The notes under the pieces were generated by a model, which did not search any database, was not told the origin of the DNA, and was given only the letters and a program-made list of their open reading frames with translations. The translations under genes and the position numbers were made by a program. This document shows positions 1 to 64,000 of a stretch of DNA of 64,000 bases, in pieces; the stretch's first letter is position 1; the number at the start of each line of letters is the position of its first letter. The stretch is from a virus. The stretch lies in IMG/VR virus record IMGVR_UViG_3300044511_000089, positions 1 to 64,000 of that record; one strand, 5' to 3'.

Positions 1-13
1 GCTAGTTCCAACA

Positions 14-84
14 CTGTCCATCGTTTCGGTGGACAGCATGGAGCTTGCAAAGCTCAACAGGCAGGCGGTGACGGTCTGCCTGTT
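14..84 (+). promoter_or_regulatory. Three-hairpin leader A
   Basis: Three hairpins stand in a row just upstream of the first gene. CTGTCCA (14-20) pairs with TGGACAG (30-36), GAGCT (41-45) with AGCTC (51-55), and AACAGGCAG (56-64) with CTGCCTGTT (76-84). All stems are perfect. No T tract follows, so a simple terminator is unlikely. Structure in the mRNA leader is inferred; the function is unknown. Confidence 0.45.
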
Positions 85-121
85 CGGTCTAACACAGTCA
101 CGAAGTGAAGGAGAAGAAACC

Positions 122-271
122 ATGAAGAAGAAGAAGCTCACGTCGTTCGGTTGGGAGTGGTTCCAGAACGGTGTGCGGGTGGCGGTGCAGGTCGGCCATG
201 AGTGGAACGGTGAAGTGCTCACCTACGCCGACAAGCGCATCCTTCGCCGCCTTCGCCGCCTCTGCAAGTAG
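122..271 (+). CDS. Small basic hypothetical protein
   Basis: A 49-residue protein with a Lys/Arg-rich start (MKKKKL) and end (RRLRRLCK) around a short predicted beta region. I chose the ATG at 122 because an AAGGAGA ribosome-binding site lies about six bases before it; the in-frame ATG further upstream lies within the hairpin region. It follows hairpin leader A. I recognise no family. The basic ends would suit nucleic-acid binding, but that is inference. Confidence 0.6.
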   Translation: MKKKKLTSFGWEWFQNGVRVAVQVGHEWNGEVLTYADKRILRRLRRLCK

Positions 272-289
272 TCGTCGCCGGTTCCAATC

Positions 290-362
290 CTCCAGCCTTG
301 TTCGCAGGGCTGGAGTCTGGAGCTTGCTCCACGGTGCAATCGTTCGGTGTCAACGCATTGCA
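290..362 (+). promoter_or_regulatory. Three-hairpin leader B
   Basis: Three hairpins lie between the first two genes. CTCCAGCC (290-297) pairs with GGCTGGAG (308-315), TGGAG (318-322) with CTCCA (327-331) around a CUUG-type tetraloop, and TGCAAT (335-340) with ATTGCA (357-362). The arrangement repeats that of leader A, with a similar GTTCGGT motif near 342. No poly-T follows. Confidence 0.4.
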
Positions 363-398
363 GCGCAAACCACAAAACACCATGTCCAAAGGAAACGT

Positions 399-800
399 AT
401 GCGTAGAACCAACATGGGCCTCGCCATTGCGACGGCCCTATCCAACTCGCAGTTGCGCCCCCGTCAATACGATGGCAACCGCCCACCACCGATGCGGAAC
501 TGGCTCGGCGAAGTCGTTGACCGCAGGGTGATTGCCGATGCCTGCGAAGGCGAACGGCAGCGGCAATGGGTCAACGGTTACTGGTGTCGCAAGGGTCGCA
601 AATGGGTCAAGGGCCACGGTTCGCTGGCCGGTTACTTCGCTGCTCAGGCGAAGCGCCGGTCTGAGGACGCCAGCAAGCGTCTGGTTCGGAAGCTCAAGGC
701 GCAGGCGGCGGTTCCTGTCCCTGCGGTCACGGTCGCCGACTTCGTGAAGCACGGCGTCAACGCCGCCTTGCTCACGAAGGACGGGCATCTGCGGAAGTAG
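399..800 (+). CDS. Hypothetical basic protein
   Basis: A 133-residue protein rich in Arg, Lys and Trp. The middle has a WVNGYWCRKGRKWVKGHG stretch and the C-terminal half is helical and basic. The frame stays open upstream to 171, but the ATG at 399 follows an AAAGGA motif and hairpin leader B, so I take it as the start. I recognise no family; a phage-specific nucleic-acid-associated protein is one possibility. Confidence 0.5.
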   Translation: MRRTNMGLAIATALSNSQLRPRQYDGNRPPPMRNWLGEVVDRRVIADACEGERQRQWVNGYWCRKGRKWVKGHGSLAGYFAAQAKRRSEDASKRLVRKLKAQAAVPVPAVTVADFVKHGVNAALLTKDGHLRK

Positions 801-924
801 GCAGTATTTGCAACGCACAACGGACAAGGCTTAGGCACGGTGGTTTAAGCGCGGAAATGCGAAAGCAGATTACAAGCGGTAATCCGTGGTGGGTAGCGCG
901 TGGTTGACCAGCGTTGCAGTCGGT

Positions 925-1027
925 GGCGGGGGACAGCCAACCCCGCCCTTCATTCCAGCACCGACGATGTTCGGTGTTGGACTGAGGGGTTCTTATCCAG
1001 CAGACCTCTCCTTGCGGTAAACCCCGC
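925..1027 (+). promoter_or_regulatory. Hairpin cluster in 247-base leader C
   Basis: The 801-1047 gap holds no convincing gene but is highly structured. GGCGGGG (925-931) pairs with CCCCGCC (941-947), and CCAGCACCGA (955-964) with TCGGTGTTGG (971-980, one G-T pair). GAGGGGT (984-990) pairs with ACCTCTC (1004-1010) and GCGG (1014-1017) with CCGC (1024-1027). A further GATTAC/GTAATC pair lies near 869-885. The cluster ends just before the ribosome-binding site of the next gene. Confidence 0.45.
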
Positions 1028-1047
1028 TGGCATAGGAGACACAGAAG

Positions 1048-1491
1048 ATGCAGACAAGACCCGCAATCTGGTTCAGTCGGCACGACCCAACGGTTGAGCA
1101 GGTTGCCGACGTGGAGGCGAATGGCAACACGCTGGTTGCCATCGAAGATGGAAAGAGGCTTGGTGCCATCAGCATCGAGACGGACGAGGACTTGCATCGT
1201 GTGATTGGCGACCTCATTGCGTTGGCCAGAACACACGAGGCATACGTCATCTACGGTGTGTTCCCGGTGCCAATGTCAGAACAGTTGCTCCGGAACGACG
1301 CCGCGAGTTACAATGATGACGACCACGACTACGACTACCTGACCTGTAAGGCGTCGTGGAACGTCATGCGCAGCGTTGAAGGTGGGAAGCCGACATTCAA
1401 ACACAAGCAGTGGGTGTATGTGGGATGCCTGTCATTCCCATCATTCCTCACTGGCGATGAGGCGGATGAACTCGGAAAGGAATCCCCATGA
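1048..1491 (+). CDS. Hypothetical phage protein with SRHxPT N-terminus
   Basis: A 147-residue acidic protein. The N-terminus has a beta strand ending in WFSRHDPTVEQ, followed by alternating strands and helices (residues 1-95) that suggest a Rossmann-like fold. The C-terminal third has an Asp/Tyr-rich stretch and a WNVMR segment. It heads a run of overlapping genes and has a TAGGAGA site upstream. I have seen similar SRHxPT starts in small phage proteins but cannot assign a function. Confidence 0.65.
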   Translation: MQTRPAIWFSRHDPTVEQVADVEANGNTLVAIEDGKRLGAISIETDEDLHRVIGDLIALARTHEAYVIYGVFPVPMSEQLLRNDAASYNDDDHDYDYLTCKASWNVMRSVEGGKPTFKHKQWVYVGCLSFPSFLTGDEADELGKESP

Positions 1492-1766
1492 CCCGACTCG
1501 ACAACGCAAAGGCCGAGCTTCTGGACGGCATCCTTGAACGGGCTTGCACGTCCGAGCTTCTCGCCTCGGACAAGCTGCTCACGGAGGACATCCGCGCGCG
1601 GTATGACGCCGCTGCGAAGGAATGGAACCGCCTGCTTGAAGTGTGCGAGACGCACGTCACCAGCGCGGACACGTTCTTCGTGTTCGCCGCCGAGTCAGCC
1701 AAGGTTCAGCCGATGCTCGCGCCGATGGCACGGTGCGCGTGGAACAAGGCATGGAGGCAGGCATGA
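1488..1766 (+). CDS. Hypothetical helical protein
   Basis: A 92-residue, mostly helical protein with alternating charged and leucine positions (residues 1-55). Its ATG overlaps the previous stop as ATGA and an AAAGGA site precedes it, so translational coupling is likely. No known family recognised. Confidence 0.6.
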   Translation: MTRLDNAKAELLDGILERACTSELLASDKLLTEDIRARYDAAAKEWNRLLEVCETHVTSADTFFVFAAESAKVQPMLAPMARCAWNKAWRQA

Positions 1767-2026
1767 GCGCCCACACCATAACTTTGAATCCCGGCGACGC
1801 CGCGCTCACCTTCACCGACACAGGAACAGGGACGCAGGTGGCCATCATCTGCGAGAAGGATTCGGACACAGGGCTTGCGAAACAGACCCACCAAGTCGCC
1901 GTGAGCATGTATTACGCTTGGCTCGGCAGCACCTATGCGAAACATTCGTGCTACTTCATGGAACATGTGCTGCACAAGCCGTGCGCCGAATACAGAGAAG
2001 CGCACGGGATGGCATGGGAGAACTGA
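1763..2026 (+). CDS. Hypothetical beta-rich protein
   Basis: An 87-residue protein with a Thr-rich strand-forming first half and a second half holding three cysteines and aromatic residues. The ATG at 1763 overlaps the previous stop (ATGA) and has a GGAGG site six bases upstream, which rules out the longer open frame. Function unknown. Confidence 0.58.
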   Translation: MSAHTITLNPGDAALTFTDTGTGTQVAIICEKDSDTGLAKQTHQVAVSMYYAWLGSTYAKHSCYFMEHVLHKPCAEYREAHGMAWEN

Positions 2027-2027
2027 T

Positions 2028-2375
2028 ATGAACAAGGTCAACGTCCACAACGGCTACGAGTTGATTGAGCTTCGGGACGGCGACGCGGCGATGGTGTTCA
2101 GAATGGAAGGGAAATCAAAGGACGGAACGCCCATCATCGAACCCGAAATCTACGTGTCGCAGGACAAGCGGTCGGGGTGCACCCTTGCGCTGCTCACGGC
2201 CTACTTCGGGGCGCAGCTTCCAGAGGCCACGGTCAAAGCCTGCGAACTGTTCGGTGCGAACCCGAACAAAGTCAAGACAATCACCAGCAAGGAAGAACTG
2301 GACAAGATTTCCGGTGGCGATGGCCCGTCGTCGTCGGACAACAAACCAAACCACGGGCATAGGAGAACACCATGA
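2028..2375 (+). CDS. Hypothetical protein with acidic Ser-rich tail
   Basis: A 115-residue protein with a compact first 95 residues and a disordered Gly/Ser/Asp tail. The start was chosen at ATG 2028 by its GGGAG site and its position two bases after the preceding stop. It continues the overlapping gene run that leads to the AAA+ ATPase. Function unknown. Confidence 0.58.
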   Translation: MNKVNVHNGYELIELRDGDAAMVFRMEGKSKDGTPIIEPEIYVSQDKRSGCTLALLTAYFGAQLPEATVKACELFGANPNKVKTITSKEELDKISGGDGPSSSDNKPNHGHRRTP

Positions 2376-2686
2376 ACAACACACACACGCAGTTGCCCCC
2401 GCTCACCACGGGGCGCGTTGAGCGGAAGCTCAACAACCCAAGGAGTCGCGCCGTCATCCTCGACTGGCTGGCGCACAACGACACCTGCTTCGCCCAAAAC
2501 AGGGCGATGGCATTGGTCAAACGGCAGGAAGCCGCCCGCAGCGGAGACGAGACGATGAAGGTCGTCTTGGATTCGACGCTGGAGGCCCAAGTCCATCACG
2601 CCATCCACCGGCACGTCCGGTCGTTGGACTGGTGGTTCAAGGGCCAGAACCCTCCGTTGAACCCGGTCATGGAGGACAAGGTATGA
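2372..2686 (+). CDS. Hypothetical protein
   Basis: A 104-residue basic, mainly helical protein. An ATGA overlap links it to the preceding gene and TAGGAGA lies upstream. The N-terminal part (GRVERKLNNPRSR) is positively charged. No family recognised. Confidence 0.58.
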   Translation: MNNTHTQLPPLTTGRVERKLNNPRSRAVILDWLAHNDTCFAQNRAMALVKRQEAARSGDETMKVVLDSTLEAQVHHAIHRHVRSLDWWFKGQNPPLNPVMEDKV

Positions 2687-2949
2687 GTCGCGAACTCTAC
2701 ACGACCCCGACCGTGACCATGTTCAAGGGGCAGCCCATCCTGCACCTGCCGGTGGTCAAGGATGGCAAGGTGACGGACAACCTGAGCTTCGGCAGACCGA
2801 AGGCTCTGGCCATCCTGCGGAACATTCGGTCAATCGTCGAACTGGTGAAGGACACCCCTGCGGTTGTCCCACCCGTTTCGACAGACTCGATTCTCGACGA
2901 GGCCGATGCCGCGCTCGTCGAGTTTGACATGAAGGAGAAGAAGCAATGA
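2683..2949 (+). CDS. Hypothetical protein upstream of AAA+ ATPase
   Basis: An 88-residue protein with a predicted beta hairpin at residues 8-35 and a helical acidic C-terminus ending in MKEKKQ. The ATG at 2683 has a GGAGG site, and its stop overlaps the ATPase start as ATGA. The coupling suggests co-expression with the ATPase; its role is not known. Confidence 0.6.
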   Translation: MSRELYTTPTVTMFKGQPILHLPVVKDGKVTDNLSFGRPKALAILRNIRSIVELVKDTPAVVPPVSTDSILDEADAALVEFDMKEKKQ

Positions 2950-4148
2950 GCAAAAGCATTCGCGACCTGCCGCTCGAAGTGCAGGTCGGGCAATACCGAA
3001 ACGCCATTGTCAAGCATGCTGCTGACAAGGGACTCACCGAGAGGGTGGAGCAACACTTCACCCGTCTCGGCTATGGCGGCATAGATGCGTTCGTGACGAA
3101 CGGCGCACCTGATGCCGAGAAGGTGGAGGAACTCAAGCGCGTGTTCCTCGCCATCTACGACGCAACGAAGGTCGGCTACCTGCTGGCAGCGGCCCCGGTC
3201 GCAGCCCCCGAGCCGGTGGCGCACACGAAGAAGCCCGACGACTCCGGCGAGCCGCTGGCCTCGTTTATTCCAGAGGTCGACCCGACCTTCGTGCTCGGGA
3301 AGGAAATGCAGAACCACTTCACGTTGGCGTGGAACGATTCGGTCAGGCGGCATCAATGCCTGTTGTTCGTCGGCCCCCGTGGATGCGGAAAGACCGAGGC
3401 TGCCAAGCAACTGGCGGCCCACGTCAAGGCTCCGTGCTTCACGAAGGACATGGGCATCGTGGAGCGACCGTCCGAAATGTTCGGGGAGAAGGGTTACTCG
3501 CCAGAGAAGGGCACCTATTACACGACGGCGCAGTTCATCCGGTGCATCGAGGCCGGTGGCCACGTCATCGTGCTGGATGAGGTCAGCCGTTGCCGGTCGC
3601 ACATCGGCAACTCGCTGTTCCCGATTCTGGACGGGCGCGGGTCGGTGTTCCTCGAACCGTTGAACCGATGGGTGACCGTAGGAAAGCAGACCGTGTTCAT
3701 CGGCACCATCAACATCGGGGCCGAATACACGGGCACGTTCGCAATGGACGCAGCGTTGCGGGACAGGTTCAAGGACGGCGTCGTCCTGTGTGAATACCTG
3801 AACCCGAAGGACGAAAGCCGGGTGCTCGTTGAACGCGCGGCGCAGTTCGGTCACACGTTGAAGAAGGAGGACGCGGAGTCGCTCGTGGACTTGGCCAATA
3901 CGGTTCGTGCGAAGGCCGTTGGTGACGCGGCTGAATACACGCAGTCCATCAGCACCCGCCAACTGGAGGCTGCGGCCGTCAAGTTCGCCGTCGCAGGGCC
4001 GGAAAGCCTGCGGTTCACGCTCGGCAACGCCTTCCCGTGCGACGGCGCAAACCGTGAAGAAACCGAGTTCGGCAAGGTCATGGCCCTGATTCAGGGCAAG
4101 TTCCCGTCAGTCGCCGCGACGGTGACGAAGAAGAAGCGGCTCGCGTAA
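2946..4148 (+). CDS. MoxR/CobS-type AAA+ ATPase
   Basis: A 400-residue AAA+ ATPase. Residues 1-100 form a helical lead and linker. The ATPase core has Walker A GPRGCGKT (143-150), Walker B VIVLDEV (207-213), a sensor-1 TIN (254-256) and a candidate arginine finger near Arg274. Families such as MoxR, NorQ and CobS work with a von Willebrand A partner to remodel or load metal into a client protein. Two genes on, an acidic-linker gene and a VWA gene complete that pattern. The first ATG after an AAGGAG site was taken as start. The client is unknown; no CobN-like chelatase subunit is in the window. Confidence 0.88.
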   Translation: MSKSIRDLPLEVQVGQYRNAIVKHAADKGLTERVEQHFTRLGYGGIDAFVTNGAPDAEKVEELKRVFLAIYDATKVGYLLAAAPVAAPEPVAHTKKPDDSGEPLASFIPEVDPTFVLGKEMQNHFTLAWNDSVRRHQCLLFVGPRGCGKTEAAKQLAAHVKAPCFTKDMGIVERPSEMFGEKGYSPEKGTYYTTAQFIRCIEAGGHVIVLDEVSRCRSHIGNSLFPILDGRGSVFLEPLNRWVTVGKQTVFIGTINIGAEYTGTFAMDAALRDRFKDGVVLCEYLNPKDESRVLVERAAQFGHTLKKEDAESLVDLANTVRAKAVGDAAEYTQSISTRQLEAAAVKFAVAGPESLRFTLGNAFPCDGANREETEFGKVMALIQGKFPSVAATVTKKKRLA

Positions 4149-4184
4149 GCAGCAGAACACACACACAAAAGAGAAAGGACACGT

Positions 4185-5366
4185 ATGCCTTGGTGGGACA
4201 AGCAGGAGAAATGGGACAAGTTGGGCAGGGAGGAATCCCTGTCCGACCATTGGAACAACTGGATGGGTTACGGTGGGACGCTCACCTACTACTCAACGTT
4301 CAGGGCGGGTGACGACAAAAGCTCCGCCGAGAGTCTGGAGAGGGAGAGTCTGGAGAGGAAGAACCTTCTCTACAACCTCATCAAGAGGCTGGCGGTCAAG
4401 GCCAACCTCATCATCAATGACGAGGAAATCGACAGGCGGCTATACCTTAAGCTGCTACATGATGGCAGTCCATACAGCGAGCGCGTGTCCAACCCGCGCT
4501 CTGACCACATCCCAATCAATCCCGACCCTTACATGGATGCAAAGGAGAATGAGCGCGGGTTTGTTCTCGACGCCATGTCGGGTCAGGTGATGACCGAAGT
4601 GATGGCCAGAGCCACAATATGCAAGTCGGAATGGCAAAAAGCGTATGGCGCTGGCATCGCGAATGCCTCGCAGTTCGGCCTGACCATCGATGAAGGGAAG
4701 CTCGCGTTCGACCTGTTCACGATTGTCGAGGCTGCGGTCGCTCGGGACAGGCTGGTCAAGGAATGGCCGGGCTTCGTGCCGTTCCTGCAAAGACACGCCG
4801 AACTGGTCGGGCCGAAGGACGAGTTGCAGGCGTGGATAGACACCCTGCCCAAAGACAAGAAGTTCCTGAACGCCGCCATCCACGCCATCGGGTTCAACCT
4901 GACGTCGCTCGACGGCGAGACAGCCACCCTGCCGCCGTCCTACGGTGCAGGGGTCGAGGAAGCGTCCGAAATTCTCACAGCCTCGACCAAGACGAAGCGG
5001 TTCAGTGCCGTGGTCAATGCCATCCTAGCCATGAAGAAGCACGGGTTCGTGCTGGAGGATGAAAAGGAGGGCGAACCGCAGGGCGATGGAAAGCAACCCG
5101 GCAACGGAGGCGAAGAAGGAGAGCCACCGCCGGACGGTGAGAAGGAGAAGGAGAAGGAGAAACCGAAGCCGCCGGGCGGTGTCCGTGTCTGCAACGTCGA
5201 TGAATCCAAAACCACGGAGACAATAACGGAAGTCAAGCTTGGGAATATGGATGAAGGCGACTTCGGCAAGTCGGAGTTCGAGAAGATGAAGATTCCTGAC
5301 ATCGAAACAACGGTGGACTACGGCAAGAGCGTCGCTGTCCTTAGAGCGAAGAAAGCTGGCAAATGA
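4185..5366 (+). CDS. CobT-N-terminal-like partner with acidic linker
   Basis: A 393-residue protein. Residues 1-285 are helical and resemble, in layout, the N-terminal part of CobT/NorD-type VWA proteins. Residues 285-330 form a Glu/Lys/Pro/Gly-rich linker encoded in part by repeated GAGAAG units near 5143-5160. The last 60 residues are acidic. It lies between the AAA+ gene and the VWA gene and overlaps the latter by ATGA. I infer a CobT-like protein split into two chains. A GAAAGGACA ribosome-binding motif precedes the ATG. Confidence 0.6.
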   Translation: MPWWDKQEKWDKLGREESLSDHWNNWMGYGGTLTYYSTFRAGDDKSSAESLERESLERKNLLYNLIKRLAVKANLIINDEEIDRRLYLKLLHDGSPYSERVSNPRSDHIPINPDPYMDAKENERGFVLDAMSGQVMTEVMARATICKSEWQKAYGAGIANASQFGLTIDEGKLAFDLFTIVEAAVARDRLVKEWPGFVPFLQRHAELVGPKDELQAWIDTLPKDKKFLNAAIHAIGFNLTSLDGETATLPPSYGAGVEEASEILTASTKTKRFSAVVNAILAMKKHGFVLEDEKEGEPQGDGKQPGNGGEEGEPPPDGEKEKEKEKPKPPGGVRVCNVDESKTTETITEVKLGNMDEGDFGKSEFEKMKIPDIETTVDYGKSVAVLRAKKAGK

Positions 5367-6214
5367 GCGCCTACAAGCAAACCGTTCTACGGCTGAAGCC
5401 GGTCATCAACAGGATACAGGGGTTCCTGCGGTTCCGGGCCACGGTGTCCGAGGATTACATCAGGGAGCTTGAAGCAGGCGAACTCGACGATGACGCGCTG
5501 TGCGAAGTCGCCGTTGAAAAGAAACCGCGCATCTGGCGAAGGATGGAAGCGGAAACCATCAGGCCAATGGCCATCTGCCTGCTCGTGGACATGAGCGGGT
5601 CGATGAGCGGTGGAGTTAAGGTTGGAAACGTTTGCAGCAGCCGCATTGAGCAAGCGCGCGATGTCTGCATCGCCCTTTACGAGGCGCTCAAGACCGTCAA
5701 GGGCATCGACCTGATGGTCATTGGCCATACCGCAGACGCCGACGCCGAGCATGTGGGAACGATTGGATACAAACTCGTCAAGGTCGGCGGTAGCACCGAT
5801 GATGGTCTGTCCATGATTGAGTTCATCGTGCCGGAGCAGAACGACCCGCAATCGCTCATGTGTATTCTGCCTATTGGAAACAACGCCGACTCATTCGCAA
5901 TGGCGTATTGCATCAAGCGCCTGTCGTCCGCCCACCCGTCAGCACCCGAACGCCTGCTGTTCGTCATCAGCGACGGGCAGCCGTCATGTCGCGGGTTGTC
6001 AGGAACACCCGCCATGCGCCACATGAGGATGGTGTCGGAGTGGGGGCGGCTGAAGCACGGCGTCAAGAGCTACGGTATCGGCGTCGCCTCGGCCTACTCG
6101 GACGAGGATGGGGACATGATGTATGGACACGGTAACTACACGGTGATTGCCGACGTGATGAATGCGGCCCCCATCATCGGCAGGTTCGTCAGGAAGGTCG
6201 CATTGAAAGGATGA
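5363..6214 (+). CDS. Von Willebrand factor A (CobT-like) protein
   Basis: A 283-residue protein whose VWA domain spans about residues 68-275. The metal-binding MIDAS motif DMSGS (Asp76, Ser78, Ser80) is intact, with likely further ligands at Asp176 and Asp204 (SDGQPS). The first 65 residues are helical and basic, as in the domain preceding the CobT VWA. Such proteins bind the AAA+ ring and recruit a client. Coupling to the upstream linker gene supports one complex made of three phage genes. Confidence 0.85.
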   Translation: MSAYKQTVLRLKPVINRIQGFLRFRATVSEDYIRELEAGELDDDALCEVAVEKKPRIWRRMEAETIRPMAICLLVDMSGSMSGGVKVGNVCSSRIEQARDVCIALYEALKTVKGIDLMVIGHTADADAEHVGTIGYKLVKVGGSTDDGLSMIEFIVPEQNDPQSLMCILPIGNNADSFAMAYCIKRLSSAHPSAPERLLFVISDGQPSCRGLSGTPAMRHMRMVSEWGRLKHGVKSYGIGVASAYSDEDGDMMYGHGNYTVIADVMNAAPIIGRFVRKVALKG

Positions 6215-6663
6215 CACGAATGAAACCATTCGTTGCATTGGACATCAACGGATACATCGAGACGTTGTGGTGCATCGACGCCAAGAGCGGGAACGATGGC
6301 GTCGCAATGCTGTTCAAGGAATCGAAGGATGGCCCTTGGAAGTTCATGTTCAGGCTCAGGCTGAGGAAGGACGACGACATGAACCCGCTCACCAGCGGTG
6401 ATGAGAAGATTGGAAACACCTACACGTTCGCCAAGGATTACGGGCCGGGCCTGCCGGGGTTGGTGCACAACGCCATGCTGGAACTGCGCAATTCGTTCTT
6501 CAACAAGGATGATGCGCTGCATGTCGTCTTGGTGCAGGGCAACCCTGAGAAGCTGGCCAAGGTCATGGAAAAGGGCGGCCTGCCGTTCATACAGGCACTC
6601 AGGATGGACAAGGGCAAGGCGTCGCCGATTGACCCGAAAGACCTGCCGGGACTCATGCGATGA
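6211..6663 (+). CDS. Hypothetical protein following VWA gene
   Basis: A 150-residue mixed alpha/beta protein starting at ATG 6211 (ATGA overlap with the VWA gene); an alternative in-frame ATG lies at 6220. It has no motif I recognise. Its position suggests membership of the AAA+/VWA transcription unit, perhaps as a client or adaptor, but this is not shown by sequence. Confidence 0.55.
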   Translation: MTRMKPFVALDINGYIETLWCIDAKSGNDGVAMLFKESKDGPWKFMFRLRLRKDDDMNPLTSGDEKIGNTYTFAKDYGPGLPGLVHNAMLELRNSFFNKDDALHVVLVQGNPEKLAKVMEKGGLPFIQALRMDKGKASPIDPKDLPGLMR

Positions 6664-6944
6664 CCACAACCCGCGCACATTATGAGAAGTATCGGCGGAT
6701 GCAGGACTATCTGCCCGTCGAGTTGCAGGAGCTTCTCTGCCCGATACAGGCGTTGAGACGCCTGTTCATGGCAGACCCGCTCCTGAACAACATCCCGCTG
6801 GCACGGTTCGACGCGCTGTATCCTGCCGTGCGTCATGCGTTGCAGGAGGCGGGCGTCAGGGTGACGATGGCGGAATCAGTGTGCGCGTTGAAGCACATGC
6901 TGGTCTACCGCTGTCTTGGAGAGAAACCACGGTTCATCGAATGA
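6660..6944 (+). CDS. Hypothetical helical protein
   Basis: A 94-residue, largely helical, Leu/Arg-rich protein. Its start overlaps the previous stop (ATGA). No family recognised. Confidence 0.55.
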   Translation: MTTTRAHYEKYRRMQDYLPVELQELLCPIQALRRLFMADPLLNNIPLARFDALYPAVRHALQEAGVRVTMAESVCALKHMLVYRCLGEKPRFIE

Positions 6945-6956
6945 AAGGACAAACCC

Positions 6957-7328
6957 ATGAATAACGACGACAAAGACATGCTGCGACGCAACTACGAGCG
7001 ATTCGCGAAAGAATGCGCCAAGCAGGTGGCCGGTGCTGTGATGGATTTAGCGGTGTCCAAGGAGGCCAAGGAATCGCGCAACCCGCGAGAGATTGCCGAA
7101 CTCATGGTCAAGGCCGCGCACGACGCCTTCTTGAAGGCCGTGCACGACCAGATTGGGACGATTCCAGAAAAGGAGAAGGACAGGCTCCTTGAACTCGTCT
7201 TAATTCAGGAAGTTGGCCCGTCCATCCGGCAGTCAACACGCAGGCTGGTGGCTCAAATCCTGTTCGATGGCAAGGTGTCAATGTGCTTCGAGGATGCAGG
7301 GCTGGTCATCATTCCTGATGCGCCATGA
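6957..7328 (+). CDS. Hypothetical helical protein
   Basis: A 123-residue charged helical protein (residues 1-100) ending in a short hydrophobic strand (AGLVIIPD). A GAAAGGACA motif at 6943-6951 precedes the ATG. Unknown function. Confidence 0.58.
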   Translation: MNNDDKDMLRRNYERFAKECAKQVAGAVMDLAVSKEAKESRNPREIAELMVKAAHDAFLKAVHDQIGTIPEKEKDRLLELVLIQEVGPSIRQSTRRLVAQILFDGKVSMCFEDAGLVIIPDAP

Positions 7329-7780
7329 GAAACAAGGACATGCTCAGGGTCGGCGACGTGGTGCTGCTCACGCAAGGCGGCGAGTGCGTCGTCGAAATGG
7401 TCAACGATTGCAGGGCAAGGGTAAGACCGCTTGCCAAGAGAACTCGGGAGGTCAGGGACATGGATGGAAACGTCACGGCCAAGTTTGAAGTGAACGTCGG
7501 CTCGTTCAATATCTCCCCCCATTCGGACGTGGAAATCATCAGGAGAGACACGCTGCCCGTCGAGTTCGCCGTCGTCGGGACGGAGGACGGCCCTGTGCTG
7601 GTGGACAGGACGGGCAGGTCGTGGCTGATGAAGAAACACGCGCTGCTTGTGGACCGCACGGTCGTCAAGGTTCCGGTCAAGGACTACGAACCTGACTTCA
7701 AGGCGGCTGGCCTGTCGCCTGTGAAACAGGAGGACACCTGCCCTCAGGCGTTGCTCAGGAAGATTTGGGACGCGAAGTGA
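7325..7780 (+). CDS. Hypothetical beta-rich protein
   Basis: A 151-residue protein with an N-terminal GDVVLLTQGGE segment that looks like a small beta-barrel (SH3/KOW-like) start, then alternating strands. It overlaps the previous gene by ATGA. The barrel idea rests only on pattern; no family is assigned. Confidence 0.55.
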   Translation: MRNKDMLRVGDVVLLTQGGECVVEMVNDCRARVRPLAKRTREVRDMDGNVTAKFEVNVGSFNISPHSDVEIIRRDTLPVEFAVVGTEDGPVLVDRTGRSWLMKKHALLVDRTVVKVPVKDYEPDFKAAGLSPVKQEDTCPQALLRKIWDAK

Positions 7781-7805
7781 ACAACCAACGAAAGGACAGA
7801 ACAAC

Positions 7806-8105
7806 ATGAAGAACGGACGATACGTGCTGGACAGTGAATGGAAACCCGTGCTCGAACCCGACCTGTTCAAGTGGGCGGAATGGTTTGAGACGACAGACCG
7901 GATGGTCAAGGTGGAGAAGGTCGGAGACTGCGAAGTGTCCACCGTGTTCCTCGGACTAGACCATGCCTTTGGTGACGGCCCCGCCGTGCTGCGGGAAACG
8001 ATGGTGTTCGGTGGGGCGCTCGACCAAGAGCAGGAGCGTTGCTCGGGCCTGCGCGCAGACGCAGAGGCCATGCACAAGCGGATGGTGGAACGGGTCACAA
8101 GGTAG
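7806..8105 (+). CDS. Hypothetical protein
   Basis: A 99-residue protein with aromatic residues in the first half and a helical charged C-terminus. It has a GAAAGGACA motif at 7790-7798 before the start. Function unknown. Confidence 0.55.
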   Translation: MKNGRYVLDSEWKPVLEPDLFKWAEWFETTDRMVKVEKVGDCEVSTVFLGLDHAFGDGPAVLRETMVFGGALDQEQERCSGLRADAEAMHKRMVERVTR

Positions 8106-8115
8106 GGGTGAACCA

Positions 8116-8358
8116 ATGAACCACGCCAGATGGGAAATCGTGGAGGACACCGCCGATTGCCTTTGCATCCGAGACATTGGCCCGTGGAACGTGTATCTCA
8201 CCGTGACCAACGACGCCGAGTGGGTGGTCGAGAGGCTGGCAGCAAGGCTCGCGGGAAGGCGGCTCGAATACTACGACAGCCAAGGGAATCGTGACAGGCT
8301 GCTCGTGGAGAACGGAAGGTTCGCCGGATACGCTCCGGTGAGGAAAGGACACGCATGA
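8116..8358 (+). CDS. Hypothetical small protein
   Basis: An 80-residue protein starting at ATG 8116 after an AGGGGTGA site. The open frame extends upstream to 7963, but that part overlaps the previous gene. Its C-terminal half is Arg-rich. It overlaps the next gene by ATGA. Function unknown. Confidence 0.52.
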   Translation: MNHARWEIVEDTADCLCIRDIGPWNVYLTVTNDAEWVVERLAARLAGRRLEYYDSQGNRDRLLVENGRFAGYAPVRKGHA

Positions 8359-8624
8359 CAGCAGACAAGGACAGGACAGAATTGTTGGACGCATTGGAGG
8401 AAATGGCAAGGCAGCATTGCCACACCGGAACCGCTGCGAAGGACCATAACGGACAAGTGGCGGGAACACTGGTGACAGATAGCGGTGCGATTTCGACCAA
8501 CGCCGACGCCCTGCGCACCCTTGCGAAGCACGGTCGGTTCCGCATCGTGGCGCAAATGTATCGTATGGTCGTCGGCTACTGGCCGGAGAACGACCCTGAG
8601 AAGAAGCCTGCGAAAACGAAGTAA
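8355..8624 (+). CDS. Hypothetical helical protein
   Basis: An 89-residue protein with N- and C-terminal helices and a basic Lys-rich tail. GAAAGGACA at 8343-8351 sets the start. Function unknown. Confidence 0.55.
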   Translation: MTADKDRTELLDALEEMARQHCHTGTAAKDHNGQVAGTLVTDSGAISTNADALRTLAKHGRFRIVAQMYRMVVGYWPENDPEKKPAKTK

Positions 8625-8644
8625 CAAAGAAAGGACAACCCATC

Positions 8645-9391
8645 ATGGGTATCTACATCGAGAGAACAGCAAAAGAGGAAATGCTTCCCCTGTTCGGGAA
8701 GCTCAACAAACTGATTGGGGCCGGGGATGCCGTCGCATTGGACAAACCTCCAGCCTCGTTCGACGACGTGCCGCTTGGAAAGACGGTGGTGGTCGAGGTC
8801 GACAACCAGCACTTCAGCGCGCTTGGCGTCGCCCACGACGAGAATGAGTTCAAGCGCATGGTCATCAGGCCGGACCATCGCCCGAGGAAGTTCGGCCTTG
8901 TCGAACTGACCGAGGCGAACGCGCTGGCCATGTGCGCCTGCAACTACGCTGACAAGGAGCAGTTCTTGGACGTGCTGCTCGGGCGCAAGAAGATGGAACG
9001 CAGGAAACAGGAGGAAACCACGCCAGACCTCAATGCTCCCAAGGACTTGAACCTGCTTCTACGGGCATCGTTCGGTGTGTTCTACCACCAGATGATGGCG
9101 TCGATGAAAGACGAGAAGTCCGAGAATCCCGAGCTTCCATTGTGCATGTTCAAGCTGGCCGCTATCGCGTTCGCAGCGGGGGCGATGGCGGTCAAGACGG
9201 CGCACGACCAGATTGGGTGCGACGGTGTCGAAACCCTTAGCAAAGGGTTCTCGGACATGAAGGACAACATCTACGACTCGGACGTGACCGACAAGTGCGA
9301 GTGCGGCGGGCATCGGCTCGGCAGCATTGACATGAAGGATTACAGCGTCAGCTACGAGTGCGAGTCCTGCGGGAAGAAAGGTTCCCTATGA
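8645..9391 (+). CDS. Hypothetical protein with C-terminal zinc ribbon
   Basis: A 248-residue protein. Residues 1-215 hold no motif I know. The last 30 residues contain two cysteine pairs (KCECGG and ECESCG) spaced as in a zinc ribbon. GAAAGGACA at 8629-8637 precedes the ATG. The zinc ribbon suggests nucleic-acid or protein binding. Confidence 0.6.
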   Translation: MGIYIERTAKEEMLPLFGKLNKLIGAGDAVALDKPPASFDDVPLGKTVVVEVDNQHFSALGVAHDENEFKRMVIRPDHRPRKFGLVELTEANALAMCACNYADKEQFLDVLLGRKKMERRKQEETTPDLNAPKDLNLLLRASFGVFYHQMMASMKDEKSENPELPLCMFKLAAIAFAAGAMAVKTAHDQIGCDGVETLSKGFSDMKDNIYDSDVTDKCECGGHRLGSIDMKDYSVSYECESCGKKGSL

Positions 9392-9681
9392 CCGAAAGGA
9401 AGATTGCGGACGGGCCGTGCTTCAACCTCGGGAAGGTGGTCATCACCCCCGGCGCGGAAGCCCTGCTCAAGAAGCTCGACAAGAACGGGGACGAGTTCGT
9501 CCATCGCCACGTCAGGGGTGATTGGGGCGACCTGTGCGACGAGGATTGGAAGCACAACGACGACGCCATGCTCGGCGGCGACAGGCTGCTGTCGAGCTAC
9601 GGGGAGGGAGACGACAAGCTGTGGATTATCACCGAATGGGACAGGTCGGTGACGACATTGCTCACACCGGAGGAATACTAG
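9388..9681 (+). CDS. Hypothetical acidic protein
   Basis: A 97-residue protein, Asp-rich in its second half. The ATG at 9388 overlaps the previous stop (ATGA) and has an AAAGG site; the open frame begins a little earlier at 9358. Function unknown. Confidence 0.55.
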   Translation: MTERKIADGPCFNLGKVVITPGAEALLKKLDKNGDEFVHRHVRGDWGDLCDEDWKHNDDAMLGGDRLLSSYGEGDDKLWIITEWDRSVTTLLTPEEY

Positions 9682-9682
9682 G

Positions 9683-9991
9683 ATGAAGGTCTACGTTTGC
9701 AGTTACAGCTACGCCATGCCTTGCTCCATCCAGTTCAAGGTGGCGGCTCGCTCGAAGAAGGATGCGAGGAAGAAACTCAAGGACATGCTTGCGAAAGGCA
9801 AGTTCGACGACGTGAAGGGAACAACGGGATGGAGCGCGCCCAAGCAAAACAATAGGGTCACGGTGATTGGGGCGCTTCGCATCGGGTTCGGTGACACCAT
9901 CAAGACCGTGGACAAGGTGACGGCGAAGTATTGCGCCACCTGCGGGAACGAGCGACTGCTCTGCACCTGCACCCCAATCGAAAGGTATTAG
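9683..9991 (+). CDS. Hypothetical basic protein with Cys motif
   Basis: A 102-residue protein with a Lys-rich helix (residues 24-42) and a C-terminal CATCG...LCTC cluster that could bind zinc. A GGAGG site lies upstream. Function unknown. Confidence 0.55.
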   Translation: MKVYVCSYSYAMPCSIQFKVAARSKKDARKKLKDMLAKGKFDDVKGTTGWSAPKQNNRVTVIGALRIGFGDTIKTVDKVTAKYCATCGNERLLCTCTPIERY

Positions 9992-9993
9992 CC

Positions 9994-10470
9994 ATGACGA
10001 AACGAAAGTTCTACCAGACGGTGTTCGAGGTTGAAGTGCTGCACGAGGAACCCATCCCTAGCCATCTGACATTGCCCGAAGTGCTGGCAGAGTGCGAGGA
10101 AGGGGCGTGGAGTGGAGGAATCAAGGGCATCGATGAGGTCGAGCACCTGTGCGTGCGTAAGAAGCATGACCGATGCTGGCAAACCTGCCATGCGCCGTCA
10201 ACCGGATTTGCGAGTGTCGCAAATCGTGGCGGCCGCGCGCCGGAGAGTCAGGATTTTGGCGGCATCCTGCACGACGTCCGGAGGAACGGGCTGTTCGAGG
10301 CAGTCAACGCCCTGTCGGTGCTGGCACAACAGTTCGACTCCATCGCTGATTACAGGTGGCAGCAGGACATTGGCGAGAAGGAGTTGAAGGCGGAGAAGAA
10401 TGCTTTGAAAGAAGCCGAGCGTGTGCTGGCGTCGCATGGGTTGAAGCCCGGCGACAAGCTGCGCACGTAG
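9994..10470 (+). CDS. Hypothetical protein with CxRKKxDRCW segment
   Basis: A 158-residue protein. The middle has LCVRKKHDRCWQTC, and the last 60 residues are predicted helix with coiled-coil-like charge. The start was set at ATG 9994 by its GAAAGG site two bases after the preceding stop. No family recognised. Confidence 0.52.
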   Translation: MTKRKFYQTVFEVEVLHEEPIPSHLTLPEVLAECEEGAWSGGIKGIDEVEHLCVRKKHDRCWQTCHAPSTGFASVANRGGRAPESQDFGGILHDVRRNGLFEAVNALSVLAQQFDSIADYRWQQDIGEKELKAEKNALKEAERVLASHGLKPGDKLRT

Positions 10471-10485
10471 TAGAAAGGACAAACC

Positions 10486-10689
10486 ATGAAACGCAGAATC
10501 ATCACCGTGAAGAACGTCACGTTGCAATTCGATGTGCTTGGACGGGTGCCTGTCGGACTTGGGAAAGTCCCTGTCATTGTCTCGGCGGAAGTGGCTATCA
10601 TCAACGGTGCGCTGATGCCGATGCCGAGCCAGCCGCACCTGTTCCTGCACAAGCGGTTGAAGGCCACACTGAGGACGGTGGACGAATGA
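10486..10689 (+). CDS. Small hypothetical protein
   Basis: A 67-residue beta-rich basic protein. GAAAGGACA at 10473-10481 precedes the ATG and the stop overlaps the next ATG. Function unknown. Confidence 0.55.
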   Translation: MKRRIITVKNVTLQFDVLGRVPVGLGKVPVIVSAEVAIINGALMPMPSQPHLFLHKRLKATLRTVDE

Positions 10690-10871
10690 AACTTTGCGAT
10701 AAGTGCGGCTCCGACGACATCGAACTCTCGCGTTCTTGTGGTGCATGGGTGTGCAACAAGTGCGACCATCACAACGGTCTGGCCCGCTGCTTCTGCGGAT
10801 GGGCAGCGAGCGGTGGAGACGGATACAAGGAACTGGTCGAACTAGGTGAAACAATCGAGCCTGAACCATGA
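10686..10871 (+). CDS. Small zinc-ribbon protein
   Basis: A 61-residue protein with the pattern CDKC...C...CNKC followed by CFC, a typical small zinc ribbon with extra cysteines. It starts at ATG 10686 by overlap with the preceding stop. Such proteins often act as transcription or replication accessory factors in phages; here that is only inference. Confidence 0.62.
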   Translation: MKLCDKCGSDDIELSRSCGAWVCNKCDHHNGLARCFCGWAASGGDGYKELVELGETIEPEP

Positions 10872-11671
10872 AACATCCACCACTCATCCTATCGATTGAT
10901 TGGGACTTCTTCATCAAGGAAGACCCGAAGCTCGACATGGGACATCGGGAAATACCGATTTTCCTCGAAACGATGTGGGCCATCAGGCTCGCAGGCTGGA
11001 TGGCCACTCGGGAGGCTGAGTCCATCGAGGACGTGACGCCGTTCACCGGGCCGTCACCGGAGCGGTTTGTGATGAAGCTCGGCACGACGTTCGGTTACAA
11101 ACACCTGCTGTTCGGCAACGCACTGGTCGGGTGCGCCGAGTCCCATGCCGCCCTGCCGCAGTTGCTCGACAAGCTTGGATTGAAGGACGGCGACAAGTGC
11201 GATGTCGTGAACATCGACGCGCACCACGACTGCGGTTACGGCGACAATCTGGACAACGCCGAGTTCAAGGACAAGTTCGATTGCGGGTCGTGGGTGCCGC
11301 ACCTTCATGCGAGGGGGATGCTCAACTCCATGACGCAATGCTACCCTGACTGGCGGTTCAAGCATCCTGAGTGCAGCAGGGAAACGCACAAAAACATCAA
11401 GGAGCGGCTCCCCGTCACGTTCCAGTTCCTGAGCAGGATGAAGCCGAGGGCGTTCAACAGGCCCATCGCCGCCATCTTCCTGTGCCGGTCTGGATGTTGG
11501 AGTCCGCCGTGCTACGATGACAAGTTCAACGTGCTCTGCGGGATGTTTGGCAACACCGGCATCCCCGCACGGAACCTCGACATGGATGAAGTGAACAAGT
11601 TAGCGAAGATGGAGGCCGAGCAGATGAAGGAAATCAAGGAACACAACGCGAAACTACAGGCACAGCCATGA
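10868..11671 (+). CDS. Arginase-fold (UPF0489-like) protein
   Basis: A 267-residue protein with features of the arginase/UPF0489 superfamily. These are SIDWDFF at residues 9-15, an ESHAAL segment at 91-96, and the metal-binding NIDAHHD at 115-121 followed by a CGSWV turn at 139-143. UPF0489 members include peptide arginases that turn Arg into ornithine in peptides. The Asp and His residues needed for two Mn ions appear present. The DxDFF motif is N-terminal here, whereas I recall it C-terminal to the DAHxD motif in UPF0489 proteins. The last 30 residues are a charged helix. The substrate is unknown. Confidence 0.6.
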   Translation: MKHPPLILSIDWDFFIKEDPKLDMGHREIPIFLETMWAIRLAGWMATREAESIEDVTPFTGPSPERFVMKLGTTFGYKHLLFGNALVGCAESHAALPQLLDKLGLKDGDKCDVVNIDAHHDCGYGDNLDNAEFKDKFDCGSWVPHLHARGMLNSMTQCYPDWRFKHPECSRETHKNIKERLPVTFQFLSRMKPRAFNRPIAAIFLCRSGCWSPPCYDDKFNVLCGMFGNTGIPARNLDMDEVNKLAKMEAEQMKEIKEHNAKLQAQP

Positions 11672-12234
11672 GCATTTTCGGAAGCTACTACCCACCGGGC
11701 GCGGCGAACCACCCGCACGCCCCTTACAACGAGCAAATCCCGCCCGATTCATTCTTCACGGCGCAGAACAACACACGCCGAATCTTCTGCCGCTATGGGG
11801 CGAAGAATTGGGGCGACGTTGACCGGATGCTCTACAAGCATTCCGTGTGCGGGTTGAGCATCGGAGTCCAGTGCGATGATGGCGAACGCCCGCACTACGG
11901 CCACAATCTATACAAACTCACCGCCGAGTCCCCCGCCGTGCTGGTGCTTGTCAGTAGCATCGTGGAGGGCGTGGAGCAAACCACCGACACGGTGGAGGTT
12001 GACCTGACCAAGCGCGGAACGCGCAAGACCGGCACCATCCTTGCGCGGTTGGATGCCGCTGTTGCCATAGTGGAGCAGCAGGCCCGCCGAATCTGGATGA
12101 ACACACACGGGTGCGAATCCTGCAAGCGGCATTGGTGTAAGGTGGGCAAGACATTTTTGGATTCCTGCCCTGACGGACTTACCCCCGTGTGGCTCAAGTG
12201 CCGCAAGTGCAACGGACGAGGCATTGTGATATGA
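11668..12234 (+). CDS. Hypothetical protein with C-terminal zinc finger
   Basis: A 188-residue protein coupled by ATGA to the arginase-fold gene. The last 45 residues contain CESCKRHWC and CRKCNGRG, resembling a DnaJ-type or ribbon zinc finger. The first 140 residues hold no known motif. Confidence 0.58.
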   Translation: MSIFGSYYPPGAANHPHAPYNEQIPPDSFFTAQNNTRRIFCRYGAKNWGDVDRMLYKHSVCGLSIGVQCDDGERPHYGHNLYKLTAESPAVLVLVSSIVEGVEQTTDTVEVDLTKRGTRKTGTILARLDAAVAIVEQQARRIWMNTHGCESCKRHWCKVGKTFLDSCPDGLTPVWLKCRKCNGRGIVI

Positions 12235-12413
12235 ACGCCCGCGCCACCACGAAGTCCCACCCGCGCGCGGACCTCAAGGAGCAGCACGCGGAACTGCTCG
12301 CAGCGTTGGAAAGGGTTGTGCTTTACAGCCGCCCCAAAGCCAAGCAGGTCAACCTGAACTTGGCCATCGACCGAGCAAGGCAAGTCATCAGAAAGGCGAC
12401 GGGCACACCATGA
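12231..12413 (+). CDS. Small basic helical protein
   Basis: A 60-residue basic protein, nearly all helix, starting at ATG 12231 (ATGA overlap). Function unknown. Confidence 0.5.
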   Translation: MNARATTKSHPRADLKEQHAELLAALERVVLYSRPKAKQVNLNLAIDRARQVIRKATGTP

Positions 12414-12610
12414 CAGCCAAGCAAGCCCGGCGCATCGTCTCCAAGGCCATCCTGCACCTTCGGCTGATTGAGAAGGATTGCGACATGGCCATTGATGGAA
12501 CGTGGAACGTGCGAGACATTGGCTCCATCGGTGGCTTTGAAGCCATGCGCGACAACGCCCTCGAAAGCCGCAAGGAGTTGAAAGCCCTGCTCAAGACAAT
12601 GCCCAAATGA
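12410..12610 (+). CDS. Small helical protein
   Basis: A 66-residue helical protein, coupled at both ends by ATGA overlaps. Function unknown. Confidence 0.5.
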   Translation: MTAKQARRIVSKAILHLRLIEKDCDMAIDGTWNVRDIGSIGGFEAMRDNALESRKELKALLKTMPK

Positions 12611-12882
12611 ACACCGATACCGAAACACTGGTGCAGGTCGCCGCCGTGTCCCTCATGTGCGGCATGGTCATGGGTGGATGCCTTGTCGTCCTGTGGAGGA
12701 TGATTGCTGACTCGATGTGGGAACGCATCGAGAAGCTTGAACGCGCAAGGCGGGAGCGGTTCAAGCAGGTCGAAGGTAAGTATGTCAGCGGTTCGTCACC
12801 CCGACAGCCTTCTCAGACAGCCTGTCGAGAATCTCCTTCATCCGTGCGTCAGGCACGAAGTAGCCCGGCATCGCAGGGGTGA
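12607..12882 (+). CDS. Small membrane protein, overlapping lysis genes
   Basis: A 91-residue protein with one clear membrane segment (residues 9-31) followed by a basic amphipathic helix. Residues 60-91 are encoded opposite the o-spanin-like gene and look low in information. It is the last plus-strand gene before the lysis island and might take part in lysis as a second holin or antiholin; this is inference. Confidence 0.5.
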   Translation: MNTDTETLVQVAAVSLMCGMVMGGCLVVLWRMIADSMWERIEKLERARRERFKQVEGKYVSGSSPRQPSQTACRESPSSVRQARSSPASQG

Positions 12883-13027
12883 ACGGCCTGCCCGCCTCAA
12901 GCCTTGTCACCGTCTTGTCCGCCGGTATCACCACCACCCTTGTTCGGAGGCACGCTGTTGATGCCGTCGTCAAGAAGGCGGTTGACAGTAGAAGCGTCAG
13001 CAGCGGCGATGGCTTTGGCATTTTCAT
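12785..13027 (-). CDS. Small lipoprotein, o-spanin-like
   Basis: An 80-residue protein with a basic start, a hydrophobic stretch and a lipobox-like TASTAC (Cys26), followed by a short periplasmic domain. It starts out of frame inside the i-spanin-like gene, the Rz/Rz1 arrangement. Such lipoproteins sit in the outer membrane and fuse it with the inner membrane at lysis. The fold of its mature part is not a typical proline-rich Rz1, so the call rests on layout. Confidence 0.6.
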   Translation of the reverse strand: MKMPKPSPLLTLLLSTAFLTTASTACLRTRVVVIPADKTVTRLEAGRPFTPAMPGYFVPDARMKEILDRLSEKAVGVTNR

Positions 13028-13142
13028 CCTTGGCCCTTTGCAGTTGCACCACCGGGTCGTCGTCCCTCTGCCATTTCCTGTAAAGGACTCTGGCTAGGAC
13101 GGCCACCACGGTTGCGACAATCCCGAGGATGGCGGCGGTCAT
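12897..13142 (-). CDS. i-spanin-like membrane protein
   Basis: An 81-residue protein with an N-terminal membrane helix (residues 3-20) and a charged helical periplasmic part, ending in a Gly/Asp-rich tail. It overlaps the lipoprotein gene by 131 bases in another frame and follows the holin-like gene by two bases. Compared with lambda Rz it is short. Confidence 0.58.
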   Translation of the reverse strand: MTAAILGIVATVVAVLARVLYRKWQRDDDPVVQLQRAKDENAKAIAAADASTVNRLLDDGINSVPPNKGGGDTGGQDGDKA

Positions 13143-13144
13143 GG

Positions 13145-13348
13145 TTACTTGGCCCCGACATCCTCGCTCGACTTGTCGCTGTCACGGGCGAACAGCCCTG
13201 TAAGGAACGTCCCCACCGCAATGAGAACGTCGCCGACGATGGCCATGTCAGTCTGCGACTTGAAGTAAACCCCAAGGGCAGCCACGGCACCGGCCACAGT
13301 CGTTTTCCACGACTTGACCCCCGACTTGATTACTGAGGTTGGATTCAT
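13145..13348 (-). CDS. Holin-like small membrane protein
   Basis: A 67-residue protein with two hydrophobic segments (about 17-29 and 35-51) and a charged tail ending RDSDKSSEDVGAK, as in many class II phage holins. The ATG at 13348 avoids overlap with the divergent gene at 13386; a longer frame reaches 13387. It heads the three-gene lysis island. No endolysin is next to it. Confidence 0.55.
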   Translation of the reverse strand: MNPTSVIKSGVKSWKTTVAGAVAALGVYFKSQTDMAIVGDVLIAVGTFLTGLFARDSDKSSEDVGAK

Positions 13349-13385
13349 CAAGGCCAACCTAGCGAAGAACCAGCAGAAAGGCAAC

Positions 13386-13667
13386 ATGCAAAACGACAGC
13401 GCAGAGAAACCACCAATGGAACCCTACAAACCAACACCGCACGACCTGCAATGGAGCAGGAACCTGCTCGCCATGCTGAAGGACGGCGGAACTTGGGCCA
13501 TACCGAAAACCGGCTCCATCTACACCGTGGACAAGAACGCAAAGACGCTGACCTGCACTCACGGATACGATGCAACCATGCACAACATGGTCACAGGCGT
13601 ATTCAATCAGCTAGGATACGCACTTGTTGTGTTGTGTCCAGTTGACGGCAGGACAAAGATGGCATAG
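13386..13667 (+). CDS. Hypothetical protein
   Basis: A 93-residue protein whose ATG at 13386 follows an AAAGG site. It is divergent from the lysis island and has a Pro-rich first 20 residues, then a mixed fold. Function unknown. Confidence 0.5.
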   Translation: MQNDSAEKPPMEPYKPTPHDLQWSRNLLAMLKDGGTWAIPKTGSIYTVDKNAKTLTCTHGYDATMHNMVTGVFNQLGYALVVLCPVDGRTKMA

Positions 13668-13698
13668 CAGTAGCTACGCAGACAGTAGGACACAACAC
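13629..13698. repeat. 11-bp perfect inverted repeat before regulator gene
   Basis: GTGTTGTGTCC at 13629-13639 and its exact complement GGACACAACAC at 13688-13698 flank the end of the preceding gene and the start of the helix-turn-helix gene. A smaller GTAGCTAC palindrome lies between them near 13671. It could be an operator pair or an RNA hairpin that hides the ribosome-binding site. A TTGACG (13642-13647) could be a -35 element, but no good -10 follows. Confidence 0.5.
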
Positions 13699-13703
13699 GC
13701 ACT

Positions 13704-14474
13704 ATGAATGACACCACAATCGATACCGTAAATGGAACACCACCACCACCAATCACCACGAGAGAGGAACAGCGCGCCGAGCGGCGGCGCAGGATAAAGG
13801 CGATTCTGGAGTTGCCTGACGGCCTTACCTTGAGGGAGGTCGCAAAGCGCATCGGTTTGCCGCGCGTCACCACGGCGTTCCTGCTGTGCAGGGATGCGGG
13901 TTATCAGACCAGACCGACTGGTCGTCCGCTTGGAACTGGCCACGGGCCTGTGCCTCTCACGACCGAACGCCTGTCAATCCTTGAGCATGGGGCCAAGGAG
14001 AACTGGACACTTAAACAGGTCGGGGACGCCCTCGGAACCACACGCCAATACGCCAGACATCTTTACAAGCTGCATGGCATCGCACGAACGAACAGGCGTG
14101 GCGGCGGGAGAGGCCGTCCTTTGTCTGCCAAGTCATTGGCTCTCATCGAGGATGTCACCAAGAACGGGCTGAACGGCAGGACGGGGCCGCAACTGGCGAA
14201 GCAACACGGTGTGAGCGTGGTGAGAATCTATTCACTTCTGCGACCGCGCGGGTTCTTTGGTCGCACTGTGGGCAGGCGCGCCGAGTTCATGGCGTCCATC
14301 GTTGATGGTCGGGGCCGGTGCCTGTTTTGCAACACCATGCAGCCTCTGAATGACTTCCGAGGGTTCAAGTGCGGCCCGTGCTGGCGCGCAGTCATCTACC
14401 GGCTCGCACGTCAAGGTGCCAAGGAGCGGCGCGAGTTCTGGAACCTGCACCATCCGAAGGTGCCCAAGGTCTGA
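13704..14474 (+). CDS. Triple helix-turn-helix zinc-ribbon regulator
   Basis: A 256-residue protein with three helix-turn-helix-like units at about residues 40-66 (LREVAKRIGLPRVT), 101-126 (LKQVGDALGTTRQY) and 159-182 (GPQLAKQHGVSVVR). Basic linkers separate them. A four-cysteine zinc ribbon follows (Cys206, 209, 223, 226). Repeated HTH units of this kind occur in DNA-binding phage and transposon proteins. It stands upstream of the integrase, so control of lysogeny is a fair inference. An 11-bp inverted repeat lies just before it. Confidence 0.62.
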   Translation: MNDTTIDTVNGTPPPPITTREEQRAERRRRIKAILELPDGLTLREVAKRIGLPRVTTAFLLCRDAGYQTRPTGRPLGTGHGPVPLTTERLSILEHGAKENWTLKQVGDALGTTRQYARHLYKLHGIARTNRRGGGRGRPLSAKSLALIEDVTKNGLNGRTGPQLAKQHGVSVVRIYSLLRPRGFFGRTVGRRAEFMASIVDGRGRCLFCNTMQPLNDFRGFKCGPCWRAVIYRLARQGAKERREFWNLHHPKVPKV

Positions 14475-14477
14475 CCT

Positions 14478-14696
14478 ATGGCAAAATCTACCGACACCAT
14501 CAACTGCTGCGCCATCGAGCAGTTCATTCATTGCAGGATGTGCATGGCCGAGATACCAGCGGGCGTGTCACCGAAGGAATGGTCGCAGCTTGAGGCAGGG
14601 TTCACCAAGGACAACACGATGCAAGTCTGGTGCAGACGGCATGACGCCAAGGTTCTCGAACTGGTCGTGACCGACGTGGTGGAGGATTGCAAATGA
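14478..14696 (+). CDS. Small Cys-rich protein
   Basis: A 72-residue protein with CCAIEQFIHCRMC in the first 25 residues and further Cys at WCRRH and the C-terminus, probably zinc-binding. It follows the regulator by three bases and overlaps the next gene by ATGA. Confidence 0.55.
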   Translation: MAKSTDTINCCAIEQFIHCRMCMAEIPAGVSPKEWSQLEAGFTKDNTMQVWCRRHDAKVLELVVTDVVEDCK

Positions 14697-15058
14697 GCAA
14701 GATGACGTTTTGGGAAAGGGCGGACAAACTGCCCCCGATACTGGTTAGGCTTCTGGCCAGACAGGGAGGAAGGCCGATGTCCATGAGCGGGATAGCGCAG
14801 GCATCCGGCCTTGAAATGCACACGGTCGATGCGTTGTCGTGGTCGCTGGACTGGAACACGGTTCCACTTGGAACCATGAGGCGGTTCCTGACCGGGTGCG
14901 GGGTGGACTTTGCGAAGTTCAGTGAATGGAAACGGGCGGTCAACTACCTTGAGTCGCCGGGGTGCAACTTCCGATACCTGCGGCGGCACAAGGATTGGAA
15001 ATCCACCTACGAGCCTATGCTCGCGAAGTGGTTGAAATCGGTGAGTCCAACAACATGA
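14693..15058 (+). CDS. Hypothetical DNA-binding-like protein upstream of integrase
   Basis: A 121-residue helical protein. Residues 20-70 read like a helix-turn-helix (MSGIAQASGLEMHTVDALS). The ATG at 14693 overlaps the previous stop; a TTG at 14687 is less likely. It overlaps the integrase start, so an excisionase-like or regulatory role with the integrase is possible. Confidence 0.55.
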   Translation: MSKMTFWERADKLPPILVRLLARQGGRPMSMSGIAQASGLEMHTVDALSWSLDWNTVPLGTMRRFLTGCGVDFAKFSEWKRAVNYLESPGCNFRYLRRHKDWKSTYEPMLAKWLKSVSPTT

Positions 15059-16041
15059 GCGGACATGACGGCAAAACGAACAACGAGGTATTCCCAGAGT
15101 TCCATGCGTTCCTGAGCATGACGCTGTCGGTCAGGACGTGCGACGATTACAGGCGCATCGTAACGAACTGGATGGCGTCGAAGGATGCAAACGGGACGGT
15201 GATTGGAACCAAGCTGCCCATCGACCTGACGCTGGAGGATTACTACAACTTCGTCAATGACGGGCAGATTTCGGTCAGGGGCAAGGATGGCAAGCCAACC
15301 AAGAGCGGGACGCGCAGCGTCGTTCTGGCTGCGTTGCGGAGTTACGGGAAGTTCTGCTTCGGCAAGTATGGCATCCCGAACCTTGCCTCACTGGTGAAGG
15401 TGAACATCAGGCTGATGACGCACGAGCAGCGCGAGACGGTCGAACGCCTGCCACTGTCTGACGAGGCCATGCACAAGCTGCTGAAACTGCCAGACCTGCC
15501 AGCCTTTTGGGACGCTGCCATTCGCATTGGCATCGAGACAGGACTGAGGCTGAGCGACATCTGCCAGCTTGAGGCGGCCTGCCTTGGAAAGAGCGAGTCG
15601 GGCTGTGATGTGCTGAACGTGTGGACGGACAAGCGTGACAAGCGCGTCTCGGTCCCAATCTGCGCCACCACAGCGAACCTGATTCGCAGCATGGCCTCGA
15701 CCGGGTTCCTGTTCCCGGAACAGCGTGAACAGGTTCTCGATGTCAGGCGCAGGGCGGGATTGTCGACCGCGTTCACCCACCTGTTGAAGAAGGCGCACGT
15801 CTGGAAGCCTCATGTCAGCTTCCATTCCATCCGCCATGCCTACGTCACCAAGCTGGTCTTGGACGGGATGGCGATGGAACTGGTTGCGGAACGGGTGGGT
15901 CACTCAAGCACCAAGACCACCGATGGCTACAACCACGCGCCAAGAAAAAGGCACGAGCCGTTGACCCGTGTTACGCGCGAGGAAATGCTGAAGTCGGGAA
16001 TGCACCCCGCCGTTTTTGACGTTCTCTACGGGAAGGAGTAG
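15055..16041 (+). CDS. int: Tyrosine recombinase (phage integrase)
   Basis: A 328-residue tyrosine recombinase. A SAM-like core-binding domain covers about residues 10-125 and the catalytic domain 130-300. Catalytic residues are Arg165 (TGLRLSD), a lysine at 193 or 196, His257-x-x-Arg260, His283 (VGHSST) and the nucleophile Tyr292 (DGYNH). The ATG at 15055 overlaps the preceding stop. It would integrate and help excise the phage chromosome, which marks the phage as temperate. The 16042-16213 gap downstream could hold attP. Confidence 0.92.
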   Translation: MSGHDGKTNNEVFPEFHAFLSMTLSVRTCDDYRRIVTNWMASKDANGTVIGTKLPIDLTLEDYYNFVNDGQISVRGKDGKPTKSGTRSVVLAALRSYGKFCFGKYGIPNLASLVKVNIRLMTHEQRETVERLPLSDEAMHKLLKLPDLPAFWDAAIRIGIETGLRLSDICQLEAACLGKSESGCDVLNVWTDKRDKRVSVPICATTANLIRSMASTGFLFPEQREQVLDVRRRAGLSTAFTHLLKKAHVWKPHVSFHSIRHAYVTKLVLDGMAMELVAERVGHSSTKTTDGYNHAPRKRHEPLTRVTREEMLKSGMHPAVFDVLYGKE

Positions 16042-16052
16042 GATGATTTGCT

Positions 16053-16076
16053 GGCGCGGTTTAACTACGCCGCGCC
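16053..16076. terminator. Hairpin between integrase and late operon
   Basis: GGCGCGG (16053-16059) and CCGCGCC (16070-16076) form a perfect 7-bp GC stem with a ten-base loop, between the convergent integrase and late-operon ends. It has no long T run on either strand, so termination strength is uncertain. The remaining gap to 16213 shows no gene. Confidence 0.55.
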
Positions 16077-16213
16077 AAGCCCCGTAAGCCGTGAGAGCGG
16101 GTTAGGGAATCCAGCAGGTTTCGTCATTCCTCTGGATGCGTTCTCGACATAGGGACGCCACTCCTTGGCTGCGTCGGTGGTCGCAGTTTTACCACATCCA
16201 CGGCACCACCATG

Positions 16214-18424
16214 CTAACCGTAACGATACGCCCCGCCCTTATCTACGATGCCACACGCCAGAGTGATGCTCCATGAGCCTGTCGTTGTGGTGTCCTTAAC
16301 CGTCGGGCATGGCCCCTCGAACGCCACGTTGAACTTGTTTCCGAACTTCTGGCTGGTGAAATCCGACGCTGTGTTGCCAGCCCCGATGTAATGCCAGTGG
16401 TCGGACCCGCTCTCCTGCGGCCCGAACGGTGCACCGGCCTGCTTGATGAACCCGGCAGGAGAAGCCTGCCCGACGACGTTCATAAACAGCTTCACCGGCA
16501 GGCTCAACCTTGCAGGGAGAACATCGGTATCACCACCCGCCATGTCAGCCTGCGTCAGCCAAGGTGCGAACTTGTAGTTGTTCGGCTTCGCAATTCCAGC
16601 AGCCACCGAAGCGGCAATCCCACCCGACACAGTCGCACCGACGTTCAGGAAGTAACCCGACCCATTGTTTGTCGTGTTGACGCTGGCGATTGACTTTCCC
16701 CCGCTGCCATCGGCAGCCGACATGACCAGTGAAGCAGCCGCCGGAACCCCAGCCGGTGGTGGGGCAATGCTGATGGTAGGTGTGCCCTCGTAGCCTTCCC
16801 CTCCATCGACGAGGATGGCGTTGATGCCGTAGGTCAGGTTAAGGTCGATGTCACCACCAACGGTCACCACCCCCGGCAACCCGCCTACCGTGTAAGCCCC
16901 CTCGCTCAGTATCGAAATCGCAGTCACCACCCCTCCAGCCACCGCGTCCACCCTGAACCTCGCCTTGGTGGAAAGCGGCCCGCCATTATCCTCCAAGTCG
17001 TATTCCTGCCCGACGCTGTGGCCTGCGCCACCCGCAGCCACTGTAGCCTGAACAACCACAATCCTTGTCCACACCACCGCGACCCTGCCGTAGAACTGGA
17101 AGTTCGGTGCCCACGCAGCCCTCAATACTCCCTCCGTGGCTCCGTAGATGGCGTAGAATTGCAATGGGTCGTCAAAGGCTCCTGTCTCCTCGGAAGCTGC
17201 CGCAAGCCCGTCTGGAGTCGGTTCACCAGCGAACACGACACCCCTTGCCTCACCGCATGATGTTCCACTGGCTCCGTAGTTCCTGCCTGATGTCTCAGTG
17301 GTAAGCGAAAAACCGCCACCATCAATGGCCCACATCGAAGGCGTTGGAGCCTGAACCAATGTCGGGGAGTGCCTCAACCTGCACAGGTAGTCTTTGCATT
17401 GCCGGACGAACTTCCTGAATATCCCTGTCAGGATGCGGAACCTCATGCGCTTTGTGTCCGGCTGGTCAACCCAGCCCCCCATCGTGTATCTGCGGGTGAT
17501 GCCAACCGTGACATTGGTAAGCGGGTCGTCCTTGGTGCCGCATTTCAGGTCGAAGTCCGTGCTCGCCCGTTCAACAACAAGCCAATACTTCTTCTCAGGA
17601 ACCAATGAGACAGGAGTGGAAGCGAACGCCAGCAGCCTGTAGTAACCACCAGTCAAGACCGGGTTCTGGTATCCTCCGGGGATGACGTCACGAATGCACC
17701 CCACCGTAAGCTCGGTCACCAGCGTTCCTATCTGGTCGTTGCTGTCCTCGTAGATGAACACCCGCTCCTGAAAGGTCGGCCACTTCACGTCCTCTCCCCA
17801 TTCGGCGTTGGGCCTCAAAGTAAGCGCGCCGATTCCACCCACCGAATACTCAAGCTCAACTGCCGTCGTGAAGTAACCAACCCCGCTGAATTGCTGGGCA
17901 TATTTGGTGACTGTGGCATCCAGAGTTACAGGAGCCACCGGGTTGACCGCCAGCTTGTAGGCTTCGTCGTAGTTGTCCTGCAACGGAGAGGCGGTCGGAA
18001 TCTGGCCCAAAGGCGGAAGGGTGATGTCAGTGAACAGCGAGTCCCCATCAAGCAGCCCGAGTCCGCCCTGAACCTCAACAAGAAGACCATCCAGTGAACC
18101 CAATCGCGCGAAGTCGTTCTTGTAGCCGTCGATGTAATTGGCCAAGGAGTTCAGCAGGGGCGTGTTGTAGTAGCCGTCCGGCACCTTCCTCGCCGTGTTG
18201 ACTCCTGCGATTGCGTAGAACCCATCCTGCGGGGCGATGCCGGGGCCAGCGCCGTCATGGAACCGGGCGGCCCAGCCGATGGAGGGTGGCCCCGCCCAAG
18301 GGAACGCCGTCGTGCCAACGAACGCATTGCGCTCGGCTGTCCTGCGCATGAGTTCCTCCGTGCCAACAGGGTCGACGCACGGCCCTGCCTGCGAACGGAT
18401 GGAGACTGGAATGAGTCCGGCCAT
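16214..18424 (-). CDS. Large virion-associated fibre-like protein
   Basis: A 736-residue protein rich in Gly, Ala, Thr and aromatic residues with many predicted strands. Residues 480-650 have GG-x-V and T-I-x-I-A-P repeats such as GEGYEGTPTISIAPPPAG that suggest stacked beta modules, and the C-terminus ends GGAYRYG. It is the last gene of the late operon, behind the 339-residue protein. Location and composition fit a tail fibre or decoration subunit; no precise family recognised. Confidence 0.55.
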   Translation of the reverse strand: MAGLIPVSIRSQAGPCVDPVGTEELMRRTAERNAFVGTTAFPWAGPPSIGWAARFHDGAGPGIAPQDGFYAIAGVNTARKVPDGYYNTPLLNSLANYIDGYKNDFARLGSLDGLLVEVQGGLGLLDGDSLFTDITLPPLGQIPTASPLQDNYDEAYKLAVNPVAPVTLDATVTKYAQQFSGVGYFTTAVELEYSVGGIGALTLRPNAEWGEDVKWPTFQERVFIYEDSNDQIGTLVTELTVGCIRDVIPGGYQNPVLTGGYYRLLAFASTPVSLVPEKKYWLVVERASTDFDLKCGTKDDPLTNVTVGITRRYTMGGWVDQPDTKRMRFRILTGIFRKFVRQCKDYLCRLRHSPTLVQAPTPSMWAIDGGGFSLTTETSGRNYGASGTSCGEARGVVFAGEPTPDGLAAASEETGAFDDPLQFYAIYGATEGVLRAAWAPNFQFYGRVAVVWTRIVVVQATVAAGGAGHSVGQEYDLEDNGGPLSTKARFRVDAVAGGVVTAISILSEGAYTVGGLPGVVTVGGDIDLNLTYGINAILVDGGEGYEGTPTISIAPPPAGVPAAASLVMSAADGSGGKSIASVNTTNNGSGYFLNVGATVSGGIAASVAAGIAKPNNYKFAPWLTQADMAGGDTDVLPARLSLPVKLFMNVVGQASPAGFIKQAGAPFGPQESGSDHWHYIGAGNTASDFTSQKFGNKFNVAFEGPCPTVKDTTTTGSWSITLACGIVDKGGAYRYG

Positions 18425-18427
18425 AGG

Positions 18428-19447
18428 TCAGAACTGAACCATGTTCAGCTTGGTAGTTGTCCTCGGCGAGGTCACCGAGCTTTCGATGTAAAGGGTCACG
18501 TTCAACCCGTTCAGCCCTCCCCCGATTGGGTTCGGTGGGATGGCGGAGAACCGGACGTAGATGTCCCCCGGCGCATCGCTCATGTCAACCTCGGCCAAGT
18601 TCATCCCGTCACCTACCGAAGCAATCCTTGCATCGAGTTCAACGAGGCTACGACCCCAAACCCCGGAAGCGCCGACACCGAACATCCACTTGAACACGGT
18701 CATCTTGTCGACAGGGATGTTGGTCGTCACCGAAAAGAGCAGGGTTCCATCGCACCGGACAATGGCGACGCCGAAGTCCACCGTGTAGATGACCGGCTGC
18801 GTCGGAACCGAGTTCCCGATGTAGATGCAGAACGGCACAAGGGTTCCGCCTATCTCGCCAAGCACGTTCACGATGGTCTGGTGGACGAACCCAACCGGAT
18901 TGATGGTGCTCAGGCCATGAACGGCGATGCTGCTTGGAACCCGCGTTCCATTCCTGACCAGCTTGAACCCACGGAAATAGAACCGGCTGGGCAATGGAGC
19001 AGCCACAAACTCGAACACAAGGGATACCTTCGAGTATCCGAATGAGGACAGGTTCGGGAACGCAGCCGACACGTCTACCTCGACCCCGTTCTTCACTTCC
19101 TGCGGCGGGTCGGTCATGGTGATGGGCTTTACATTCCCGCCTGTTGCGAAGGTGTTCGCAGCACCAGCAGAACATGGTGACGATGGGGCCGGAGGTTCAT
19201 CTGGCGGAACGACCGTGATGATGACAGGGCCGGGCGGCGGTTTATCCGATGTGACCTCCGTGACGACCCTTGACTCATCATCGGACTGGACATCGACGAT
19301 GAGCAGGTCGTTGTCCACCCTGAAGTCATCATTCTTCTCTCCGTTGACGACCACACCATTGGTGTAAGCCGAAGCCCCGGTCAGCCTGTAGGGAGGCTCG
19401 TTCACCGCCCGGTGATAGGGTGGATACGGTGAAGGCGGGTAGGTCAT
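18428..19447 (-). CDS. Fibre-like protein with Pro-Tyr N-terminal tag
   Basis: A 339-residue beta-rich protein. The N-terminus YPPSPYPPYHR resembles that of the late gene at 46282-46641 (WPPSPIPPYTR), which suggests a shared anchoring tag. A Pro/Asp-rich linker covers about residues 75-95, followed by a jelly-roll-like region. Its start codon shares one base with the stop of the giant gene. Role in the virion is inferred from operon position. Confidence 0.55.
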   Translation of the reverse strand: MTYPPSPYPPYHRAVNEPPYRLTGASAYTNGVVVNGEKNDDFRVDNDLLIVDVQSDDESRVVTEVTSDKPPPGPVIITVVPPDEPPAPSSPCSAGAANTFATGGNVKPITMTDPPQEVKNGVEVDVSAAFPNLSSFGYSKVSLVFEFVAAPLPSRFYFRGFKLVRNGTRVPSSIAVHGLSTINPVGFVHQTIVNVLGEIGGTLVPFCIYIGNSVPTQPVIYTVDFGVAIVRCDGTLLFSVTTNIPVDKMTVFKWMFGVGASGVWGRSLVELDARIASVGDGMNLAEVDMSDAPGDIYVRFSAIPPNPIGGGLNGLNVTLYIESSVTSPRTTTKLNMVQF

Positions 19448-22400
19448 CAGAACGCGAACGCCCTGTCGGATGTCCTGCCCATCCCGACGGCGGCGTCAAT
19501 GAGGTTCCGTGAGTTGAGCGGTGGAGCCATTCCGGTAGACCTGCTCTTGCTGGTGCCTGTGAACGGCTTGATGCCGATGGACAGCCCGAAGTGATTGAAC
19601 ACCCTGACAGCATCACTTACGGTGTCGGCCCCGTCAGTGGACATGGCCGAGAGCAGCCGTCGGTATTCACCCTCGCTCGGGGCCGTCCTGAACACCGTCC
19701 GCAACGGGTGCCTTGCGCTGAACGCCCTCTGGACGTAATCGCGCGGGTCGTCGTGACCGGCTTCTCGGGCGGCTTCGATGGCCCCTTGGTAGGCGTCCGA
19801 GAACTCGCCGGGGTCATTGCCATAGGTGGCAAGCTCCATCCTACCAAGCCACGGCGTCACCTTGGTCGGCACCGAATAACCACCCGTTGACTGGCGCACG
19901 TCCATCTTCAAGTCACGGCCTGTGATTCTCAGCCAGTTCCGCGCGTTCAACCGCTGGATGAACCGGGACTCGGCATTGTCCAAGTCCGCCAAGTTGTTCA
20001 CCATCTGGATGTATTGCAGGGCACCACCGCCACCCGCAGCTTGGGCCAGAGGCCGGATGACCCCTGCATAGTCGGCGTCACCTTGGATGAAGAACGATTG
20101 CCCGGCCTTGAACAGGCTCAGCAGCGAGTTCACGCCGATGATGCGGCTGTCCACGGACACCCCACGATTGTCGCCGCCCTGTCCCGTGTTCACCACCGTA
20201 TTGATGGCGTCACCGAACAACCCGAATGTGCCGATGCGGTTGACGTTCTCGAACGCGGCAGCCACCGGGTTCTCACCGCCAAGCAAGCGCACGTTCCTGC
20301 GCCTCCTGAGCAGCTTCTCGTAATACGAATCCACCGCCGCAGACAGGAACAAGCCGCCGAAGAAGGTGATTCCAAGCCCCGCTATGCCCCCTAGCGCGGC
20401 CTTCATGCTGTTTCGACCCTCGGTGTTGAGCCGGAGGCCCGGTATTGCAACCATGCGCCTCCACGACCAGCCAAGGAGCGGGCTGGAGAACCGGATGATG
20501 GAGTTGTTGAACGCCGCCAGCGGCATCGTGCTGATGTTGTTCTCGGACGATACCTCGCTCATCATCATGGCGTGAATGGCGATGGCCGTCTTGTTGGTCA
20601 GTTGGTTGGTGTCGCCCCGCTCCCGCCGTTCGATGGCGTCCTTTGCAATCGTCTTGAGGTCCAGCCCCCAATTCTTCATGTCAGCGTCGAACCGCATGAA
20701 GGAATCCTTCCTCAGGCCGGTGTAGCCCATCGTCTCGCCGGTTATCTCGGCGTCAGGGTCGCCGTCAAGAACCTCCATCGCCCTGTTGATGTAGACCTTG
20801 GCCAGCTTCCATGTCCTGAACGTGAGCACCTTGTTCGCCACAATCGCCGAGAAGCTGAACGGGGCAAAGGGTCTGATGAGGGTGTGCTTGGCCTCCCCGC
20901 CAGCCTTGCCCACAGCGAACCCGAGCACGTCCTGAATCCCACGGAACACCTGAGCCGAACGCTGCTCCCCTTCAAGCGGGTAACGCACGTCGGTCAGCTT
21001 CTTGACGGCAGCCGGGTCGGTCAGCTTGAGTTCCTCCCAAAGCTTTTGTTCCTCGGACTCGTTCTGCCATTGCAACCCGATGGCTTGAACCAGCGAATGG
21101 GCTATCTCTACCCCGGCTTCGGGCACCGTGCCGCCCACAGCCTTCAACACATCACTTCCTGCCCCCCAACGGAACGACAGGTCAACCAGCGCACCCAACT
21201 GAGCGATGGCTGACCCAATCTGGTTCACCATCATGCCCGCCAAGGTGCTGGAGAACATGAACAAGCCCCGTGTCAGGTGTTCAGGGTGATTGTCACGCCG
21301 GAAGTAGTCAGACAGGCTGTGCTTGGACTCATCAAGGATACCGAACCGTTTCTCCCACTTCACAAGGGTCTTGTAACGCACGTCTCCAAGCTTAGCGCGA
21401 ACACGCGCTTCGTGTTCTGAGGCGGAAAGGACTTCACCGGCAGCCTCCTTGTCTACCTCACGTCGGGCGTTGTCCAGCGCGTCGATGCCGGACTGCACTT
21501 CTTCGGTGAGGTCGCGCCAAGCGTTGGCCAGCGTCCTTTGCCCACGACCGAACGCCGTCTGCGCCGCAATCCTTCTCGCCACCTGCGCGGCCACCCTTTG
21601 GTCGAAGTTGTAGTAGCTGAACCATTCACCGGGCAGGTCTTCGATGACCCTCGGGTTGATGAAGGCGTCAGGGGACATATTCTCAATCCCTGTGACATCA
21701 TTCGCCGCGTCCCCTTCCGCCTCTTTCAGGATGTGGTCGGCATGCTTGTAGTAGTAGCCGAGCCGGTTCAGGACGTAGGCCACGTATTCGGCCCTGCTCT
21801 TGCCGCTCCCCGTCAACTCGTGGAGGTTCTCCGCAAAGGCGATGACGTTCCCGCCAGACTCGTCGAACGCCTTGCGAACAAGGTAAGGGTCCGCCCTATA
21901 GCTCAACGTGTCCTTGTCACGCTTCGATTGAAGGAGCCTTCGGTATTTGACACGGTCACCACCCGATTCCTCCATCGCCTCGGCCTCCCTCAGCGCCGGG
22001 TCGCCACCCACCTTGAATACCTCGAACGCGCTTTCCCGTGGCATTTCCATCAACGGCCTGAGGAACAACGTCAGCACCGTGTCCTTGTAGGTGCCGCCGT
22101 AGAACTTGTTCACCAAGGCTTCAAGGGCGGCCCTGTCATTTTCGTAAAGCTGGTCAGCATCGTCGAAGTTCATGTCCGACCAGCCGATGTCGCGCAGCGT
22201 CCTGACCATCATCTTGAACCTTCGGTGCAGCGTTTGCGGGAAGGTGTAGGAACCCTTCGGTATATGCCTGCGGATGGCCGTCTCGTATTTGCCGGTCGCA
22301 GGGTTGAACACTTTCAGGGATTCATCCTCAACCCCTATCCCGCTGCGCTCAACCTTGTCCATCGCCCAATCCATGAACTCGGACTGCATGTCAACGAGGT

Positions 22401-25400
22401 CTTTGAGCGCCGAACGCCATGCCTCGGGGTCGGCTGACACGATGTGCTTCGTGCCCTCGTTGTCCATCAGCATCTTCATCACCCTGTTCCAGATGGCCGA
22501 GGTCAACGCAGAAGGGTTGTCGGCATACTTTTCCTCAAGGTCGTAGTTGTATTGCAGCGCGTTCCTGACCGGGTCGAGCATGTGCTCCCGCAGGAAGGCC
22601 CGCTTGTCGCTCACCCATTCCGGCATCAAGGCCAAGACATGGTTCTCCAAGTCGAATATCCTGCGACCGTAACGCTCGTGAGTGTTCCTGAACTCGTAGT
22701 CCAGCGTCTGGAACTTGTGCCCCATCACCATGATGGCCCGCGCGATTCCTGTCCCGAACGCATCGGCAATCTTCTTCCAGACCGGGGCGAACCCAAGCTC
22801 CATCATCAGCTTCTCCGACGCCGCCACGTTCACCCTGATATGGTGGTTGTCGGCCAGAATCCTGAACTGACGCTTGATGTATTCGTAGTCCGAGTCCAGT
22901 GCGCCCTCGTCCCCTGATGCAGCCCGTTCCTCCCTTGCCAGCATGAACTCCTTCATCGACAGGAGCCACCCTTCGACCTCGTCCGGGTTGGTCACGGTGC
23001 CCTTGTTGCTGAGCCGCAGCGTCTTCCTGCTGCCCTCGGACACAAGCTGTTCACGGGTCGCATCAGGCGAAGGCGGAACAACGACGGTCGCCTTGTCCAA
23101 GAACTCGAAGTCGGCGCTCAACGACAGGCCAGCGTTCAACCTGCTGACGTGCGTGTTGAGAACCTTCAGTGCCGCCTGCCCCATCTTCAGCCTGCTCTGG
23201 AGCCGTTCGTGCGCGCGACGTGCGTTCCGCAGGTCAACCTTGGCCTTCAGATGGGCGTTACGGTAGCGTTCAGCGATGGTTGCAGTCCTCTTGAGGTCGC
23301 CCACCGACGACACCAGCGCCCGCTTGTCACCCCTGTAAACGTCCCTGTCAGCGTCAGCGACGGACTTCGCGATGTCCACACGAGCCGCCCCGTCCTGATG
23401 TTTGCGCAACTCAATCGCCGCCATCGTCCGCATGTGCGTCTTGGCGAAGGCGATGATGGAGGCGGTCATGGCGACCGAACGCAGGCTGCCATCCACCAGT
23501 TCGGCATAGGCAGGGTCCGCCTTGAGCGCCGCGATGATGTCTGCCGGTGAAGCCGTGAAGTCGATGGTCGGGTCGAGCGCCAGTTGCTCAAGAACCTCGA
23601 ACAGGCCGTCCGGGTTCAGCCCGCTGTCCTTGCCGAACAGGTCATGGAAGGTGTCACCGTATTTCTTGAGTGTGGCCGACGGGTCGAGCACCTTCATCAC
23701 CTGCATCACCAGCGACTCGCGCTTCGTCCTCCCTTCAAGCTGGCTGAACATCCTGCGAATCTCGCGCTTCATGGCGCTGACAGCGTTCGCAGCCGCATAC
23801 AGCCAGTCGGCGTAATGGGCTTGCTCGGCTGCAAACTCATCCTCGGCCTTCACCAACACCTTTCCTGTCCTGATGATGTCCGACATGGTTTCAGTCATCA
23901 GGCCAGCCAGTTTGCCAGCCGTCTTCTGCATGGCCCTCGCCGCCTCACCGATGGTCTTGTCACGGGCAGCCTTCGACCTGAACCCGTCCAGACGCTTCTC
24001 AGGGTCGAACTTCACAGGGTCGCCGGTGGACTCCCGCTGCTCGGCCAGAGCCTTGTTCATCTCGCGCGGGTCGTCCATGTTGAGCAGGCTCAGCACATGG
24101 TCGAGTGGGGTCGCCTTCTTCTTGCGCTTGGCCATGTCGCCGTTGTAGACCGCCAAGACCTCGGGGTCGGTGGACACGGCGGTCACGGCGTCGAGCAGCG
24201 TGTTGTTCTGCGCGGCAATCATCTCGACCGCCGTGGTCCTGCTTACGGTCGGTGTCCTTGGAGCCGCTGGCATTGCATGAGTCTGCGACCCAAGCCTTGA
24301 CAGCACAGGCATCGTTTCCACCATGAACTTCTCTTTCTTAGCGTCGACCACCTGCAACACATCCGATGCCGTCGCCATGATGTAGCGCGTGGCTTCTGCT
24401 ACCTCATTGGCTGACGGGAGAACCCGCTTGAGGTCGGGCCTGTCTTTTAGCTCAGCCTTATAGCTGGCCTCCATCAACCCCACCAAAGCCTCAATAACCC
24501 TTTGAAGGAAGCCGTTGATATTCTGAAGGATGGTCGCCAGCGCAGACCGCCTCTCTGCAACAGTCGCTCCCTTGTCCTTCAGTATCTTGCGCGCAGCATC
24601 CAATGTTGCGCCTGTCGATGTGTTGGATGTCGGGTCGCTCACACTGAACCTGCGCGGGTCGAAAAGGAATGCCACGAACTCGTGAAGGTTGGTGAGTTCG
24701 TAAGGAAGAACGACGTCCTCCTGTGCAAGCTCACCAAGAACACCCTGCCTGAACGATAAAAGCGCCTCGTCGTAGAGTTGTTGTAACCGTTCCATTGCAG
24801 ACCGCTCATCGGCGCTCAGTGTCTCTGGAGCGACGTTGTATCTGTGAATCAGCCTCGATGAGACGGCGTGGATGCACTCGTGTATCAGTGTCTGAATGGT
24901 GTAGACATCCAGCAGGTCGTCCGGGTCTAGGTTCGTTACAGCACGAGCTAGACGGAATGACTGGAGGTAGAGGGTGATTCCGCTGGTGGAATTGTTGTAA
25001 GTCCCCATCCAAACCGGGTCCATGTGTGTATTGAGGGTTATAGGGACGTCGTCGTGTTTCAACAGCCTGACAAGCGCCCGAGCGACGACAGCCTCAGCGC
25101 GTCGTGTCTCGGTTTCCTTGGCTGCCCCCCTTTCCATGTCAGCGTTGAGAATGGTAACCAATCGCTCCATCACAGCATGCGCACTTAGTGTGCCGTCCTT
25201 ATTGGTTGCGTTCGGGAACACTTCCTTTCTCAGCTTGGTGGCGATGCCATCCACGGCCTTGGCTGACACCTGTTCGTGAATAGCGATTCTGGCCGTGTCC
25301 ATCGCTTGCATGGCAGACATGCGACTTGGCCGCGCGCCGTGCTGCTCAAACTCACCTGCACTTACGCTCCACCGGAACGACCATTCGCCTTCCTGCACTA

Positions 25401-28400
25401 GCTCGAATTGCATGGTTATTGGATAGCCACCGATGCGCACGTCCTGATTCCACCGCCGCGATTGGGGTTCGACGGAAGCGTGCCGAGTAGAACCGTAGAC
25501 GTCCTCTCCAGTTCTCTCTGCCCGGTATGGTGTCTGCTTACGTCTTATATCCTCAAAGAACGATTCCTCGCGTTTGGCGTTGTAGACGTTCAACACGCGC
25601 ATCGAGGTGCCTAGAAGGTATTCAAGTGCATCTCCGAGTTCACGTTCACTCACATGATGGCGGTCTATCAGGTCATGCGCAACATCCCGCCTGACCTGCG
25701 ACAGGATGAGGTTCTTCACAGCCTCGATGACACGGTGCATGAAGCCTGTGATGGACTGCATCAGCCGACCAAGCAGAATGAACCGCTCCGGCCCTCTATA
25801 CCCGAGCTTGTTTGCGGCAGATTCGATAGCCTCATGGTAGCCCGAGTTGCCAAATGCGTATTCGGCTTGGCTTGGGTCAAGGACAAGGGCAAGGAACTCG
25901 TGAAGGTTGGTAAGTCCGTAAGGCAGTTTCGCTTTGGTCCCTGCTTCCTCCCGGAACTTGTATACTGCTTCCTCCCAAAGCTCCTCTAACTTGTGCATGG
26001 CCGCCAACTCCGCACGCGACAGTGTCTCGCGCATCGAATTGTATCGGTAGATGAGCCTAGAACTGGCAGCATGCACAGCCTCGTGGATAAGGATGTCCGC
26101 TACCTCATCCAGTGGCACCGACAGCATCGTATTTCTGTTTCGTGAGTCGGTGACAATGACGCGAGTAAAGAGAGCGATGTCGCCCGTGATGAGGTCGTAG
26201 TCGCCGTGAGAGGCACCAAACCCTTCAACCATCTTCACTCTCGCGTCATCCAGCACAACCCTAAGCCCTTCAGGTAGCACACGCTCCAGCAAGATGGCCA
26301 CGACGCGTTGCGCCTGCCTGATGCGCTTTTGTCTGGCTGTCTCGTTTCGCCTCGGCTTCGTCAGGTGCCTCGCCAGCACCCCCATCGTAGCCTTGGTGTC
26401 AATGGTTCCATCCTTGGCAACGGCCTCACCGAACGCCGTGACGAGCGCGGCCTTGAAATCCGTTGCAGCCGAGGCGTTGTCAGCCTCCGCCTTCATCACC
26501 TGCGCCGCGTAAGCCTTGGCTTCCTCGTAGGTCACGTCCCGCAACGTCTCGAACCGCACACCACCGCGCGTCATCGTGGTTGTGAACTTACCGCTTCTGA
26601 CGTCCTGAGTGATGGCGTAGGTCGTCATCAGCCCGTTGATGAGCGCCCCGCCCTGTTCGGCAATCCGGGTGGCCTTTGTGCTGTTGAACACCGTGGCCAA
26701 GACAGAATCGTTCGGTGCCGATGCCATCTCCACGCGCATCCCGTCCTCGGACAACATCGCAGAAGGCGCAGCCGCGTCTTGGTTCAGTTCGCGGCCAAGC
26801 TGCTCGTGTTCCTGCTGCGGTGTGAGCCTGCGCGGAGCAACCGGGGTCGCAACCGAGGGTATCCTTGTGCCGGTGTCGTCCTCCTGCTCGAACAACGGGG
26901 CCAGCTTGTCCTTCAGGTAATCCAGCGCGGGCTGGTTGACCACCCATCCAAGCTCGGGTTCGGTCACAACCTCGAAGTCAAACGCCCCACCGTAATGCCT
27001 GCGCAACCGCTCATCACCGCGCGACCCCTCGATGATGCCCTCGGCAGCATCCGTGTTCCCTTCAATCGTTCCCGCAACCGCGTCGGTCAGCAGGAACTTG
27101 CCATTCGGCAGGGCTGTTACGGTCACGCCTTCCGGTATCGAGGCAACCTCGTCTATTGTTCCAGACTGCCCGGCTTCCTCGGACGCTGTAAGGTCTGTGG
27201 CATCAAGTTCGGTGCCGTGCTGCATGGCGTTCAGCGTCCTGAACTTCCTGTTCAACACCCCTTCGTGATGCCTGTCTGCTACGGCGTCGTTCGAGAAGAT
27301 GAGCCTGATGTCCACGGGCGACTTCGTCATCATGCGGCTGACCCGCCCAAGCACTTGGTCGAACACGTCACCGGCGTAGTCCGCCGTCACGATATAGACC
27401 ATGCGCGGCGCATGACCAATCTGGTCGTCTAGGTCGATTCCAACGCCACCCGACCTTGCCGTGGCAATCACGATGTCAGCGTCCCCGTTCTGGAACGCAT
27501 CCATGCTCTTTTCCTTGTTGTGCCTGCCGAAGATGCCCACCCACTTCGGCTTCCTGCGAACACCCTTTGCATCCGTGACCATGACGTCATCGAGCATCCC
27601 GGTCAGGGTGTTGATGAAACCCTTGAACTTCCTGCCACGCAGCCCCTTGATTCGCGTGTCATTGATGCCATCCGCGAAGATGACCACCTTCTTGCCCTGC
27701 CTGATGTCGTTCAGCGCCAGCTTGATAACCTCACCAGCCTTGGTCGGTTCCACCCACCGGGCAAGCTCACCAAGCATCATGGCCTTCAACCGCCCACGGT
27801 ATGGCCCTTTGGCCTCGGCCATCCTTGCCTCCCAATACTCCATGATGGCTTCCTGTTCCTTTTGAAGTCGGTCGCTCAACCCAATCATCTGCTTGCGAAT
27901 GGGCTGGTCGGGGTTGACCGAAAACACCGGGAAGAACCTGCGGATGAAGCCGCTGTTCCTTGCGACACCATCCCGCTTCACGGCGATGATGGAATCGATG
28001 CGGTCTTGGTCGTAGCCAGCACTGGTGTCCGGCCTGTGCTTGATGGTGATTTTCCCCTCCGCGTCCTCCTCCTCCTCGCGAATCATGCCAAGCTCGCCTT
28101 CCATCTGTTCGATGGTCTTTTCTTCCAGCTTGGCAAGGATGACAACCGCCCCTCCCGGTTTGTCGAACGGGGTAGCCGAGGCCAGCAACTCGTGGTCAGC
28201 CTTGACGTCCAAAGCGGCAAGTGTTTTGCCGCTGCCGAGGTTCTTCATGTTGTGAACCTCGTCGAATACCACGACACCGTAGTCACCGTCGCCAATCGAG
28301 GCGTTCGGAATACTACTGGACGATGATTCCGGTAGTGCTCCCGTCTCAGCCCCTCTACGAACCCAATCGTAGGTGCTGAACTCGAAGTTCGTCAGGTCGA

Positions 28401-31400
28401 TGCCGAGCCGCTTCATGTCGACGAGGAACCGGCTCCTGATGATGGGCGGAGACGGGGTGACAATGAGAACCTTCTTGCCCGTCCTCTTGGCAATCTCGTT
28501 CGCCACGACCAGTTCGGTCATGGTCTTTCCAACCCCTGTCCCGTCAGCCAGCATGAACGCCCTCAGCCTCAATGTCAGGAACCTGTGCAGCGCGTAGTTG
28601 ACCGCCACCCTTTGGTGCGGGGTCAGGATGGGATAATCCGTTGACCGCAGGAAGGACGGGATGCCGGTCGGAAGGAGCTTCTCACCGGGCCAAATCAATG
28701 GCGGGCGCTTCCCGTATTTCTTCTCCGCCTCGATGGTGCGCGGGTCTACGCCTTTACGAACAGGGGGCTTAGTGGGTTCTTTCGGCTTTGTTCCTCCAGA
28801 AACGCTTCCGCCCCCGGATGTCCCGCCAGTGCCAGCCGTTCCAGAAACTCCAGTTTGCTTACCTCCGCCGGTATCGGTGGTATCGGTGCTCCCGGCGGCC
28901 AGTCCTCCCGAAGCTCCTCCATCAGAGACTTGCGTGGCCCATTGGGTCGACGCGATGACCGCTTGCGTGACTCTTTTGACGTCGGCTTCATGGCTTATCC
29001 CGCTGATGTTGACCTGTTGCGGCGCTTGCTTGTGAACGTGTCTAAGAATGGCCGCCGCCGTATTGTAAACCTGTTCGAGCGCATGCACAAGAGCCGTGAA
29101 CACCTGCTGGCCCAGTGTGGCGGCGTGCTCAAACAATGCCTTCCCGACCGTCTTGATGTCTTGCGCCCCTTTCCGCATCAGGTTGATGGCCAGATTGGTG
29201 AACGCCTTGAACTGCTCCGGTGTCAGCGCCGGGAATGACAGCAAAGCACCGCTTGCTGCGTAAAGTTCCTTTGAGAACCGTCGAAGGATGGCAGAGTATG
29301 TCGACGGATGCGGCAGCGTCTGGCGTGTCATTCCAGCCACGCGCACTAGGTCGGCGATGCTCGGCTGTAGCAGTTCGATGTCCTTGCCGAGTTGTCGCAA
29401 TACGGAATCGTAGGTCGCCGTCGCCATCACCCTGCGGCTCAGCCCACGCACGAAGTCGGTCTTGCCCTGCCCGTCGTAAGCCTTGGCCACGTCGTAGACA
29501 AACCGTTTCAGGAACAACTGGAGGAACGCCTTGTGGTCCTGAGGGATGCTGGAGATGGGCATGCCGCTCTTGACCAGCCAGTCCGACATCTCGTGCCTGC
29601 CCATGACCCGATGTTCCGCAGCCACGGTCTTTAGCAGGGCCGCGTAATCGTTCACAAACCTGTTCAGCAACCTCTCCCTCGTCGCGTTCCTTTCCTTCTT
29701 GGTCTGTCTCAATGCTTGGACCTTGCGCTCGAAGGTGTCCTCCCATGCCGCGTCGAATATCTTCCACGTCAGTTCGCCCTTCTCGGCCCACCATTGCACG
29801 GTGTCCCACAGGGTTGAACCGATTTCCTCAACCCTTCTTCGGGCGTTGTCGTGCGCGTCCTCAACCAAGTCCTCCCTTGGGGCGGTCTTGGCCTCGATGA
29901 TGAGCGACTCGGGAGTGCTCCCCGGTTCCTCGGCTTGGGCTTCTTCCTCAGCCGTCGCTTCGATGGATACCGCTTCTTCCTCCCCCATCTGCTCCTGCCG
30001 CTGTTCCATCATCAATGCGCGCTGCGCTTCCTCAAGAACGGAGTAGCGCGACCGCGTGGTTGCCTGCATGTCACGGGCCGGTTCAGCGAACTCCTTCTCG
30101 AACTGTTCGACCGAGTCGTAAATGCTGTAATACTTCCTGATTCGGTATTTGAACCGGGCCGATGCAATCGGCACGTAGCGCAACTCGCCGTTCTCCATCC
30201 TCTCCGCAAGAATCTCAGGCAGTCTCCTGTTCCACTTTGATTTCCTGTTCTTGGCGTTCTCAGGCCAAATCATCCAGTCCTCGAACGCCCCTCCCTTGGT
30301 GAACCGTCTCAGGAACGACCCGCCAATGACCTTGCCAGTCTGCTTGTCGAGCAGGTAGACGACCTTCTTTGACTCGTGCTCAAGGTGGATGTCGCCCTCC
30401 GTGCCAGCCGACGTCCTGCCTTCGCTGGCGAAGGTGTCCATCAACCTTGGGACGTTGGCGAGTTCGTCCGGGCTGATTTCGTAGAAGGCCGGGACGATGT
30501 GCTTGTCAACCTCGTTCGCCAAGTCTTGGTTCAGGTCCGCTTCCTGCGCCTTCAAGTAATTTCGGGCGACGGCGATGCGTTCGCTCAGGGTGGGCAGGTT
30601 CGGGCCGGGACGTTCATCCGAACCCTTGGTCCTGAGTTCGTCCTCAAGTTCCTTGATGAGCTTCAGCGTTTCCTCGATGCCAGCCACTCGCTTTTCGAGG
30701 ACCGCCTTCGCCCCTTCAAAGATACCGTATTCCTTGATGATGGAATCCACCCTGTGCTTGACCTCATCCGGCGTCACCAAGCGTTCGACGGCACCCTTGG
30801 TCAGCTTGATGCCCGGCTTCACCTTCTCGGCAATCAGCACCGTGTTGTCGAAGTCGATGTCCTCGGGTGTCAGGAGTTCGTGCCCGGTCTTGTGCGCCTC
30901 GACCACCTTGCGCACCCTGCGCCCAATCTTCTCGCGCATCGCCGACCACGCTTGGAAGAACTTGTCGTAGGAGTTCGGGTAGTTCTCCTTGAGATACTGA
31001 AGTATCTCGTCCCTGATGTAACCGAAGGCGGCTTGGTCGCGGTTGAGCGCGCCGAAGAAGTTCTCATTCACTTCGGTTCTCAGGAAGTAAGGTTTGCCCT
31101 CCGGTGCGAACAGCCGGTGCTTCTTGAGCAACTCGACCAGTTCAGCCCCGTTCAACGAGAACATCCAGTTTTCAAAGGCTGCGAAGTAGGCCGGGGCCAC
31201 TTCATCCGGTTGCACATCCTTGATTTGCTTCCTGATGGTCTTGAAGATGTTCACGAACTCGCGCTGCCTGCCGCCTTGAGCGAACTCTGAGAACACCGCC
31301 TGTTGAATCCGCAGCTTCCTCGTCCCCGATTGCTCAATCTCTTTCACGGCTTCGAGTGCCATCCAGTCCACGACATCACCTGCGCTTGCCAGTTCGTCAT

Positions 31401-34400
31401 TGTCGAGGTCGGCTTTCCCAAGCCATTCCAGCATCACCTTGCGATAGGTCGTGACGAAATCCTTGATGGCGTTCGCGGTTCCCTTGGCAGCCTGATACGC
31501 AACGATTCCGGCCCTTATAGCGTGCGGCATCGCGTCCTCGACCGCTCTTATCATCGCCCACGTCACCACACCGGAAATGGGTTCAATGAAGCTGAACAGC
31601 CTTGCCCTGTTCGCCTTCGACCTTGCCTCTGCGTTGGCAAGCATCCGCTTCAACGCGGCTTCAATCGGGTCGTCACCAGCAGCCTTGGCAGCGGCTTCTT
31701 GCTCTGCTTCTTGCTTTGCAGCTTCCTCGAACAACTTGCGGACACGCTCGCCTGCCGCATCAATCATCGCCTCGTCCGCCTTGGCTTCGAGAGCCTCAAC
31801 GTCGGTGGCATCCACCATCCCCACCACCACGGTTCCGTGTTCCGTCTTGATGACCTTGTCCACAACTCGGCCTGCGTCTTCCTTCTTGGCGGGTTCAGCC
31901 TGAGGGACGGCGTCAGCGGGTTTCGCAGGAGATGGGGCAGGCTTGGGTTGCTGCTCCACCACTTGAGTCACAGGGATGGCGTCGTCTGGAACAACCGAAA
32001 GAGCGACAACAGCCTCGGTCTTGCCTTCACGCGCCTTGGCGTCCTCTGCGACCACCTGTTCGGTGGCCTTTGCAAACAGAGCGTCGAGTTCGGGCGTTGA
32101 TGCCGTCGGGGTTACCGGAGCAACTGGTTCGGTCGGTGTCAGCACCGCCATCACCGCGCCCATGTCTATCACCGCTTCTTCCTTGACGGGCTTTTCCTTC
32201 GTCTCCTTTGGCTTTGGAGCAGCTTCCTGCTTCGGCTCGACAAGCTTCCTGTGGGCCGCTGTCGCCTTTGCCATTGCGTCCACCGCCGAGAGCAGCTTCT
32301 TGCGGTTGGTTTCGGTCGGGTTCTTCTTCCACTCCGCCCTGAGTTCCTCGACCTTCTTGAGGGCGGAGGCGAGTTCCGCCTTGGATTCCTTGATGCGCGC
32401 CGCCTGTTTCTTCGTGGCGTCCTCGACCTTCGTGTTCTTGAGCGCCTGAGTCTCGGCGGCCAAAGCCCTTAGCTCGGCGTCCAACTCCTTGTTGGCCTCC
32501 TTGATGCGTTCTGTGTCCTTCGACTTCTTGGCTTCGTCACTCTTTTCCTTCGCGCGACTCACCCTTGTCAACCTGTCGGCGACCTTCTTCTTGCCTGCCT
32601 TCACTTCCTCGGCTTCTTCCTCGGGTGCGGCTTTCTTCGCTTCAGTGGCTGGCTCTAGCTTCTTGGTCGGGGCAGGAGCCAGTCCGCGCGTCACCAGCTT
32701 CGCCATCACAGCCCTGACCTCGGGCGTAATCTCAATGTCAATGGCGCTGCCTGAAATGGTCTTGTAGATGTCGTTCATCCACTTCTTGATGGCCGCGAAG
32801 ACCTTCTTCAACGTGGCGTTCTCAGCCCCGCCGTCATAGAGGAACCGCTCGAACCCACGGGCGAACTTCTCCTCGGCAGCCTCGCTCCACACGCCATCCT
32901 TGGCACCGGCCCAATCCTCCACGGTCTTGATGTCCCCGTCCGTGATGCCGCTGCGGTGCTCGGCGGGGACATTACGGTTTAGCAGGTTCAATCGTGCGAC
33001 GTGCGCCATCTCGTGCACGAACGAACTGAAGTCCGCGTTCTTGAAACCCCAGATAATGGCACGACCATCTGCGGCGATAGCCACCATCGCCTTCGCCCCG
33101 AGACGGGAGCCTTGGAAGAACGTGCTTGCGGTCGGCTCCTGACCCGCTATTCCGCCCGACTCGTAGTGAAGAACCTCGACAGGGGACAGGTCGCGGCCAT
33201 TCACCCCTACGATGTGGATGAGCTTATCGTCGAAGATGACGTAGTTGTAAGTCGCATCCTTTTTAATCCGGTCATAGTGCGCTTGTGCTTCGTCGCGCGT
33301 AGCAAACAGTTGCAAGCCAAGTGACCCCCCTGATACGCGCCATAAGCCGCCGTCCTCCTGATGCTGTTCTGGAGGTGTGACGCGGCTGAACTGGTCCTTG
33401 TAGCGGATACCCTTGACACCGTGTGCACGCAACGCTTTGGACGCCACGCGCTTGTTGTAGTGCGTTTCGGGGCCGTATCCGACCAGATAGTTGTATGCGA
33501 ACCCCCCATTCGCATTCAACTCTTTAGACACGTCATCGTCCGGTGCCACCCCTAACGCATCGATGGCCTTCTTTACGACATCGGGTTGTTCACCAAGCGG
33601 TGCATCCCAATCGAGCAACTCATCCACGTTGGCGTCCACTGACACCTTGTAGATTGGGGTCTTCTGCCATTTCCACTGTATGCCGCGCTCCTTTAGTGCC
33701 TCAGGGTTTCGCTCTAGTTCATACAGAATATCCCGCACCTGAGCCAGCGCGTCTTCTAACTCTGTGTCTACGGGTGATGATGGAAACCCGGCTGCTTCCC
33801 TGTGTTTTTTGACGTCTATGGCTATATCCAGTCCCTTACGAGCAAAGATGACGTCCTCAAGCGTTACGGGTCCATCCTCGCTAACATCTCTGCGCTGCTG
33901 AATCGCACTCCATAGCCGATTGGCCACATGGTGATTTAGTAGCACATCCTCCGTTAGAGGCCGGTTGTTCTTGTCCACCACGCTTGCGCCAGACAGTGGC
34001 AGTCTGTCTGACATCTCGTCCTGATATTGCTTTGCGACGGCGGGTGATTGGGCAATGTAGATGCCCCAGCCGAATGACGCAGTGCCCTGACCGTTGCCAA
34101 TGAACTTAACCAGAAGCCTTCGCTCCTGAGGATTCTTCTGGTTTAGAATGTCGGCATAGGATGCGTGCAACCCTTCAAGCTGAAGCAGGATTCCGCCGCC
34201 ATCGAAGTCCTTCGGTATCTCCGCGCTTGGCGCTGCGATGGCCAGCCTGTTGAGCGGTATGCCCATCGCCTTGGCCAGTGCGACAGCCGCCTCCGCTTGG
34301 TCGTCGTCCAGATGGAACGCCTTCTTCAGGATGCCGCGTGACACCGCATGGATGTCCTTCGATTCCTCCCATGCCTTCTGCTCGGCGTCCTTCTTGCGCT

Positions 34401-37400
34401 TCTTGGCCTCGGCCAGCAACGCTTCGTTCTCCTTGATGAGCGGCCAATACTTCGCCGTGAGGTCGGGATACTCAAGGATGCCAGAGCCGACTTCCTTGTC
34501 CTTCTCAGCCAGTTCAATGACCCGTTCCCTGTGAAACGCCTCGATTTGCGGAAGATGCGCCTGTATCCATTGAGAGGAAGCCGTGGCAGACAGGAGACTA
34601 ATCAACCCGTCCAGCGTGGTGTGGGGAAGGATGATGTAACGCGACAGGATGCTCCTGAGTTCCGGGTCGATGGCCACCGGCGGTGGGGCCGTGGCGGGTG
34701 CTGGCTGTGCGGCGGCCTCCTTGTCGGCATCCGCCTTGACCCGTTCCCAAATCCTCTGCGCCCGTTTCTCCGAGATGCGTCCACGATACTTCCCGTGGAT
34801 GCCCTCGGCTGACAGCATCCCGGTTCCCTTGCTGGCGAAGTATTTGTTCGTCGCCTTGACCTGCGCAACGAGGTCGTCGTCCAGCTTGTCCGATTCAGCC
34901 TTCAACAGTTCGTAGGCGGCCCGCTTCTTTTCCTCGACTTGAATGGCGTGCAAGTCGCCTTCACCGGCTGATTCTTCCTCGACGAGGGTGGCAAGGCTTC
35001 CAAGCTGCCGTTCGGTAAGGCCGAGCTTGGTCTTTACTTCGGACGTGATGCGGCTCACCAGCTTGGCGTTGCTCGCCTCGGAAGGCTTCTTCTTCGGTTG
35101 CGCCACCTTCTTGGCAGGCTCCTTCACAGCCTCCTTTGCAGGTGCCGTCACCTTTTCTGTCTTCTGCGCGACCTTCGGTGCAGGTGCAGGAGTAGGAGTA
35201 GGAGCCACAGCCTTGGGCTTCGGTGGGGCCGCTACGGTTTCCTCTTTCTCCGAAACCTTCAGGCCACCCACACCAAGGTCGGACGGATGGTATTGGTACG
35301 CGCTCTTTGACCCTTCGGGGACTGCCTCGACAAGCTCCGGGCTGATGATGTCCGTGACGGTGACGTTTTCGCGCACCATCTCGTTGTTCAGCTTCCTGCG
35401 TCCCGTGGTCTGCTGGCCAATCGTGATGGCGACACCCTTGTCGTCGACCAGTGTTGGAACCTTCCGCGTGATGGCCGGTGCTGGCTCAGGCTCAGCCGGT
35501 TCTTCGGCTGGCTTCGCAGCCTCGGGGACAGGCTGGATTTTATTCAGCAAACCGATTGCGCCTTCCTTGACCTTCTTCTGTTCCTCAGGCTTCAGGTCGG
35601 CGAATGGCCGGTGGATGTCGGGCGCGTCCCCAATCAACTGCTTCCGCTCGTCCACGTCGGACCCGTTCCAGATGTGCGCCGCAGCCTCGTCCTCGGTGAA
35701 CTTGCCGAACACCTTCTTGACCTTCCAACGACCGTTCGCGTCCAGTGACTGTGTTCCATCCTCGTTGAACTGGACCGCAAGGACAGGCTGGTCGCTGCGC
35801 TTGCCCGCCTCGTCCACGGTGTAAATCAGCCCGCCAAGAATGGCCGCCTTGCCTCCATAGTATTGCTCGAAATTGTCCTGTGTCAGAACCGTGTCCCCAT
35901 CAAGGACAAGCTCGCCGTTGAACCGAATCCCGGTATCAGCCTCCGGTGTCGGTGTAGGTGTCACCGCTCCGCTGGCAGCAGGTGTTCCGGCAGGCGGCGT
36001 TGCGGTTCCAGCAGGAGCGCCAGCAGGTGGGGTCGCGGGGCCAGCAGGAGCGCCAGCAGGTGGCGGTTCCTCGGTCGCCGGTGGTTCGGTTCCAGTGTCC
36101 TCCGTTTTGGGCGCTTTCCGTGTGGGCGGTGGCTTCCTGTGAACCAAGGCCGAGAACGGGGAACTGATGCCGACACCCGCAGCGCCACCAATCGCGCTGT
36201 TGATGACCCTGTCCACGTTGTCGCGCGTCCACACGATTTCCTTCTTCGCAGCGTGCGCCTCGGCAGCGATGTTGATGACCTCCTGCAACCCTTCCGTGAT
36301 TGCCTCCGAAGGGATGCTATCCGCCGCGTCTTGAATGACGCGAACAAGATAATGCTTCGCTTGTTTCTGGCCCAACCCCGGAAACTTCAGGGCAAGCGCC
36401 TTGGCTGATACAAGGTTCTGGACGTTGTTTGGCAGCATGTCCAGAGAGCCGACGGCCAGACCGTAGGTCAGGGCGTAGAACAACCTGTCCGATTCCGGGA
36501 TGTCCGGGTTGGCCATGAGGTTCTGGTAGACCTCGCCCTGCCCAAGCGCCGCCGAGTTCGCCATCACCACGCCTCGGGAAGCCCACAAGCCCTTTGTCGC
36601 GTTTATCTCCTGAGTCAGCAGGCTCCTGCTTATGGGTGACAGGGCCGCCGCTCCAATCCGCCCCTCAAGTGCGTCGGTCAGTTCTTTCTTAACCACGGCT
36701 TGAGCAGCGTCGGTCAGCCCGTGTCCAATCTCCTTGGCGACTGCCTTCTTCAAGAGGCTCTTGACCGCCGACTTGCCAAGGAAGCCACCGATAAACCCTA
36801 CCGGCGCAGCTTCCGGCCCTGCTGCGCCTGTACTTATCAACGCCCCTGCTACGCCCGTGGCTGTGGACTCAACAATGGACGGGAACACTTGGCCCGCTTG
36901 TGAAGCGAGATACTTGGCAAGCGAGGAAGCTGAATCAACGTCCCTGTAGCTTGGAACGGCTGGCCGCAGGTCTTCCCTCGTCGCCTGTGCCTCGGCCTTG
37001 TGCGCCAGCTCACCGAAGAACTTCTGCCCACCCTCGAAGTCAGCGACCGCACTCGCCAACTGACCGAAAGAGGCGATGGTCGACCCGAGACTGTAGGTGC
37101 CAGCCTTGATGCCCTTGACACCCTCGGCGATGACACCGCTGCTCGGGACGAATGATTCAGCAAGCTCTCTGGCTCGCTTCACAGCAGGCGACTCGCCCGT
37201 CTTCAGGGCGTTGTAACGCGTCAAGAATGACGGTTCCGCAGTCCTAAGCTCGTCAGGAGAGGCGGCGTCTCCCATCGCCTGAATGATGTCGTTGTCAGTG
37301 CGGGTGTCATTCGGGTAACGGGCGCGATGCTGTCGCAGGAGGATGTCGATGGGACTCTCCCCAGTCGCAGCGGCACCGGGCATCTGAAGCGTGTCGGGCA

Positions 37401-37401
37401 C
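19447..37401 (-). CDS. Giant 5984-residue polyvalent internal virion protein
   Basis: One open frame of 17,955 bases, about 650 kDa, in the place of the ejected gp16-type protein. Seen in order: a hydrophobic N-terminal region (about 150-300) and a Pro/Ala linker (440-490). An ADP-ribosyltransferase-like polyvalent domain follows (about 1080-1400, with FGWGIYIA, KGIRYKD and NYVIFDD), then a zincin (HEMAH near 1463, Glu in RGFERFL near 1518) and Lys/Glu coiled coil (1600-1700). A full SF2 helicase comes next (Walker A DGTGVGKT near 2957, DEVH near 3046, SATP near 3077, QVLGRVSR near 3352). Two tandem zincin modules (HEAVH near 3774, HECIH near 4177) and a long helical tail with a membrane-like segment near 5678 complete it. 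Polyvalent proteins are thought to enter the cell with the DNA and act on host defences. Domain roles here are inferred. Confidence 0.85.
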   Translation of the reverse strand: MPDTLQMPGAAATGESPIDILLRQHRARYPNDTRTDNDIIQAMGDAASPDELRTAEPSFLTRYNALKTGESPAVKRARELAESFVPSSGVIAEGVKGIKAGTYSLGSTIASFGQLASAVADFEGGQKFFGELAHKAEAQATREDLRPAVPSYRDVDSASSLAKYLASQAGQVFPSIVESTATGVAGALISTGAAGPEAAPVGFIGGFLGKSAVKSLLKKAVAKEIGHGLTDAAQAVVKKELTDALEGRIGAAALSPISRSLLTQEINATKGLWASRGVVMANSAALGQGEVYQNLMANPDIPESDRLFYALTYGLAVGSLDMLPNNVQNLVSAKALALKFPGLGQKQAKHYLVRVIQDAADSIPSEAITEGLQEVINIAAEAHAAKKEIVWTRDNVDRVINSAIGGAAGVGISSPFSALVHRKPPPTRKAPKTEDTGTEPPATEEPPPAGAPAGPATPPAGAPAGTATPPAGTPAASGAVTPTPTPEADTGIRFNGELVLDGDTVLTQDNFEQYYGGKAAILGGLIYTVDEAGKRSDQPVLAVQFNEDGTQSLDANGRWKVKKVFGKFTEDEAAAHIWNGSDVDERKQLIGDAPDIHRPFADLKPEEQKKVKEGAIGLLNKIQPVPEAAKPAEEPAEPEPAPAITRKVPTLVDDKGVAITIGQQTTGRRKLNNEMVRENVTVTDIISPELVEAVPEGSKSAYQYHPSDLGVGGLKVSEKEETVAAPPKPKAVAPTPTPAPAPKVAQKTEKVTAPAKEAVKEPAKKVAQPKKKPSEASNAKLVSRITSEVKTKLGLTERQLGSLATLVEEESAGEGDLHAIQVEEKKRAAYELLKAESDKLDDDLVAQVKATNKYFASKGTGMLSAEGIHGKYRGRISEKRAQRIWERVKADADKEAAAQPAPATAPPPVAIDPELRSILSRYIILPHTTLDGLISLLSATASSQWIQAHLPQIEAFHRERVIELAEKDKEVGSGILEYPDLTAKYWPLIKENEALLAEAKKRKKDAEQKAWEESKDIHAVSRGILKKAFHLDDDQAEAAVALAKAMGIPLNRLAIAAPSAEIPKDFDGGGILLQLEGLHASYADILNQKNPQERRLLVKFIGNGQGTASFGWGIYIAQSPAVAKQYQDEMSDRLPLSGASVVDKNNRPLTEDVLLNHHVANRLWSAIQQRRDVSEDGPVTLEDVIFARKGLDIAIDVKKHREAAGFPSSPVDTELEDALAQVRDILYELERNPEALKERGIQWKWQKTPIYKVSVDANVDELLDWDAPLGEQPDVVKKAIDALGVAPDDDVSKELNANGGFAYNYLVGYGPETHYNKRVASKALRAHGVKGIRYKDQFSRVTPPEQHQEDGGLWRVSGGSLGLQLFATRDEAQAHYDRIKKDATYNYVIFDDKLIHIVGVNGRDLSPVEVLHYESGGIAGQEPTASTFFQGSRLGAKAMVAIAADGRAIIWGFKNADFSSFVHEMAHVARLNLLNRNVPAEHRSGITDGDIKTVEDWAGAKDGVWSEAAEEKFARGFERFLYDGGAENATLKKVFAAIKKWMNDIYKTISGSAIDIEITPEVRAVMAKLVTRGLAPAPTKKLEPATEAKKAAPEEEAEEVKAGKKKVADRLTRVSRAKEKSDEAKKSKDTERIKEANKELDAELRALAAETQALKNTKVEDATKKQAARIKESKAELASALKKVEELRAEWKKNPTETNRKKLLSAVDAMAKATAAHRKLVEPKQEAAPKPKETKEKPVKEEAVIDMGAVMAVLTPTEPVAPVTPTASTPELDALFAKATEQVVAEDAKAREGKTEAVVALSVVPDDAIPVTQVVEQQPKPAPSPAKPADAVPQAEPAKKEDAGRVVDKVIKTEHGTVVVGMVDATDVEALEAKADEAMIDAAGERVRKLFEEAAKQEAEQEAAAKAAGDDPIEAALKRMLANAEARSKANRARLFSFIEPISGVVTWAMIRAVEDAMPHAIRAGIVAYQAAKGTANAIKDFVTTYRKVMLEWLGKADLDNDELASAGDVVDWMALEAVKEIEQSGTRKLRIQQAVFSEFAQGGRQREFVNIFKTIRKQIKDVQPDEVAPAYFAAFENWMFSLNGAELVELLKKHRLFAPEGKPYFLRTEVNENFFGALNRDQAAFGYIRDEILQYLKENYPNSYDKFFQAWSAMREKIGRRVRKVVEAHKTGHELLTPEDIDFDNTVLIAEKVKPGIKLTKGAVERLVTPDEVKHRVDSIIKEYGIFEGAKAVLEKRVAGIEETLKLIKELEDELRTKGSDERPGPNLPTLSERIAVARNYLKAQEADLNQDLANEVDKHIVPAFYEISPDELANVPRLMDTFASEGRTSAGTEGDIHLEHESKKVVYLLDKQTGKVIGGSFLRRFTKGGAFEDWMIWPENAKNRKSKWNRRLPEILAERMENGELRYVPIASARFKYRIRKYYSIYDSVEQFEKEFAEPARDMQATTRSRYSVLEEAQRALMMEQRQEQMGEEEAVSIEATAEEEAQAEEPGSTPESLIIEAKTAPREDLVEDAHDNARRRVEEIGSTLWDTVQWWAEKGELTWKIFDAAWEDTFERKVQALRQTKKERNATRERLLNRFVNDYAALLKTVAAEHRVMGRHEMSDWLVKSGMPISSIPQDHKAFLQLFLKRFVYDVAKAYDGQGKTDFVRGLSRRVMATATYDSVLRQLGKDIELLQPSIADLVRVAGMTRQTLPHPSTYSAILRRFSKELYAASGALLSFPALTPEQFKAFTNLAINLMRKGAQDIKTVGKALFEHAATLGQQVFTALVHALEQVYNTAAAILRHVHKQAPQQVNISGISHEADVKRVTQAVIASTQWATQVSDGGASGGLAAGSTDTTDTGGGKQTGVSGTAGTGGTSGGGSVSGGTKPKEPTKPPVRKGVDPRTIEAEKKYGKRPPLIWPGEKLLPTGIPSFLRSTDYPILTPHQRVAVNYALHRFLTLRLRAFMLADGTGVGKTMTELVVANEIAKRTGKKVLIVTPSPPIIRSRFLVDMKRLGIDLTNFEFSTYDWVRRGAETGALPESSSSSIPNASIGDGDYGVVVFDEVHNMKNLGSGKTLAALDVKADHELLASATPFDKPGGAVVILAKLEEKTIEQMEGELGMIREEEEDAEGKITIKHRPDTSAGYDQDRIDSIIAVKRDGVARNSGFIRRFFPVFSVNPDQPIRKQMIGLSDRLQKEQEAIMEYWEARMAEAKGPYRGRLKAMMLGELARWVEPTKAGEVIKLALNDIRQGKKVVIFADGINDTRIKGLRGRKFKGFINTLTGMLDDVMVTDAKGVRRKPKWVGIFGRHNKEKSMDAFQNGDADIVIATARSGGVGIDLDDQIGHAPRMVYIVTADYAGDVFDQVLGRVSRMMTKSPVDIRLIFSNDAVADRHHEGVLNRKFRTLNAMQHGTELDATDLTASEEAGQSGTIDEVASIPEGVTVTALPNGKFLLTDAVAGTIEGNTDAAEGIIEGSRGDERLRRHYGGAFDFEVVTEPELGWVVNQPALDYLKDKLAPLFEQEDDTGTRIPSVATPVAPRRLTPQQEHEQLGRELNQDAAAPSAMLSEDGMRVEMASAPNDSVLATVFNSTKATRIAEQGGALINGLMTTYAITQDVRSGKFTTTMTRGGVRFETLRDVTYEEAKAYAAQVMKAEADNASAATDFKAALVTAFGEAVAKDGTIDTKATMGVLARHLTKPRRNETARQKRIRQAQRVVAILLERVLPEGLRVVLDDARVKMVEGFGASHGDYDLITGDIALFTRVIVTDSRNRNTMLSVPLDEVADILIHEAVHAASSRLIYRYNSMRETLSRAELAAMHKLEELWEEAVYKFREEAGTKAKLPYGLTNLHEFLALVLDPSQAEYAFGNSGYHEAIESAANKLGYRGPERFILLGRLMQSITGFMHRVIEAVKNLILSQVRRDVAHDLIDRHHVSERELGDALEYLLGTSMRVLNVYNAKREESFFEDIRRKQTPYRAERTGEDVYGSTRHASVEPQSRRWNQDVRIGGYPITMQFELVQEGEWSFRWSVSAGEFEQHGARPSRMSAMQAMDTARIAIHEQVSAKAVDGIATKLRKEVFPNATNKDGTLSAHAVMERLVTILNADMERGAAKETETRRAEAVVARALVRLLKHDDVPITLNTHMDPVWMGTYNNSTSGITLYLQSFRLARAVTNLDPDDLLDVYTIQTLIHECIHAVSSRLIHRYNVAPETLSADERSAMERLQQLYDEALLSFRQGVLGELAQEDVVLPYELTNLHEFVAFLFDPRRFSVSDPTSNTSTGATLDAARKILKDKGATVAERRSALATILQNINGFLQRVIEALVGLMEASYKAELKDRPDLKRVLPSANEVAEATRYIMATASDVLQVVDAKKEKFMVETMPVLSRLGSQTHAMPAAPRTPTVSRTTAVEMIAAQNNTLLDAVTAVSTDPEVLAVYNGDMAKRKKKATPLDHVLSLLNMDDPREMNKALAEQRESTGDPVKFDPEKRLDGFRSKAARDKTIGEAARAMQKTAGKLAGLMTETMSDIIRTGKVLVKAEDEFAAEQAHYADWLYAAANAVSAMKREIRRMFSQLEGRTKRESLVMQVMKVLDPSATLKKYGDTFHDLFGKDSGLNPDGLFEVLEQLALDPTIDFTASPADIIAALKADPAYAELVDGSLRSVAMTASIIAFAKTHMRTMAAIELRKHQDGAARVDIAKSVADADRDVYRGDKRALVSSVGDLKRTATIAERYRNAHLKAKVDLRNARRAHERLQSRLKMGQAALKVLNTHVSRLNAGLSLSADFEFLDKATVVVPPSPDATREQLVSEGSRKTLRLSNKGTVTNPDEVEGWLLSMKEFMLAREERAASGDEGALDSDYEYIKRQFRILADNHHIRVNVAASEKLMMELGFAPVWKKIADAFGTGIARAIMVMGHKFQTLDYEFRNTHERYGRRIFDLENHVLALMPEWVSDKRAFLREHMLDPVRNALQYNYDLEEKYADNPSALTSAIWNRVMKMLMDNEGTKHIVSADPEAWRSALKDLVDMQSEFMDWAMDKVERSGIGVEDESLKVFNPATGKYETAIRRHIPKGSYTFPQTLHRRFKMMVRTLRDIGWSDMNFDDADQLYENDRAALEALVNKFYGGTYKDTVLTLFLRPLMEMPRESAFEVFKVGGDPALREAEAMEESGGDRVKYRRLLQSKRDKDTLSYRADPYLVRKAFDESGGNVIAFAENLHELTGSGKSRAEYVAYVLNRLGYYYKHADHILKEAEGDAANDVTGIENMSPDAFINPRVIEDLPGEWFSYYNFDQRVAAQVARRIAAQTAFGRGQRTLANAWRDLTEEVQSGIDALDNARREVDKEAAGEVLSASEHEARVRAKLGDVRYKTLVKWEKRFGILDESKHSLSDYFRRDNHPEHLTRGLFMFSSTLAGMMVNQIGSAIAQLGALVDLSFRWGAGSDVLKAVGGTVPEAGVEIAHSLVQAIGLQWQNESEEQKLWEELKLTDPAAVKKLTDVRYPLEGEQRSAQVFRGIQDVLGFAVGKAGGEAKHTLIRPFAPFSFSAIVANKVLTFRTWKLAKVYINRAMEVLDGDPDAEITGETMGYTGLRKDSFMRFDADMKNWGLDLKTIAKDAIERRERGDTNQLTNKTAIAIHAMMMSEVSSENNISTMPLAAFNNSIIRFSSPLLGWSWRRMVAIPGLRLNTEGRNSMKAALGGIAGLGITFFGGLFLSAAVDSYYEKLLRRRRNVRLLGGENPVAAAFENVNRIGTFGLFGDAINTVVNTGQGGDNRGVSVDSRIIGVNSLLSLFKAGQSFFIQGDADYAGVIRPLAQAAGGGGALQYIQMVNNLADLDNAESRFIQRLNARNWLRITGRDLKMDVRQSTGGYSVPTKVTPWLGRMELATYGNDPGEFSDAYQGAIEAAREAGHDDPRDYVQRAFSARHPLRTVFRTAPSEGEYRRLLSAMSTDGADTVSDAVRVFNHFGLSIGIKPFTGTSKSRSTGMAPPLNSRNLIDAAVGMGRTSDRAFAF
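24325..26745 (-). repeat. Tandem duplication of a zincin module inside the giant gene
   Basis: Two units of about 400 codons lie head to tail: 25546-26745 and 24325-25545. Shared marks in order are LIHE-x-x-HA-x-SSRLI-x-RYN, then ETLS, then LPY-x-LTNLHEF, then x-I-x-GF-x-x-RVIEA. Both copies keep HExxH and the later Glu. The protein identity looks moderate, so the duplication is old. Confidence 0.8.
36008..36063 (-). repeat. 33-bp coding repeat, Pro-Ala-Gly linker
   Basis: CCAGCAGGAGCGCCAGCAGG occurs at 36008 and again 33 bases on at 36041, with a third degenerate copy next to them. The repeat encodes 11-residue PPAGAPAGxAT units in a flexible linker of the giant protein. Confidence 0.8.
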
Positions 37402-37407
37402 GGCGTG

Positions 37408-39213
37408 TTAAATGTTGTGCAGGAAGAACTGTCCACCCCTCACCTTGTCTCGATACGTGTAAATCATCCTGAGCGCATCAACATCACCTTGGCTGGCGGC
37501 GTCAATCGTCTGCTGGATGAGCAACGGACTCATGCCGTCGCGCGTGGCGAGTTCCCTCATCTTCTGGCCTTCTTCGGGTGAGAAGTTGAAGTCAACGGTG
37601 CCGAACGACTGCATGGCGCGTTGTGCCGATTCAGGGTTCAGTCCGTTGACAGGCGAACCGGCGTCACTACGAGGGCCGCCTTCAAACTTGAGCGGGATAG
37701 CTGGTGTTACAACATCACCCGACGCGCCGCTTCTCTGAGCTTCATTTTGTATGAAGCTTTTTAATGTGCGCTCCCAGAGTTCCATCTCCTGCTTGTGTGT
37801 CAAAGGCTCATCAGTCCGCTGTCTGAATGGATGCTGAAACCTTGGCTTGCTGGCGTCAAAATATGCCCACCTCCAATCCCGTGGCCCGATGCTCGAGATG
37901 CCAGCCATCGGCCCGAGTTGATTCTTTACCACCTCATCTACAACTCCAAGACCTTCACCCCTCATCTTACGGAGCGGTAGAATTTGCCAGTCAAACTCAC
38001 CCGCTGGAAACCCCATTGCCTTTATAATCTCCCCCTGTGTTAAATCAGGCTGTGTCGTTGTGACTGGCGGCGGCTCGGTGCCCGGAGGTTTGGTGCCGCC
38101 TTCGCCTTTCTGCGGGACTTGCGGGACTTGCGGGACTTGCGGTATCGGGAACAGGGTGGGGTCGACCCGGCCCGCGCCATCGCCCGCCGCGCCACCTCCT
38201 GCGCCACCACTCTTGCGATTCATGTATTCAAGAGCGATGATGCGAGCCTCGTTGCTCATTGTGTTGAACTGCTTCTCACCAACCTCCCTATACCACCGGA
38301 GCCTGCTTTGGGTCCGGTCGAAGTATTCCCTGAAGTAAGCCTTCTGCACCAGTGACGCCGATGAGCCGCCCTTCTCGGTCGCTGCGCGGTTGTTGAACTC
38401 ATCGAGAACAGCCGTCAATCCCTGTAGAATCGTGTTCGACTTCTTCTCATCGAGACGCCCGGTGATTCCGGTCGGACTCTTGATGGCGGAAGAAACGAAC
38501 TGATTGAGAATCGTCGCAAGGGAATCTGTCGTTGCCTTCGGGCTTACCGATTCTTCGAGCAACGCCTTTCTGATGCCCTCCAATGCTGTGTGGTCGCGCC
38601 CAAGCTGCATTGCGGCGCTGCTGTTGGCAAAGTCCTTGACGCGCTCCCTTGCTTGGGTCAACTGCATCGACCCGACCATGCGGTTGATTTGCTGTTCAGC
38701 CGCCCGCTCGTCCTTCTCCTGCATCTCCACGAAGTTGATGTAGGAATTGGCCTGCGCCCGGTTGATTTGTGAGAGCAGTTGTGCGTGCAGCGCCGGACTC
38801 TTGACTATATCCACGAAGTTGACCACGCCGTTCTCACGCATGAAGAATGAGACATCAACCCCGTGCTCCAGTGCCTTGTCGCGCAACTTGGAGGCTTGGT
38901 CCAGCCACTCAGATTCTGTCTTTGCTTCTTTTTCACGCCGAAATGCGAGTGCAGCCTCATTCTCCTTCGCCGTCTGCATTTTAACCTCATGCATAAACCT
39001 CGCGTTCTGCATGGCGTAGTCGTGCTGCTGAGCGGCATCCGTCTGCTCTCTCGCGAACATCCTGCGGCTGGCTTCCTTCATCGCCTCCATCTCGCCAGCA
39101 GACCGTTGCTGAGCCAGAGCAAGCCGCATCTGCGCCTCCTGACCGGCACGCCTTCGGATGTCCTCGGACACCTCAAGGATGGGTCTGAACGCGGCGTCAA
39201 AAGGGTTGGGCAT
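37408..39213 (-). CDS. Internal virion protein, gp15-like by position
   Basis: A 601-residue protein. Residues 1-330 are helical and charged, with long coiled-coil-like stretches. Residues 345-400 form a Gly/Pro linker with the repeat QVPQVPQVPQ. The rest is mixed. It stands between the gp14-like and giant genes, as T7 gp15 does between gp14 and gp16, so it may form part of the ejected trans-envelope channel. Sequence similarity to T7 gp15 is not visible by eye. Confidence 0.55.
   Translation of the reverse strand: MPNPFDAAFRPILEVSEDIRRRAGQEAQMRLALAQQRSAGEMEAMKEASRRMFAREQTDAAQQHDYAMQNARFMHEVKMQTAKENEAALAFRREKEAKTESEWLDQASKLRDKALEHGVDVSFFMRENGVVNFVDIVKSPALHAQLLSQINRAQANSYINFVEMQEKDERAAEQQINRMVGSMQLTQARERVKDFANSSAAMQLGRDHTALEGIRKALLEESVSPKATTDSLATILNQFVSSAIKSPTGITGRLDEKKSNTILQGLTAVLDEFNNRAATEKGGSSASLVQKAYFREYFDRTQSRLRWYREVGEKQFNTMSNEARIIALEYMNRKSGGAGGGAAGDGAGRVDPTLFPIPQVPQVPQVPQKGEGGTKPPGTEPPPVTTTQPDLTQGEIIKAMGFPAGEFDWQILPLRKMRGEGLGVVDEVVKNQLGPMAGISSIGPRDWRWAYFDASKPRFQHPFRQRTDEPLTHKQEMELWERTLKSFIQNEAQRSGASGDVVTPAIPLKFEGGPRSDAGSPVNGLNPESAQRAMQSFGTVDFNFSPEEGQKMRELATRDGMSPLLIQQTIDAASQGDVDALRMIYTYRDKVRGGQFFLHNI
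38112..38138 (-). repeat. Three 9-bp tandem repeats
   Basis: GCGGGACTT occurs three times in a row and encodes the VPQ repeats of the Gly/Pro linker. Copy number may vary between relatives through slippage. Confidence 0.85.
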
Positions 39214-39218
39214 AGAGT

Positions 39219-40313
39219 CTAATCCGTTGGACCGTTGTAGTAGCTGGGGCCAAGAATCCCGCCACCATCACCACGCACATGCTGCCACCATGACCGTTGC
39301 AGCGCCATGTCGTTGTTGTGCTGTAGCTTCATCAGACGTTCGGTCTGTAATCCCTGCTGCTGTGCAGCGTATTTCGCCGCACCGAAACTGCCCAAGGCCG
39401 ACCCTGCGCTCGACATCGCGTTTCCGAGTATCTCACCTGTTCCCGTGATTGGGCCGACTGGCGGCATCGGGGTGAAGCCGGGTTGTGACGGCCCCATCCT
39501 GAACCAGTTCAGGTTCTGGTTCCTGCGGTTGATGTCCTCCTGTGCGAGCATGTTCGGCAGGGTTACGAAGCCTGCCGCGCTTCGCGCCACGTTCATCGGC
39601 AGGTTCAGGTTGGCGACTCGAAGGTCGTGCGCCCGGTTCCTGACATCGGCCCGGTTCTTCTCGATGTTCAGCCTCGTCAGCGAACGCTCCATCCCAGCTT
39701 CACGAAGCATTTGTAGCAGCGCGTCTCCCCTCACACGGCTGTCGGCAAGGCTGTCACCGGAGAATCCTTTCCGCATCTGGTTGGCCTTGATGATGCCAAG
39801 GTTCCGCTCAATCGCCTCCTGAGCGGCGGACACGCGGCTTTCGGTCACGTCCTCCATCGCCTTCTCGACCGGCGCAAGGAACCGCAGCTTCTCGCCCTCG
39901 TAGCCCGGCCCGAGGATGGACAATGCAGCCGCCTCCGCATCGGCCTGAAATGGGGATAGCCTGTCGCGGATGGCAAAGTATTTCGCGGCCTGCGCTTCCG
40001 GTGTTTCCTCGATGCCGATGTTGCGGGCAATGAGCGCCTCACGCATCAACTCAGGCTCAATCATCCTGCCTTCAGCGTCTCGAGCGTAGAACGGCAGCAT
40101 GACGTTTGAGAACCTGTCCTTGTCGGTTCCAAGCTTCGTCACGTCCTCACCACGACTCAAACGCCACAACCTCTCCTGCGCCGCCTGATTCTCGGCGGCG
40201 ATGGCGCGGTTCGCGGCATTCGCCCTCCTTTGGGCGCTGGCCTGCGACACGCCGGAAAGCACACCCCCGCCTACTCCAAGCGCAGCCCCACCTATAATGG
40301 CACCGACTGGCAT
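39219..40313 (-). CDS. Internal virion protein, gp14-like
   Basis: A 364-residue protein whose start, GAIIGGAALGVGGGVLSG followed by ASAQRRANAANRAIAAENQ, is typical of podovirus gp14-type internal proteins: a Gly/Ala membrane-seeking segment and then an Arg/Ala-rich helix. Residues 50-230 are helical, and the C-terminus holds a Gly/Ser-rich hydrophobic patch (GEILGNAMSSAGSALGSFG). Such proteins leave the capsid and cross the outer membrane early in infection. It overlaps the preceding gene by 22 bases. Confidence 0.7.
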   Translation of the reverse strand: MPVGAIIGGAALGVGGGVLSGVSQASAQRRANAANRAIAAENQAAQERLWRLSRGEDVTKLGTDKDRFSNVMLPFYARDAEGRMIEPELMREALIARNIGIEETPEAQAAKYFAIRDRLSPFQADAEAAALSILGPGYEGEKLRFLAPVEKAMEDVTESRVSAAQEAIERNLGIIKANQMRKGFSGDSLADSRVRGDALLQMLREAGMERSLTRLNIEKNRADVRNRAHDLRVANLNLPMNVARSAAGFVTLPNMLAQEDINRRNQNLNWFRMGPSQPGFTPMPPVGPITGTGEILGNAMSSAGSALGSFGAAKYAAQQQGLQTERLMKLQHNNDMALQRSWWQHVRGDGGGILGPSYYNGPTD

Positions 40314-41113
40314 GGCTCCCTCCTTTCCGGTTGTGCGAGGACGTGCACCTGCCCGTCCTGTGTCAGACCAATCAGCATCGACCTGATGTTCACCACCTTT
40401 ATCGACCCTATCTCGCCCATGACTTCAATCGGTTGGTAACCCGCCATTGAAGCCCATTCGTTGTAAAGCCTCTGTCCCTTGTCGGCGTGGCCGCTCATCG
40501 CCATCAAAAGAACCACTCCCACCATTCCGTCATGGGTCGCATCGTCCTCGTGCTTGTCCTGCGGGGCGGCCTGAAACAGGGCGTCGTGAAAACTCTTGCC
40601 ACCGGGCCGGAATCGTTGCTCGGCAAGGCGCACCCATTCAGACACCGTGAAGGAAACCATCGTCGAGGGTATCCATGCTCCGTTCCTGAGCATCCCCTTC
40701 GCGACAATCCAATCCTCCTTGAACCCGACTGCGTTGGCGAACAGCTTGGACGGCATGTTGTCGTGCGGGCACAGGCTGACGAGCCGCACACAATCCGTTC
40801 TTGTGAACATGAAATCGCACCCGGCCCCGCCAGCGATGATGGCTTCCTTTCCACGGCATGGTTTCTCAAGGCAGGTGTGAACCTCGTAGACACCGAAACC
40901 ACGATTCACGAAAAGGAAGAAACCGACGGGTTGCTCGCTCATGTAAACACGCAATCCCACGTTCGCGCTGGAGGCAAGGAAAGACCGAAGCGATGGCTTG
41001 GTGATGTCGGCCCTGTCATCGGCGACCTTGGAAAACATCTCCGGCTTCTTGAACACCGAATCGAAGTATTCCCAATCGGTTGAGCGTTCGACCTTGATGA
41101 GTGGTTGTTCCAT
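40292..41113 (-). CDS. GNAT-like virion protein, gp13-like
   Basis: A 273-residue protein with an acetyltransferase-like core: GFFLFVNRGFGVYEVHTCL (about 64-82), a G-K-E-A-I helix and a strand-loop NAVGFKED near 127-134, as in GNAT-fold proteins. T7 gp13, also next to gp14, has this fold. Whether it is an active enzyme cannot be told. It lies directly before the gp14-like gene. Confidence 0.6.
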   Translation of the reverse strand: MEQPLIKVERSTDWEYFDSVFKKPEMFSKVADDRADITKPSLRSFLASSANVGLRVYMSEQPVGFFLFVNRGFGVYEVHTCLEKPCRGKEAIIAGGAGCDFMFTRTDCVRLVSLCPHDNMPSKLFANAVGFKEDWIVAKGMLRNGAWIPSTMVSFTVSEWVRLAEQRFRPGGKSFHDALFQAAPQDKHEDDATHDGMVGVVLLMAMSGHADKGQRLYNEWASMAGYQPIEVMGEIGSIKVVNIRSMLIGLTQDGQVHVLAQPERREPCQSVPL

Positions 41114-41118
41114 GTTCG

Positions 41119-42774
41119 TTAGAACAGTTCAATGTAACACCGGCCCCTCGCGCCTGCTGACCCACCGCCCTCCGTGCGCGCGGCACCGCCACCACCGGAA
41201 CCGTAAGGCAGTCCAGCCGTGGAAGCTGGGCCGAATACGTCGTTACCACCGGCTCCGCCTGCTTCTCCATCCATCGAGTCTGCACCACGGCCACCGCGCC
41301 CGTTTTGACCGTTGCCCGTGTCGCCGGGAGAACCGGCAAGGCCGTCATTCAGGATGTCGCCCGTCCCGCCCGTCCCGCCCGTGCCTCCGGCACCTACTCC
41401 ACCGACCACACCTCTACGGCCCCCGCCACCACCTTTCGCCCTGCGTTCGAGCGCACCACCGGCATCAAATGTTGAATCAGCGCCGGGATTGCCGTCAGTG
41501 CCTCCGTCACTGACAGCACCACCCGCCCCCACGACAATCGTATAGGTCGTTCCCACAGTGACAGGGACGTAAGAGTCTGACATCTCACCACCGCCACCAC
41601 CGCCCGCGCCGCCGTTCGGGTTTTCTGCACCGCTCCCGCCACCGCCTCCTCCTCCTCCTCCAATCAAGACGACACGGGCCATCGCAGCACCAGCAGGGCA
41701 TTTCCAAGTGTGCGTCGCCGCCGTGTTGAACTCGACCCTGCGCCGCATGACATGTGTTGGAACCACCCGAATATCATCGAAGTAAGCCGTGCCCTCAGCG
41801 CCGTTCAACACGCCGCCCGTTATCTTGATTTTGAAGAACTTCGCCGTCGCAGGTGCCCTCGCCCCTGCCTGATACGGTGTCCAAGTGTTCGTGATGTTGC
41901 CCGCGTTGACATCGAAGATGGTCTTTGTCCCGGATGCGACCTTGTCCTTGTCGAACCAGAGCAGTTCAACCCTGTTGTGCATCGTCGCCGTCGAAATCCG
42001 CATCCACCACGAAAGCAGGATGACTTCCAAGGCGTCGCATGGCAGGAAATCGTTGCACTGAAGCTCGCATCCACCCACACCTGCACCGCCGAGCGAGACG
42101 CACTTCCAGCTTTGCGCACCCTCAGCCGATTGCGCGGTGTCAGTCGCCCCCGTGCCACCACCGGCTAGGGTCGTCCTTGTCCAACGGTCAGGAATGCCGC
42201 CTGCCGAATACTCGAACCCGCCGTTGAACACCCTGAAGCTCGGGATGTTGGCTTGCACGCCGACCAAGTTCACGGCAGCGAGCAGCTTGAACTTGTCGAG
42301 GACCGAATCGTAGATGACGCAGCACGCTTGGTTCGCCTTGATGTCGCCGGGGTCGAGCGGCGCGTTGTTCAGCTTGACGATGCTTTTCGCTGCAAGGAAA
42401 TCACCCACCGCAGCCGACTTCTTCAGCTTGAACGTGCTCGCCCCGGTGTTGTCGTTCGCCGCAATGAAATAGAACACCATCCCCATCGCATACGCGGCAG
42501 GGTAGGGCTGCACGTCGAGAGCGTAGTTGTTGGCAGAGCCGCCGACATCCGGCCCGACCATGTTGAACCCGAACGCGAGTTTCGGTTGCGTCACCGAACG
42601 GTCGGTGATGGCCCCCGGCTTCAGTGTTCCATCCGGGTTCAACGACGTATCCAGCACCGCCGCCAGCGCGTTGCAGAAGTCCCTGAGGATGCCAAGGTTG
42701 GCGTCGCCCTCGTCAAAGGTGAGCGGCGAACCTTTTACCAGTCGGTAGGTCAGCGGTGGAACCGTAAGCGGCAT
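41119..42774 (-). CDS. Tail protein with glycine-rich adhesin domain
   Basis: A 551-residue protein. Residues 1-340 are beta-rich with a lectin-like or carbohydrate-binding character (FRVFNGGFEYSAGGIPDRW). Residues 370-545 are dominated by glycine runs (GGGGGGGGG, GGTGGTGG), ending with RCYIELF. Glycine-rich domains of this type in phage adhesins such as gp38 of T-even phages form stacked polyglycine helices and bind outer-membrane receptors. A host-recognition role is therefore likely. Confidence 0.68.
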   Translation of the reverse strand: MPLTVPPLTYRLVKGSPLTFDEGDANLGILRDFCNALAAVLDTSLNPDGTLKPGAITDRSVTQPKLAFGFNMVGPDVGGSANNYALDVQPYPAAYAMGMVFYFIAANDNTGASTFKLKKSAAVGDFLAAKSIVKLNNAPLDPGDIKANQACCVIYDSVLDKFKLLAAVNLVGVQANIPSFRVFNGGFEYSAGGIPDRWTRTTLAGGGTGATDTAQSAEGAQSWKCVSLGGAGVGGCELQCNDFLPCDALEVILLSWWMRISTATMHNRVELLWFDKDKVASGTKTIFDVNAGNITNTWTPYQAGARAPATAKFFKIKITGGVLNGAEGTAYFDDIRVVPTHVMRRRVEFNTAATHTWKCPAGAAMARVVLIGGGGGGGGGSGAENPNGGAGGGGGGEMSDSYVPVTVGTTYTIVVGAGGAVSDGGTDGNPGADSTFDAGGALERRAKGGGGGRRGVVGGVGAGGTGGTGGTGDILNDGLAGSPGDTGNGQNGRGGRGADSMDGEAGGAGGNDVFGPASTAGLPYGSGGGGAARTEGGGSAGARGRCYIELF

Positions 42775-42808
42775 GGCGTTGTTTACATTCGATTCGGTTG
42801 CAGGTCAA

Positions 42809-43006
42809 TCACGGGTTCTCAAGCTTCTTGATGCGCTCGTCGAGTTCCTTGAACCTGTTGTTCAACTGTTGCTGCACGTCGAACCACCACGCGGCCAGCT
42901 TCGCCTGCTGCCCTTCCTTGAACGCGAACCCGACAAGCAGGTCGCTCGGAAGCTCGGGCCATTCCTCGGCGACAATCGGCGTGGTCTTGACGGGCTTTTC
43001 AATCAT
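42809..43006 (-). CDS. Small coiled-coil protein
   Basis: A 65-residue protein. Residues 30-62 form an amphipathic coiled coil (QQQLNNRFKELDERIKKLE). It overlaps the preceding large tail gene by four bases. It may be a tail assembly or trimerisation factor. Confidence 0.6.
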   Translation of the reverse strand: MIEKPVKTTPIVAEEWPELPSDLLVGFAFKEGQQAKLAAWWFDVQQQLNNRFKELDERIKKLENP

Positions 43007-45321
43007 GTTCGGCTGAGGCTGTCGTCATCGTATCCGATGACCGAAAAGATTCTGCCCGTGATTTCGCACGGGTTGTTCTTCCCCGAAACCCTGATTCTAT
43101 CAGCCAGATAATTCCTCAGAAAACTGGTGGCGACCATGTTCGATGTCTGCGGGTTCGTCCATGTTCTGGTCCCAAGCACCGTCGGCGTGTCGGTGGGGTT
43201 CACGCTGCCAAGCAGGTCCACCGTTACGGTCGGTTTCTGCGGCCTGCTTGAAAGAAGGACCACGTAGCGTTCCAGCTTCTTCTCGTCGAAGGCGTTCCCG
43301 AATCCTTCGAGGCATGATTGAAGCGTCGAATCGTAATCCTGCCCGTCCCTGCTCCACACCGAAGGGATTATGACTGCGGACGATGACGCCCTTGTCTCGT
43401 TCGTGTCAACGACGACCACGTTCGCCGACGTGAACCCGGTTATCTTCGCAACCGTTCCGTCCGGCCACAGGATGCTTCGCCCGACATGCTCCTGAAGGAA
43501 CACCGCCGCAATGCTGCTCACGTTCGTTCCTGATTGGGAGACGACCACCGGCAGTTCCTCAGCCGCAGACAATCCATACCGAAGAACCCTCCCGTCCTCC
43601 GTCCCCATCAGGAACCATTCCTCCGGGTTCTCGGGAACCAAGGTTGCAGAAGGCCGCTCCACCATCGCGGCAGCGGTCATTCCCTGCGAGGTGGTCGAGG
43701 TGGTTCCGAACCTGTAATCGTAACGAATGGCGCGGTCGATGGAGGACGACTTGAACGCGAGGAAGATTTCGCGCGTCACGGCGTTGTCGGCTGCGAACAA
43801 CAGCTTCTCCGTCGATGGCTTGATGTTCTTGTAGAACAACCGTTCGCTTTCAGTGCCGATGTCGAGTTCCCTTGGTTGCCGGTTCACGAGGTCGAACCTG
43901 AAGAACGCCCGCTCGCCCGGATAAACGTGGTAGATGCCATCGACAAGAATCACCGCGTTCGCATACTGCGGCGTGTATTCCCCTTGGTAAACCTGCTCGA
44001 ACAGGAACGGCGCATCGACCGAACCCGTGAACTGCCCAAGCAGGATGCTCCTCTCCTTGTAAACCACGAGCACGTTCCGAATCGGAAGCGACTTGTTGAT
44101 GGGATAACCGTCGTCTCCGAGGTCTGCGAACCCTGACACCGACCCTGATGCTCCGATGAGTCTCACCGGCTGGGCGGTCACGGTGTTGTTCGCAAACGCC
44201 CTGATGAGCACCTTCGTCCCGTTGCCGTAAACAAGGTCGACCAAGGTGACCAAGTTGCCACCATTCAATCCTGCGCCCGCAATGACGATGGTGTCCCCGG
44301 CCTTTATCCACTTCGCAGGGTAGGCCAGTGTCAGGTCGTGCGTCCCTGCAACCGTGTTGCCGTTGACCGATGGCGCGAAGTCCTCGGGGTCGTTCACCCC
44401 GCTCCACACCATGCGATACGAAATGATGTCGAGGTTCTTCAAGTCGACGTAGGGACGGTAGGCGTCCGAATACTGGAGGAGCGCCCCTGTTGCCGGGGTC
44501 GCAGGGTTGTTGTAGACCGCGTAGGTGAACGTCGTTGACGATGTCACCGTAATCGGTCGGGTGACGTTGTAGGCCAACTGGTCGGCCCCGCTCACCGTCA
44601 GCCTGTCGCCTGTGGCCAGCCCGTGGGCCGCTGGAGTCGTCACCGTCGCCACGTTCCCAGCCCGCGTGATTCCCGTGATGCCCTTGAGCGCGAGCAACGT
44701 GGGCAGGTTCGCTGGCTTCACCTGAGCCACATTCGAGCAGAGCAAGACGCCGTTGATGGTCGAGATGCCACGGACGTAGGCGATTCCGCTGTCACGCAAC
44801 TGGTAGAGCGGCTTCACGTAGCCGTCGTCGATGCGATAGGCCACGGGCAGGTCGTAGCCGTTGTTCAACACCAGCGTCCCGTTGACATCCACGACCTCCC
44901 ATCGTCTGCCCAATGTCGAGAAGCCGGAGCCTATCTCCGTCCAATCCGCGCCCGCTGCGGCGATGTAGCCGACATCGAAGTAGGTGTCAGGCGTGTAATA
45001 GGGGCTGTCGTAAAACGAGAATCGGAACAGCTTGTCCTCGCTCCCCACGATGACTGCGGAACGCCCGTCCGCGCGCTTCATCATGGCGATGGCGATGATG
45101 GCCTTCCCGTTTACTGGCGGGGCTGATTGGGTTCCGGGGACGGCAAGACCGCGAGGATTGAACTGGTCGGTGCCCTCGGAGCGCATCTCACGGTCGAGGT
45201 ATCTGCGCCAGTCGCGCTTGACCGTATAGTTCGCAAGACCTCCCAACTCCGACGACGCGCTCGTCAGGAGCTTGCCACCATTCCTCGGGTGAACCTCGAT
45301 GGCTTTGCTTCGGGTGCCCAC
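43003..45321 (-). CDS. Tail nozzle / tubular protein B-like
   Basis: A 772-residue beta-rich protein with propeller-like repeats (for example SGIAYVRGISTINGVLLCSN) and an immunoglobulin-like insert near residues 215-275. Size and location downstream of the gp11-like adaptor match the gp12-type nozzle of short tails. It would form the end of the tail tube. Direct similarity to T7 gp12 cannot be shown by eye, and it could instead be a large tail spike. Confidence 0.55.
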   Translation of the reverse strand: MGTRSKAIEVHPRNGGKLLTSASSELGGLANYTVKRDWRRYLDREMRSEGTDQFNPRGLAVPGTQSAPPVNGKAIIAIAMMKRADGRSAVIVGSEDKLFRFSFYDSPYYTPDTYFDVGYIAAAGADWTEIGSGFSTLGRRWEVVDVNGTLVLNNGYDLPVAYRIDDGYVKPLYQLRDSGIAYVRGISTINGVLLCSNVAQVKPANLPTLLALKGITGITRAGNVATVTTPAAHGLATGDRLTVSGADQLAYNVTRPITVTSSTTFTYAVYNNPATPATGALLQYSDAYRPYVDLKNLDIISYRMVWSGVNDPEDFAPSVNGNTVAGTHDLTLAYPAKWIKAGDTIVIAGAGLNGGNLVTLVDLVYGNGTKVLIRAFANNTVTAQPVRLIGASGSVSGFADLGDDGYPINKSLPIRNVLVVYKERSILLGQFTGSVDAPFLFEQVYQGEYTPQYANAVILVDGIYHVYPGERAFFRFDLVNRQPRELDIGTESERLFYKNIKPSTEKLLFAADNAVTREIFLAFKSSSIDRAIRYDYRFGTTSTTSQGMTAAAMVERPSATLVPENPEEWFLMGTEDGRVLRYGLSAAEELPVVVSQSGTNVSSIAAVFLQEHVGRSILWPDGTVAKITGFTSANVVVVDTNETRASSSAVIIPSVWSRDGQDYDSTLQSCLEGFGNAFDEKKLERYVVLLSSRPQKPTVTVDLLGSVNPTDTPTVLGTRTWTNPQTSNMVATSFLRNYLADRIRVSGKNNPCEITGRIFSVIGYDDDSLSRT

Positions 45322-45323
45322 AT

Positions 45324-46280
45324 TTAAGGCGCAGGTTCAATGATGAACCATGCAATCGTTGACGTGTCCAGCGCGTCGCTGGATGTAATCGTAAAGCTGG
45401 TTCCGGCCACGCGCCCCGAGACGCGCACCCATCCGGGCGTCCCGCCATCCACGTTGGAGGTGAGATGAATCCTTGATGTCGCCGTGACCTTCGTGGTGTT
45501 TACGGTGACGGTTCCAGCGACAAGCACCGCAGCGCCCGAGGTCGCGTTGGCACCCTCCTTCACCATTAGTCCGCTGCCTGCCTGCGAAAGAATGGCCCGA
45601 CCGGGAATGATGACGTCGGCGTAACTGCCTGTGCCACCCGGCTGACCTCCGAGCATAACTTGGTTCGTCCCTGTCGTCCGTGCGTAGTAGCCGACTGCCG
45701 TGCTGTCGGTGTTCGTTGACCATGCAGCGATGCCGATAGCGGTCGCGTTGGAAATCATCGGCGAGTTGTTAAGCCCAGCCGCCGCACTCGCACCGAACGC
45801 CGCACTGAAGTTTCCCATCGCCACAGACCCAATGCCGACCGCCGTTGCGTATTGATTCGTGTAGGTGAATGAACCATAGCCTACCACCGTGTTGCCGGGA
45901 CCACCGGCCCTCGATTGGCTTCCCACCGCTGTCAGCCCTACTTGATAAAGGAAGCTTTCGATGAAGTTCGTGGCGTGGGTGTTGTATCCAATCGCCACAG
46001 CGTTCGACTTTGCCGCTTTGCTTGACAGCCCGATGGAGATGGATGAAGGATGCGCCTCTGGGTTGTAGGTCACAAACTGGCCGACGTTCGAGATGCCATA
46101 GAACGCCTGATTGGTTCCACCCACCCCCAAGAACGTGCGCAGTTCAGAAACCGAATTGTTCGTCAGCAGGTTGCGCGTCGTGGTCGTGGTGGTCACCGGC
46201 CCGCGCAGGGTCTGGGCAACCACAAACGGAATCAGGATGACCGCGAACAGCGTTGCGATGAGCGAGGTTCGTGTGTTCAT
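45324..46280 (-). CDS. YadA-like head-repeat protein with signal peptide
   Basis: A 318-residue protein. I chose the ATG at 46280 because it gives a clear signal peptide (TSLIATLFAVILIPFVVA, cut near AQT); a longer frame reaches 46391. Residues 75-230 hold head repeats of trimeric autotransporters (NAVAIGYNTHATN, ATAVGIGSVAMGN, DSTAVGYYARTT). The last 70 residues are a beta domain ending in SSDALDTSTIAWFIIEP. A secretion signal is odd for a virion gene; it could be host-derived or shown on the lysogen's surface. Confidence 0.68.
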   Translation of the reverse strand: MNTRTSLIATLFAVILIPFVVAQTLRGPVTTTTTTRNLLTNNSVSELRTFLGVGGTNQAFYGISNVGQFVTYNPEAHPSSISIGLSSKAAKSNAVAIGYNTHATNFIESFLYQVGLTAVGSQSRAGGPGNTVVGYGSFTYTNQYATAVGIGSVAMGNFSAAFGASAAAGLNNSPMISNATAIGIAAWSTNTDSTAVGYYARTTGTNQVMLGGQPGGTGSYADVIIPGRAILSQAGSGLMVKEGANATSGAAVLVAGTVTVNTTKVTATSRIHLTSNVDGGTPGWVRVSGRVAGTSFTITSSDALDTSTIAWFIIEPAP

Positions 46281-46281
46281 G

Positions 46282-46641
46282 TTAAGGAATGGTGTCGGCG
46301 TTACCCCCGATGGACTGCCACTTTGCGCCGTCCCATTCAAGGACAGCAGACGTCGCGATGGTGGTGAACTGGAGTGAAGTGAACCCGACAAACAGGCCGG
46401 TCACGTTGAACGTGGCCGTCGTCGGCTGTGAACCGCCCGGCACGTAGATGCGCTTGATTTGCCGCCTGTGGTTCCCGTTCGGAAGGACAACGGTGTATGG
46501 CCCTCCAGCCGTCTTGTCGAGGTAGGTGGTGTCGACGTTCAGGTTGATGGTGCCGTCGCCCGAGATGGTTTCGGTCAAGGGCGACTGGATGGGCCGCGTG
46601 TAAGGCGGAATCGGCGAGGGTGGCCACGTTGGGGTGCTCAT
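46282..46641 (-). CDS. Small fibre-like protein with Pro-Tyr tag
   Basis: A 119-residue protein. Residues 1-20 are Pro-rich (WPPSPIPPYTR) and the rest is a compact beta domain (GTINLNVDTTYLD, then ATFNVTGLFVGF). It is placed between the tail adaptor and the YadA-like gene and overlaps the adaptor gene by four bases. It shares the N-terminal tag with the protein at 18428-19447. Confidence 0.55.
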   Translation of the reverse strand: MSTPTWPPSPIPPYTRPIQSPLTETISGDGTINLNVDTTYLDKTAGGPYTVVLPNGNHRRQIKRIYVPGGSQPTTATFNVTGLFVGFTSLQFTTIATSAVLEWDGAKWQSIGGNADTIP

Positions 46642-47276
46642 ACTTGTGCGGCTTGTTGCGCGTTCAGCAGCAGTTCACGGCGTTGAATCAGGAAGGTCGT
46701 CCAGTAGGAGTTGTGCATGTTCACGTCGTTCTGAAACTCGCGGGCGCACTTCGCCTTCACAAACTCAGCCACCGCCATCACCGCGCCCTCGTCAAACGGA
46801 ACCTCCTCGTCGTCACGGTAGTCCACCTTGATGCCGTTCCAATTCAAGGCCAGCATCATGCCGTCCTCCAAGGCCGGGTAGATGTAGAACGTGTATCCCT
46901 CCGGGTCGATGGCATAACGCGGGTTGCCGTCGTTCAACGGCGTGTAACCGAACGTCAACTCGTGCCTCAGCTTCCAGTCGTGCTTGACGCAGTCGTAGCG
47001 GTTGAAGGAACCGTCGTCGTTCAGCTTGATAAGACTGATGCCCGTCAGTACCGCGTCCTCGGGAAGCACGGCGCGGGCGGCCTTCCCTTCTTGAATGAAA
47101 TCACCGGGCAGCAAAAGGCTCTCGTTGCTGAGGCGGTATTTCTGGATGTGCGACTGGAGGTTGATGCACCCCTGCCTGACCATGAGCGAAACGAAATCAC
47201 CGCCACCCAGCCGGTTTGAATCCACGGTGAGCAACGCACCAACCTCGGCCCTGAATTGTTCCCACTTGTAGGGCAT
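46638..47276 (-). CDS. Tail adaptor / tubular protein A-like
   Basis: A 212-residue protein with a helical start and end around a beta region. The pattern fits head-tail adaptors of the gp11 type: helices, a YPALEDGMMLALNWNG strand pair, and C-terminal helices rich in Ala, Glu and Asn. It follows the capsid genes, where such an adaptor is expected, and would sit between portal and nozzle. Confidence 0.62.
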   Translation of the reverse strand: MPYKWEQFRAEVGALLTVDSNRLGGGDFVSLMVRQGCINLQSHIQKYRLSNESLLLPGDFIQEGKAARAVLPEDAVLTGISLIKLNDDGSFNRYDCVKHDWKLRHELTFGYTPLNDGNPRYAIDPEGYTFYIYPALEDGMMLALNWNGIKVDYRDDEEVPFDEGAVMAVAEFVKAKCAREFQNDVNMHNSYWTTFLIQRRELLLNAQQAAQV

Positions 47277-47289
47277 CGCACGTCGTCAG

Positions 47290-47673
47290 TTAGGTTGACT
47301 TCTTCCTCCCACGACCCGTCTTGACCGGCTCGACCTTCGTGGCGTCGGCCACGCTCAGCACGGGAGCCTGCTCAACTGGCGGCGGGGACTGGCCCCCTTC
47401 CACAACTTGGGCACCCGTTCCCGTTATTGATTGGGGCGGTGACGGTGGAAAGCTTGCCGTGCCTTGCGCCCTCGGCTTTTTTTTTGCGTATTCCTCCTCC
47501 TCAATCTCCCACACAGCCGATGCCGGGTTCTTCGCCAATTCTCCGAGGGTTGCTCCAAGGACAGGGTCGTCCGTGGCGTAGATGCCTGTCAATGTGCCGC
47601 CAATGGCACCCGCAGGCTCGAACAGGACTCCCGCGATGTAACGCGAGATGTTGTGCGCGCAGAAGTATCGCAT
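47290..47673 (-). CDS. Hypothetical protein with A9 run
   Basis: A 127-residue protein with an ordered first 65 residues and a disordered Pro/Ser/Thr-rich second half ending GRGRKKST. Codons GCA AAA AAA AAG near 47477-47488 make a run of nine A that contains the A AAA AAG slippery heptamer. The -1 frame stays open about 35 codons. Its place between capsid and tail genes suggests a head-completion role. Confidence 0.52.
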   Translation of the reverse strand: MRYFCAHNISRYIAGVLFEPAGAIGGTLTGIYATDDPVLGATLGELAKNPASAVWEIEEEEYAKKKPRAQGTASFPPSPPQSITGTGAQVVEGGQSPPPVEQAPVLSVADATKVEPVKTGRGRKKST

Positions 47674-47695
47674 GACTGCCTCTTACAACAAACAA

Positions 47696-47723
47696 GGGGC
47701 GGGCGCAAGCTGCACCCGGCCCC
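47696..47723 (-). terminator. Rho-independent terminator after capsid genes
   Basis: On the minus strand a GC-rich stem (GGGGCCGGGTGC pairing with GCGCCCGCCCC, one bulge and one G-T pair) is followed by TTGTTTGTTGT. It lies just downstream of the capsid and decoration-like genes and could lower expression of the tail genes relative to capsid. Confidence 0.68.
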
Positions 47724-47752
47724 TCGCCACACACTTCACCCCACTGAAAACC

Positions 47753-48178
47753 TTACAGCACCCGAGCGGTGCTCGGCAGGCGCACGAGATTCACGGAGAG
47801 CGCCACGGACGAGCCAGCGTCCTGAGCCGTCTTCGAGTAGGCCACGTAGAGGTAGCGGGCTTCCTTCCTGAGCGTGCCGCTGAGCTTGAAGAAATCCACC
47901 GCGTTCGCCGCGTCCGTCAGTGCTTTCGCACCGGAGTTCGCCGCACGGTCTGCCAAGCGCGTGGCAACATCGCCAACCGCCACTGGCTCGTCGCTGAACC
48001 ACCACACGCCGGTCACGGTTCGCGCCGCACCAACCGAGGTCGCGTTGCCAGCCGCCTTCGCCGTCAGGATGAACTCCTCCGGGTATGTCACCGAGGACAG
48101 GTCGACTTCGGTGACACCCGCGTTCGTTTCGGCACCGACAGCACTGAGCGTGAACGGCAGTGTTTTGAGGATTTTCAT
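47753..48178 (-). CDS. Decoration / minor head protein-like
   Basis: A 141-residue Ala/Val/Thr-rich beta protein directly downstream of the capsid gene and upstream of a terminator. It has no recognised motif. Position and composition fit a capsid decoration or cement protein, which is inference. Confidence 0.5.
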   Translation of the reverse strand: MKILKTLPFTLSAVGAETNAGVTEVDLSSVTYPEEFILTAKAAGNATSVGAARTVTGVWWFSDEPVAVGDVATRLADRAANSGAKALTDAANAVDFFKLSGTLRKEARYLYVAYSKTAQDAGSSVALSVNLVRLPSTARVL

Positions 48179-48211
48179 GGTGTTCTGGTTGTTGTGTCGT
48201 CAGCCCGTGGG

Positions 48212-49876
48212 TTACACCGTGCATCCCGGCACCGTCAGGCTCGGGCACGCCGAACTGAAGTTGTCGATGATGAAGTGGCGGTTCGGGTCTTCGATGATGG
48301 CCGTCCATGTCTGCGATTGCAACTCGTAGTGGTGGATGTTCGGCTTGATGACACAGTTGTAGAGGTTGTCGTAGATGTTCGTCTGCCTCTGCGCCGAGGA
48401 TGTCCCGGCGATGCCGAGCAGCACGTCCGTCCAGTCGATGCCCCACATCGTGCGCCCACGGTTCGCCTGTCCCGATTGGAACGCCGACAGCTTGTCGTCG
48501 AAGTAGGGGTGATGGAAGATGGCGAGGTTGAACCCGCCGAGGTCCGGCGGCAACTGGTAGAGGTTGTAGGGCATCGCCACTTGGTCGCCGAACTTGAGCG
48601 CGCCCTGCTCGCTGTAGTAGCGAACCGTGTCCACCCCATACTTCGCCTTGTAGAAGCTGGTGAACAACTGGAGGATTTTGCCCGCCGTGTCGCGGTCGGT
48701 CATAAAGTCGATGGTGTCGACCGTGCCGCCGTCCGCCTCACGCGCCCGCTTCATCAGGTAGGCGACCGCAGCGAGGTTGTCCACGCTGAGCGGGTTGCCT
48801 TGGTGGTCCAGATACCGCCCGCAGTCCTGCAACATGGTCTTGAAACCAAGCGCGCGGGCCTTGTATTCGAGCGTGCAACCGCCCGCGTTCGGGTCAATCA
48901 CCGTCGGGAGCGACGTGTAGGTTTCGACCGTCTGGTTCTCGTTAATGCGCTGCCCGTAGAACACCGAGTTCACCCAGTCGCGCATGAACTTCGCGTATTT
49001 GATGCGCTTCTGCTCGGCCAGAGGCAGTTGCGCGAACTCCTTGAAGTAACCCGAGGTGAGCGCCGCGTTGAGCGCCTTCAGGTATTCGTCGGAGTATTCG
49101 TGCGTGTAGCGCGAGGTCTGGAGCCAGAACGTCAGCAGCTTGTTCGTGTTCTCGGCCACCTCGTTGAAGCACCACGCCTCGTAATCGCTGATGCTGTTCG
49201 TCAGGTTGATGACCGTGCCCGCCTTCTGCGTGAGGAGTCCCTGCCACGGCTTGCGGCCAGCGGCGCCGAGCGCCCCCCATCCGCCCGAGGAGTAGTTCGG
49301 CTCGCCAACCACATCAGCCTTGGTCGGGTCGCCGGGGTTCACGACCGAACTGATGATGGTGAACTGCGCGGCGTAGGCCACGTTCGTCGTGGTGTCCACC
49401 CATTCGACCTGCAACACCTTGCCGACGAGGAAGTAGTTCTGGACGTTCGGCAGCGCCGTCGCGAGCGTTCCGCCGTGGTTGCCAATCGTCAGCGTGAGGC
49501 GATACGCCTGACCGCCGACCGCCGATTGCTGCGCCGCGTCCGTCAGCACGAAGTAGTTGCTGTTGATGTTCCGCTTCTGCCGACGGTAGATGTAGGGCAG
49601 GATGACCGAATCATTCGGTGGAATCCGCACCTTGCTCACCGCGTTCTTCACCGGGGCGAGGCGGCTGAACAGCAGCATCTCAAGCGTGTTCTCGATGTAA
49701 CCCGCCGCCTTCGCCTCCTGCGCGTTGGTGATGAGCTTGTCCATGCCCACCTCCTTGTTGCCTTGGTCCTCGAACGCCTGAGGTGTCATGCCGATGATGT
49801 TCGCCCGCGTTAGCGAACAGCCAGCCGATGACGGGATGTTGACGACGCGCGGATTGCAGTTGTTGGGGAAGGCCAT
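48212..49876 (-). CDS. Major capsid protein
   Basis: A 554-residue protein downstream of the scaffold-like gene, rich in Asn, Gln and aromatics and lacking membrane segments. The segment EMLLFSRLAPVKNAVSKV near residues 67-84 looks like the start of a capsid core, and the strand/helix pattern would suit an HK97-like fold with a large insert. The call rests on size, position after portal and scaffold, and the terminator two genes on. No sequence hallmark alone proves it. Confidence 0.68.
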   Translation of the reverse strand: MAFPNNCNPRVVNIPSSAGCSLTRANIIGMTPQAFEDQGNKEVGMDKLITNAQEAKAAGYIENTLEMLLFSRLAPVKNAVSKVRIPPNDSVILPYIYRRQKRNINSNYFVLTDAAQQSAVGGQAYRLTLTIGNHGGTLATALPNVQNYFLVGKVLQVEWVDTTTNVAYAAQFTIISSVVNPGDPTKADVVGEPNYSSGGWGALGAAGRKPWQGLLTQKAGTVINLTNSISDYEAWCFNEVAENTNKLLTFWLQTSRYTHEYSDEYLKALNAALTSGYFKEFAQLPLAEQKRIKYAKFMRDWVNSVFYGQRINENQTVETYTSLPTVIDPNAGGCTLEYKARALGFKTMLQDCGRYLDHQGNPLSVDNLAAVAYLMKRAREADGGTVDTIDFMTDRDTAGKILQLFTSFYKAKYGVDTVRYYSEQGALKFGDQVAMPYNLYQLPPDLGGFNLAIFHHPYFDDKLSAFQSGQANRGRTMWGIDWTDVLLGIAGTSSAQRQTNIYDNLYNCVIKPNIHHYELQSQTWTAIIEDPNRHFIIDNFSSACPSLTVPGCTV

Positions 49877-49986
49877 GTTGAGTATGGGTTGTCGTTGGAG
49901 CCAAGATTACCGGCACCTTACGAACCAGACCACCTTCACCGCGCAGATTGTTGAAGATTTTTTCCCGAAGACCGACTTATATCGAA

Positions 49987-51318
49987 TCAGCCTGTGGCGA
50001 ACTTCTCAGCACCCGGATACAGGCGTTTGAAGAATTGTTGGATTTCCCCGTCTGGCTGGCCAGAAGCTGTCGGCCCCGGCGCTGGCTGAATGCCTGCGTG
50101 CGGGGATGTCCCTTTCGGCGGATTCGGTGAAGCAGGAGCGGGTTGGTGGCCTTGCGCCCGCACATAGCCGCCCTTTTCGAGCGTCCGAATCTTGTGTTCG
50201 GCCTCTTTTTGGGCGTTCACTTGAATCATGGCGAGCACCTGTGCGTCGCTGAACGTCCAGTGCGCCGCGCGTTCCTGTTCGGTCATCGAGGCAATCGCCT
50301 CGCGTGTCGCGAATGTCCTTCCGTTCACAACCTTGCTGGCCCCGCCATCGCGCATGAACAAACGCTCCTGTTCCTTCAGGAACTGAAAAAGCCATACATG
50401 GTCGCTGTTCCGCGCGTCGAACTCGGCCACGCCGTTCACGAGGTTCACGTAGTTCGTTGCCGCCTGATGCGCCGCAAACAGAATGGGTGCCTCGACGGGA
50501 TACTTGTCGAGCAGTTCCTGCGTGAACCCTCCAGATTGCACCGCATCAACAAGGGCTTTCGGGATGAAGCCGTTCTGCTGAGCGCCGACGTTGCCCATGA
50601 ACCCGCTGATTTGAGCGTCCCTTGATGCCTGTGTCCTGACGGCACGCAGTTCAGCCTGCTGCTTCTCCATCGTCGCCCGCATGTCATTGGCGGCCTGCTG
50701 CTTCGCCTCGTCGATGAGTTGCGCTCGTTCAAGCTTGCGACGGTCGCCCTCCTGATACTTCGGTCGGTTTGTGTTCACAAACTCCTCGAAGTCGGCGTCT
50801 TCCGGTGTCAGGTGCGGATGCTCGGAGACGAACGTGTTCAGTTTCTTGAAGTAGTCGCGCATCTTCGCCTCGTGACCGGGATACTTCGCCGGGTTGTGCG
50901 TCTCGGCGAACCTTGCGAGGCTGAGTTCCTCAAGCTGGCTTTCCGTCAACCCCTCATTCGGGTCGTTTGGGGGCGGCGTGGCCGCAGGCGAAGGTGATGG
51001 TGTCGGGGCAGGGGCCGGTGCCTGCTTGATGGACAACTGCGGTGTTGCAGGCGCGAGCTTCACCGCTTTCTGTGCTTGAGGAACAGCGGGTGTGGGTGCT
51101 GGTGCAGCCGGAGCAGGAGGTGGGGCAGACTCGTTCTTCTTTCGCGCCTCCTCGATTTCAGCCTGTCTCGCCATCTGGTCTGCGAGTGGGACTGCAAGTT
51201 GGTTCGCGACGCCATCCTCGGGTGCCGGTGTGACCTTCGGACGTGACGACGGGTCGCCGATGACGAGTCCTACTTTCTCGGCGAGCTTTGAAACGAATGG
51301 GTCGATTGGGTCGGGCAT
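49987..51318 (-). CDS. Scaffolding protein-like
   Basis: A 443-residue acidic protein. Residues 20-130 are Pro/Ala-rich and disordered, residues 130-250 are charged helices (RRKLERAQLIDEAKQQAAN), and the C-terminus has a Pro/Gly-rich tail. This layout and its place between portal and capsid genes fit a scaffolding protein that guides procapsid assembly. Confidence 0.65.
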   Translation of the reverse strand: MPDPIDPFVSKLAEKVGLVIGDPSSRPKVTPAPEDGVANQLAVPLADQMARQAEIEEARKKNESAPPPAPAAPAPTPAVPQAQKAVKLAPATPQLSIKQAPAPAPTPSPSPAATPPPNDPNEGLTESQLEELSLARFAETHNPAKYPGHEAKMRDYFKKLNTFVSEHPHLTPEDADFEEFVNTNRPKYQEGDRRKLERAQLIDEAKQQAANDMRATMEKQQAELRAVRTQASRDAQISGFMGNVGAQQNGFIPKALVDAVQSGGFTQELLDKYPVEAPILFAAHQAATNYVNLVNGVAEFDARNSDHVWLFQFLKEQERLFMRDGGASKVVNGRTFATREAIASMTEQERAAHWTFSDAQVLAMIQVNAQKEAEHKIRTLEKGGYVRAQGHQPAPASPNPPKGTSPHAGIQPAPGPTASGQPDGEIQQFFKRLYPGAEKFATG

Positions 51319-51351
51319 GGTGTGGTGTGTGGTGTTGGTTCTTGAGGGTGC

Positions 51352-51651
51352 TTATTCGCTGATGATTTGCCAGTCCTCGGCCAGCATATCTGTCTGGCTT
51401 GCCAGCCATCCTGTGAGGACTTTCTTGTCGGCGGTCATCATTCGGATGCTGCCAAGGGCTTCAACCTCGCCGCCGTTCGCTTCGGCCAAGGCTTTAAGAT
51501 GAGGCTCGCGACACCATTCAGCCTTTACCTTTGCGGCTGGGAGAAGCCACAGATACATTCCGCGCCCATTCCAGCCGGGGCGGGTCACTCGCCGCCCGCG
51601 TTTCAACGCCTCGATTGCTTCTCCGAATTTAAGGTCTGAAGTCTTTTCCAT
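51352..51651 (-). CDS. DUF2829 protein, Tad2-like anti-Thoeris candidate
   Basis: A 99-residue DUF2829 protein. Hallmarks are FGEAIEALKRGRRVTRPGWN (7-26), GMYLWLLP (residues 29-36), and GWLASQTDMLAEDWQI near the C-terminus. Characterised Tad2 proteins of this family bind the cyclic ADP-ribose signal made by the Thoeris system and so block abortive infection. It lies in the late operon between portal and scaffold. A narrow structural role cannot be excluded, since only family membership is visible. Confidence 0.88.
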   Translation of the reverse strand: MEKTSDLKFGEAIEALKRGRRVTRPGWNGRGMYLWLLPAAKVKAEWCREPHLKALAEANGGEVEALGSIRMMTADKKVLTGWLASQTDMLAEDWQIISE

Positions 51652-51675
51652 AATCTTAGTCTTCTGGTTGTGGCC

Positions 51676-54060
51676 TTACGCTGCTGCTTCTACGGGCTTG
51701 ATGTCAGGAGGCATTTCCGATGGCGTCAGTCCATTCGCCTGCTCAATCTGGCGCTGGACGTCGGGCGGGGCTGAACCATAGGCGACGGTCGGCGGTTTCG
51801 GTGCCTGCGCAAGCTGCTCGATGCGCTTCTGCATCTGCATCAAGACCTGCTGCATCTGCGCCGTGTCTTCCGTCTCCTTCGCCAACGCCTCGGAAACCTG
51901 CTGCATAAACATCTGCATCTTCTCGTTCTCGTCAGGGCCGAACTTCGTGTTCTCGCCGGGGGCGAGTTCGAGCTTCACGTCAACGGCAGCGCCAGAGGAC
52001 CGGAGGATTTCATTGATGACGGCGTATAGCTGCTCCTTGCCCATTGCCTCGATGACACCGGGCATCGCCGACAGGAACTGCATAAGCTGCGTGAGCACGG
52101 TGGCCCCCTGCTGGTTGGAACCGCGCTCGGAGCCGTCCTTCGACGAGAAGTAGACCGAATGCACCAGCGCGCTCGGAAGCCCGATGATGGTGCGCTTCTT
52201 CCTGAGCGGGTCTGAGAAGGTTTCGTTCTCGTCAACTGCCACGGTGAACCCGGCCTTCTTGATGACCGACTCTGGATACCGCGCAATCACAGGGACACGA
52301 AGCTCCGAGCCGCACGCCACGAGCGATTCGTAGATGATGCGCTTCTTCGCCTCCCTGCCCGCGTCAATGCCGTCCGAGATGAACGAGAAAACCGAGGTCG
52401 TCGTCTGCGCAATCTGGTTCGCCTCGGTCGCGCTGATTTCCCGAGGCGCGGGTTGACCCTGCTCGTTCGGTGACATCGCCTCCATGCGCTCCACCAAGGA
52501 GATTAGCTGCGCCATTGCTTGAACGCTTGCCGTGATGGATTGCGCCGCGCGTGTCTCGTGCAGCACGACCGCCTTGGAAATGTCGATGCCGTTGTCCTTC
52601 GCCCGTGACCCTGACAACTCGACGATGATGGGTTCAGCCGACCAGCTTTTGCCCTTCAACTGCGACTGAATCTTCTCGCGCTGCTGCTTGTCAGGGATGA
52701 CGTCGATGTCGATGGTGACAACCTTCATCAGGTCGGCCTCGGCGGTCTTCAGCATCTGTGTCACGAGGTTCGTCATCTGGTCCTGATACGGCATCAACTG
52801 GTGCGCGAACGAGATGTTCACCTGCCGGTTCTCGTTCTCGTTGTAGGCGTAGAAACAGCACGGGGAGGACGGCATGAACTCGGCGAAGATGACCGCGTTC
52901 TCCGACGCGAACGTGCACCGCATCCAGACAGGATGCGGGTAGTCGCCGATGCCGTAGTTTTTCGGGATGATTTTCTCGAAGTATTCGGTCTTGAAGACTG
53001 ACGTGTCGTCCATGAGGCTGCCGTAGAACCCCACGTTGTTCACGCGGTCGTTCATCGCCGGTTCGTCAATCTCCGTCTTCGAGGGCGGCGGCTTCAAAGC
53101 CGAATAGTAGTTCGTGAAGTAGGGGCGGTAGGCCGAATACTGGCCCCACAACGTCATCCCGTAACCAATCACGTCCTTGTTGAAGTAGAGCGGGTTGTTC
53201 CTGATGTCGCCGAACCGAGCCACGTCCCAAAACCCGACGTAGCTCGACCCAGTGTCCGTGTTCAGCGTGGAAATGGGATAGGCGTTGTCCCAAAAGACAC
53301 GCGACGGATGCGGGTTCACGAAGCAAATGCCCTCCTTCTCGATGGACGAGGCAAGATTGCCGTTCTCGTCGACGTGGATGGACTCCAGCTTCTCCCAGCT
53401 TGACCGCACGAAATCGAGACAGTGACCGTAGAGAAGAACGTCCCTGATGACCTGCACCTCATGCGCACGCAGGCCAAACTGGTCGACCATGATGTCGGCG
53501 CGTTGCGACAGTGCATCGGAGCGAAGCAGGTCGACCTCGGAGGTTCCCCGTGGCTCGTATTTGAAGTAGGGCCAGAGGTTCGTGTATTTGTTGCTCTGCG
53601 CCGAGAGCCTTCTCGTCACCATGCTGCGGATGAGGTTCACCTCGGTTTCAACGAAGGTCGGAAGCTCGATGCCCGTCACCTTGCCGGTCCCGTCTTTCCT
53701 GATGTATTTGTCCGCGTTCGAGATGTTCGCCAAGTCGGTCACCGCCTGCTCGAACTGAAGCTTGCCCTGTGCATAGAGCAGCAACGGTATCTTCGTCCGG
53801 TTCACAGGCGGTGAATCCCAAGCGAGGTCCACGGCGGTCCAGATGTGATGGTTCTTCAGGCTGAACGCCATGTGCTCGTTGAGGCGCGAACGAATCTTCT
53901 CCTCGAAATGCTGCCGTGTTTTTACGTCCTGCTGCCTCTGTTCCACCTGCTCCTTCGTCATCTTCGACTTCTCGGCCTCGGTCGGGGCGACGGCGGTGAA
54001 CACTTCGGCCAACCGATTGTCGGTCGTGCCCATTCTGCGCATGGCGTCGAAACAAATCAT
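51676..54060 (-). CDS. Portal protein
   Basis: A 794-residue protein between the terminase genes and the scaffold-like gene. I chose the ATG at 54060 because it overlaps the preceding stop (ATGA); the frame opens as far as 54267. The body is mixed alpha/beta, and the last 110 residues contain long helices with Gln-rich coiled coil (MQQVLMQMQKRIEQL), as in the portal crown or barrel. Portals form a dodecameric ring for DNA packing and tail attachment. Confidence 0.75.
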   Translation of the reverse strand: MICFDAMRRMGTTDNRLAEVFTAVAPTEAEKSKMTKEQVEQRQQDVKTRQHFEEKIRSRLNEHMAFSLKNHHIWTAVDLAWDSPPVNRTKIPLLLYAQGKLQFEQAVTDLANISNADKYIRKDGTGKVTGIELPTFVETEVNLIRSMVTRRLSAQSNKYTNLWPYFKYEPRGTSEVDLLRSDALSQRADIMVDQFGLRAHEVQVIRDVLLYGHCLDFVRSSWEKLESIHVDENGNLASSIEKEGICFVNPHPSRVFWDNAYPISTLNTDTGSSYVGFWDVARFGDIRNNPLYFNKDVIGYGMTLWGQYSAYRPYFTNYYSALKPPPSKTEIDEPAMNDRVNNVGFYGSLMDDTSVFKTEYFEKIIPKNYGIGDYPHPVWMRCTFASENAVIFAEFMPSSPCCFYAYNENENRQVNISFAHQLMPYQDQMTNLVTQMLKTAEADLMKVVTIDIDVIPDKQQREKIQSQLKGKSWSAEPIIVELSGSRAKDNGIDISKAVVLHETRAAQSITASVQAMAQLISLVERMEAMSPNEQGQPAPREISATEANQIAQTTTSVFSFISDGIDAGREAKKRIIYESLVACGSELRVPVIARYPESVIKKAGFTVAVDENETFSDPLRKKRTIIGLPSALVHSVYFSSKDGSERGSNQQGATVLTQLMQFLSAMPGVIEAMGKEQLYAVINEILRSSGAAVDVKLELAPGENTKFGPDENEKMQMFMQQVSEALAKETEDTAQMQQVLMQMQKRIEQLAQAPKPPTVAYGSAPPDVQRQIEQANGLTPSEMPPDIKPVEAAA

Positions 54061-54440
54061 GTGATGGTCGCGCCTTTGCGCGTCTGGATGATGAGGTTGT
54101 AAGGGACAATCGGCTTCTTCGACATGGTGCGCCTCAACAGGAACTGCGAGAACAGGTGCAGGTGCAGCGCGACGGAACCCTTCAGAAAACCGGACTGCGT
54201 CCACGCTTCCTTCTCCACCGGAACCGCCGCCACACCGAACAGCAACTCGGCTGGCGTGCATTCGCACCGCAACGCCAGTTCAGCGACGTGCTCCTTCGTC
54301 CAGCCGTTGAGCACGCCCATCTTCACCCAATGGTCGTAGAGGAGCAACTGCCTTACCGAACGCCCCGTGTCGTTCCAGACCGACTTCAGCGACTCGATGT
54401 CCTCGGCTGCGGCCCCGGCGGTGGTTTCTGCTGGGTTCAT
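54057..54440 (-). CDS. Hypothetical late protein
   Basis: A 127-residue protein with an acidic helical start and a mixed middle with Cys residues. It overlaps the portal start by ATGA. Function unknown. Confidence 0.55.
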   Translation of the reverse strand: MNPAETTAGAAAEDIESLKSVWNDTGRSVRQLLLYDHWVKMGVLNGWTKEHVAELALRCECTPAELLFGVAAVPVEKEAWTQSGFLKGSVALHLHLFSQFLLRRTMSKKPIVPYNLIIQTRKGATIT

Positions 54441-54442
54441 CG

Positions 54443-54733
54443 TCAGTAGGTCGCCCCGCCGACCACAATCATCGCTGGCGACTTCTCCTCCTTTTCGTCG
54501 CCGCCTTCGAGCTTGACCGCGCCCACATCATCCGACGGGGGAGGCGTGTGTTCGCCATTGTGCAGCGGGCCAGCCTCCTCGATGGAACCGGAGATTCCAT
54601 TGCTGTCGATGGAGGTGACGAGGAACGCCACCTTAGCGGAACAACGACCGCCCACCTTGTAGGATTGGAACGCCTCGAACAACTCGGGCGCACCGTCGAA
54701 ACTGATGTGGATGATGTTTGCTTTGTCGTGCAT
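54443..54733 (-). CDS. Hypothetical late protein
   Basis: A 96-residue protein with a compact beta-rich first half and a disordered acidic second half (GGDEKEEKSP). It lies between large terminase and portal genes. Function unknown. Confidence 0.55.
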   Translation of the reverse strand: MHDKANIIHISFDGAPELFEAFQSYKVGGRCSAKVAFLVTSIDSNGISGSIEEAGPLHNGEHTPPPSDDVGAVKLEGGDEKEEKSPAMIVVGGATY

Positions 54734-54742
54734 GGGTTATCT

Positions 54743-56269
54743 TTAGGTCGCGAAGCGCGGAGTTGCAAACGCTTTCGGTGTCATCCATCCGGCTCCGCAC
54801 AGGTAGACCTCCGGCTTGTAGCTGTCGCCGCTCATGGACGCCCGTGTCGCGATTCTTGACGGATGCACGCTGTAGAGAAACGGCGGATAGCTGCATGAGT
54901 CGAACGGGTGGATGTGCGGCGAGCGCGCGGGCTTGAACCCGGCCATCGGGTCGTAGTCGGACTTCGACCTCTCCGATTCGAGGTGCATGAACATCTCGAT
55001 GTGCCCGTCGCACAGCGCGGAGACGACCAAGCACTCCTGCTGCAACAGTGAAATCATCAGCCTCACCCGGTCGGCCCTTGAGTTCTTCCCCTTCGGACAC
55101 GGCATCAGCCGTATGCTGCCCTTCGACAACTCCTCGATTTCACGGGCGTCGAAGCTCCCGTCCGACCGCTGATGGCTGAACGCGGCCTCGTCCGAGATGT
55201 GCACGAACTTGAGCTTTCCGCCAGACCGCTCGTTCCAATACTTCATCCGTTCGAGTATCATCGGCACCACGGCGAAGTAGGGCATGTATTCCCCGACAAG
55301 GTTCACCTCGTCGAACACCGTCCACAACGAGCGTTCAGTGGTCGGAACCATCTGCATGAAGCTGACCGAAAAGTTCACGGGGCCGGGGTCGTAACCAATG
55401 ATGACCGGGCTGGTCGGTATCACCGAAAGGCCGGTGTTCTTCGCCGAGTCGCCCTTCACATGGATTTCAGGGATGAACCACGCCTTGAAGATTGCCGTTC
55501 CCGACGGGCGGTCCACCCACTCGCCACGAACCATCCGCGCCTCCTCGACAGGGTCGCCGCGCACCGCCTCTACCACGGAGTTCCAATAATCGTCTGGAAT
55601 GTTGTGCCGGTTCTCCGCGATGGGGACGTGGAACCGCGCGTATTCCGGCTTCGGTTTCCCATCCTCGCCAATGCTGCGTTCCCAAAACCGCTTGTAGAGC
55701 CAGTGCCGTTTCCCCTCCGGGTTGCAGCAGTAGATGATTTGCTGGAGCTTGATTCCCTCCCGACGCCCAATCTGCTGCACAATGGACGTGAAGTAGGTGT
55801 CGGACTCAAGGGTCTGCGCCTCGTCCACCATCACGAACGACGGCTCCATGCCTTTCACGCGGTCACTGACAAACCCCTCGACAGGCATCGACAGAAGAAC
55901 GATGCGGCTCCAGCCGTTCTTCCAGTTGCGCACCCAAAGGAACGTGTCCTTCGCGATGTTGGTTTTCGGGTCGCTGAAGAACTGGTTCTCAGGATTCGCT
56001 TGGTCGAAGCCAAGTCCTATCGCCCAATCAGGAAGGATTTTACGGATGAGCTTGTCCCATGCGCCTCCTTCCTCGGCCTGACGCTTGACGCCGGTGATGA
56101 TGATGCACAGCGCGTTCTCGTTCTCGTAGGCGTGCCGCACCATCTTGTGCAACGCCCCGATGGTCTTGCCCGACGCGCGCTCACCGTAGCTCAGGATGAA
56201 CTTGCAGGTGGAATCGAAGATGGCCTGCTGCGTCGGGTTCAACGATGGCTTCCAGCCACTCGCACTCAT
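54743..56269 (-). CDS. terL: Large terminase subunit
   Basis: A 508-residue packaging ATPase/nuclease. The Walker A-like segment SYGERASGKT (27-36), Walker B FVMVDEAQ (145-152, Asp149-Glu150) and the coupling segment CNPEG (182-186) are in order. The nuclease domain shows Asp294 (IGYDPG) and Asp360 (HISDEA), with a later Asp near 456 (HPFDSC). The protein cuts concatemers and pumps DNA through the portal. It overlaps the small-terminase candidate by ATGA. Confidence 0.9.
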   Translation of the reverse strand: MSASGWKPSLNPTQQAIFDSTCKFILSYGERASGKTIGALHKMVRHAYENENALCIIITGVKRQAEEGGAWDKLIRKILPDWAIGLGFDQANPENQFFSDPKTNIAKDTFLWVRNWKNGWSRIVLLSMPVEGFVSDRVKGMEPSFVMVDEAQTLESDTYFTSIVQQIGRREGIKLQQIIYCCNPEGKRHWLYKRFWERSIGEDGKPKPEYARFHVPIAENRHNIPDDYWNSVVEAVRGDPVEEARMVRGEWVDRPSGTAIFKAWFIPEIHVKGDSAKNTGLSVIPTSPVIIGYDPGPVNFSVSFMQMVPTTERSLWTVFDEVNLVGEYMPYFAVVPMILERMKYWNERSGGKLKFVHISDEAAFSHQRSDGSFDAREIEELSKGSIRLMPCPKGKNSRADRVRLMISLLQQECLVVSALCDGHIEMFMHLESERSKSDYDPMAGFKPARSPHIHPFDSCSYPPFLYSVHPSRIATRASMSGDSYKPEVYLCGAGWMTPKAFATPRFAT

Positions 56270-56922
56270 ACCCCCAACTCCTTCTTCGCCTCGGTTTGAA
56301 CGGCTGCGTCGATGATGCCGATTTCAGCGCCCAACGTCTCCTCGACATGCGCGGCGTCGTGATTCACTCCGTTCACTCCGTTCGGAACAGTCTCCACCGC
56401 CTTGTTTGTCGTGGCATCGATGACGGGGGCGTCGCACCGACCGAACCCCGGCTTCTGCCTGCGCCCGTTCATCTTCAGTATCTCACTCTGCCTTTGGAGC
56501 AGGGCTGCCTTCATTAGCGTGTTCTTGCTCACGTCGGAACCGAACCTGCGCAGGAGTTCGGTGCCGCGAATGAAGGCGTCGTTCGCCTCCGCAATCAACA
56601 CCGCCTTCACCTCGTCCGGTTTCCCCGATTTCTCGAACTTCTCAATCATCTCAAGTTGCTTGTCGCAAAACTTCTTCAGCTTCACCACCTGCAACCCGAC
56701 AACACCGCAGATGAGGTCGTGCATCTGGACGTAATGCTTCTGGTGGAACGCATGGTAGGCGACCGCCAGCGCCCCCTCATCCGCGCTCAGCTTCAGGTCT
56801 GGATTCACCAGCGCCGTCTTGAAGTCGCCGCTGGACCGCGCCCCCTCCTCGACGACCATTCGCTCCGCTTTCCGCTTCTCGGCGTCGGTCGGCCCTGTTC
56901 GTAATGACTTCAGCTTCGCCAT
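56266..56922 (-). CDS. Small terminase subunit candidate
   Basis: A 218-residue helical protein coupled to the large terminase. The central region (35-160) has Leu/Lys/Glu helices that could form the ring core, and the C-terminus is Asn/Val-rich. I prefer the ATG at 56922; GTG 56931 and TTG 56982 are possible. Identification rests mainly on position. Confidence 0.6.
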   Translation of the reverse strand: MAKLKSLRTGPTDAEKRKAERMVVEEGARSSGDFKTALVNPDLKLSADEGALAVAYHAFHQKHYVQMHDLICGVVGLQVVKLKKFCDKQLEMIEKFEKSGKPDEVKAVLIAEANDAFIRGTELLRRFGSDVSKNTLMKAALLQRQSEILKMNGRRQKPGFGRCDAPVIDATTNKAVETVPNGVNGVNHDAAHVEETLGAEIGIIDAAVQTEAKKELGV

Positions 56923-56994
56923 CTCAGACACTTTGCAATAGTTCCACCATCGCGCAAGTTCATTGGCACCGCCGCTGCTCAATAGGAGACGAAC

Positions 56995-57020
56995 GGTGTT
57001 TGGTTGTAACCGAATACACC
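56995..57020. promoter_or_regulatory. Operator-like dyad in divergent control region
   Basis: GGTGTTTGGTT and AACCGAATACACC form an imperfect inverted repeat around a GT centre, two bases before the -35 element of the rightward promoter. A second small dyad, TGTA-GT-TACA (57038-57047), overlaps the -10 element. Both are where a ribbon-helix-helix repressor would bind. Confidence 0.55.
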
Positions 57021-57021
57021 A

Positions 57022-57049
57022 TTGACACCGACCGAACTGTAGTTACACT
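57022..57049 (+). promoter_or_regulatory. Sigma70-like promoter for early right operon
   Basis: A consensus TTGACA (57022-57027), a 16-base spacer and TACACT (57044-57049) lie just ahead of the gene at 57057. The predicted start of transcription falls at or within a base or two of its ATG, so the message may be leaderless. Confidence 0.6.
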
Positions 57050-57056
57050 TTTGGAC

Positions 57057-57221
57057 ATGGGCAAGGGAAAAACGAAGTGGGTGAAGATACGCCTCCCCAT
57101 GATGACCCACGCGAAGGCGAAGGCGAAGGCCGCCATGTCGCTGATGTCGTTCGAGGAGTGGCTCGTGTCGCTCGTCGACGAGGCCGTTGAAGAACCGAAG
57201 GACAAACCAGACAAACCATGA
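57057..57221 (+). CDS. Ribbon-helix-helix repressor candidate
   Basis: A 54-residue protein that fits the Arc/MetJ pattern: an N-terminal basic beta strand WVKIRLPM, helix A (THAKAKAKAAMSLMS) and helix B (FEEWLVSLVDEAVEE). A short acidic/basic tail follows. No ribosome-binding site is visible and the promoter would start the RNA near the ATG. Autoregulation at the nearby dyads, and control of the divergent late operon, are inferred. Confidence 0.6.
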   Translation: MGKGKTKWVKIRLPMMTHAKAKAKAAMSLMSFEEWLVSLVDEAVEEPKDKPDKP

Positions 57222-58234
57222 AGAAGAAACCCGATGAACCACCCGCCGTGCAAGCGGAGGTGGTTGTTGAACCAATGGCGCTGAGCCACGTCGAGGCGAT
57301 TGAGCGCGCTCAGATTGAGGTGCTCGTTGCCACGGCGAAGAAGTTCCCAAGGAATCTGCACGCTTGCCGTCAATCCGCCCTTGAGCTTGCGACCATGACC
57401 AAGGAGATGGCTGCGGATTGCTTCTACAAAATCCCAAGAGGGGGGAAAATCATCGAAGGCAAGTCCGTGCGCCTCGCTGAAATCATCGCCTCGACATGGC
57501 AGAACATCAGGGCCGGTGCGCGCCCGGTGAGCAACGACGGCAAGCACGTTGTCGCTCAGGCGTTTTGTCACGACCTCCAAACCCATGTGCTAATCGTGCG
57601 CGAGGTGAAGCGGCGCATCACGGACAAGGATGGAAGGGTGTTCAATGAGGACATGCAAACCCTGACCGAGAACGCGGCGTGCGCGGTGGCCCTGCGCAAC
57701 GCCATCTTCTCCGTCATCCCCGGTGCCTACGTGCAGACTATCTACGACAAATGCAAGCAGGTGGCCGTCGGGGACGCGACCACGCTTGAGGAACGGCGAA
57801 CGAAAGCCGTCGATTACTTCAAGAAGATGGGCGTGGACGAGAGACGAATCTACCTCGCGCTCGGCGTGAAGGGCATCGAGGACGTCGGGCTTGAACAACT
57901 CGAAACCCTGACCGGCATGAGAACCGCCATCACCACGGGGGAAGGAAAGCTGGACGACCTGTTCCCGCCCGTTCCCGCCAAGACTTCTGCTCCAACCACT
58001 GGAAAGCCCCTCCCCTCAGGCACACCGGAGGAACTGCTCAACCAACTGGCGACCCTCTGCAAGATGGCCTCCATCACCGAGGAAAAGCTTCTCGCGTTCT
58101 GTCTCAAGGAAAAATACTTCCCCGCCGATGCCGGTGTCGCGTCCGTGGCGGACCTCGCTCAGGTCTGCCCGTCGCGCCTTCCGATGCTGGTGGGTAACTT
58201 CGGAACACTCCAACATGCCATCAAATCCTCCTGA
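57218..58234 (+). CDS. Phage recombination (annealing) protein candidate
   Basis: A 338-residue protein with FPRNLHACRQSALELATMT (43-61), a CFYKIPRGGKIIEGKSVRLAE segment and an ENAACAVALRNAIF motif. These belong to a family common in phages near Cas4/RecB-like nucleases. I infer a single-strand annealing or recombination role from that context. The C-terminus holds a Pro linker and a small helical domain. It overlaps the RHH gene by ATGA. Confidence 0.55.
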   Translation: MKKKPDEPPAVQAEVVVEPMALSHVEAIERAQIEVLVATAKKFPRNLHACRQSALELATMTKEMAADCFYKIPRGGKIIEGKSVRLAEIIASTWQNIRAGARPVSNDGKHVVAQAFCHDLQTHVLIVREVKRRITDKDGRVFNEDMQTLTENAACAVALRNAIFSVIPGAYVQTIYDKCKQVAVGDATTLEERRTKAVDYFKKMGVDERRIYLALGVKGIEDVGLEQLETLTGMRTAITTGEGKLDDLFPPVPAKTSAPTTGKPLPSGTPEELLNQLATLCKMASITEEKLLAFCLKEKYFPADAGVASVADLAQVCPSRLPMLVGNFGTLQHAIKSS

Positions 58235-59321
58235 TGTCCGGGCCGGACTCCCATCAGCATCCGGTTTCGAGCGCGTCGCAAACTGTCCCGGCTCCCATCA
58301 AGCCGTGGAGGGGCTACCTTCGGAATCATCCAAGGAGGCACAGGAGGGAACCGAGGTTGCCGAAGCCCTTGCCGGTGGTTACGAACCCGACGACAAGGAA
58401 CTCGCCGAAATAGCGAAGCGGCTGACTGCCCTGACCAGCGAGGCGCGCAGTCAGTGGTATGACTCGTCAGGTCTTGTCGGTTCCGTCCACGAATCGCGGG
58501 AGAGACGGTTCTGGATACATGACTCCAAGACCGGCAAGGCAATCGGCAGCGCCCAATGCGACGTCGTGTTCCAAAGCGACAACAAGGGGCTGGTGGTCGA
58601 CCACAAGACCGGGTTCCTCGCCGTCACCAAGGCCGAATACAACTGGCAGTTGAAGGTGCAGGCGGTGGCCGTTGCCGAGGAGTTCAACCTCTCCCATATC
58701 CGTGTTGCTGTTGCCCATCATCGGCTCACGTCGAAGCTGGACGTCGCCGACTTTGACGCCGACGCGCTCTCCAAGGCCCGGTGGGAAATCGAATACGCCG
58801 TCGAACGCTCGCAAGACCCGGAGGCTCCACGGTTTGCTGGCAAGTGGTGCCGTTACTGCCCCGCCAAGTCGTATTGCAGGGAGGCGATGGCTTGGGCAAT
58901 CGTCGATGTCGCCGACATTGCCGTCGAGGAGGCCGTCATCATGGCCGATGTCGTTTCCGTCGAAGCCCTTCGCAGGGTCTACGAGAAGCATCAGGTCGCC
59001 GAGAAGGTCTTTGAAGCCGTCAAGAAACGGCTGCTGGCCCTCAGTGACGACACCCTGCTCTCCGTCGGGATGAAACGCGGCAAAGGGTCAACACTCAGGA
59101 ACATCAAGAACAACCCGGCGGCCATCCGACTCGCGGTCGAGGCGTTCGGTGACCCCGTGGTGGATGCCAGTTGCAAGCTGATGCTCGGTGAACTGGAGGC
59201 TGCCTTGGCCGAAGCCGGGGGTCACACCGAGCACGAGGCGAAGGTAATGGTGAACACCGCACTGGCTGACGTCATCGAGTTCAAGGAAGGCGCTCCCAAA
59301 CTCGTCGTCCTGCCTTCGTAG
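58215..59321 (+). CDS. Cas4/RecB-like PD-(D/E)XK exonuclease
   Basis: A 368-residue nuclease. Active-site residues are Asp116 (QCDVVF), Asp129 and Lys131 (VVDHKTG), with Gln145 in the following helix. Cys24 and Cys212, Cys215 and Cys221 (WCRYCPAKSYC) are placed as in the iron-sulfur cluster of Cas4/AddB-type nucleases. Start ATG 58215 overlaps the previous gene by 20 bases. It probably resects DNA for the upstream annealing candidate. Confidence 0.8.
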   Translation: MPSNPPDVRAGLPSASGFERVANCPGSHQAVEGLPSESSKEAQEGTEVAEALAGGYEPDDKELAEIAKRLTALTSEARSQWYDSSGLVGSVHESRERRFWIHDSKTGKAIGSAQCDVVFQSDNKGLVVDHKTGFLAVTKAEYNWQLKVQAVAVAEEFNLSHIRVAVAHHRLTSKLDVADFDADALSKARWEIEYAVERSQDPEAPRFAGKWCRYCPAKSYCREAMAWAIVDVADIAVEEAVIMADVVSVEALRRVYEKHQVAEKVFEAVKKRLLALSDDTLLSVGMKRGKGSTLRNIKNNPAAIRLAVEAFGDPVVDASCKLMLGELEAALAEAGGHTEHEAKVMVNTALADVIEFKEGAPKLVVLPS

Positions 59322-59409
59322 TTGACTCGCACTCCATGAATCATTAACGTCCACTCGTTCACCGAAAGGCGAACCGGCGATTGGAAAACCGCCGTCTCTT
59401 AACACCGAC

Positions 59410-59528
59410 ATGACAACCTCAGAAATCGCAAAGCAGTCCTCGGTGCCAATGGGCTTCTACTCGCGCAAGCGGGCGGTGTTACCCGTTTTCCACCGCCGAG
59501 GATTGCTTTGCGGATTCTCAGGTGTCAT
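59410..59528. repeat. Long imperfect inverted repeat before DUF1376 gene
   Basis: The arm 59410-59445 and the arm 59491-59528 are near complements over about 36 bases. They share ATGACA, CCT-x-AGAA, GCAAAGCA, TCCTC and GGTG blocks with a few mismatches and gaps. The loop is about 45 bases. The right arm ends one base before the GTG at 59529, so the folded RNA would hold that start. A weak CGGCG/CGCCG hairpin lies upstream near 59372. Confidence 0.72.
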
Positions 59529-59532
59529 GTGA
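59410..59532 (+). CDS. Possible 40-residue leader ORF
   Basis: ATG 59410 to TGA 59532 encodes a 40-residue basic peptide (MTTSEIAKQSSVP at its start). Its stop overlaps the GTG of the next gene (ATGTGA), and its ends lie in the arms of a long inverted repeat. It may be a leader peptide coupled to the replication gene, or a chance frame. Confidence 0.35.
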   Translation: MTTSEIAKQSSVPMGFYSRKRAVLPVFHRRGLLCGFSGVM

Positions 59533-60344
59533 AAGCCCCATCCTTCCAGTTCTACGCTGACGACTTCATTGGCGGAACGGCATCCTTCTCTCAGGCCGAA
59601 ACCGGCGCTTACGTCCGCCTGCTTTGCTACCAATGGGGTAATGGCTTCATCCCGTCCGCGCTTGAGAAGATGAAGAACGTCGCGGGTGGAGAAGTGACTG
59701 AGGATGTGCTTGCCAAGTTCCCGGTGTGGCCAGACGGCAAGCGGAGGAATGAACGGCTCGAAAACGTCCGGCATGAACGGGCTGACTTCATCGAAAGCCA
59801 GAGGGAAAAAGGCCGCAAGGGGGCCAAGAAGCGATGGGCCAAGGATAGCCGGGGCCATCCTCCGGACATCAATGGGCCAATAGCCGGGCCAATGGCCCAC
59901 GATAGCTCTCCAGTCTCCAGTCTCCAGTCTCCTAATAATAATAAGCCAAATGGTGAATTGCTTCTGGATGATTATGCCCTGAACGGCGAACGACCATGCA
60001 CCAAGAAACCGAACAGCCTGCCTCCATCACTCGACAACCCAACCTTCAGGAAGGTTTGGTCCGACTTCATCATGTTCAGGAAGCAGGCAAGGAAGCCCCT
60101 TACACCTATCTCAGAGCAGCGAATGTGGGAAAAGCTGTCCAGACACCCGCTCAGCACCGTAATCGCGACCGTTGAACTATCCATTGAGCGCGGCTGGTTG
60201 GGTGTTTTCCCCGAAGCTGTTATTAATAAACAACCTGCAACCGTCACGCCTTCAAAACCAGTGATTGAGGAATCCGACGAGGCGTTCTTCGAGCGGACAG
60301 GGATGACGAAGGCGGAGGCGGCTCAAATCGTGAAATGCCTATGA
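59529..60344 (+). CDS. DUF1376 (YdaU-like) replication protein
   Basis: A 271-residue protein. The N-terminal domain, FQFYADDFIGGTASFSQAET then GAYVRLLCYQW, is the DUF1376 hallmark of phage replication initiators. A Lys/Arg helix, a low-complexity Ser/Asn linker and a C-terminal helical domain follow. I chose GTG 59529, since the conserved part begins there; a TTG at 59508 would lie inside the inverted repeat. It probably recruits the DnaB-like helicase encoded next. Confidence 0.75.
   Translation: MKAPSFQFYADDFIGGTASFSQAETGAYVRLLCYQWGNGFIPSALEKMKNVAGGEVTEDVLAKFPVWPDGKRRNERLENVRHERADFIESQREKGRKGAKKRWAKDSRGHPPDINGPIAGPMAHDSSPVSSLQSPNNNKPNGELLLDDYALNGERPCTKKPNSLPPSLDNPTFRKVWSDFIMFRKQARKPLTPISEQRMWEKLSRHPLSTVIATVELSIERGWLGVFPEAVINKQPATVTPSKPVIEESDEAFFERTGMTKAEAAQIVKCL
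59908..59932 (+). repeat. 7-bp tandem repeat
   Basis: CTCCAGT occurs three times followed by CTCC, then AATAATAATAAG. Both sit in the Ser/Asn linker of the DUF1376 protein. Confidence 0.85.
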
Positions 60345-61630
60345 GCTACGGATTAGACCCTGAGCAGGGCATCCTGTCGTGTATCTTCTCGGACCAGAAG
60401 GTGATGGCCGAAGTGGTGGCGAGCGGACTGACTGAGAAGTGGTTCTACGACCCACGGCATCAGGTCGTCTTTCTCGTAATGCAACGGCTTTACAACAGAG
60501 CCTCAAACCCTTCCATGCCAGCAGTTTGGGGCAACGCGACCAATGACGAGAAACAAGCGATGGGTGGAATGGCTTACTACCAAGAGGTTGTGGATGCGGC
60601 TTCAAGCCCCTCTCATTGGCCCGAGTTCCTTAGGCAGCTTAGAGAAGCTGCGAAGAAAAGGTTCCTTGCCGAGGTGTGCGTGAGGGCGTCTCAACAAGCT
60701 CTTGGCGAAGGCATGGTTGACATCGAGGGGCTTAGGAAAGCCCTGACGGACATCGACAAGGACGACTCGACGGGCGGCAGGGGTGGGAAACAACTGGCCC
60801 AAGACTTCATCCAACGGGTCGAGGAACGGATGAAGCTGAACGGTGCGCTACCCGGAATACCAACGGGGTTTCCACGGCTGGACTACCTCACGGGCGGGTT
60901 GTTGAACGAGCAGTTCGTGATTGCTGCGCGAACGAGTCATGGCAAAACGTCGATGGGGCTTTGCCTCGTGCACAAGGCATGTCTCGTTGAGCGGATACCC
61001 ACGCTGATTCTCAGCGCAGAGATGACGGCCACGGCACTTGTCACAAGGCTGTGCGCGATGCACACCAGCATACCGGCACGGGACTTCAAGCACGGCACGC
61101 TGCACGAGGACGACTTGAAACGCATTGTGCTGTTCAACGCGCTCATTGCCAACGCACCGCTCTACATCGTCGAGGACTTGGCCATGACAGCGGCCAAAGC
61201 CTGCGCACAAATCCGAAGACACGCGGCAATGGGTGTCAGGATGGTGCTGGTGGATTACCTTCAGAAGCTCAAGCCATTTGAGAAGAACGAGAAACGCACC
61301 TACGAGGTTGGCGGTGTCAGCGAGGCGTTACGGTCGGCAGCCATCGAGAGCAATGTGGCGCTCGTGACCCTTGCGCAGTTGAACAGGGAACCAGAGAAAG
61401 ACAAGGGCAGACCGCCAAGGCTTTCCGACATCAAGGACTGCGGAGGGATTGAGCAGGACGCCGACACCGTTGGATTGTTGACCCGCTCGTTCAGCACCTC
61501 GGACCCGTCGGGTGAACAGGCGTCGCTGTATATTGCAAAGCAAAGGGACGGCGGCCTTGGAACCATCCCGCTGTTCTTCAATGCGAAGTTCACGCGGTTT
61601 GAAACACCACCCGACCCGATGGCCCCATGA
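60341..61630 (+). CDS. dnaB: DnaB-type replicative helicase
   Basis: A 429-residue helicase. Residues 1-110 resemble the DnaB N-terminal domain. The RecA-like domain has Walker A ARTSHGKT (about 196-203), Walker B VLVDYLQKL and a following Q-L-N-R-E segment. ATG 60341 overlaps the previous stop; ATG 60335 is an alternative. It unwinds DNA at the phage fork, loaded by the DUF1376 protein. Confidence 0.9.
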   Translation: MSYGLDPEQGILSCIFSDQKVMAEVVASGLTEKWFYDPRHQVVFLVMQRLYNRASNPSMPAVWGNATNDEKQAMGGMAYYQEVVDAASSPSHWPEFLRQLREAAKKRFLAEVCVRASQQALGEGMVDIEGLRKALTDIDKDDSTGGRGGKQLAQDFIQRVEERMKLNGALPGIPTGFPRLDYLTGGLLNEQFVIAARTSHGKTSMGLCLVHKACLVERIPTLILSAEMTATALVTRLCAMHTSIPARDFKHGTLHEDDLKRIVLFNALIANAPLYIVEDLAMTAAKACAQIRRHAAMGVRMVLVDYLQKLKPFEKNEKRTYEVGGVSEALRSAAIESNVALVTLAQLNREPEKDKGRPPRLSDIKDCGGIEQDADTVGLLTRSFSTSDPSGEQASLYIAKQRDGGLGTIPLFFNAKFTRFETPPDPMAP

Positions 61631-61875
61631 AGGTCACCCCCATCGGGAGGCTGATGTTCCTTGTGCGAAGCTCGAAGGGCCGTGGTCAATACGTCGTTGA
61701 TTTGGCGTTTCACCACGGGCGGGGAAGATGCGATTGTCCAGACTATGAATACCGCAAAGAGAAAAGCAGGCGGACGTGCAAGCACATCAGGGTGGCGCAG
61801 GAGTTCCTCCTACGCTGGGTCATCATTGAAATCTGCAAGACGTTTCGCGAGTTTGACTCGCAGAAAGCGCCCTAA
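61627..61875 (+). CDS. SWIM-like zinc-finger protein
   Basis: An 82-residue protein with Cys35-x-Cys37 (RCDCPDY) and Cys51-x-His53 (TCKHIRVA), the spacing of a SWIM zinc finger. It is coupled to the helicase gene by ATGA. SWIM fingers bind DNA or proteins, so a replication accessory role is possible. Confidence 0.68.
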   Translation: MKVTPIGRLMFLVRSSKGRGQYVVDLAFHHGRGRCDCPDYEYRKEKSRRTCKHIRVAQEFLLRWVIIEICKTFREFDSQKAP

Positions 61876-62143
61876 CCCGAGGTCGCTCAAGCGGCTGACA
61901 GAAATCCGGGCCTACTACAAGATGAGAACCAAGTTCCTCAAACAACACCCGACCTGCCCCGTGACCAGAGGCAGGACGACCGACATTCATCACACCAGAG
62001 GGCGGTCGGGTCGGCTTCTCAATGACCGGCGATTCTGGCTGGCCGTTTCTCGCGAAGGGCACAAGCAGATTCATCTGAACCCGAAATGGGCGCGTGAAAA
62101 AGGGTTCCTGTGTCCCATCGGACAATGGGGGGTGTGCCCGTGA
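61853..62143 (+). CDS. HNH-like small phage nuclease
   Basis: A 96-residue basic protein with DIHHTRGRSGRLLND, a central RFWLAVSREGHKQIH and a C-terminal KWAREKGFLC, as in small phage HNH-like endonucleases. The frame is open back to 61661, but the conserved part begins near TTG 61853; ATG 61745 and ATG 61922 are alternatives. The zinc-binding cysteines are reduced, so activity is uncertain. Confidence 0.58.
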   Translation: MTRRKRPNPRSLKRLTEIRAYYKMRTKFLKQHPTCPVTRGRTTDIHHTRGRSGRLLNDRRFWLAVSREGHKQIHLNPKWAREKGFLCPIGQWGVCP

Positions 62144-62553
62144 ACTGGACCGCGCAAATGGTGGCGGCGCACAACGCCAAGGTAGCTGGCACGGCGTTAG
62201 CTCCAAAGGTATTGGACAGTGCAAAGTTGAACCTGAAGCTGAGGTCATGCACCGAATTGACAAAGCTGAACAAGACCGAAACCGAGTTCCTGCGGACCAT
62301 TCTGGAGCCGTGGCGACCGGACTGGATTGGCGTTCAAGCCATTACGCTGAAGCTGGCCGATGACATGCGCTACACGCCGGATTTTTGGAAGCTGTCGGAT
62401 GGGCTGCTCACGGCCTACGAGGTCAAGGGCGGCTTCATGCGCGAGGATTCGTTCCTCAAGCTCAAGATGGCGGCGCGGCTCTTTCCGTTCTTTCAGTTCG
62501 TCTTGGCTCAGAAGAAGAAAGGCAGTTGGAGCCTGAACCACATCAAACCATGA
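62140..62553 (+). CDS. DUF1064 PD-(D/E)XK nuclease
   Basis: A 137-residue protein with NKTETEF, LKLADDMRYTPDFW, AYEVKGGFMREDS and a downstream KLKMAARLFPFF, the DUF1064 signature. The Glu of NKTE, the Asp of YTPD and the EVK form the active site expected of Holliday-junction-resolvase-like nucleases. GTG 62140 overlaps the prior stop and has a G-rich site; GTG 62110 and ATG 62125 are possible. Confidence 0.8.
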   Translation: MNWTAQMVAAHNAKVAGTALAPKVLDSAKLNLKLRSCTELTKLNKTETEFLRTILEPWRPDWIGVQAITLKLADDMRYTPDFWKLSDGLLTAYEVKGGFMREDSFLKLKMAARLFPFFQFVLAQKKKGSWSLNHIKP

Positions 62554-62918
62554 ACATCATCACGACGAGAGACGGGAGGACTGCGGGGCGGGTGGACGGA
62601 ACGGTGTTCTCAAAGCAAGTCTCGGGCAGGATTCATTTCCTTCGCAAGCCCTTAGGCATCGCGTTCGATGTCACTGTCATCGAGGATGCCAAACGCCTTG
62701 GGGCTGACAGGCTGAGGGTCACGGACACCGACACCGGCCAGCACTACCACGCCACGATGAAGGCTGTCGAGCAGAAGGGCATCAGCATCGACCGGGGGCA
62801 CGGCAGACAGGTCGTTCTCCCAATGCGCTACTGGAGCGCGTCATTCGAGCAGGCGCTCGTGGTCGAGATGGAGGATGATGTCGAGGCGGCGAAACAACTG
62901 TCGATGGAAGGGCTATGA
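62550..62918 (+). CDS. Hypothetical protein
   Basis: A 122-residue beta-rich protein coupled at both ends by ATGA overlaps. It contains GADRLRVTDTDTGQHYHATM and no known catalytic motif. It belongs to the replication block by position. Confidence 0.58.
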   Translation: MNIITTRDGRTAGRVDGTVFSKQVSGRIHFLRKPLGIAFDVTVIEDAKRLGADRLRVTDTDTGQHYHATMKAVEQKGISIDRGHGRQVVLPMRYWSASFEQALVVEMEDDVEAAKQLSMEGL

Positions 62919-63247
62919 CTGCCTTCGGATTCAAGCCGGTGCGGTTCGCACAGTGGCTGAGGATAATCAAGATGGAAGCACGGACACTGACATTGAAGGA
63001 CGCGCTCTTGGCGATGTGGAAGATGATTTGTCATCGTGGCGGCGCTGCAAGAAGGACGTGGTTCATCAGGATGCGCACCTGCCATCGCTGCCCGATACAC
63101 GACAACGAACTGAAACGATGCAGACCGTTCACAGGCTCACCTTTCGGTTGCGGATGCTACACTCCATTCCTTGCAACCGGACAGACAGGGAGCCTGTGCT
63201 ACGCCACACGACATTTCCCTGAGAAGAAGTGGGGATGGACGCCATGA
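62915..63247 (+). CDS. Cysteine-rich zinc-binding protein
   Basis: A 110-residue basic protein with CHRCPIHDNELKRC and GCGCYTPF, likely a zinc-binding fold of a kind found in small phage proteins. Coupled by ATGA to both neighbours. Function unknown. Confidence 0.6.
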   Translation: MTAFGFKPVRFAQWLRIIKMEARTLTLKDALLAMWKMICHRGGAARRTWFIRMRTCHRCPIHDNELKRCRPFTGSPFGCGCYTPFLATGQTGSLCYATRHFPEKKWGWTP

Positions 63248-63411
63248 TTGACCGAACACAAACCATGTCGCGCTTCGACGACAGCGAGGATGAGTCCGAC
63301 GCCGAGCGCGACAGCCGTGAGGAACGGGAATACGAACGCGCCGACCGAGAGCATGACGAGCGGCGGGACAGGGCTTGCGAGGAGCGGGCTGAAAGGGAGA
63401 ACCACCCATGA
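63244..63411 (+). CDS. Highly charged small protein
   Basis: A 55-residue protein, mainly Arg, Glu and Asp, with repeating RE-x-x-x-E-R spacing, probably one long charged helix. ATGA overlaps tie it to both neighbours. Function unknown. Confidence 0.5.
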   Translation: MIDRTQTMSRFDDSEDESDAERDSREEREYERADREHDERRDRACEERAERENHP

Positions 63412-63713
63412 CCTGCACCACCTGCTACGTGGCCTTCGAGCCGCACGCGCCCGCGCCAAGCGACCTGTGCCTGCCGTGCTTCGTTATCCTGTCTGTCGCC
63501 GAGTGCGCGGACGCCAAGCGTTCAGCCATTGAGCATTGCCGCCGCGCAGACGATGCCGAGGCTGCTGTCGGCGAGAACTGCAAGACCATCGCCCGCCTCA
63601 CCGCCGAGCGCGACGCGGCGCTTGCGGCCAATGCGCAGATGAGGGAGGCGGCGGAGAAGTTGCGGGCGCAGGTCACGGCCCTCGCCGCATACCGGAGGCG
63701 TCATGCCCGTTGA
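63408..63713 (+). CDS. Zinc-knuckle coiled-coil protein
   Basis: A 101-residue protein with CTTC...CLPC in the first 25 residues and an Ala/Arg/Glu coiled coil in residues 35-95. It overlaps the next gene by 11 bases. Function unknown. Confidence 0.55.
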   Translation: MTCTTCYVAFEPHAPAPSDLCLPCFVILSVAECADAKRSAIEHCRRADDAEAAVGENCKTIARLTAERDAALAANAQMREAAEKLRAQVTALAAYRRRHAR

Positions 63714-64000
63714 CCGCAAACGCTACCCGGCCAACTGGAAGGCCATCAGCGCAGCCATCCGCGAGCGCAGCGGCGGACGATGCGAGTGCTCAGGCGAGTG
63801 CGGATTGCACAAGACAACGCCCGGCCCGCGCCGATGCACCGAATGTCACGGTGAACCGGCGAAGTGGGCGAAGGGCAAGGTGATTCTCACGGTCGCGCAT
63901 CTCGGTGTCCCGAAGCCGGACGGCTCGCTCGGCTCGAAGCACGACAAGATGGACTGCCGACCGGAGAATTTACGGGCGTATTGTCAGCGGTGTCATTTGC
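63703..64000 (+). CDS. HNH endonuclease, cut by window edge
   Basis: ATG 63703 opens a frame that runs off the window (at least 99 residues). It shows RCECSGECG, RRCTECHG, an HNH-like VAHLG and DNLRAYCQRCHL-like end (PENLRAYCQRCHL), typical of free-standing HNH endonucleases of phages. The His and Cys residues for zinc and catalysis appear present. Confidence 0.72.
   Translation, partial: MPVDRKRYPANWKAISAAIRERSGGRCECSGECGLHKTTPGPRRCTECHGEPAKWAKGKVILTVAHLGVPKPDGSLGSKHDKMDCRPENLRAYCQRCHL

What the first reader, a model, noticed from the sequence alone, without database searches (positions are those of the whole stretch)
19447..37401. A 5984-residue single-frame protein, among the largest expected in a phage
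One uninterrupted frame covers over a quarter of the window and joins ADP-ribosyltransferase-like, peptidase-like and helicase domains in the gp16-type position. Injecting or threading a protein of about 650 kDa is mechanically striking, and it may be cut by its own peptidase-like domains.
Basis: partly seen in the sequence, partly recalled or inferred. Interest (0 to 1): 0.88.

Follow-up and report, generated by a model that had tools for sequence, protein, structure and literature searches.

The report
Giant cysteine-free phage ejection protein
An uncultured temperate phage carries one continuous gene for a protein of about 5,984 amino acids that is almost completely free of cysteine and probably travels inside the virus particle into the host, delivering several enzymes at once; it is an extra-large member of a known kind, and its missing cysteines fit a chain that must cross the oxidising outer layers of the cell.

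Summary
The reading frame is real: 19447-37401 (-), GTG start, 5984 aa, 658 kDa, no internal stop, coding periodicity throughout. The window is 64000 of 64276 bases of an IMG/VR virus record with terminase, portal and integrase. The gene is third in a T7 gp14-15-16-like ejection cassette, and the same order recurs in relatives found through the portal. Their giant frames (about 2,200-4,960 aa) share an all-helical C-terminal module of about 800 aa, while the N-terminal cargo differs. The cargo here includes an SF2/SNF2-like helicase, an ADP-ribosyltransferase domain (supported through relatives) and three HExxH zincin motifs, two of them in a tandem duplicate. It is therefore a very large phage 'polyvalent protein'; a virion-proven analogue, JC1 gp69 (4515 aa), exists. 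Across 80 related giants cysteine is 0.016%, versus 0.78% in neighbouring ORFs. Three classic podophage cassettes are also (nearly) cysteine-free, while two plasmid polyvalent proteins and P1 DarB are not. That independently supports ejection through the cell envelope. Self-cleavage is untested. Kind known, size extreme; the cysteine rule, published for N4-type polymerases, is extended here.

The parts
19447..37401 (-). giant polyvalent / ejection protein gene, 5984 aa, GTG start, 1 Cys
36112..37401 (-). residues 1-430: N-terminal region; residues about 127-420 resemble the N-terminal part of another phage giant (L090)
   Evidence: phmmer E 1.3e-9
33157..34194 (-). residues about 1070-1415: ADP-ribosyltransferase-like domain (GLHAS / GWGIY / NYVIFDD)
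   Evidence: alignment A3 with ART-PolyVal proteins; no direct Pfam hit; model too poor to confirm the fold
32662..33084 (-). residues 1440-1580: zincin-type block, HEMAH at 1463, conserved ExFAxxFE downstream
   Evidence: PHROG 9880 E 3.7e-24; tblastn to 18 phage records; alignment A1
27322..28626 (-). residues about 2926-3360: SF2/SNF2-like helicase, both lobes
   Evidence: Pfam ResIII 1.4e-6, DEAD 1.4e-6, SNF2-rel 3.6e-6, Helicase_C 0.0055
25552..26433 (-). residues about 3657-3950: zincin-like copy 1, HEAVH at 3773
24316..25218 (-). residues about 4062-4362: zincin-like copy 2, HECIH at 4174; holds the only cysteine (4176)
   Evidence: 33% identity to copy 1, E 7e-37
19450..21894 (-). residues 5170-5984: C-terminal module conserved in the portal lineage, predicted all-helical, with the one strong hydrophobic segment (5668-5686)
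37408..39213 (-). 601-aa, 0-Cys protein, gp15-like position
   Evidence: position and Cys count
39219..40313 (-). 364-aa, 0-Cys protein, gp14/pilot-like position
   Evidence: weak phrog_8689 'pilot protein for DNA ejection' E 0.008
51676..54267 (-). portal protein (used to find relatives)
   Evidence: phrog_6547 E 0.001
54743..56269 (-). terminase large subunit
   Evidence: phrog_2 5e-22, Pfam Terminase_6N 1.5e-13
14962..16041 (+). integrase (temperate lifestyle)
   Evidence: phrog_1 1.8e-28

Best explanation
The gene encodes a phage polyvalent protein built like the last protein of a podovirus ejection cassette. It would be packaged in the capsid near the portal with the two smaller cysteine-free proteins encoded just upstream. 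On infection it leaves through the short tail as an extended or unfolded chain, before or with the DNA. The conserved helical C-terminal module (about 800 aa with one strong hydrophobic segment) is the structural/ejection part that works with the portal and cell envelope. The N-terminal 5,000 residues are swappable cargo (ADP-ribosyltransferase, metallopeptidase-like zincins, SF2 helicase) joined by Pro/Ala/Gly-rich linkers, which refold in the cytoplasm and act before phage genes are expressed, most likely against host defence or for early host takeover. Cysteine has been purged because the chain crosses the oxidising periplasm, where disulphides would jam it. Shown: frame, position, domains (ART only through relatives), cysteine depletion, conserved C-terminus with variable N-terminus. 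Inferred: short tail, packaging, ejection, refolding, targets, and the reason for the depletion.
For: Intact continuous frame. Third gene of a cassette after two Cys-free genes, like T7 14-15-16, P22 7-20-16, N4 52-51-50 and BPP-1 bbp12-11-10. Same layout in portal-lineage relatives. C-terminal module found in 11 of 29 records reached through the portal (one of them already in the alignment; many of the rest are short contigs). 1 Cys in 5984 against about 87 expected; cassette 1 in 6949 against about 101, Fisher p 3e-32. 80 related giants 0.016% Cys versus 0.78% in their neighbours. T7 gp15/gp16, P22 gp7/gp20/gp16 and N4 gp50/51/52 all 0 Cys. Contrast: plasmid LPD23 polyvalent proteins 0.32% and 0.73%, P1 DarB 0.40%. 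Lineage relatives carry Kinase-PolyVal (3.5e-25; 5.4e-21). JC1 gp69 (4515 aa) was found in purified virions with 51 unique peptides (PMC9144972). Cys-free vRNAP as a possible injection requirement: PMC2784036, PMC3715699, PMC3915230.
Against: No virion data for this phage. Direct Pfam hits are limited to the helicase; the ART rests on relatives. Both structure models were low confidence (pLDDT 53 and 45). Cys-free also occurs in scaffold proteins (T7 gp9, P22 gp8, probably window 49987-51318) and in N4 gp56/gp57, so the signature marks virion-internal proteins rather than ejection alone. A few lineage giants keep 4-6 Cys. No assembly independent of the window spans the gene.
Confidence: 0.78

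Rival explanations
1. It is a virion protein that self-cleaves (or is cut by a phage protease) into smaller effectors before or during ejection, so no 658-kDa chain ever crosses the envelope.
For: Three HExxH motifs with intact H-E-H, two as a tandem duplicate, and long Pro/Ala-rich linkers.
Against: No processing evidence. Cysteine depletion runs over the whole length, as in N4 vRNAP (3500 aa, 0 Cys), though cleaved pieces would show the same.
Confidence: 0.15
2. It is a non-virion, cytoplasmic early protein (defence or counter-defence) made after infection.
For: Polyvalent proteins also occur on plasmids, and the enzymatic domains act in the cytoplasm.
Against: Lies in the structural operon directly after the Cys-free pilot-like genes, with a C-terminal module conserved with the portal lineage. 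Two plasmid polyvalent proteins and P1 DarB are not Cys-purged, whereas this one is.
Confidence: 0.05
3. The frame is an assembly or frameshift artefact that fuses several genes.
For: Single metagenome record; no second assembly spans it.
Against: Complete frames of 4956 and 4821 aa at the same place in relatives from other metagenomes; uniform codon-position GC; Cys depletion along the whole length.
Confidence: 0.02

Closest known systems
Phage polyvalent proteins (Iyer et al. 2017, PMC5512222)
   Same: Very large multidomain phage protein combining ART, metallopeptidase-like and SNF2/SF2 helicase domains, thought to be delivered with the DNA.
   Different: At 5984 aa it is far above the >2,000 aa they mention; cysteine depletion is not discussed there (0 occurrences of the word).
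DarB-like protein of Bcep22-type podophages (JC1 gp69, 4515 aa; Bcep22 gp75)
   Same: Giant single-frame protein at the end of the morphogenesis module, proven virion-associated in JC1 (PMC9144972).
   Different: No Burkholderia phage among the tblastn matches; no methylase domain found here.
BPP-1 Bbp10 and relatives (CP2 ORF24, Ab9 CDS16)
   Same: Same HExxH block (31-33% identity), same position after Cys-poor or Cys-free proteins, 0-1 Cys.
   Different: 2052-2839 aa; only this block is shared.
N4 virion RNA polymerase (gp50)
   Same: Giant Cys-free protein carried in the virion and injected; its two upstream neighbours are also Cys-free.
   Different: No T7-type RNAP motif found by a simple pattern.
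T7 gp16 / P22 gp16
   Same: Last gene of a three-gene ejection set, Cys-free.
   Different: Four to ten times longer; no transglycosylase domain detected; no sequence match.

Membership tests
Phage polyvalent proteins | Two or more effector-type domains in one large polypeptide | tested here: met
   Helicase by Pfam above cut-off; conserved HExxH block; ART through aligned relatives
Phage polyvalent proteins | Direct match to a named polyvalent domain (e.g. ART-PolyVal) | tested here: inconclusive
   No direct Pfam hit; 4 of 6 members of its ART alignment do hit; Kinase-PolyVal in lineage relatives
Phage polyvalent proteins | Encoded in a phage structural module | tested here: met
Phage polyvalent proteins | Packaged in the virion and delivered | not testable with these tools
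   Precedent only: JC1 gp69 (PMC9144972)
T7 gp16-type ejection protein | Last member of a three-gene internal-protein cassette | tested here: met
   By position and Cys content:
T7 gp16-type ejection protein | Lytic transglycosylase domain | tested here: not met
   No such Pfam match
T7 gp16-type ejection protein | Sequence homology to T7 gp16 | tested here: not met
   No such record in tblastn
DarB-like (P1 / Bcep22) | DNA adenine methylase plus helicase | tested here: not met
   Helicase present, no methylase hit
N4-type virion RNA polymerase | T7-like RNAP motifs | tested here: not met
   Pattern search for motif B negative; a crude test

The most novel reading that the evidence does not exclude
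Absence of cysteine is a general signature of proteins ejected by short-tailed phages, not a quirk of N4 polymerases: purged along the whole chain because it crosses the oxidising periplasm unfolded, and not in polyvalent proteins delivered by plasmids or through a contractile tail. This protein is then among the longest known cases and a size test for single-chain threading.
Probability: 0.55. Interest if true: 0.65.

Novelty: new member of a known kind. Interest (0 to 1): 0.5.

Why it matters
It extends single-chain ejection proteins to about 658 kDa and gives a simple sequence test (near-zero cysteine over thousands of residues) that separates virion-ejected giants from look-alikes. The test can nominate ejected effectors, including anti-defence enzymes, across uncultured phages. 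The conserved C-terminus with swappable cargo suggests a natural protein-delivery platform.

Tried and rejected
Direct Pfam, PHROG and NCBIfam scans of whole halves gave few hits; shorter segments were needed for the helicase. PDB sequence search gave only chance hits. The ART model (pLDDT 53) gave no meaningful PDB match; the C-terminal model (pLDDT 45) was not searched. ART-PolyVal and LPD38 as families against the record: nothing. A single-sequence scan of viral contigs with the N-terminal half found nothing; the portal worked. The C-terminal alignment found nothing in genome contigs; the portal alignment found only MAG contigs of mixed phyla, so the host stays unknown. RNAP motif pattern negative. 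N4-like polymerase and P1-type DarB considered and rejected for lack of the defining domains. The crAss-like giant could not be used for Cys counts because its frame holds 39 stops under code 11. Bcep22's own record was not in the collection under the accession tried. The T4 stretch fetched did not contain alt.

Full report
Observation. The frame 19447-37401 on the minus strand is open over 5984 codons (GTG start) with one terminal stop; the product is 658 kDa. Codon-position GC keeps the same order in all 300-codon blocks, so the whole length looks coding. The window is 64000 of the 64276 bases of an IMG/VR virus record that carries terminase, portal, tail genes and an integrase.

Position. 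On the minus strand the order is terminase, portal, a Cys-free gene (probably scaffold), a capsid-like gene, tail genes, a 364-aa gene with a weak match to ejection pilot proteins (E 0.008), a 601-aa gene, then the giant gene. This is the order of the T7 14-15-16, N4 52-51-50 and BPP-1 12-11-10 sets.

Domains. The helicase is clear when a 541-aa segment is scanned (ResIII and DEAD 1.4e-6, SNF2 3.6e-6, Helicase_C 0.0055). A block around HEMAH (residue 1463) is shared with PHROG 9880 (3.7e-24) and with 18 phage records including BPP-1 Bbp10; H, E, H and several downstream residues of ExFAxxFE are invariant in a six-sequence alignment. Two further HExxH motifs (3773, 4174) lie in a tandem duplicate of about 300 aa with 33% identity. 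The ART assignment rests on alignment A3, where four of six members hit ART-PolyVal in Pfam but the window itself does not. The AlphaFold model of that stretch was poor (pLDDT 53) and its PDB search empty.

Relatives. Starting from the portal, records of up to 76 kb were found. They hold giant frames at the same place: 4821, 2756 and at least 3162 aa; 2816 and 3031 aa; 4956, 3731, 3256, 3157, 2813, 2804, 2195 and at least 3052 aa, plus contig-truncated ones. What they share is the last about 800 residues, predicted entirely helical though with low confidence. The rest differs: two carry Kinase-PolyVal. I read this as a conserved delivery module with swappable cargo. The lineage has at least 230 portal-bearing stretches in IMG/VR, while the portal has no match in the phage records.

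Cysteine. The protein has one cysteine, at 4176, inside the third HExxH motif. The other genes of the window that I counted average 1.45%, so about 87 would be expected; for the three-gene cassette 1 is seen and about 101 expected (Fisher p 3e-32). Base composition by codon position alone would give about 60. In 80 IMG/VR giants that carry the HEMAH-type block, cysteine is 0.016% of 189,467 residues, against 0.78% of 200,741 residues in the other ORFs of at least 200 aa in the same loci. The sequences are related and the neighbours include other ejection proteins, so this is a description, not a phylogenetic test. Known ejected podophage proteins fit: T7 gp15 and gp16, P22 gp7, gp20 and gp16, and N4 gp50, gp51 and gp52 have none; T7 gp14 has one (which of these are ejected is established knowledge, not tested here). 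Two contrasts point to the route: two plasmid polyvalent proteins with the same ART family have 0.32% and 0.73%, and P1 DarB, delivered through a contractile tail, has 0.40%. The contrasts are few. A 4899-aa frame of Pseudomonas phage USP_25 has 0 Cys and a 5555-aa frame on a Massilia plasmid record has 1. Scaffolds are also Cys-free, so the signature is not unique to ejected proteins. For N4-like polymerases the absence of cysteine and its possible link to injection are published (PMC2784036, PMC3715699, PMC3915230, PMC10747016); the polyvalent-protein paper does not use the word cysteine, and two paper searches for the general statement gave nothing, in a library that lacks most subscription journals.

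Mechanism. Best supported: packaged, ejected as one chain through the short tail and periplasm, cargo refolding in the cytoplasm to act before phage expression. Virion presence is shown for the analogue JC1 gp69, 4515 aa (PMC9144972), not here. Self-cleavage is possible but unsupported.

Verdict. Real, correctly located, and a very large member of a known kind. The added value is the cysteine signature and the conserved C-terminal module with variable cargo.

Noticed in passing
N-termini of giants in L040-L119 and L218-L227, e.g. L097, L117, L116, L101, G002: Many phage giants begin with a short motif in two tandem copies (e.g. KIDISVFDEAVK / KVDVSAFDEAVK; LPTADEFF twice; DLLAGIP / DLLAGVP): 35% of 84 N-termini have a repeat with z > 3 against 3% of 168 internal control windows. 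A possible docking or packaging tag; the window's protein does not show it clearly (z 1.7).
   Followed up: partly
window 2946-4148 (+) and 5363-6214 (+): CobS-like AAA+ ATPase (phrog_249, 4.2e-25) near a CobT-like protein (phrog_17276, 4.1e-6): a MoxR-type ATPase/VWA-like pair in a phage.
   Followed up: no
window 45324-46391 (-): Tail-fibre-like protein with YadA_head repeats and a K1-lyase_C domain, no cysteine.
   Followed up: no
window 49987-51318 (-): 443-aa Cys-free protein between portal and capsid-like gene, probably scaffold; Cys-free equivalents stand at the same place in relatives.
   Followed up: partly
L230:1777-18444 (Massilia violaceinigra plasmid record): 5555-aa 'PLxRFG domain-containing protein' with 1 Cys after a 567-aa protein with 0 Cys: the 'plasmid' may be a phage-plasmid.
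   Followed up: no
Viral contigs, portal alignment A5: At least 230 stretches encode relatives of this portal, while the portal has no match in the phage records: a large, apparently uncultivated podovirus-like lineage.
   Followed up: partly
window 47648-49813 (+): 721-aa frame antisense to the capsid-like gene, probably a mechanical overlap.
   Followed up: no
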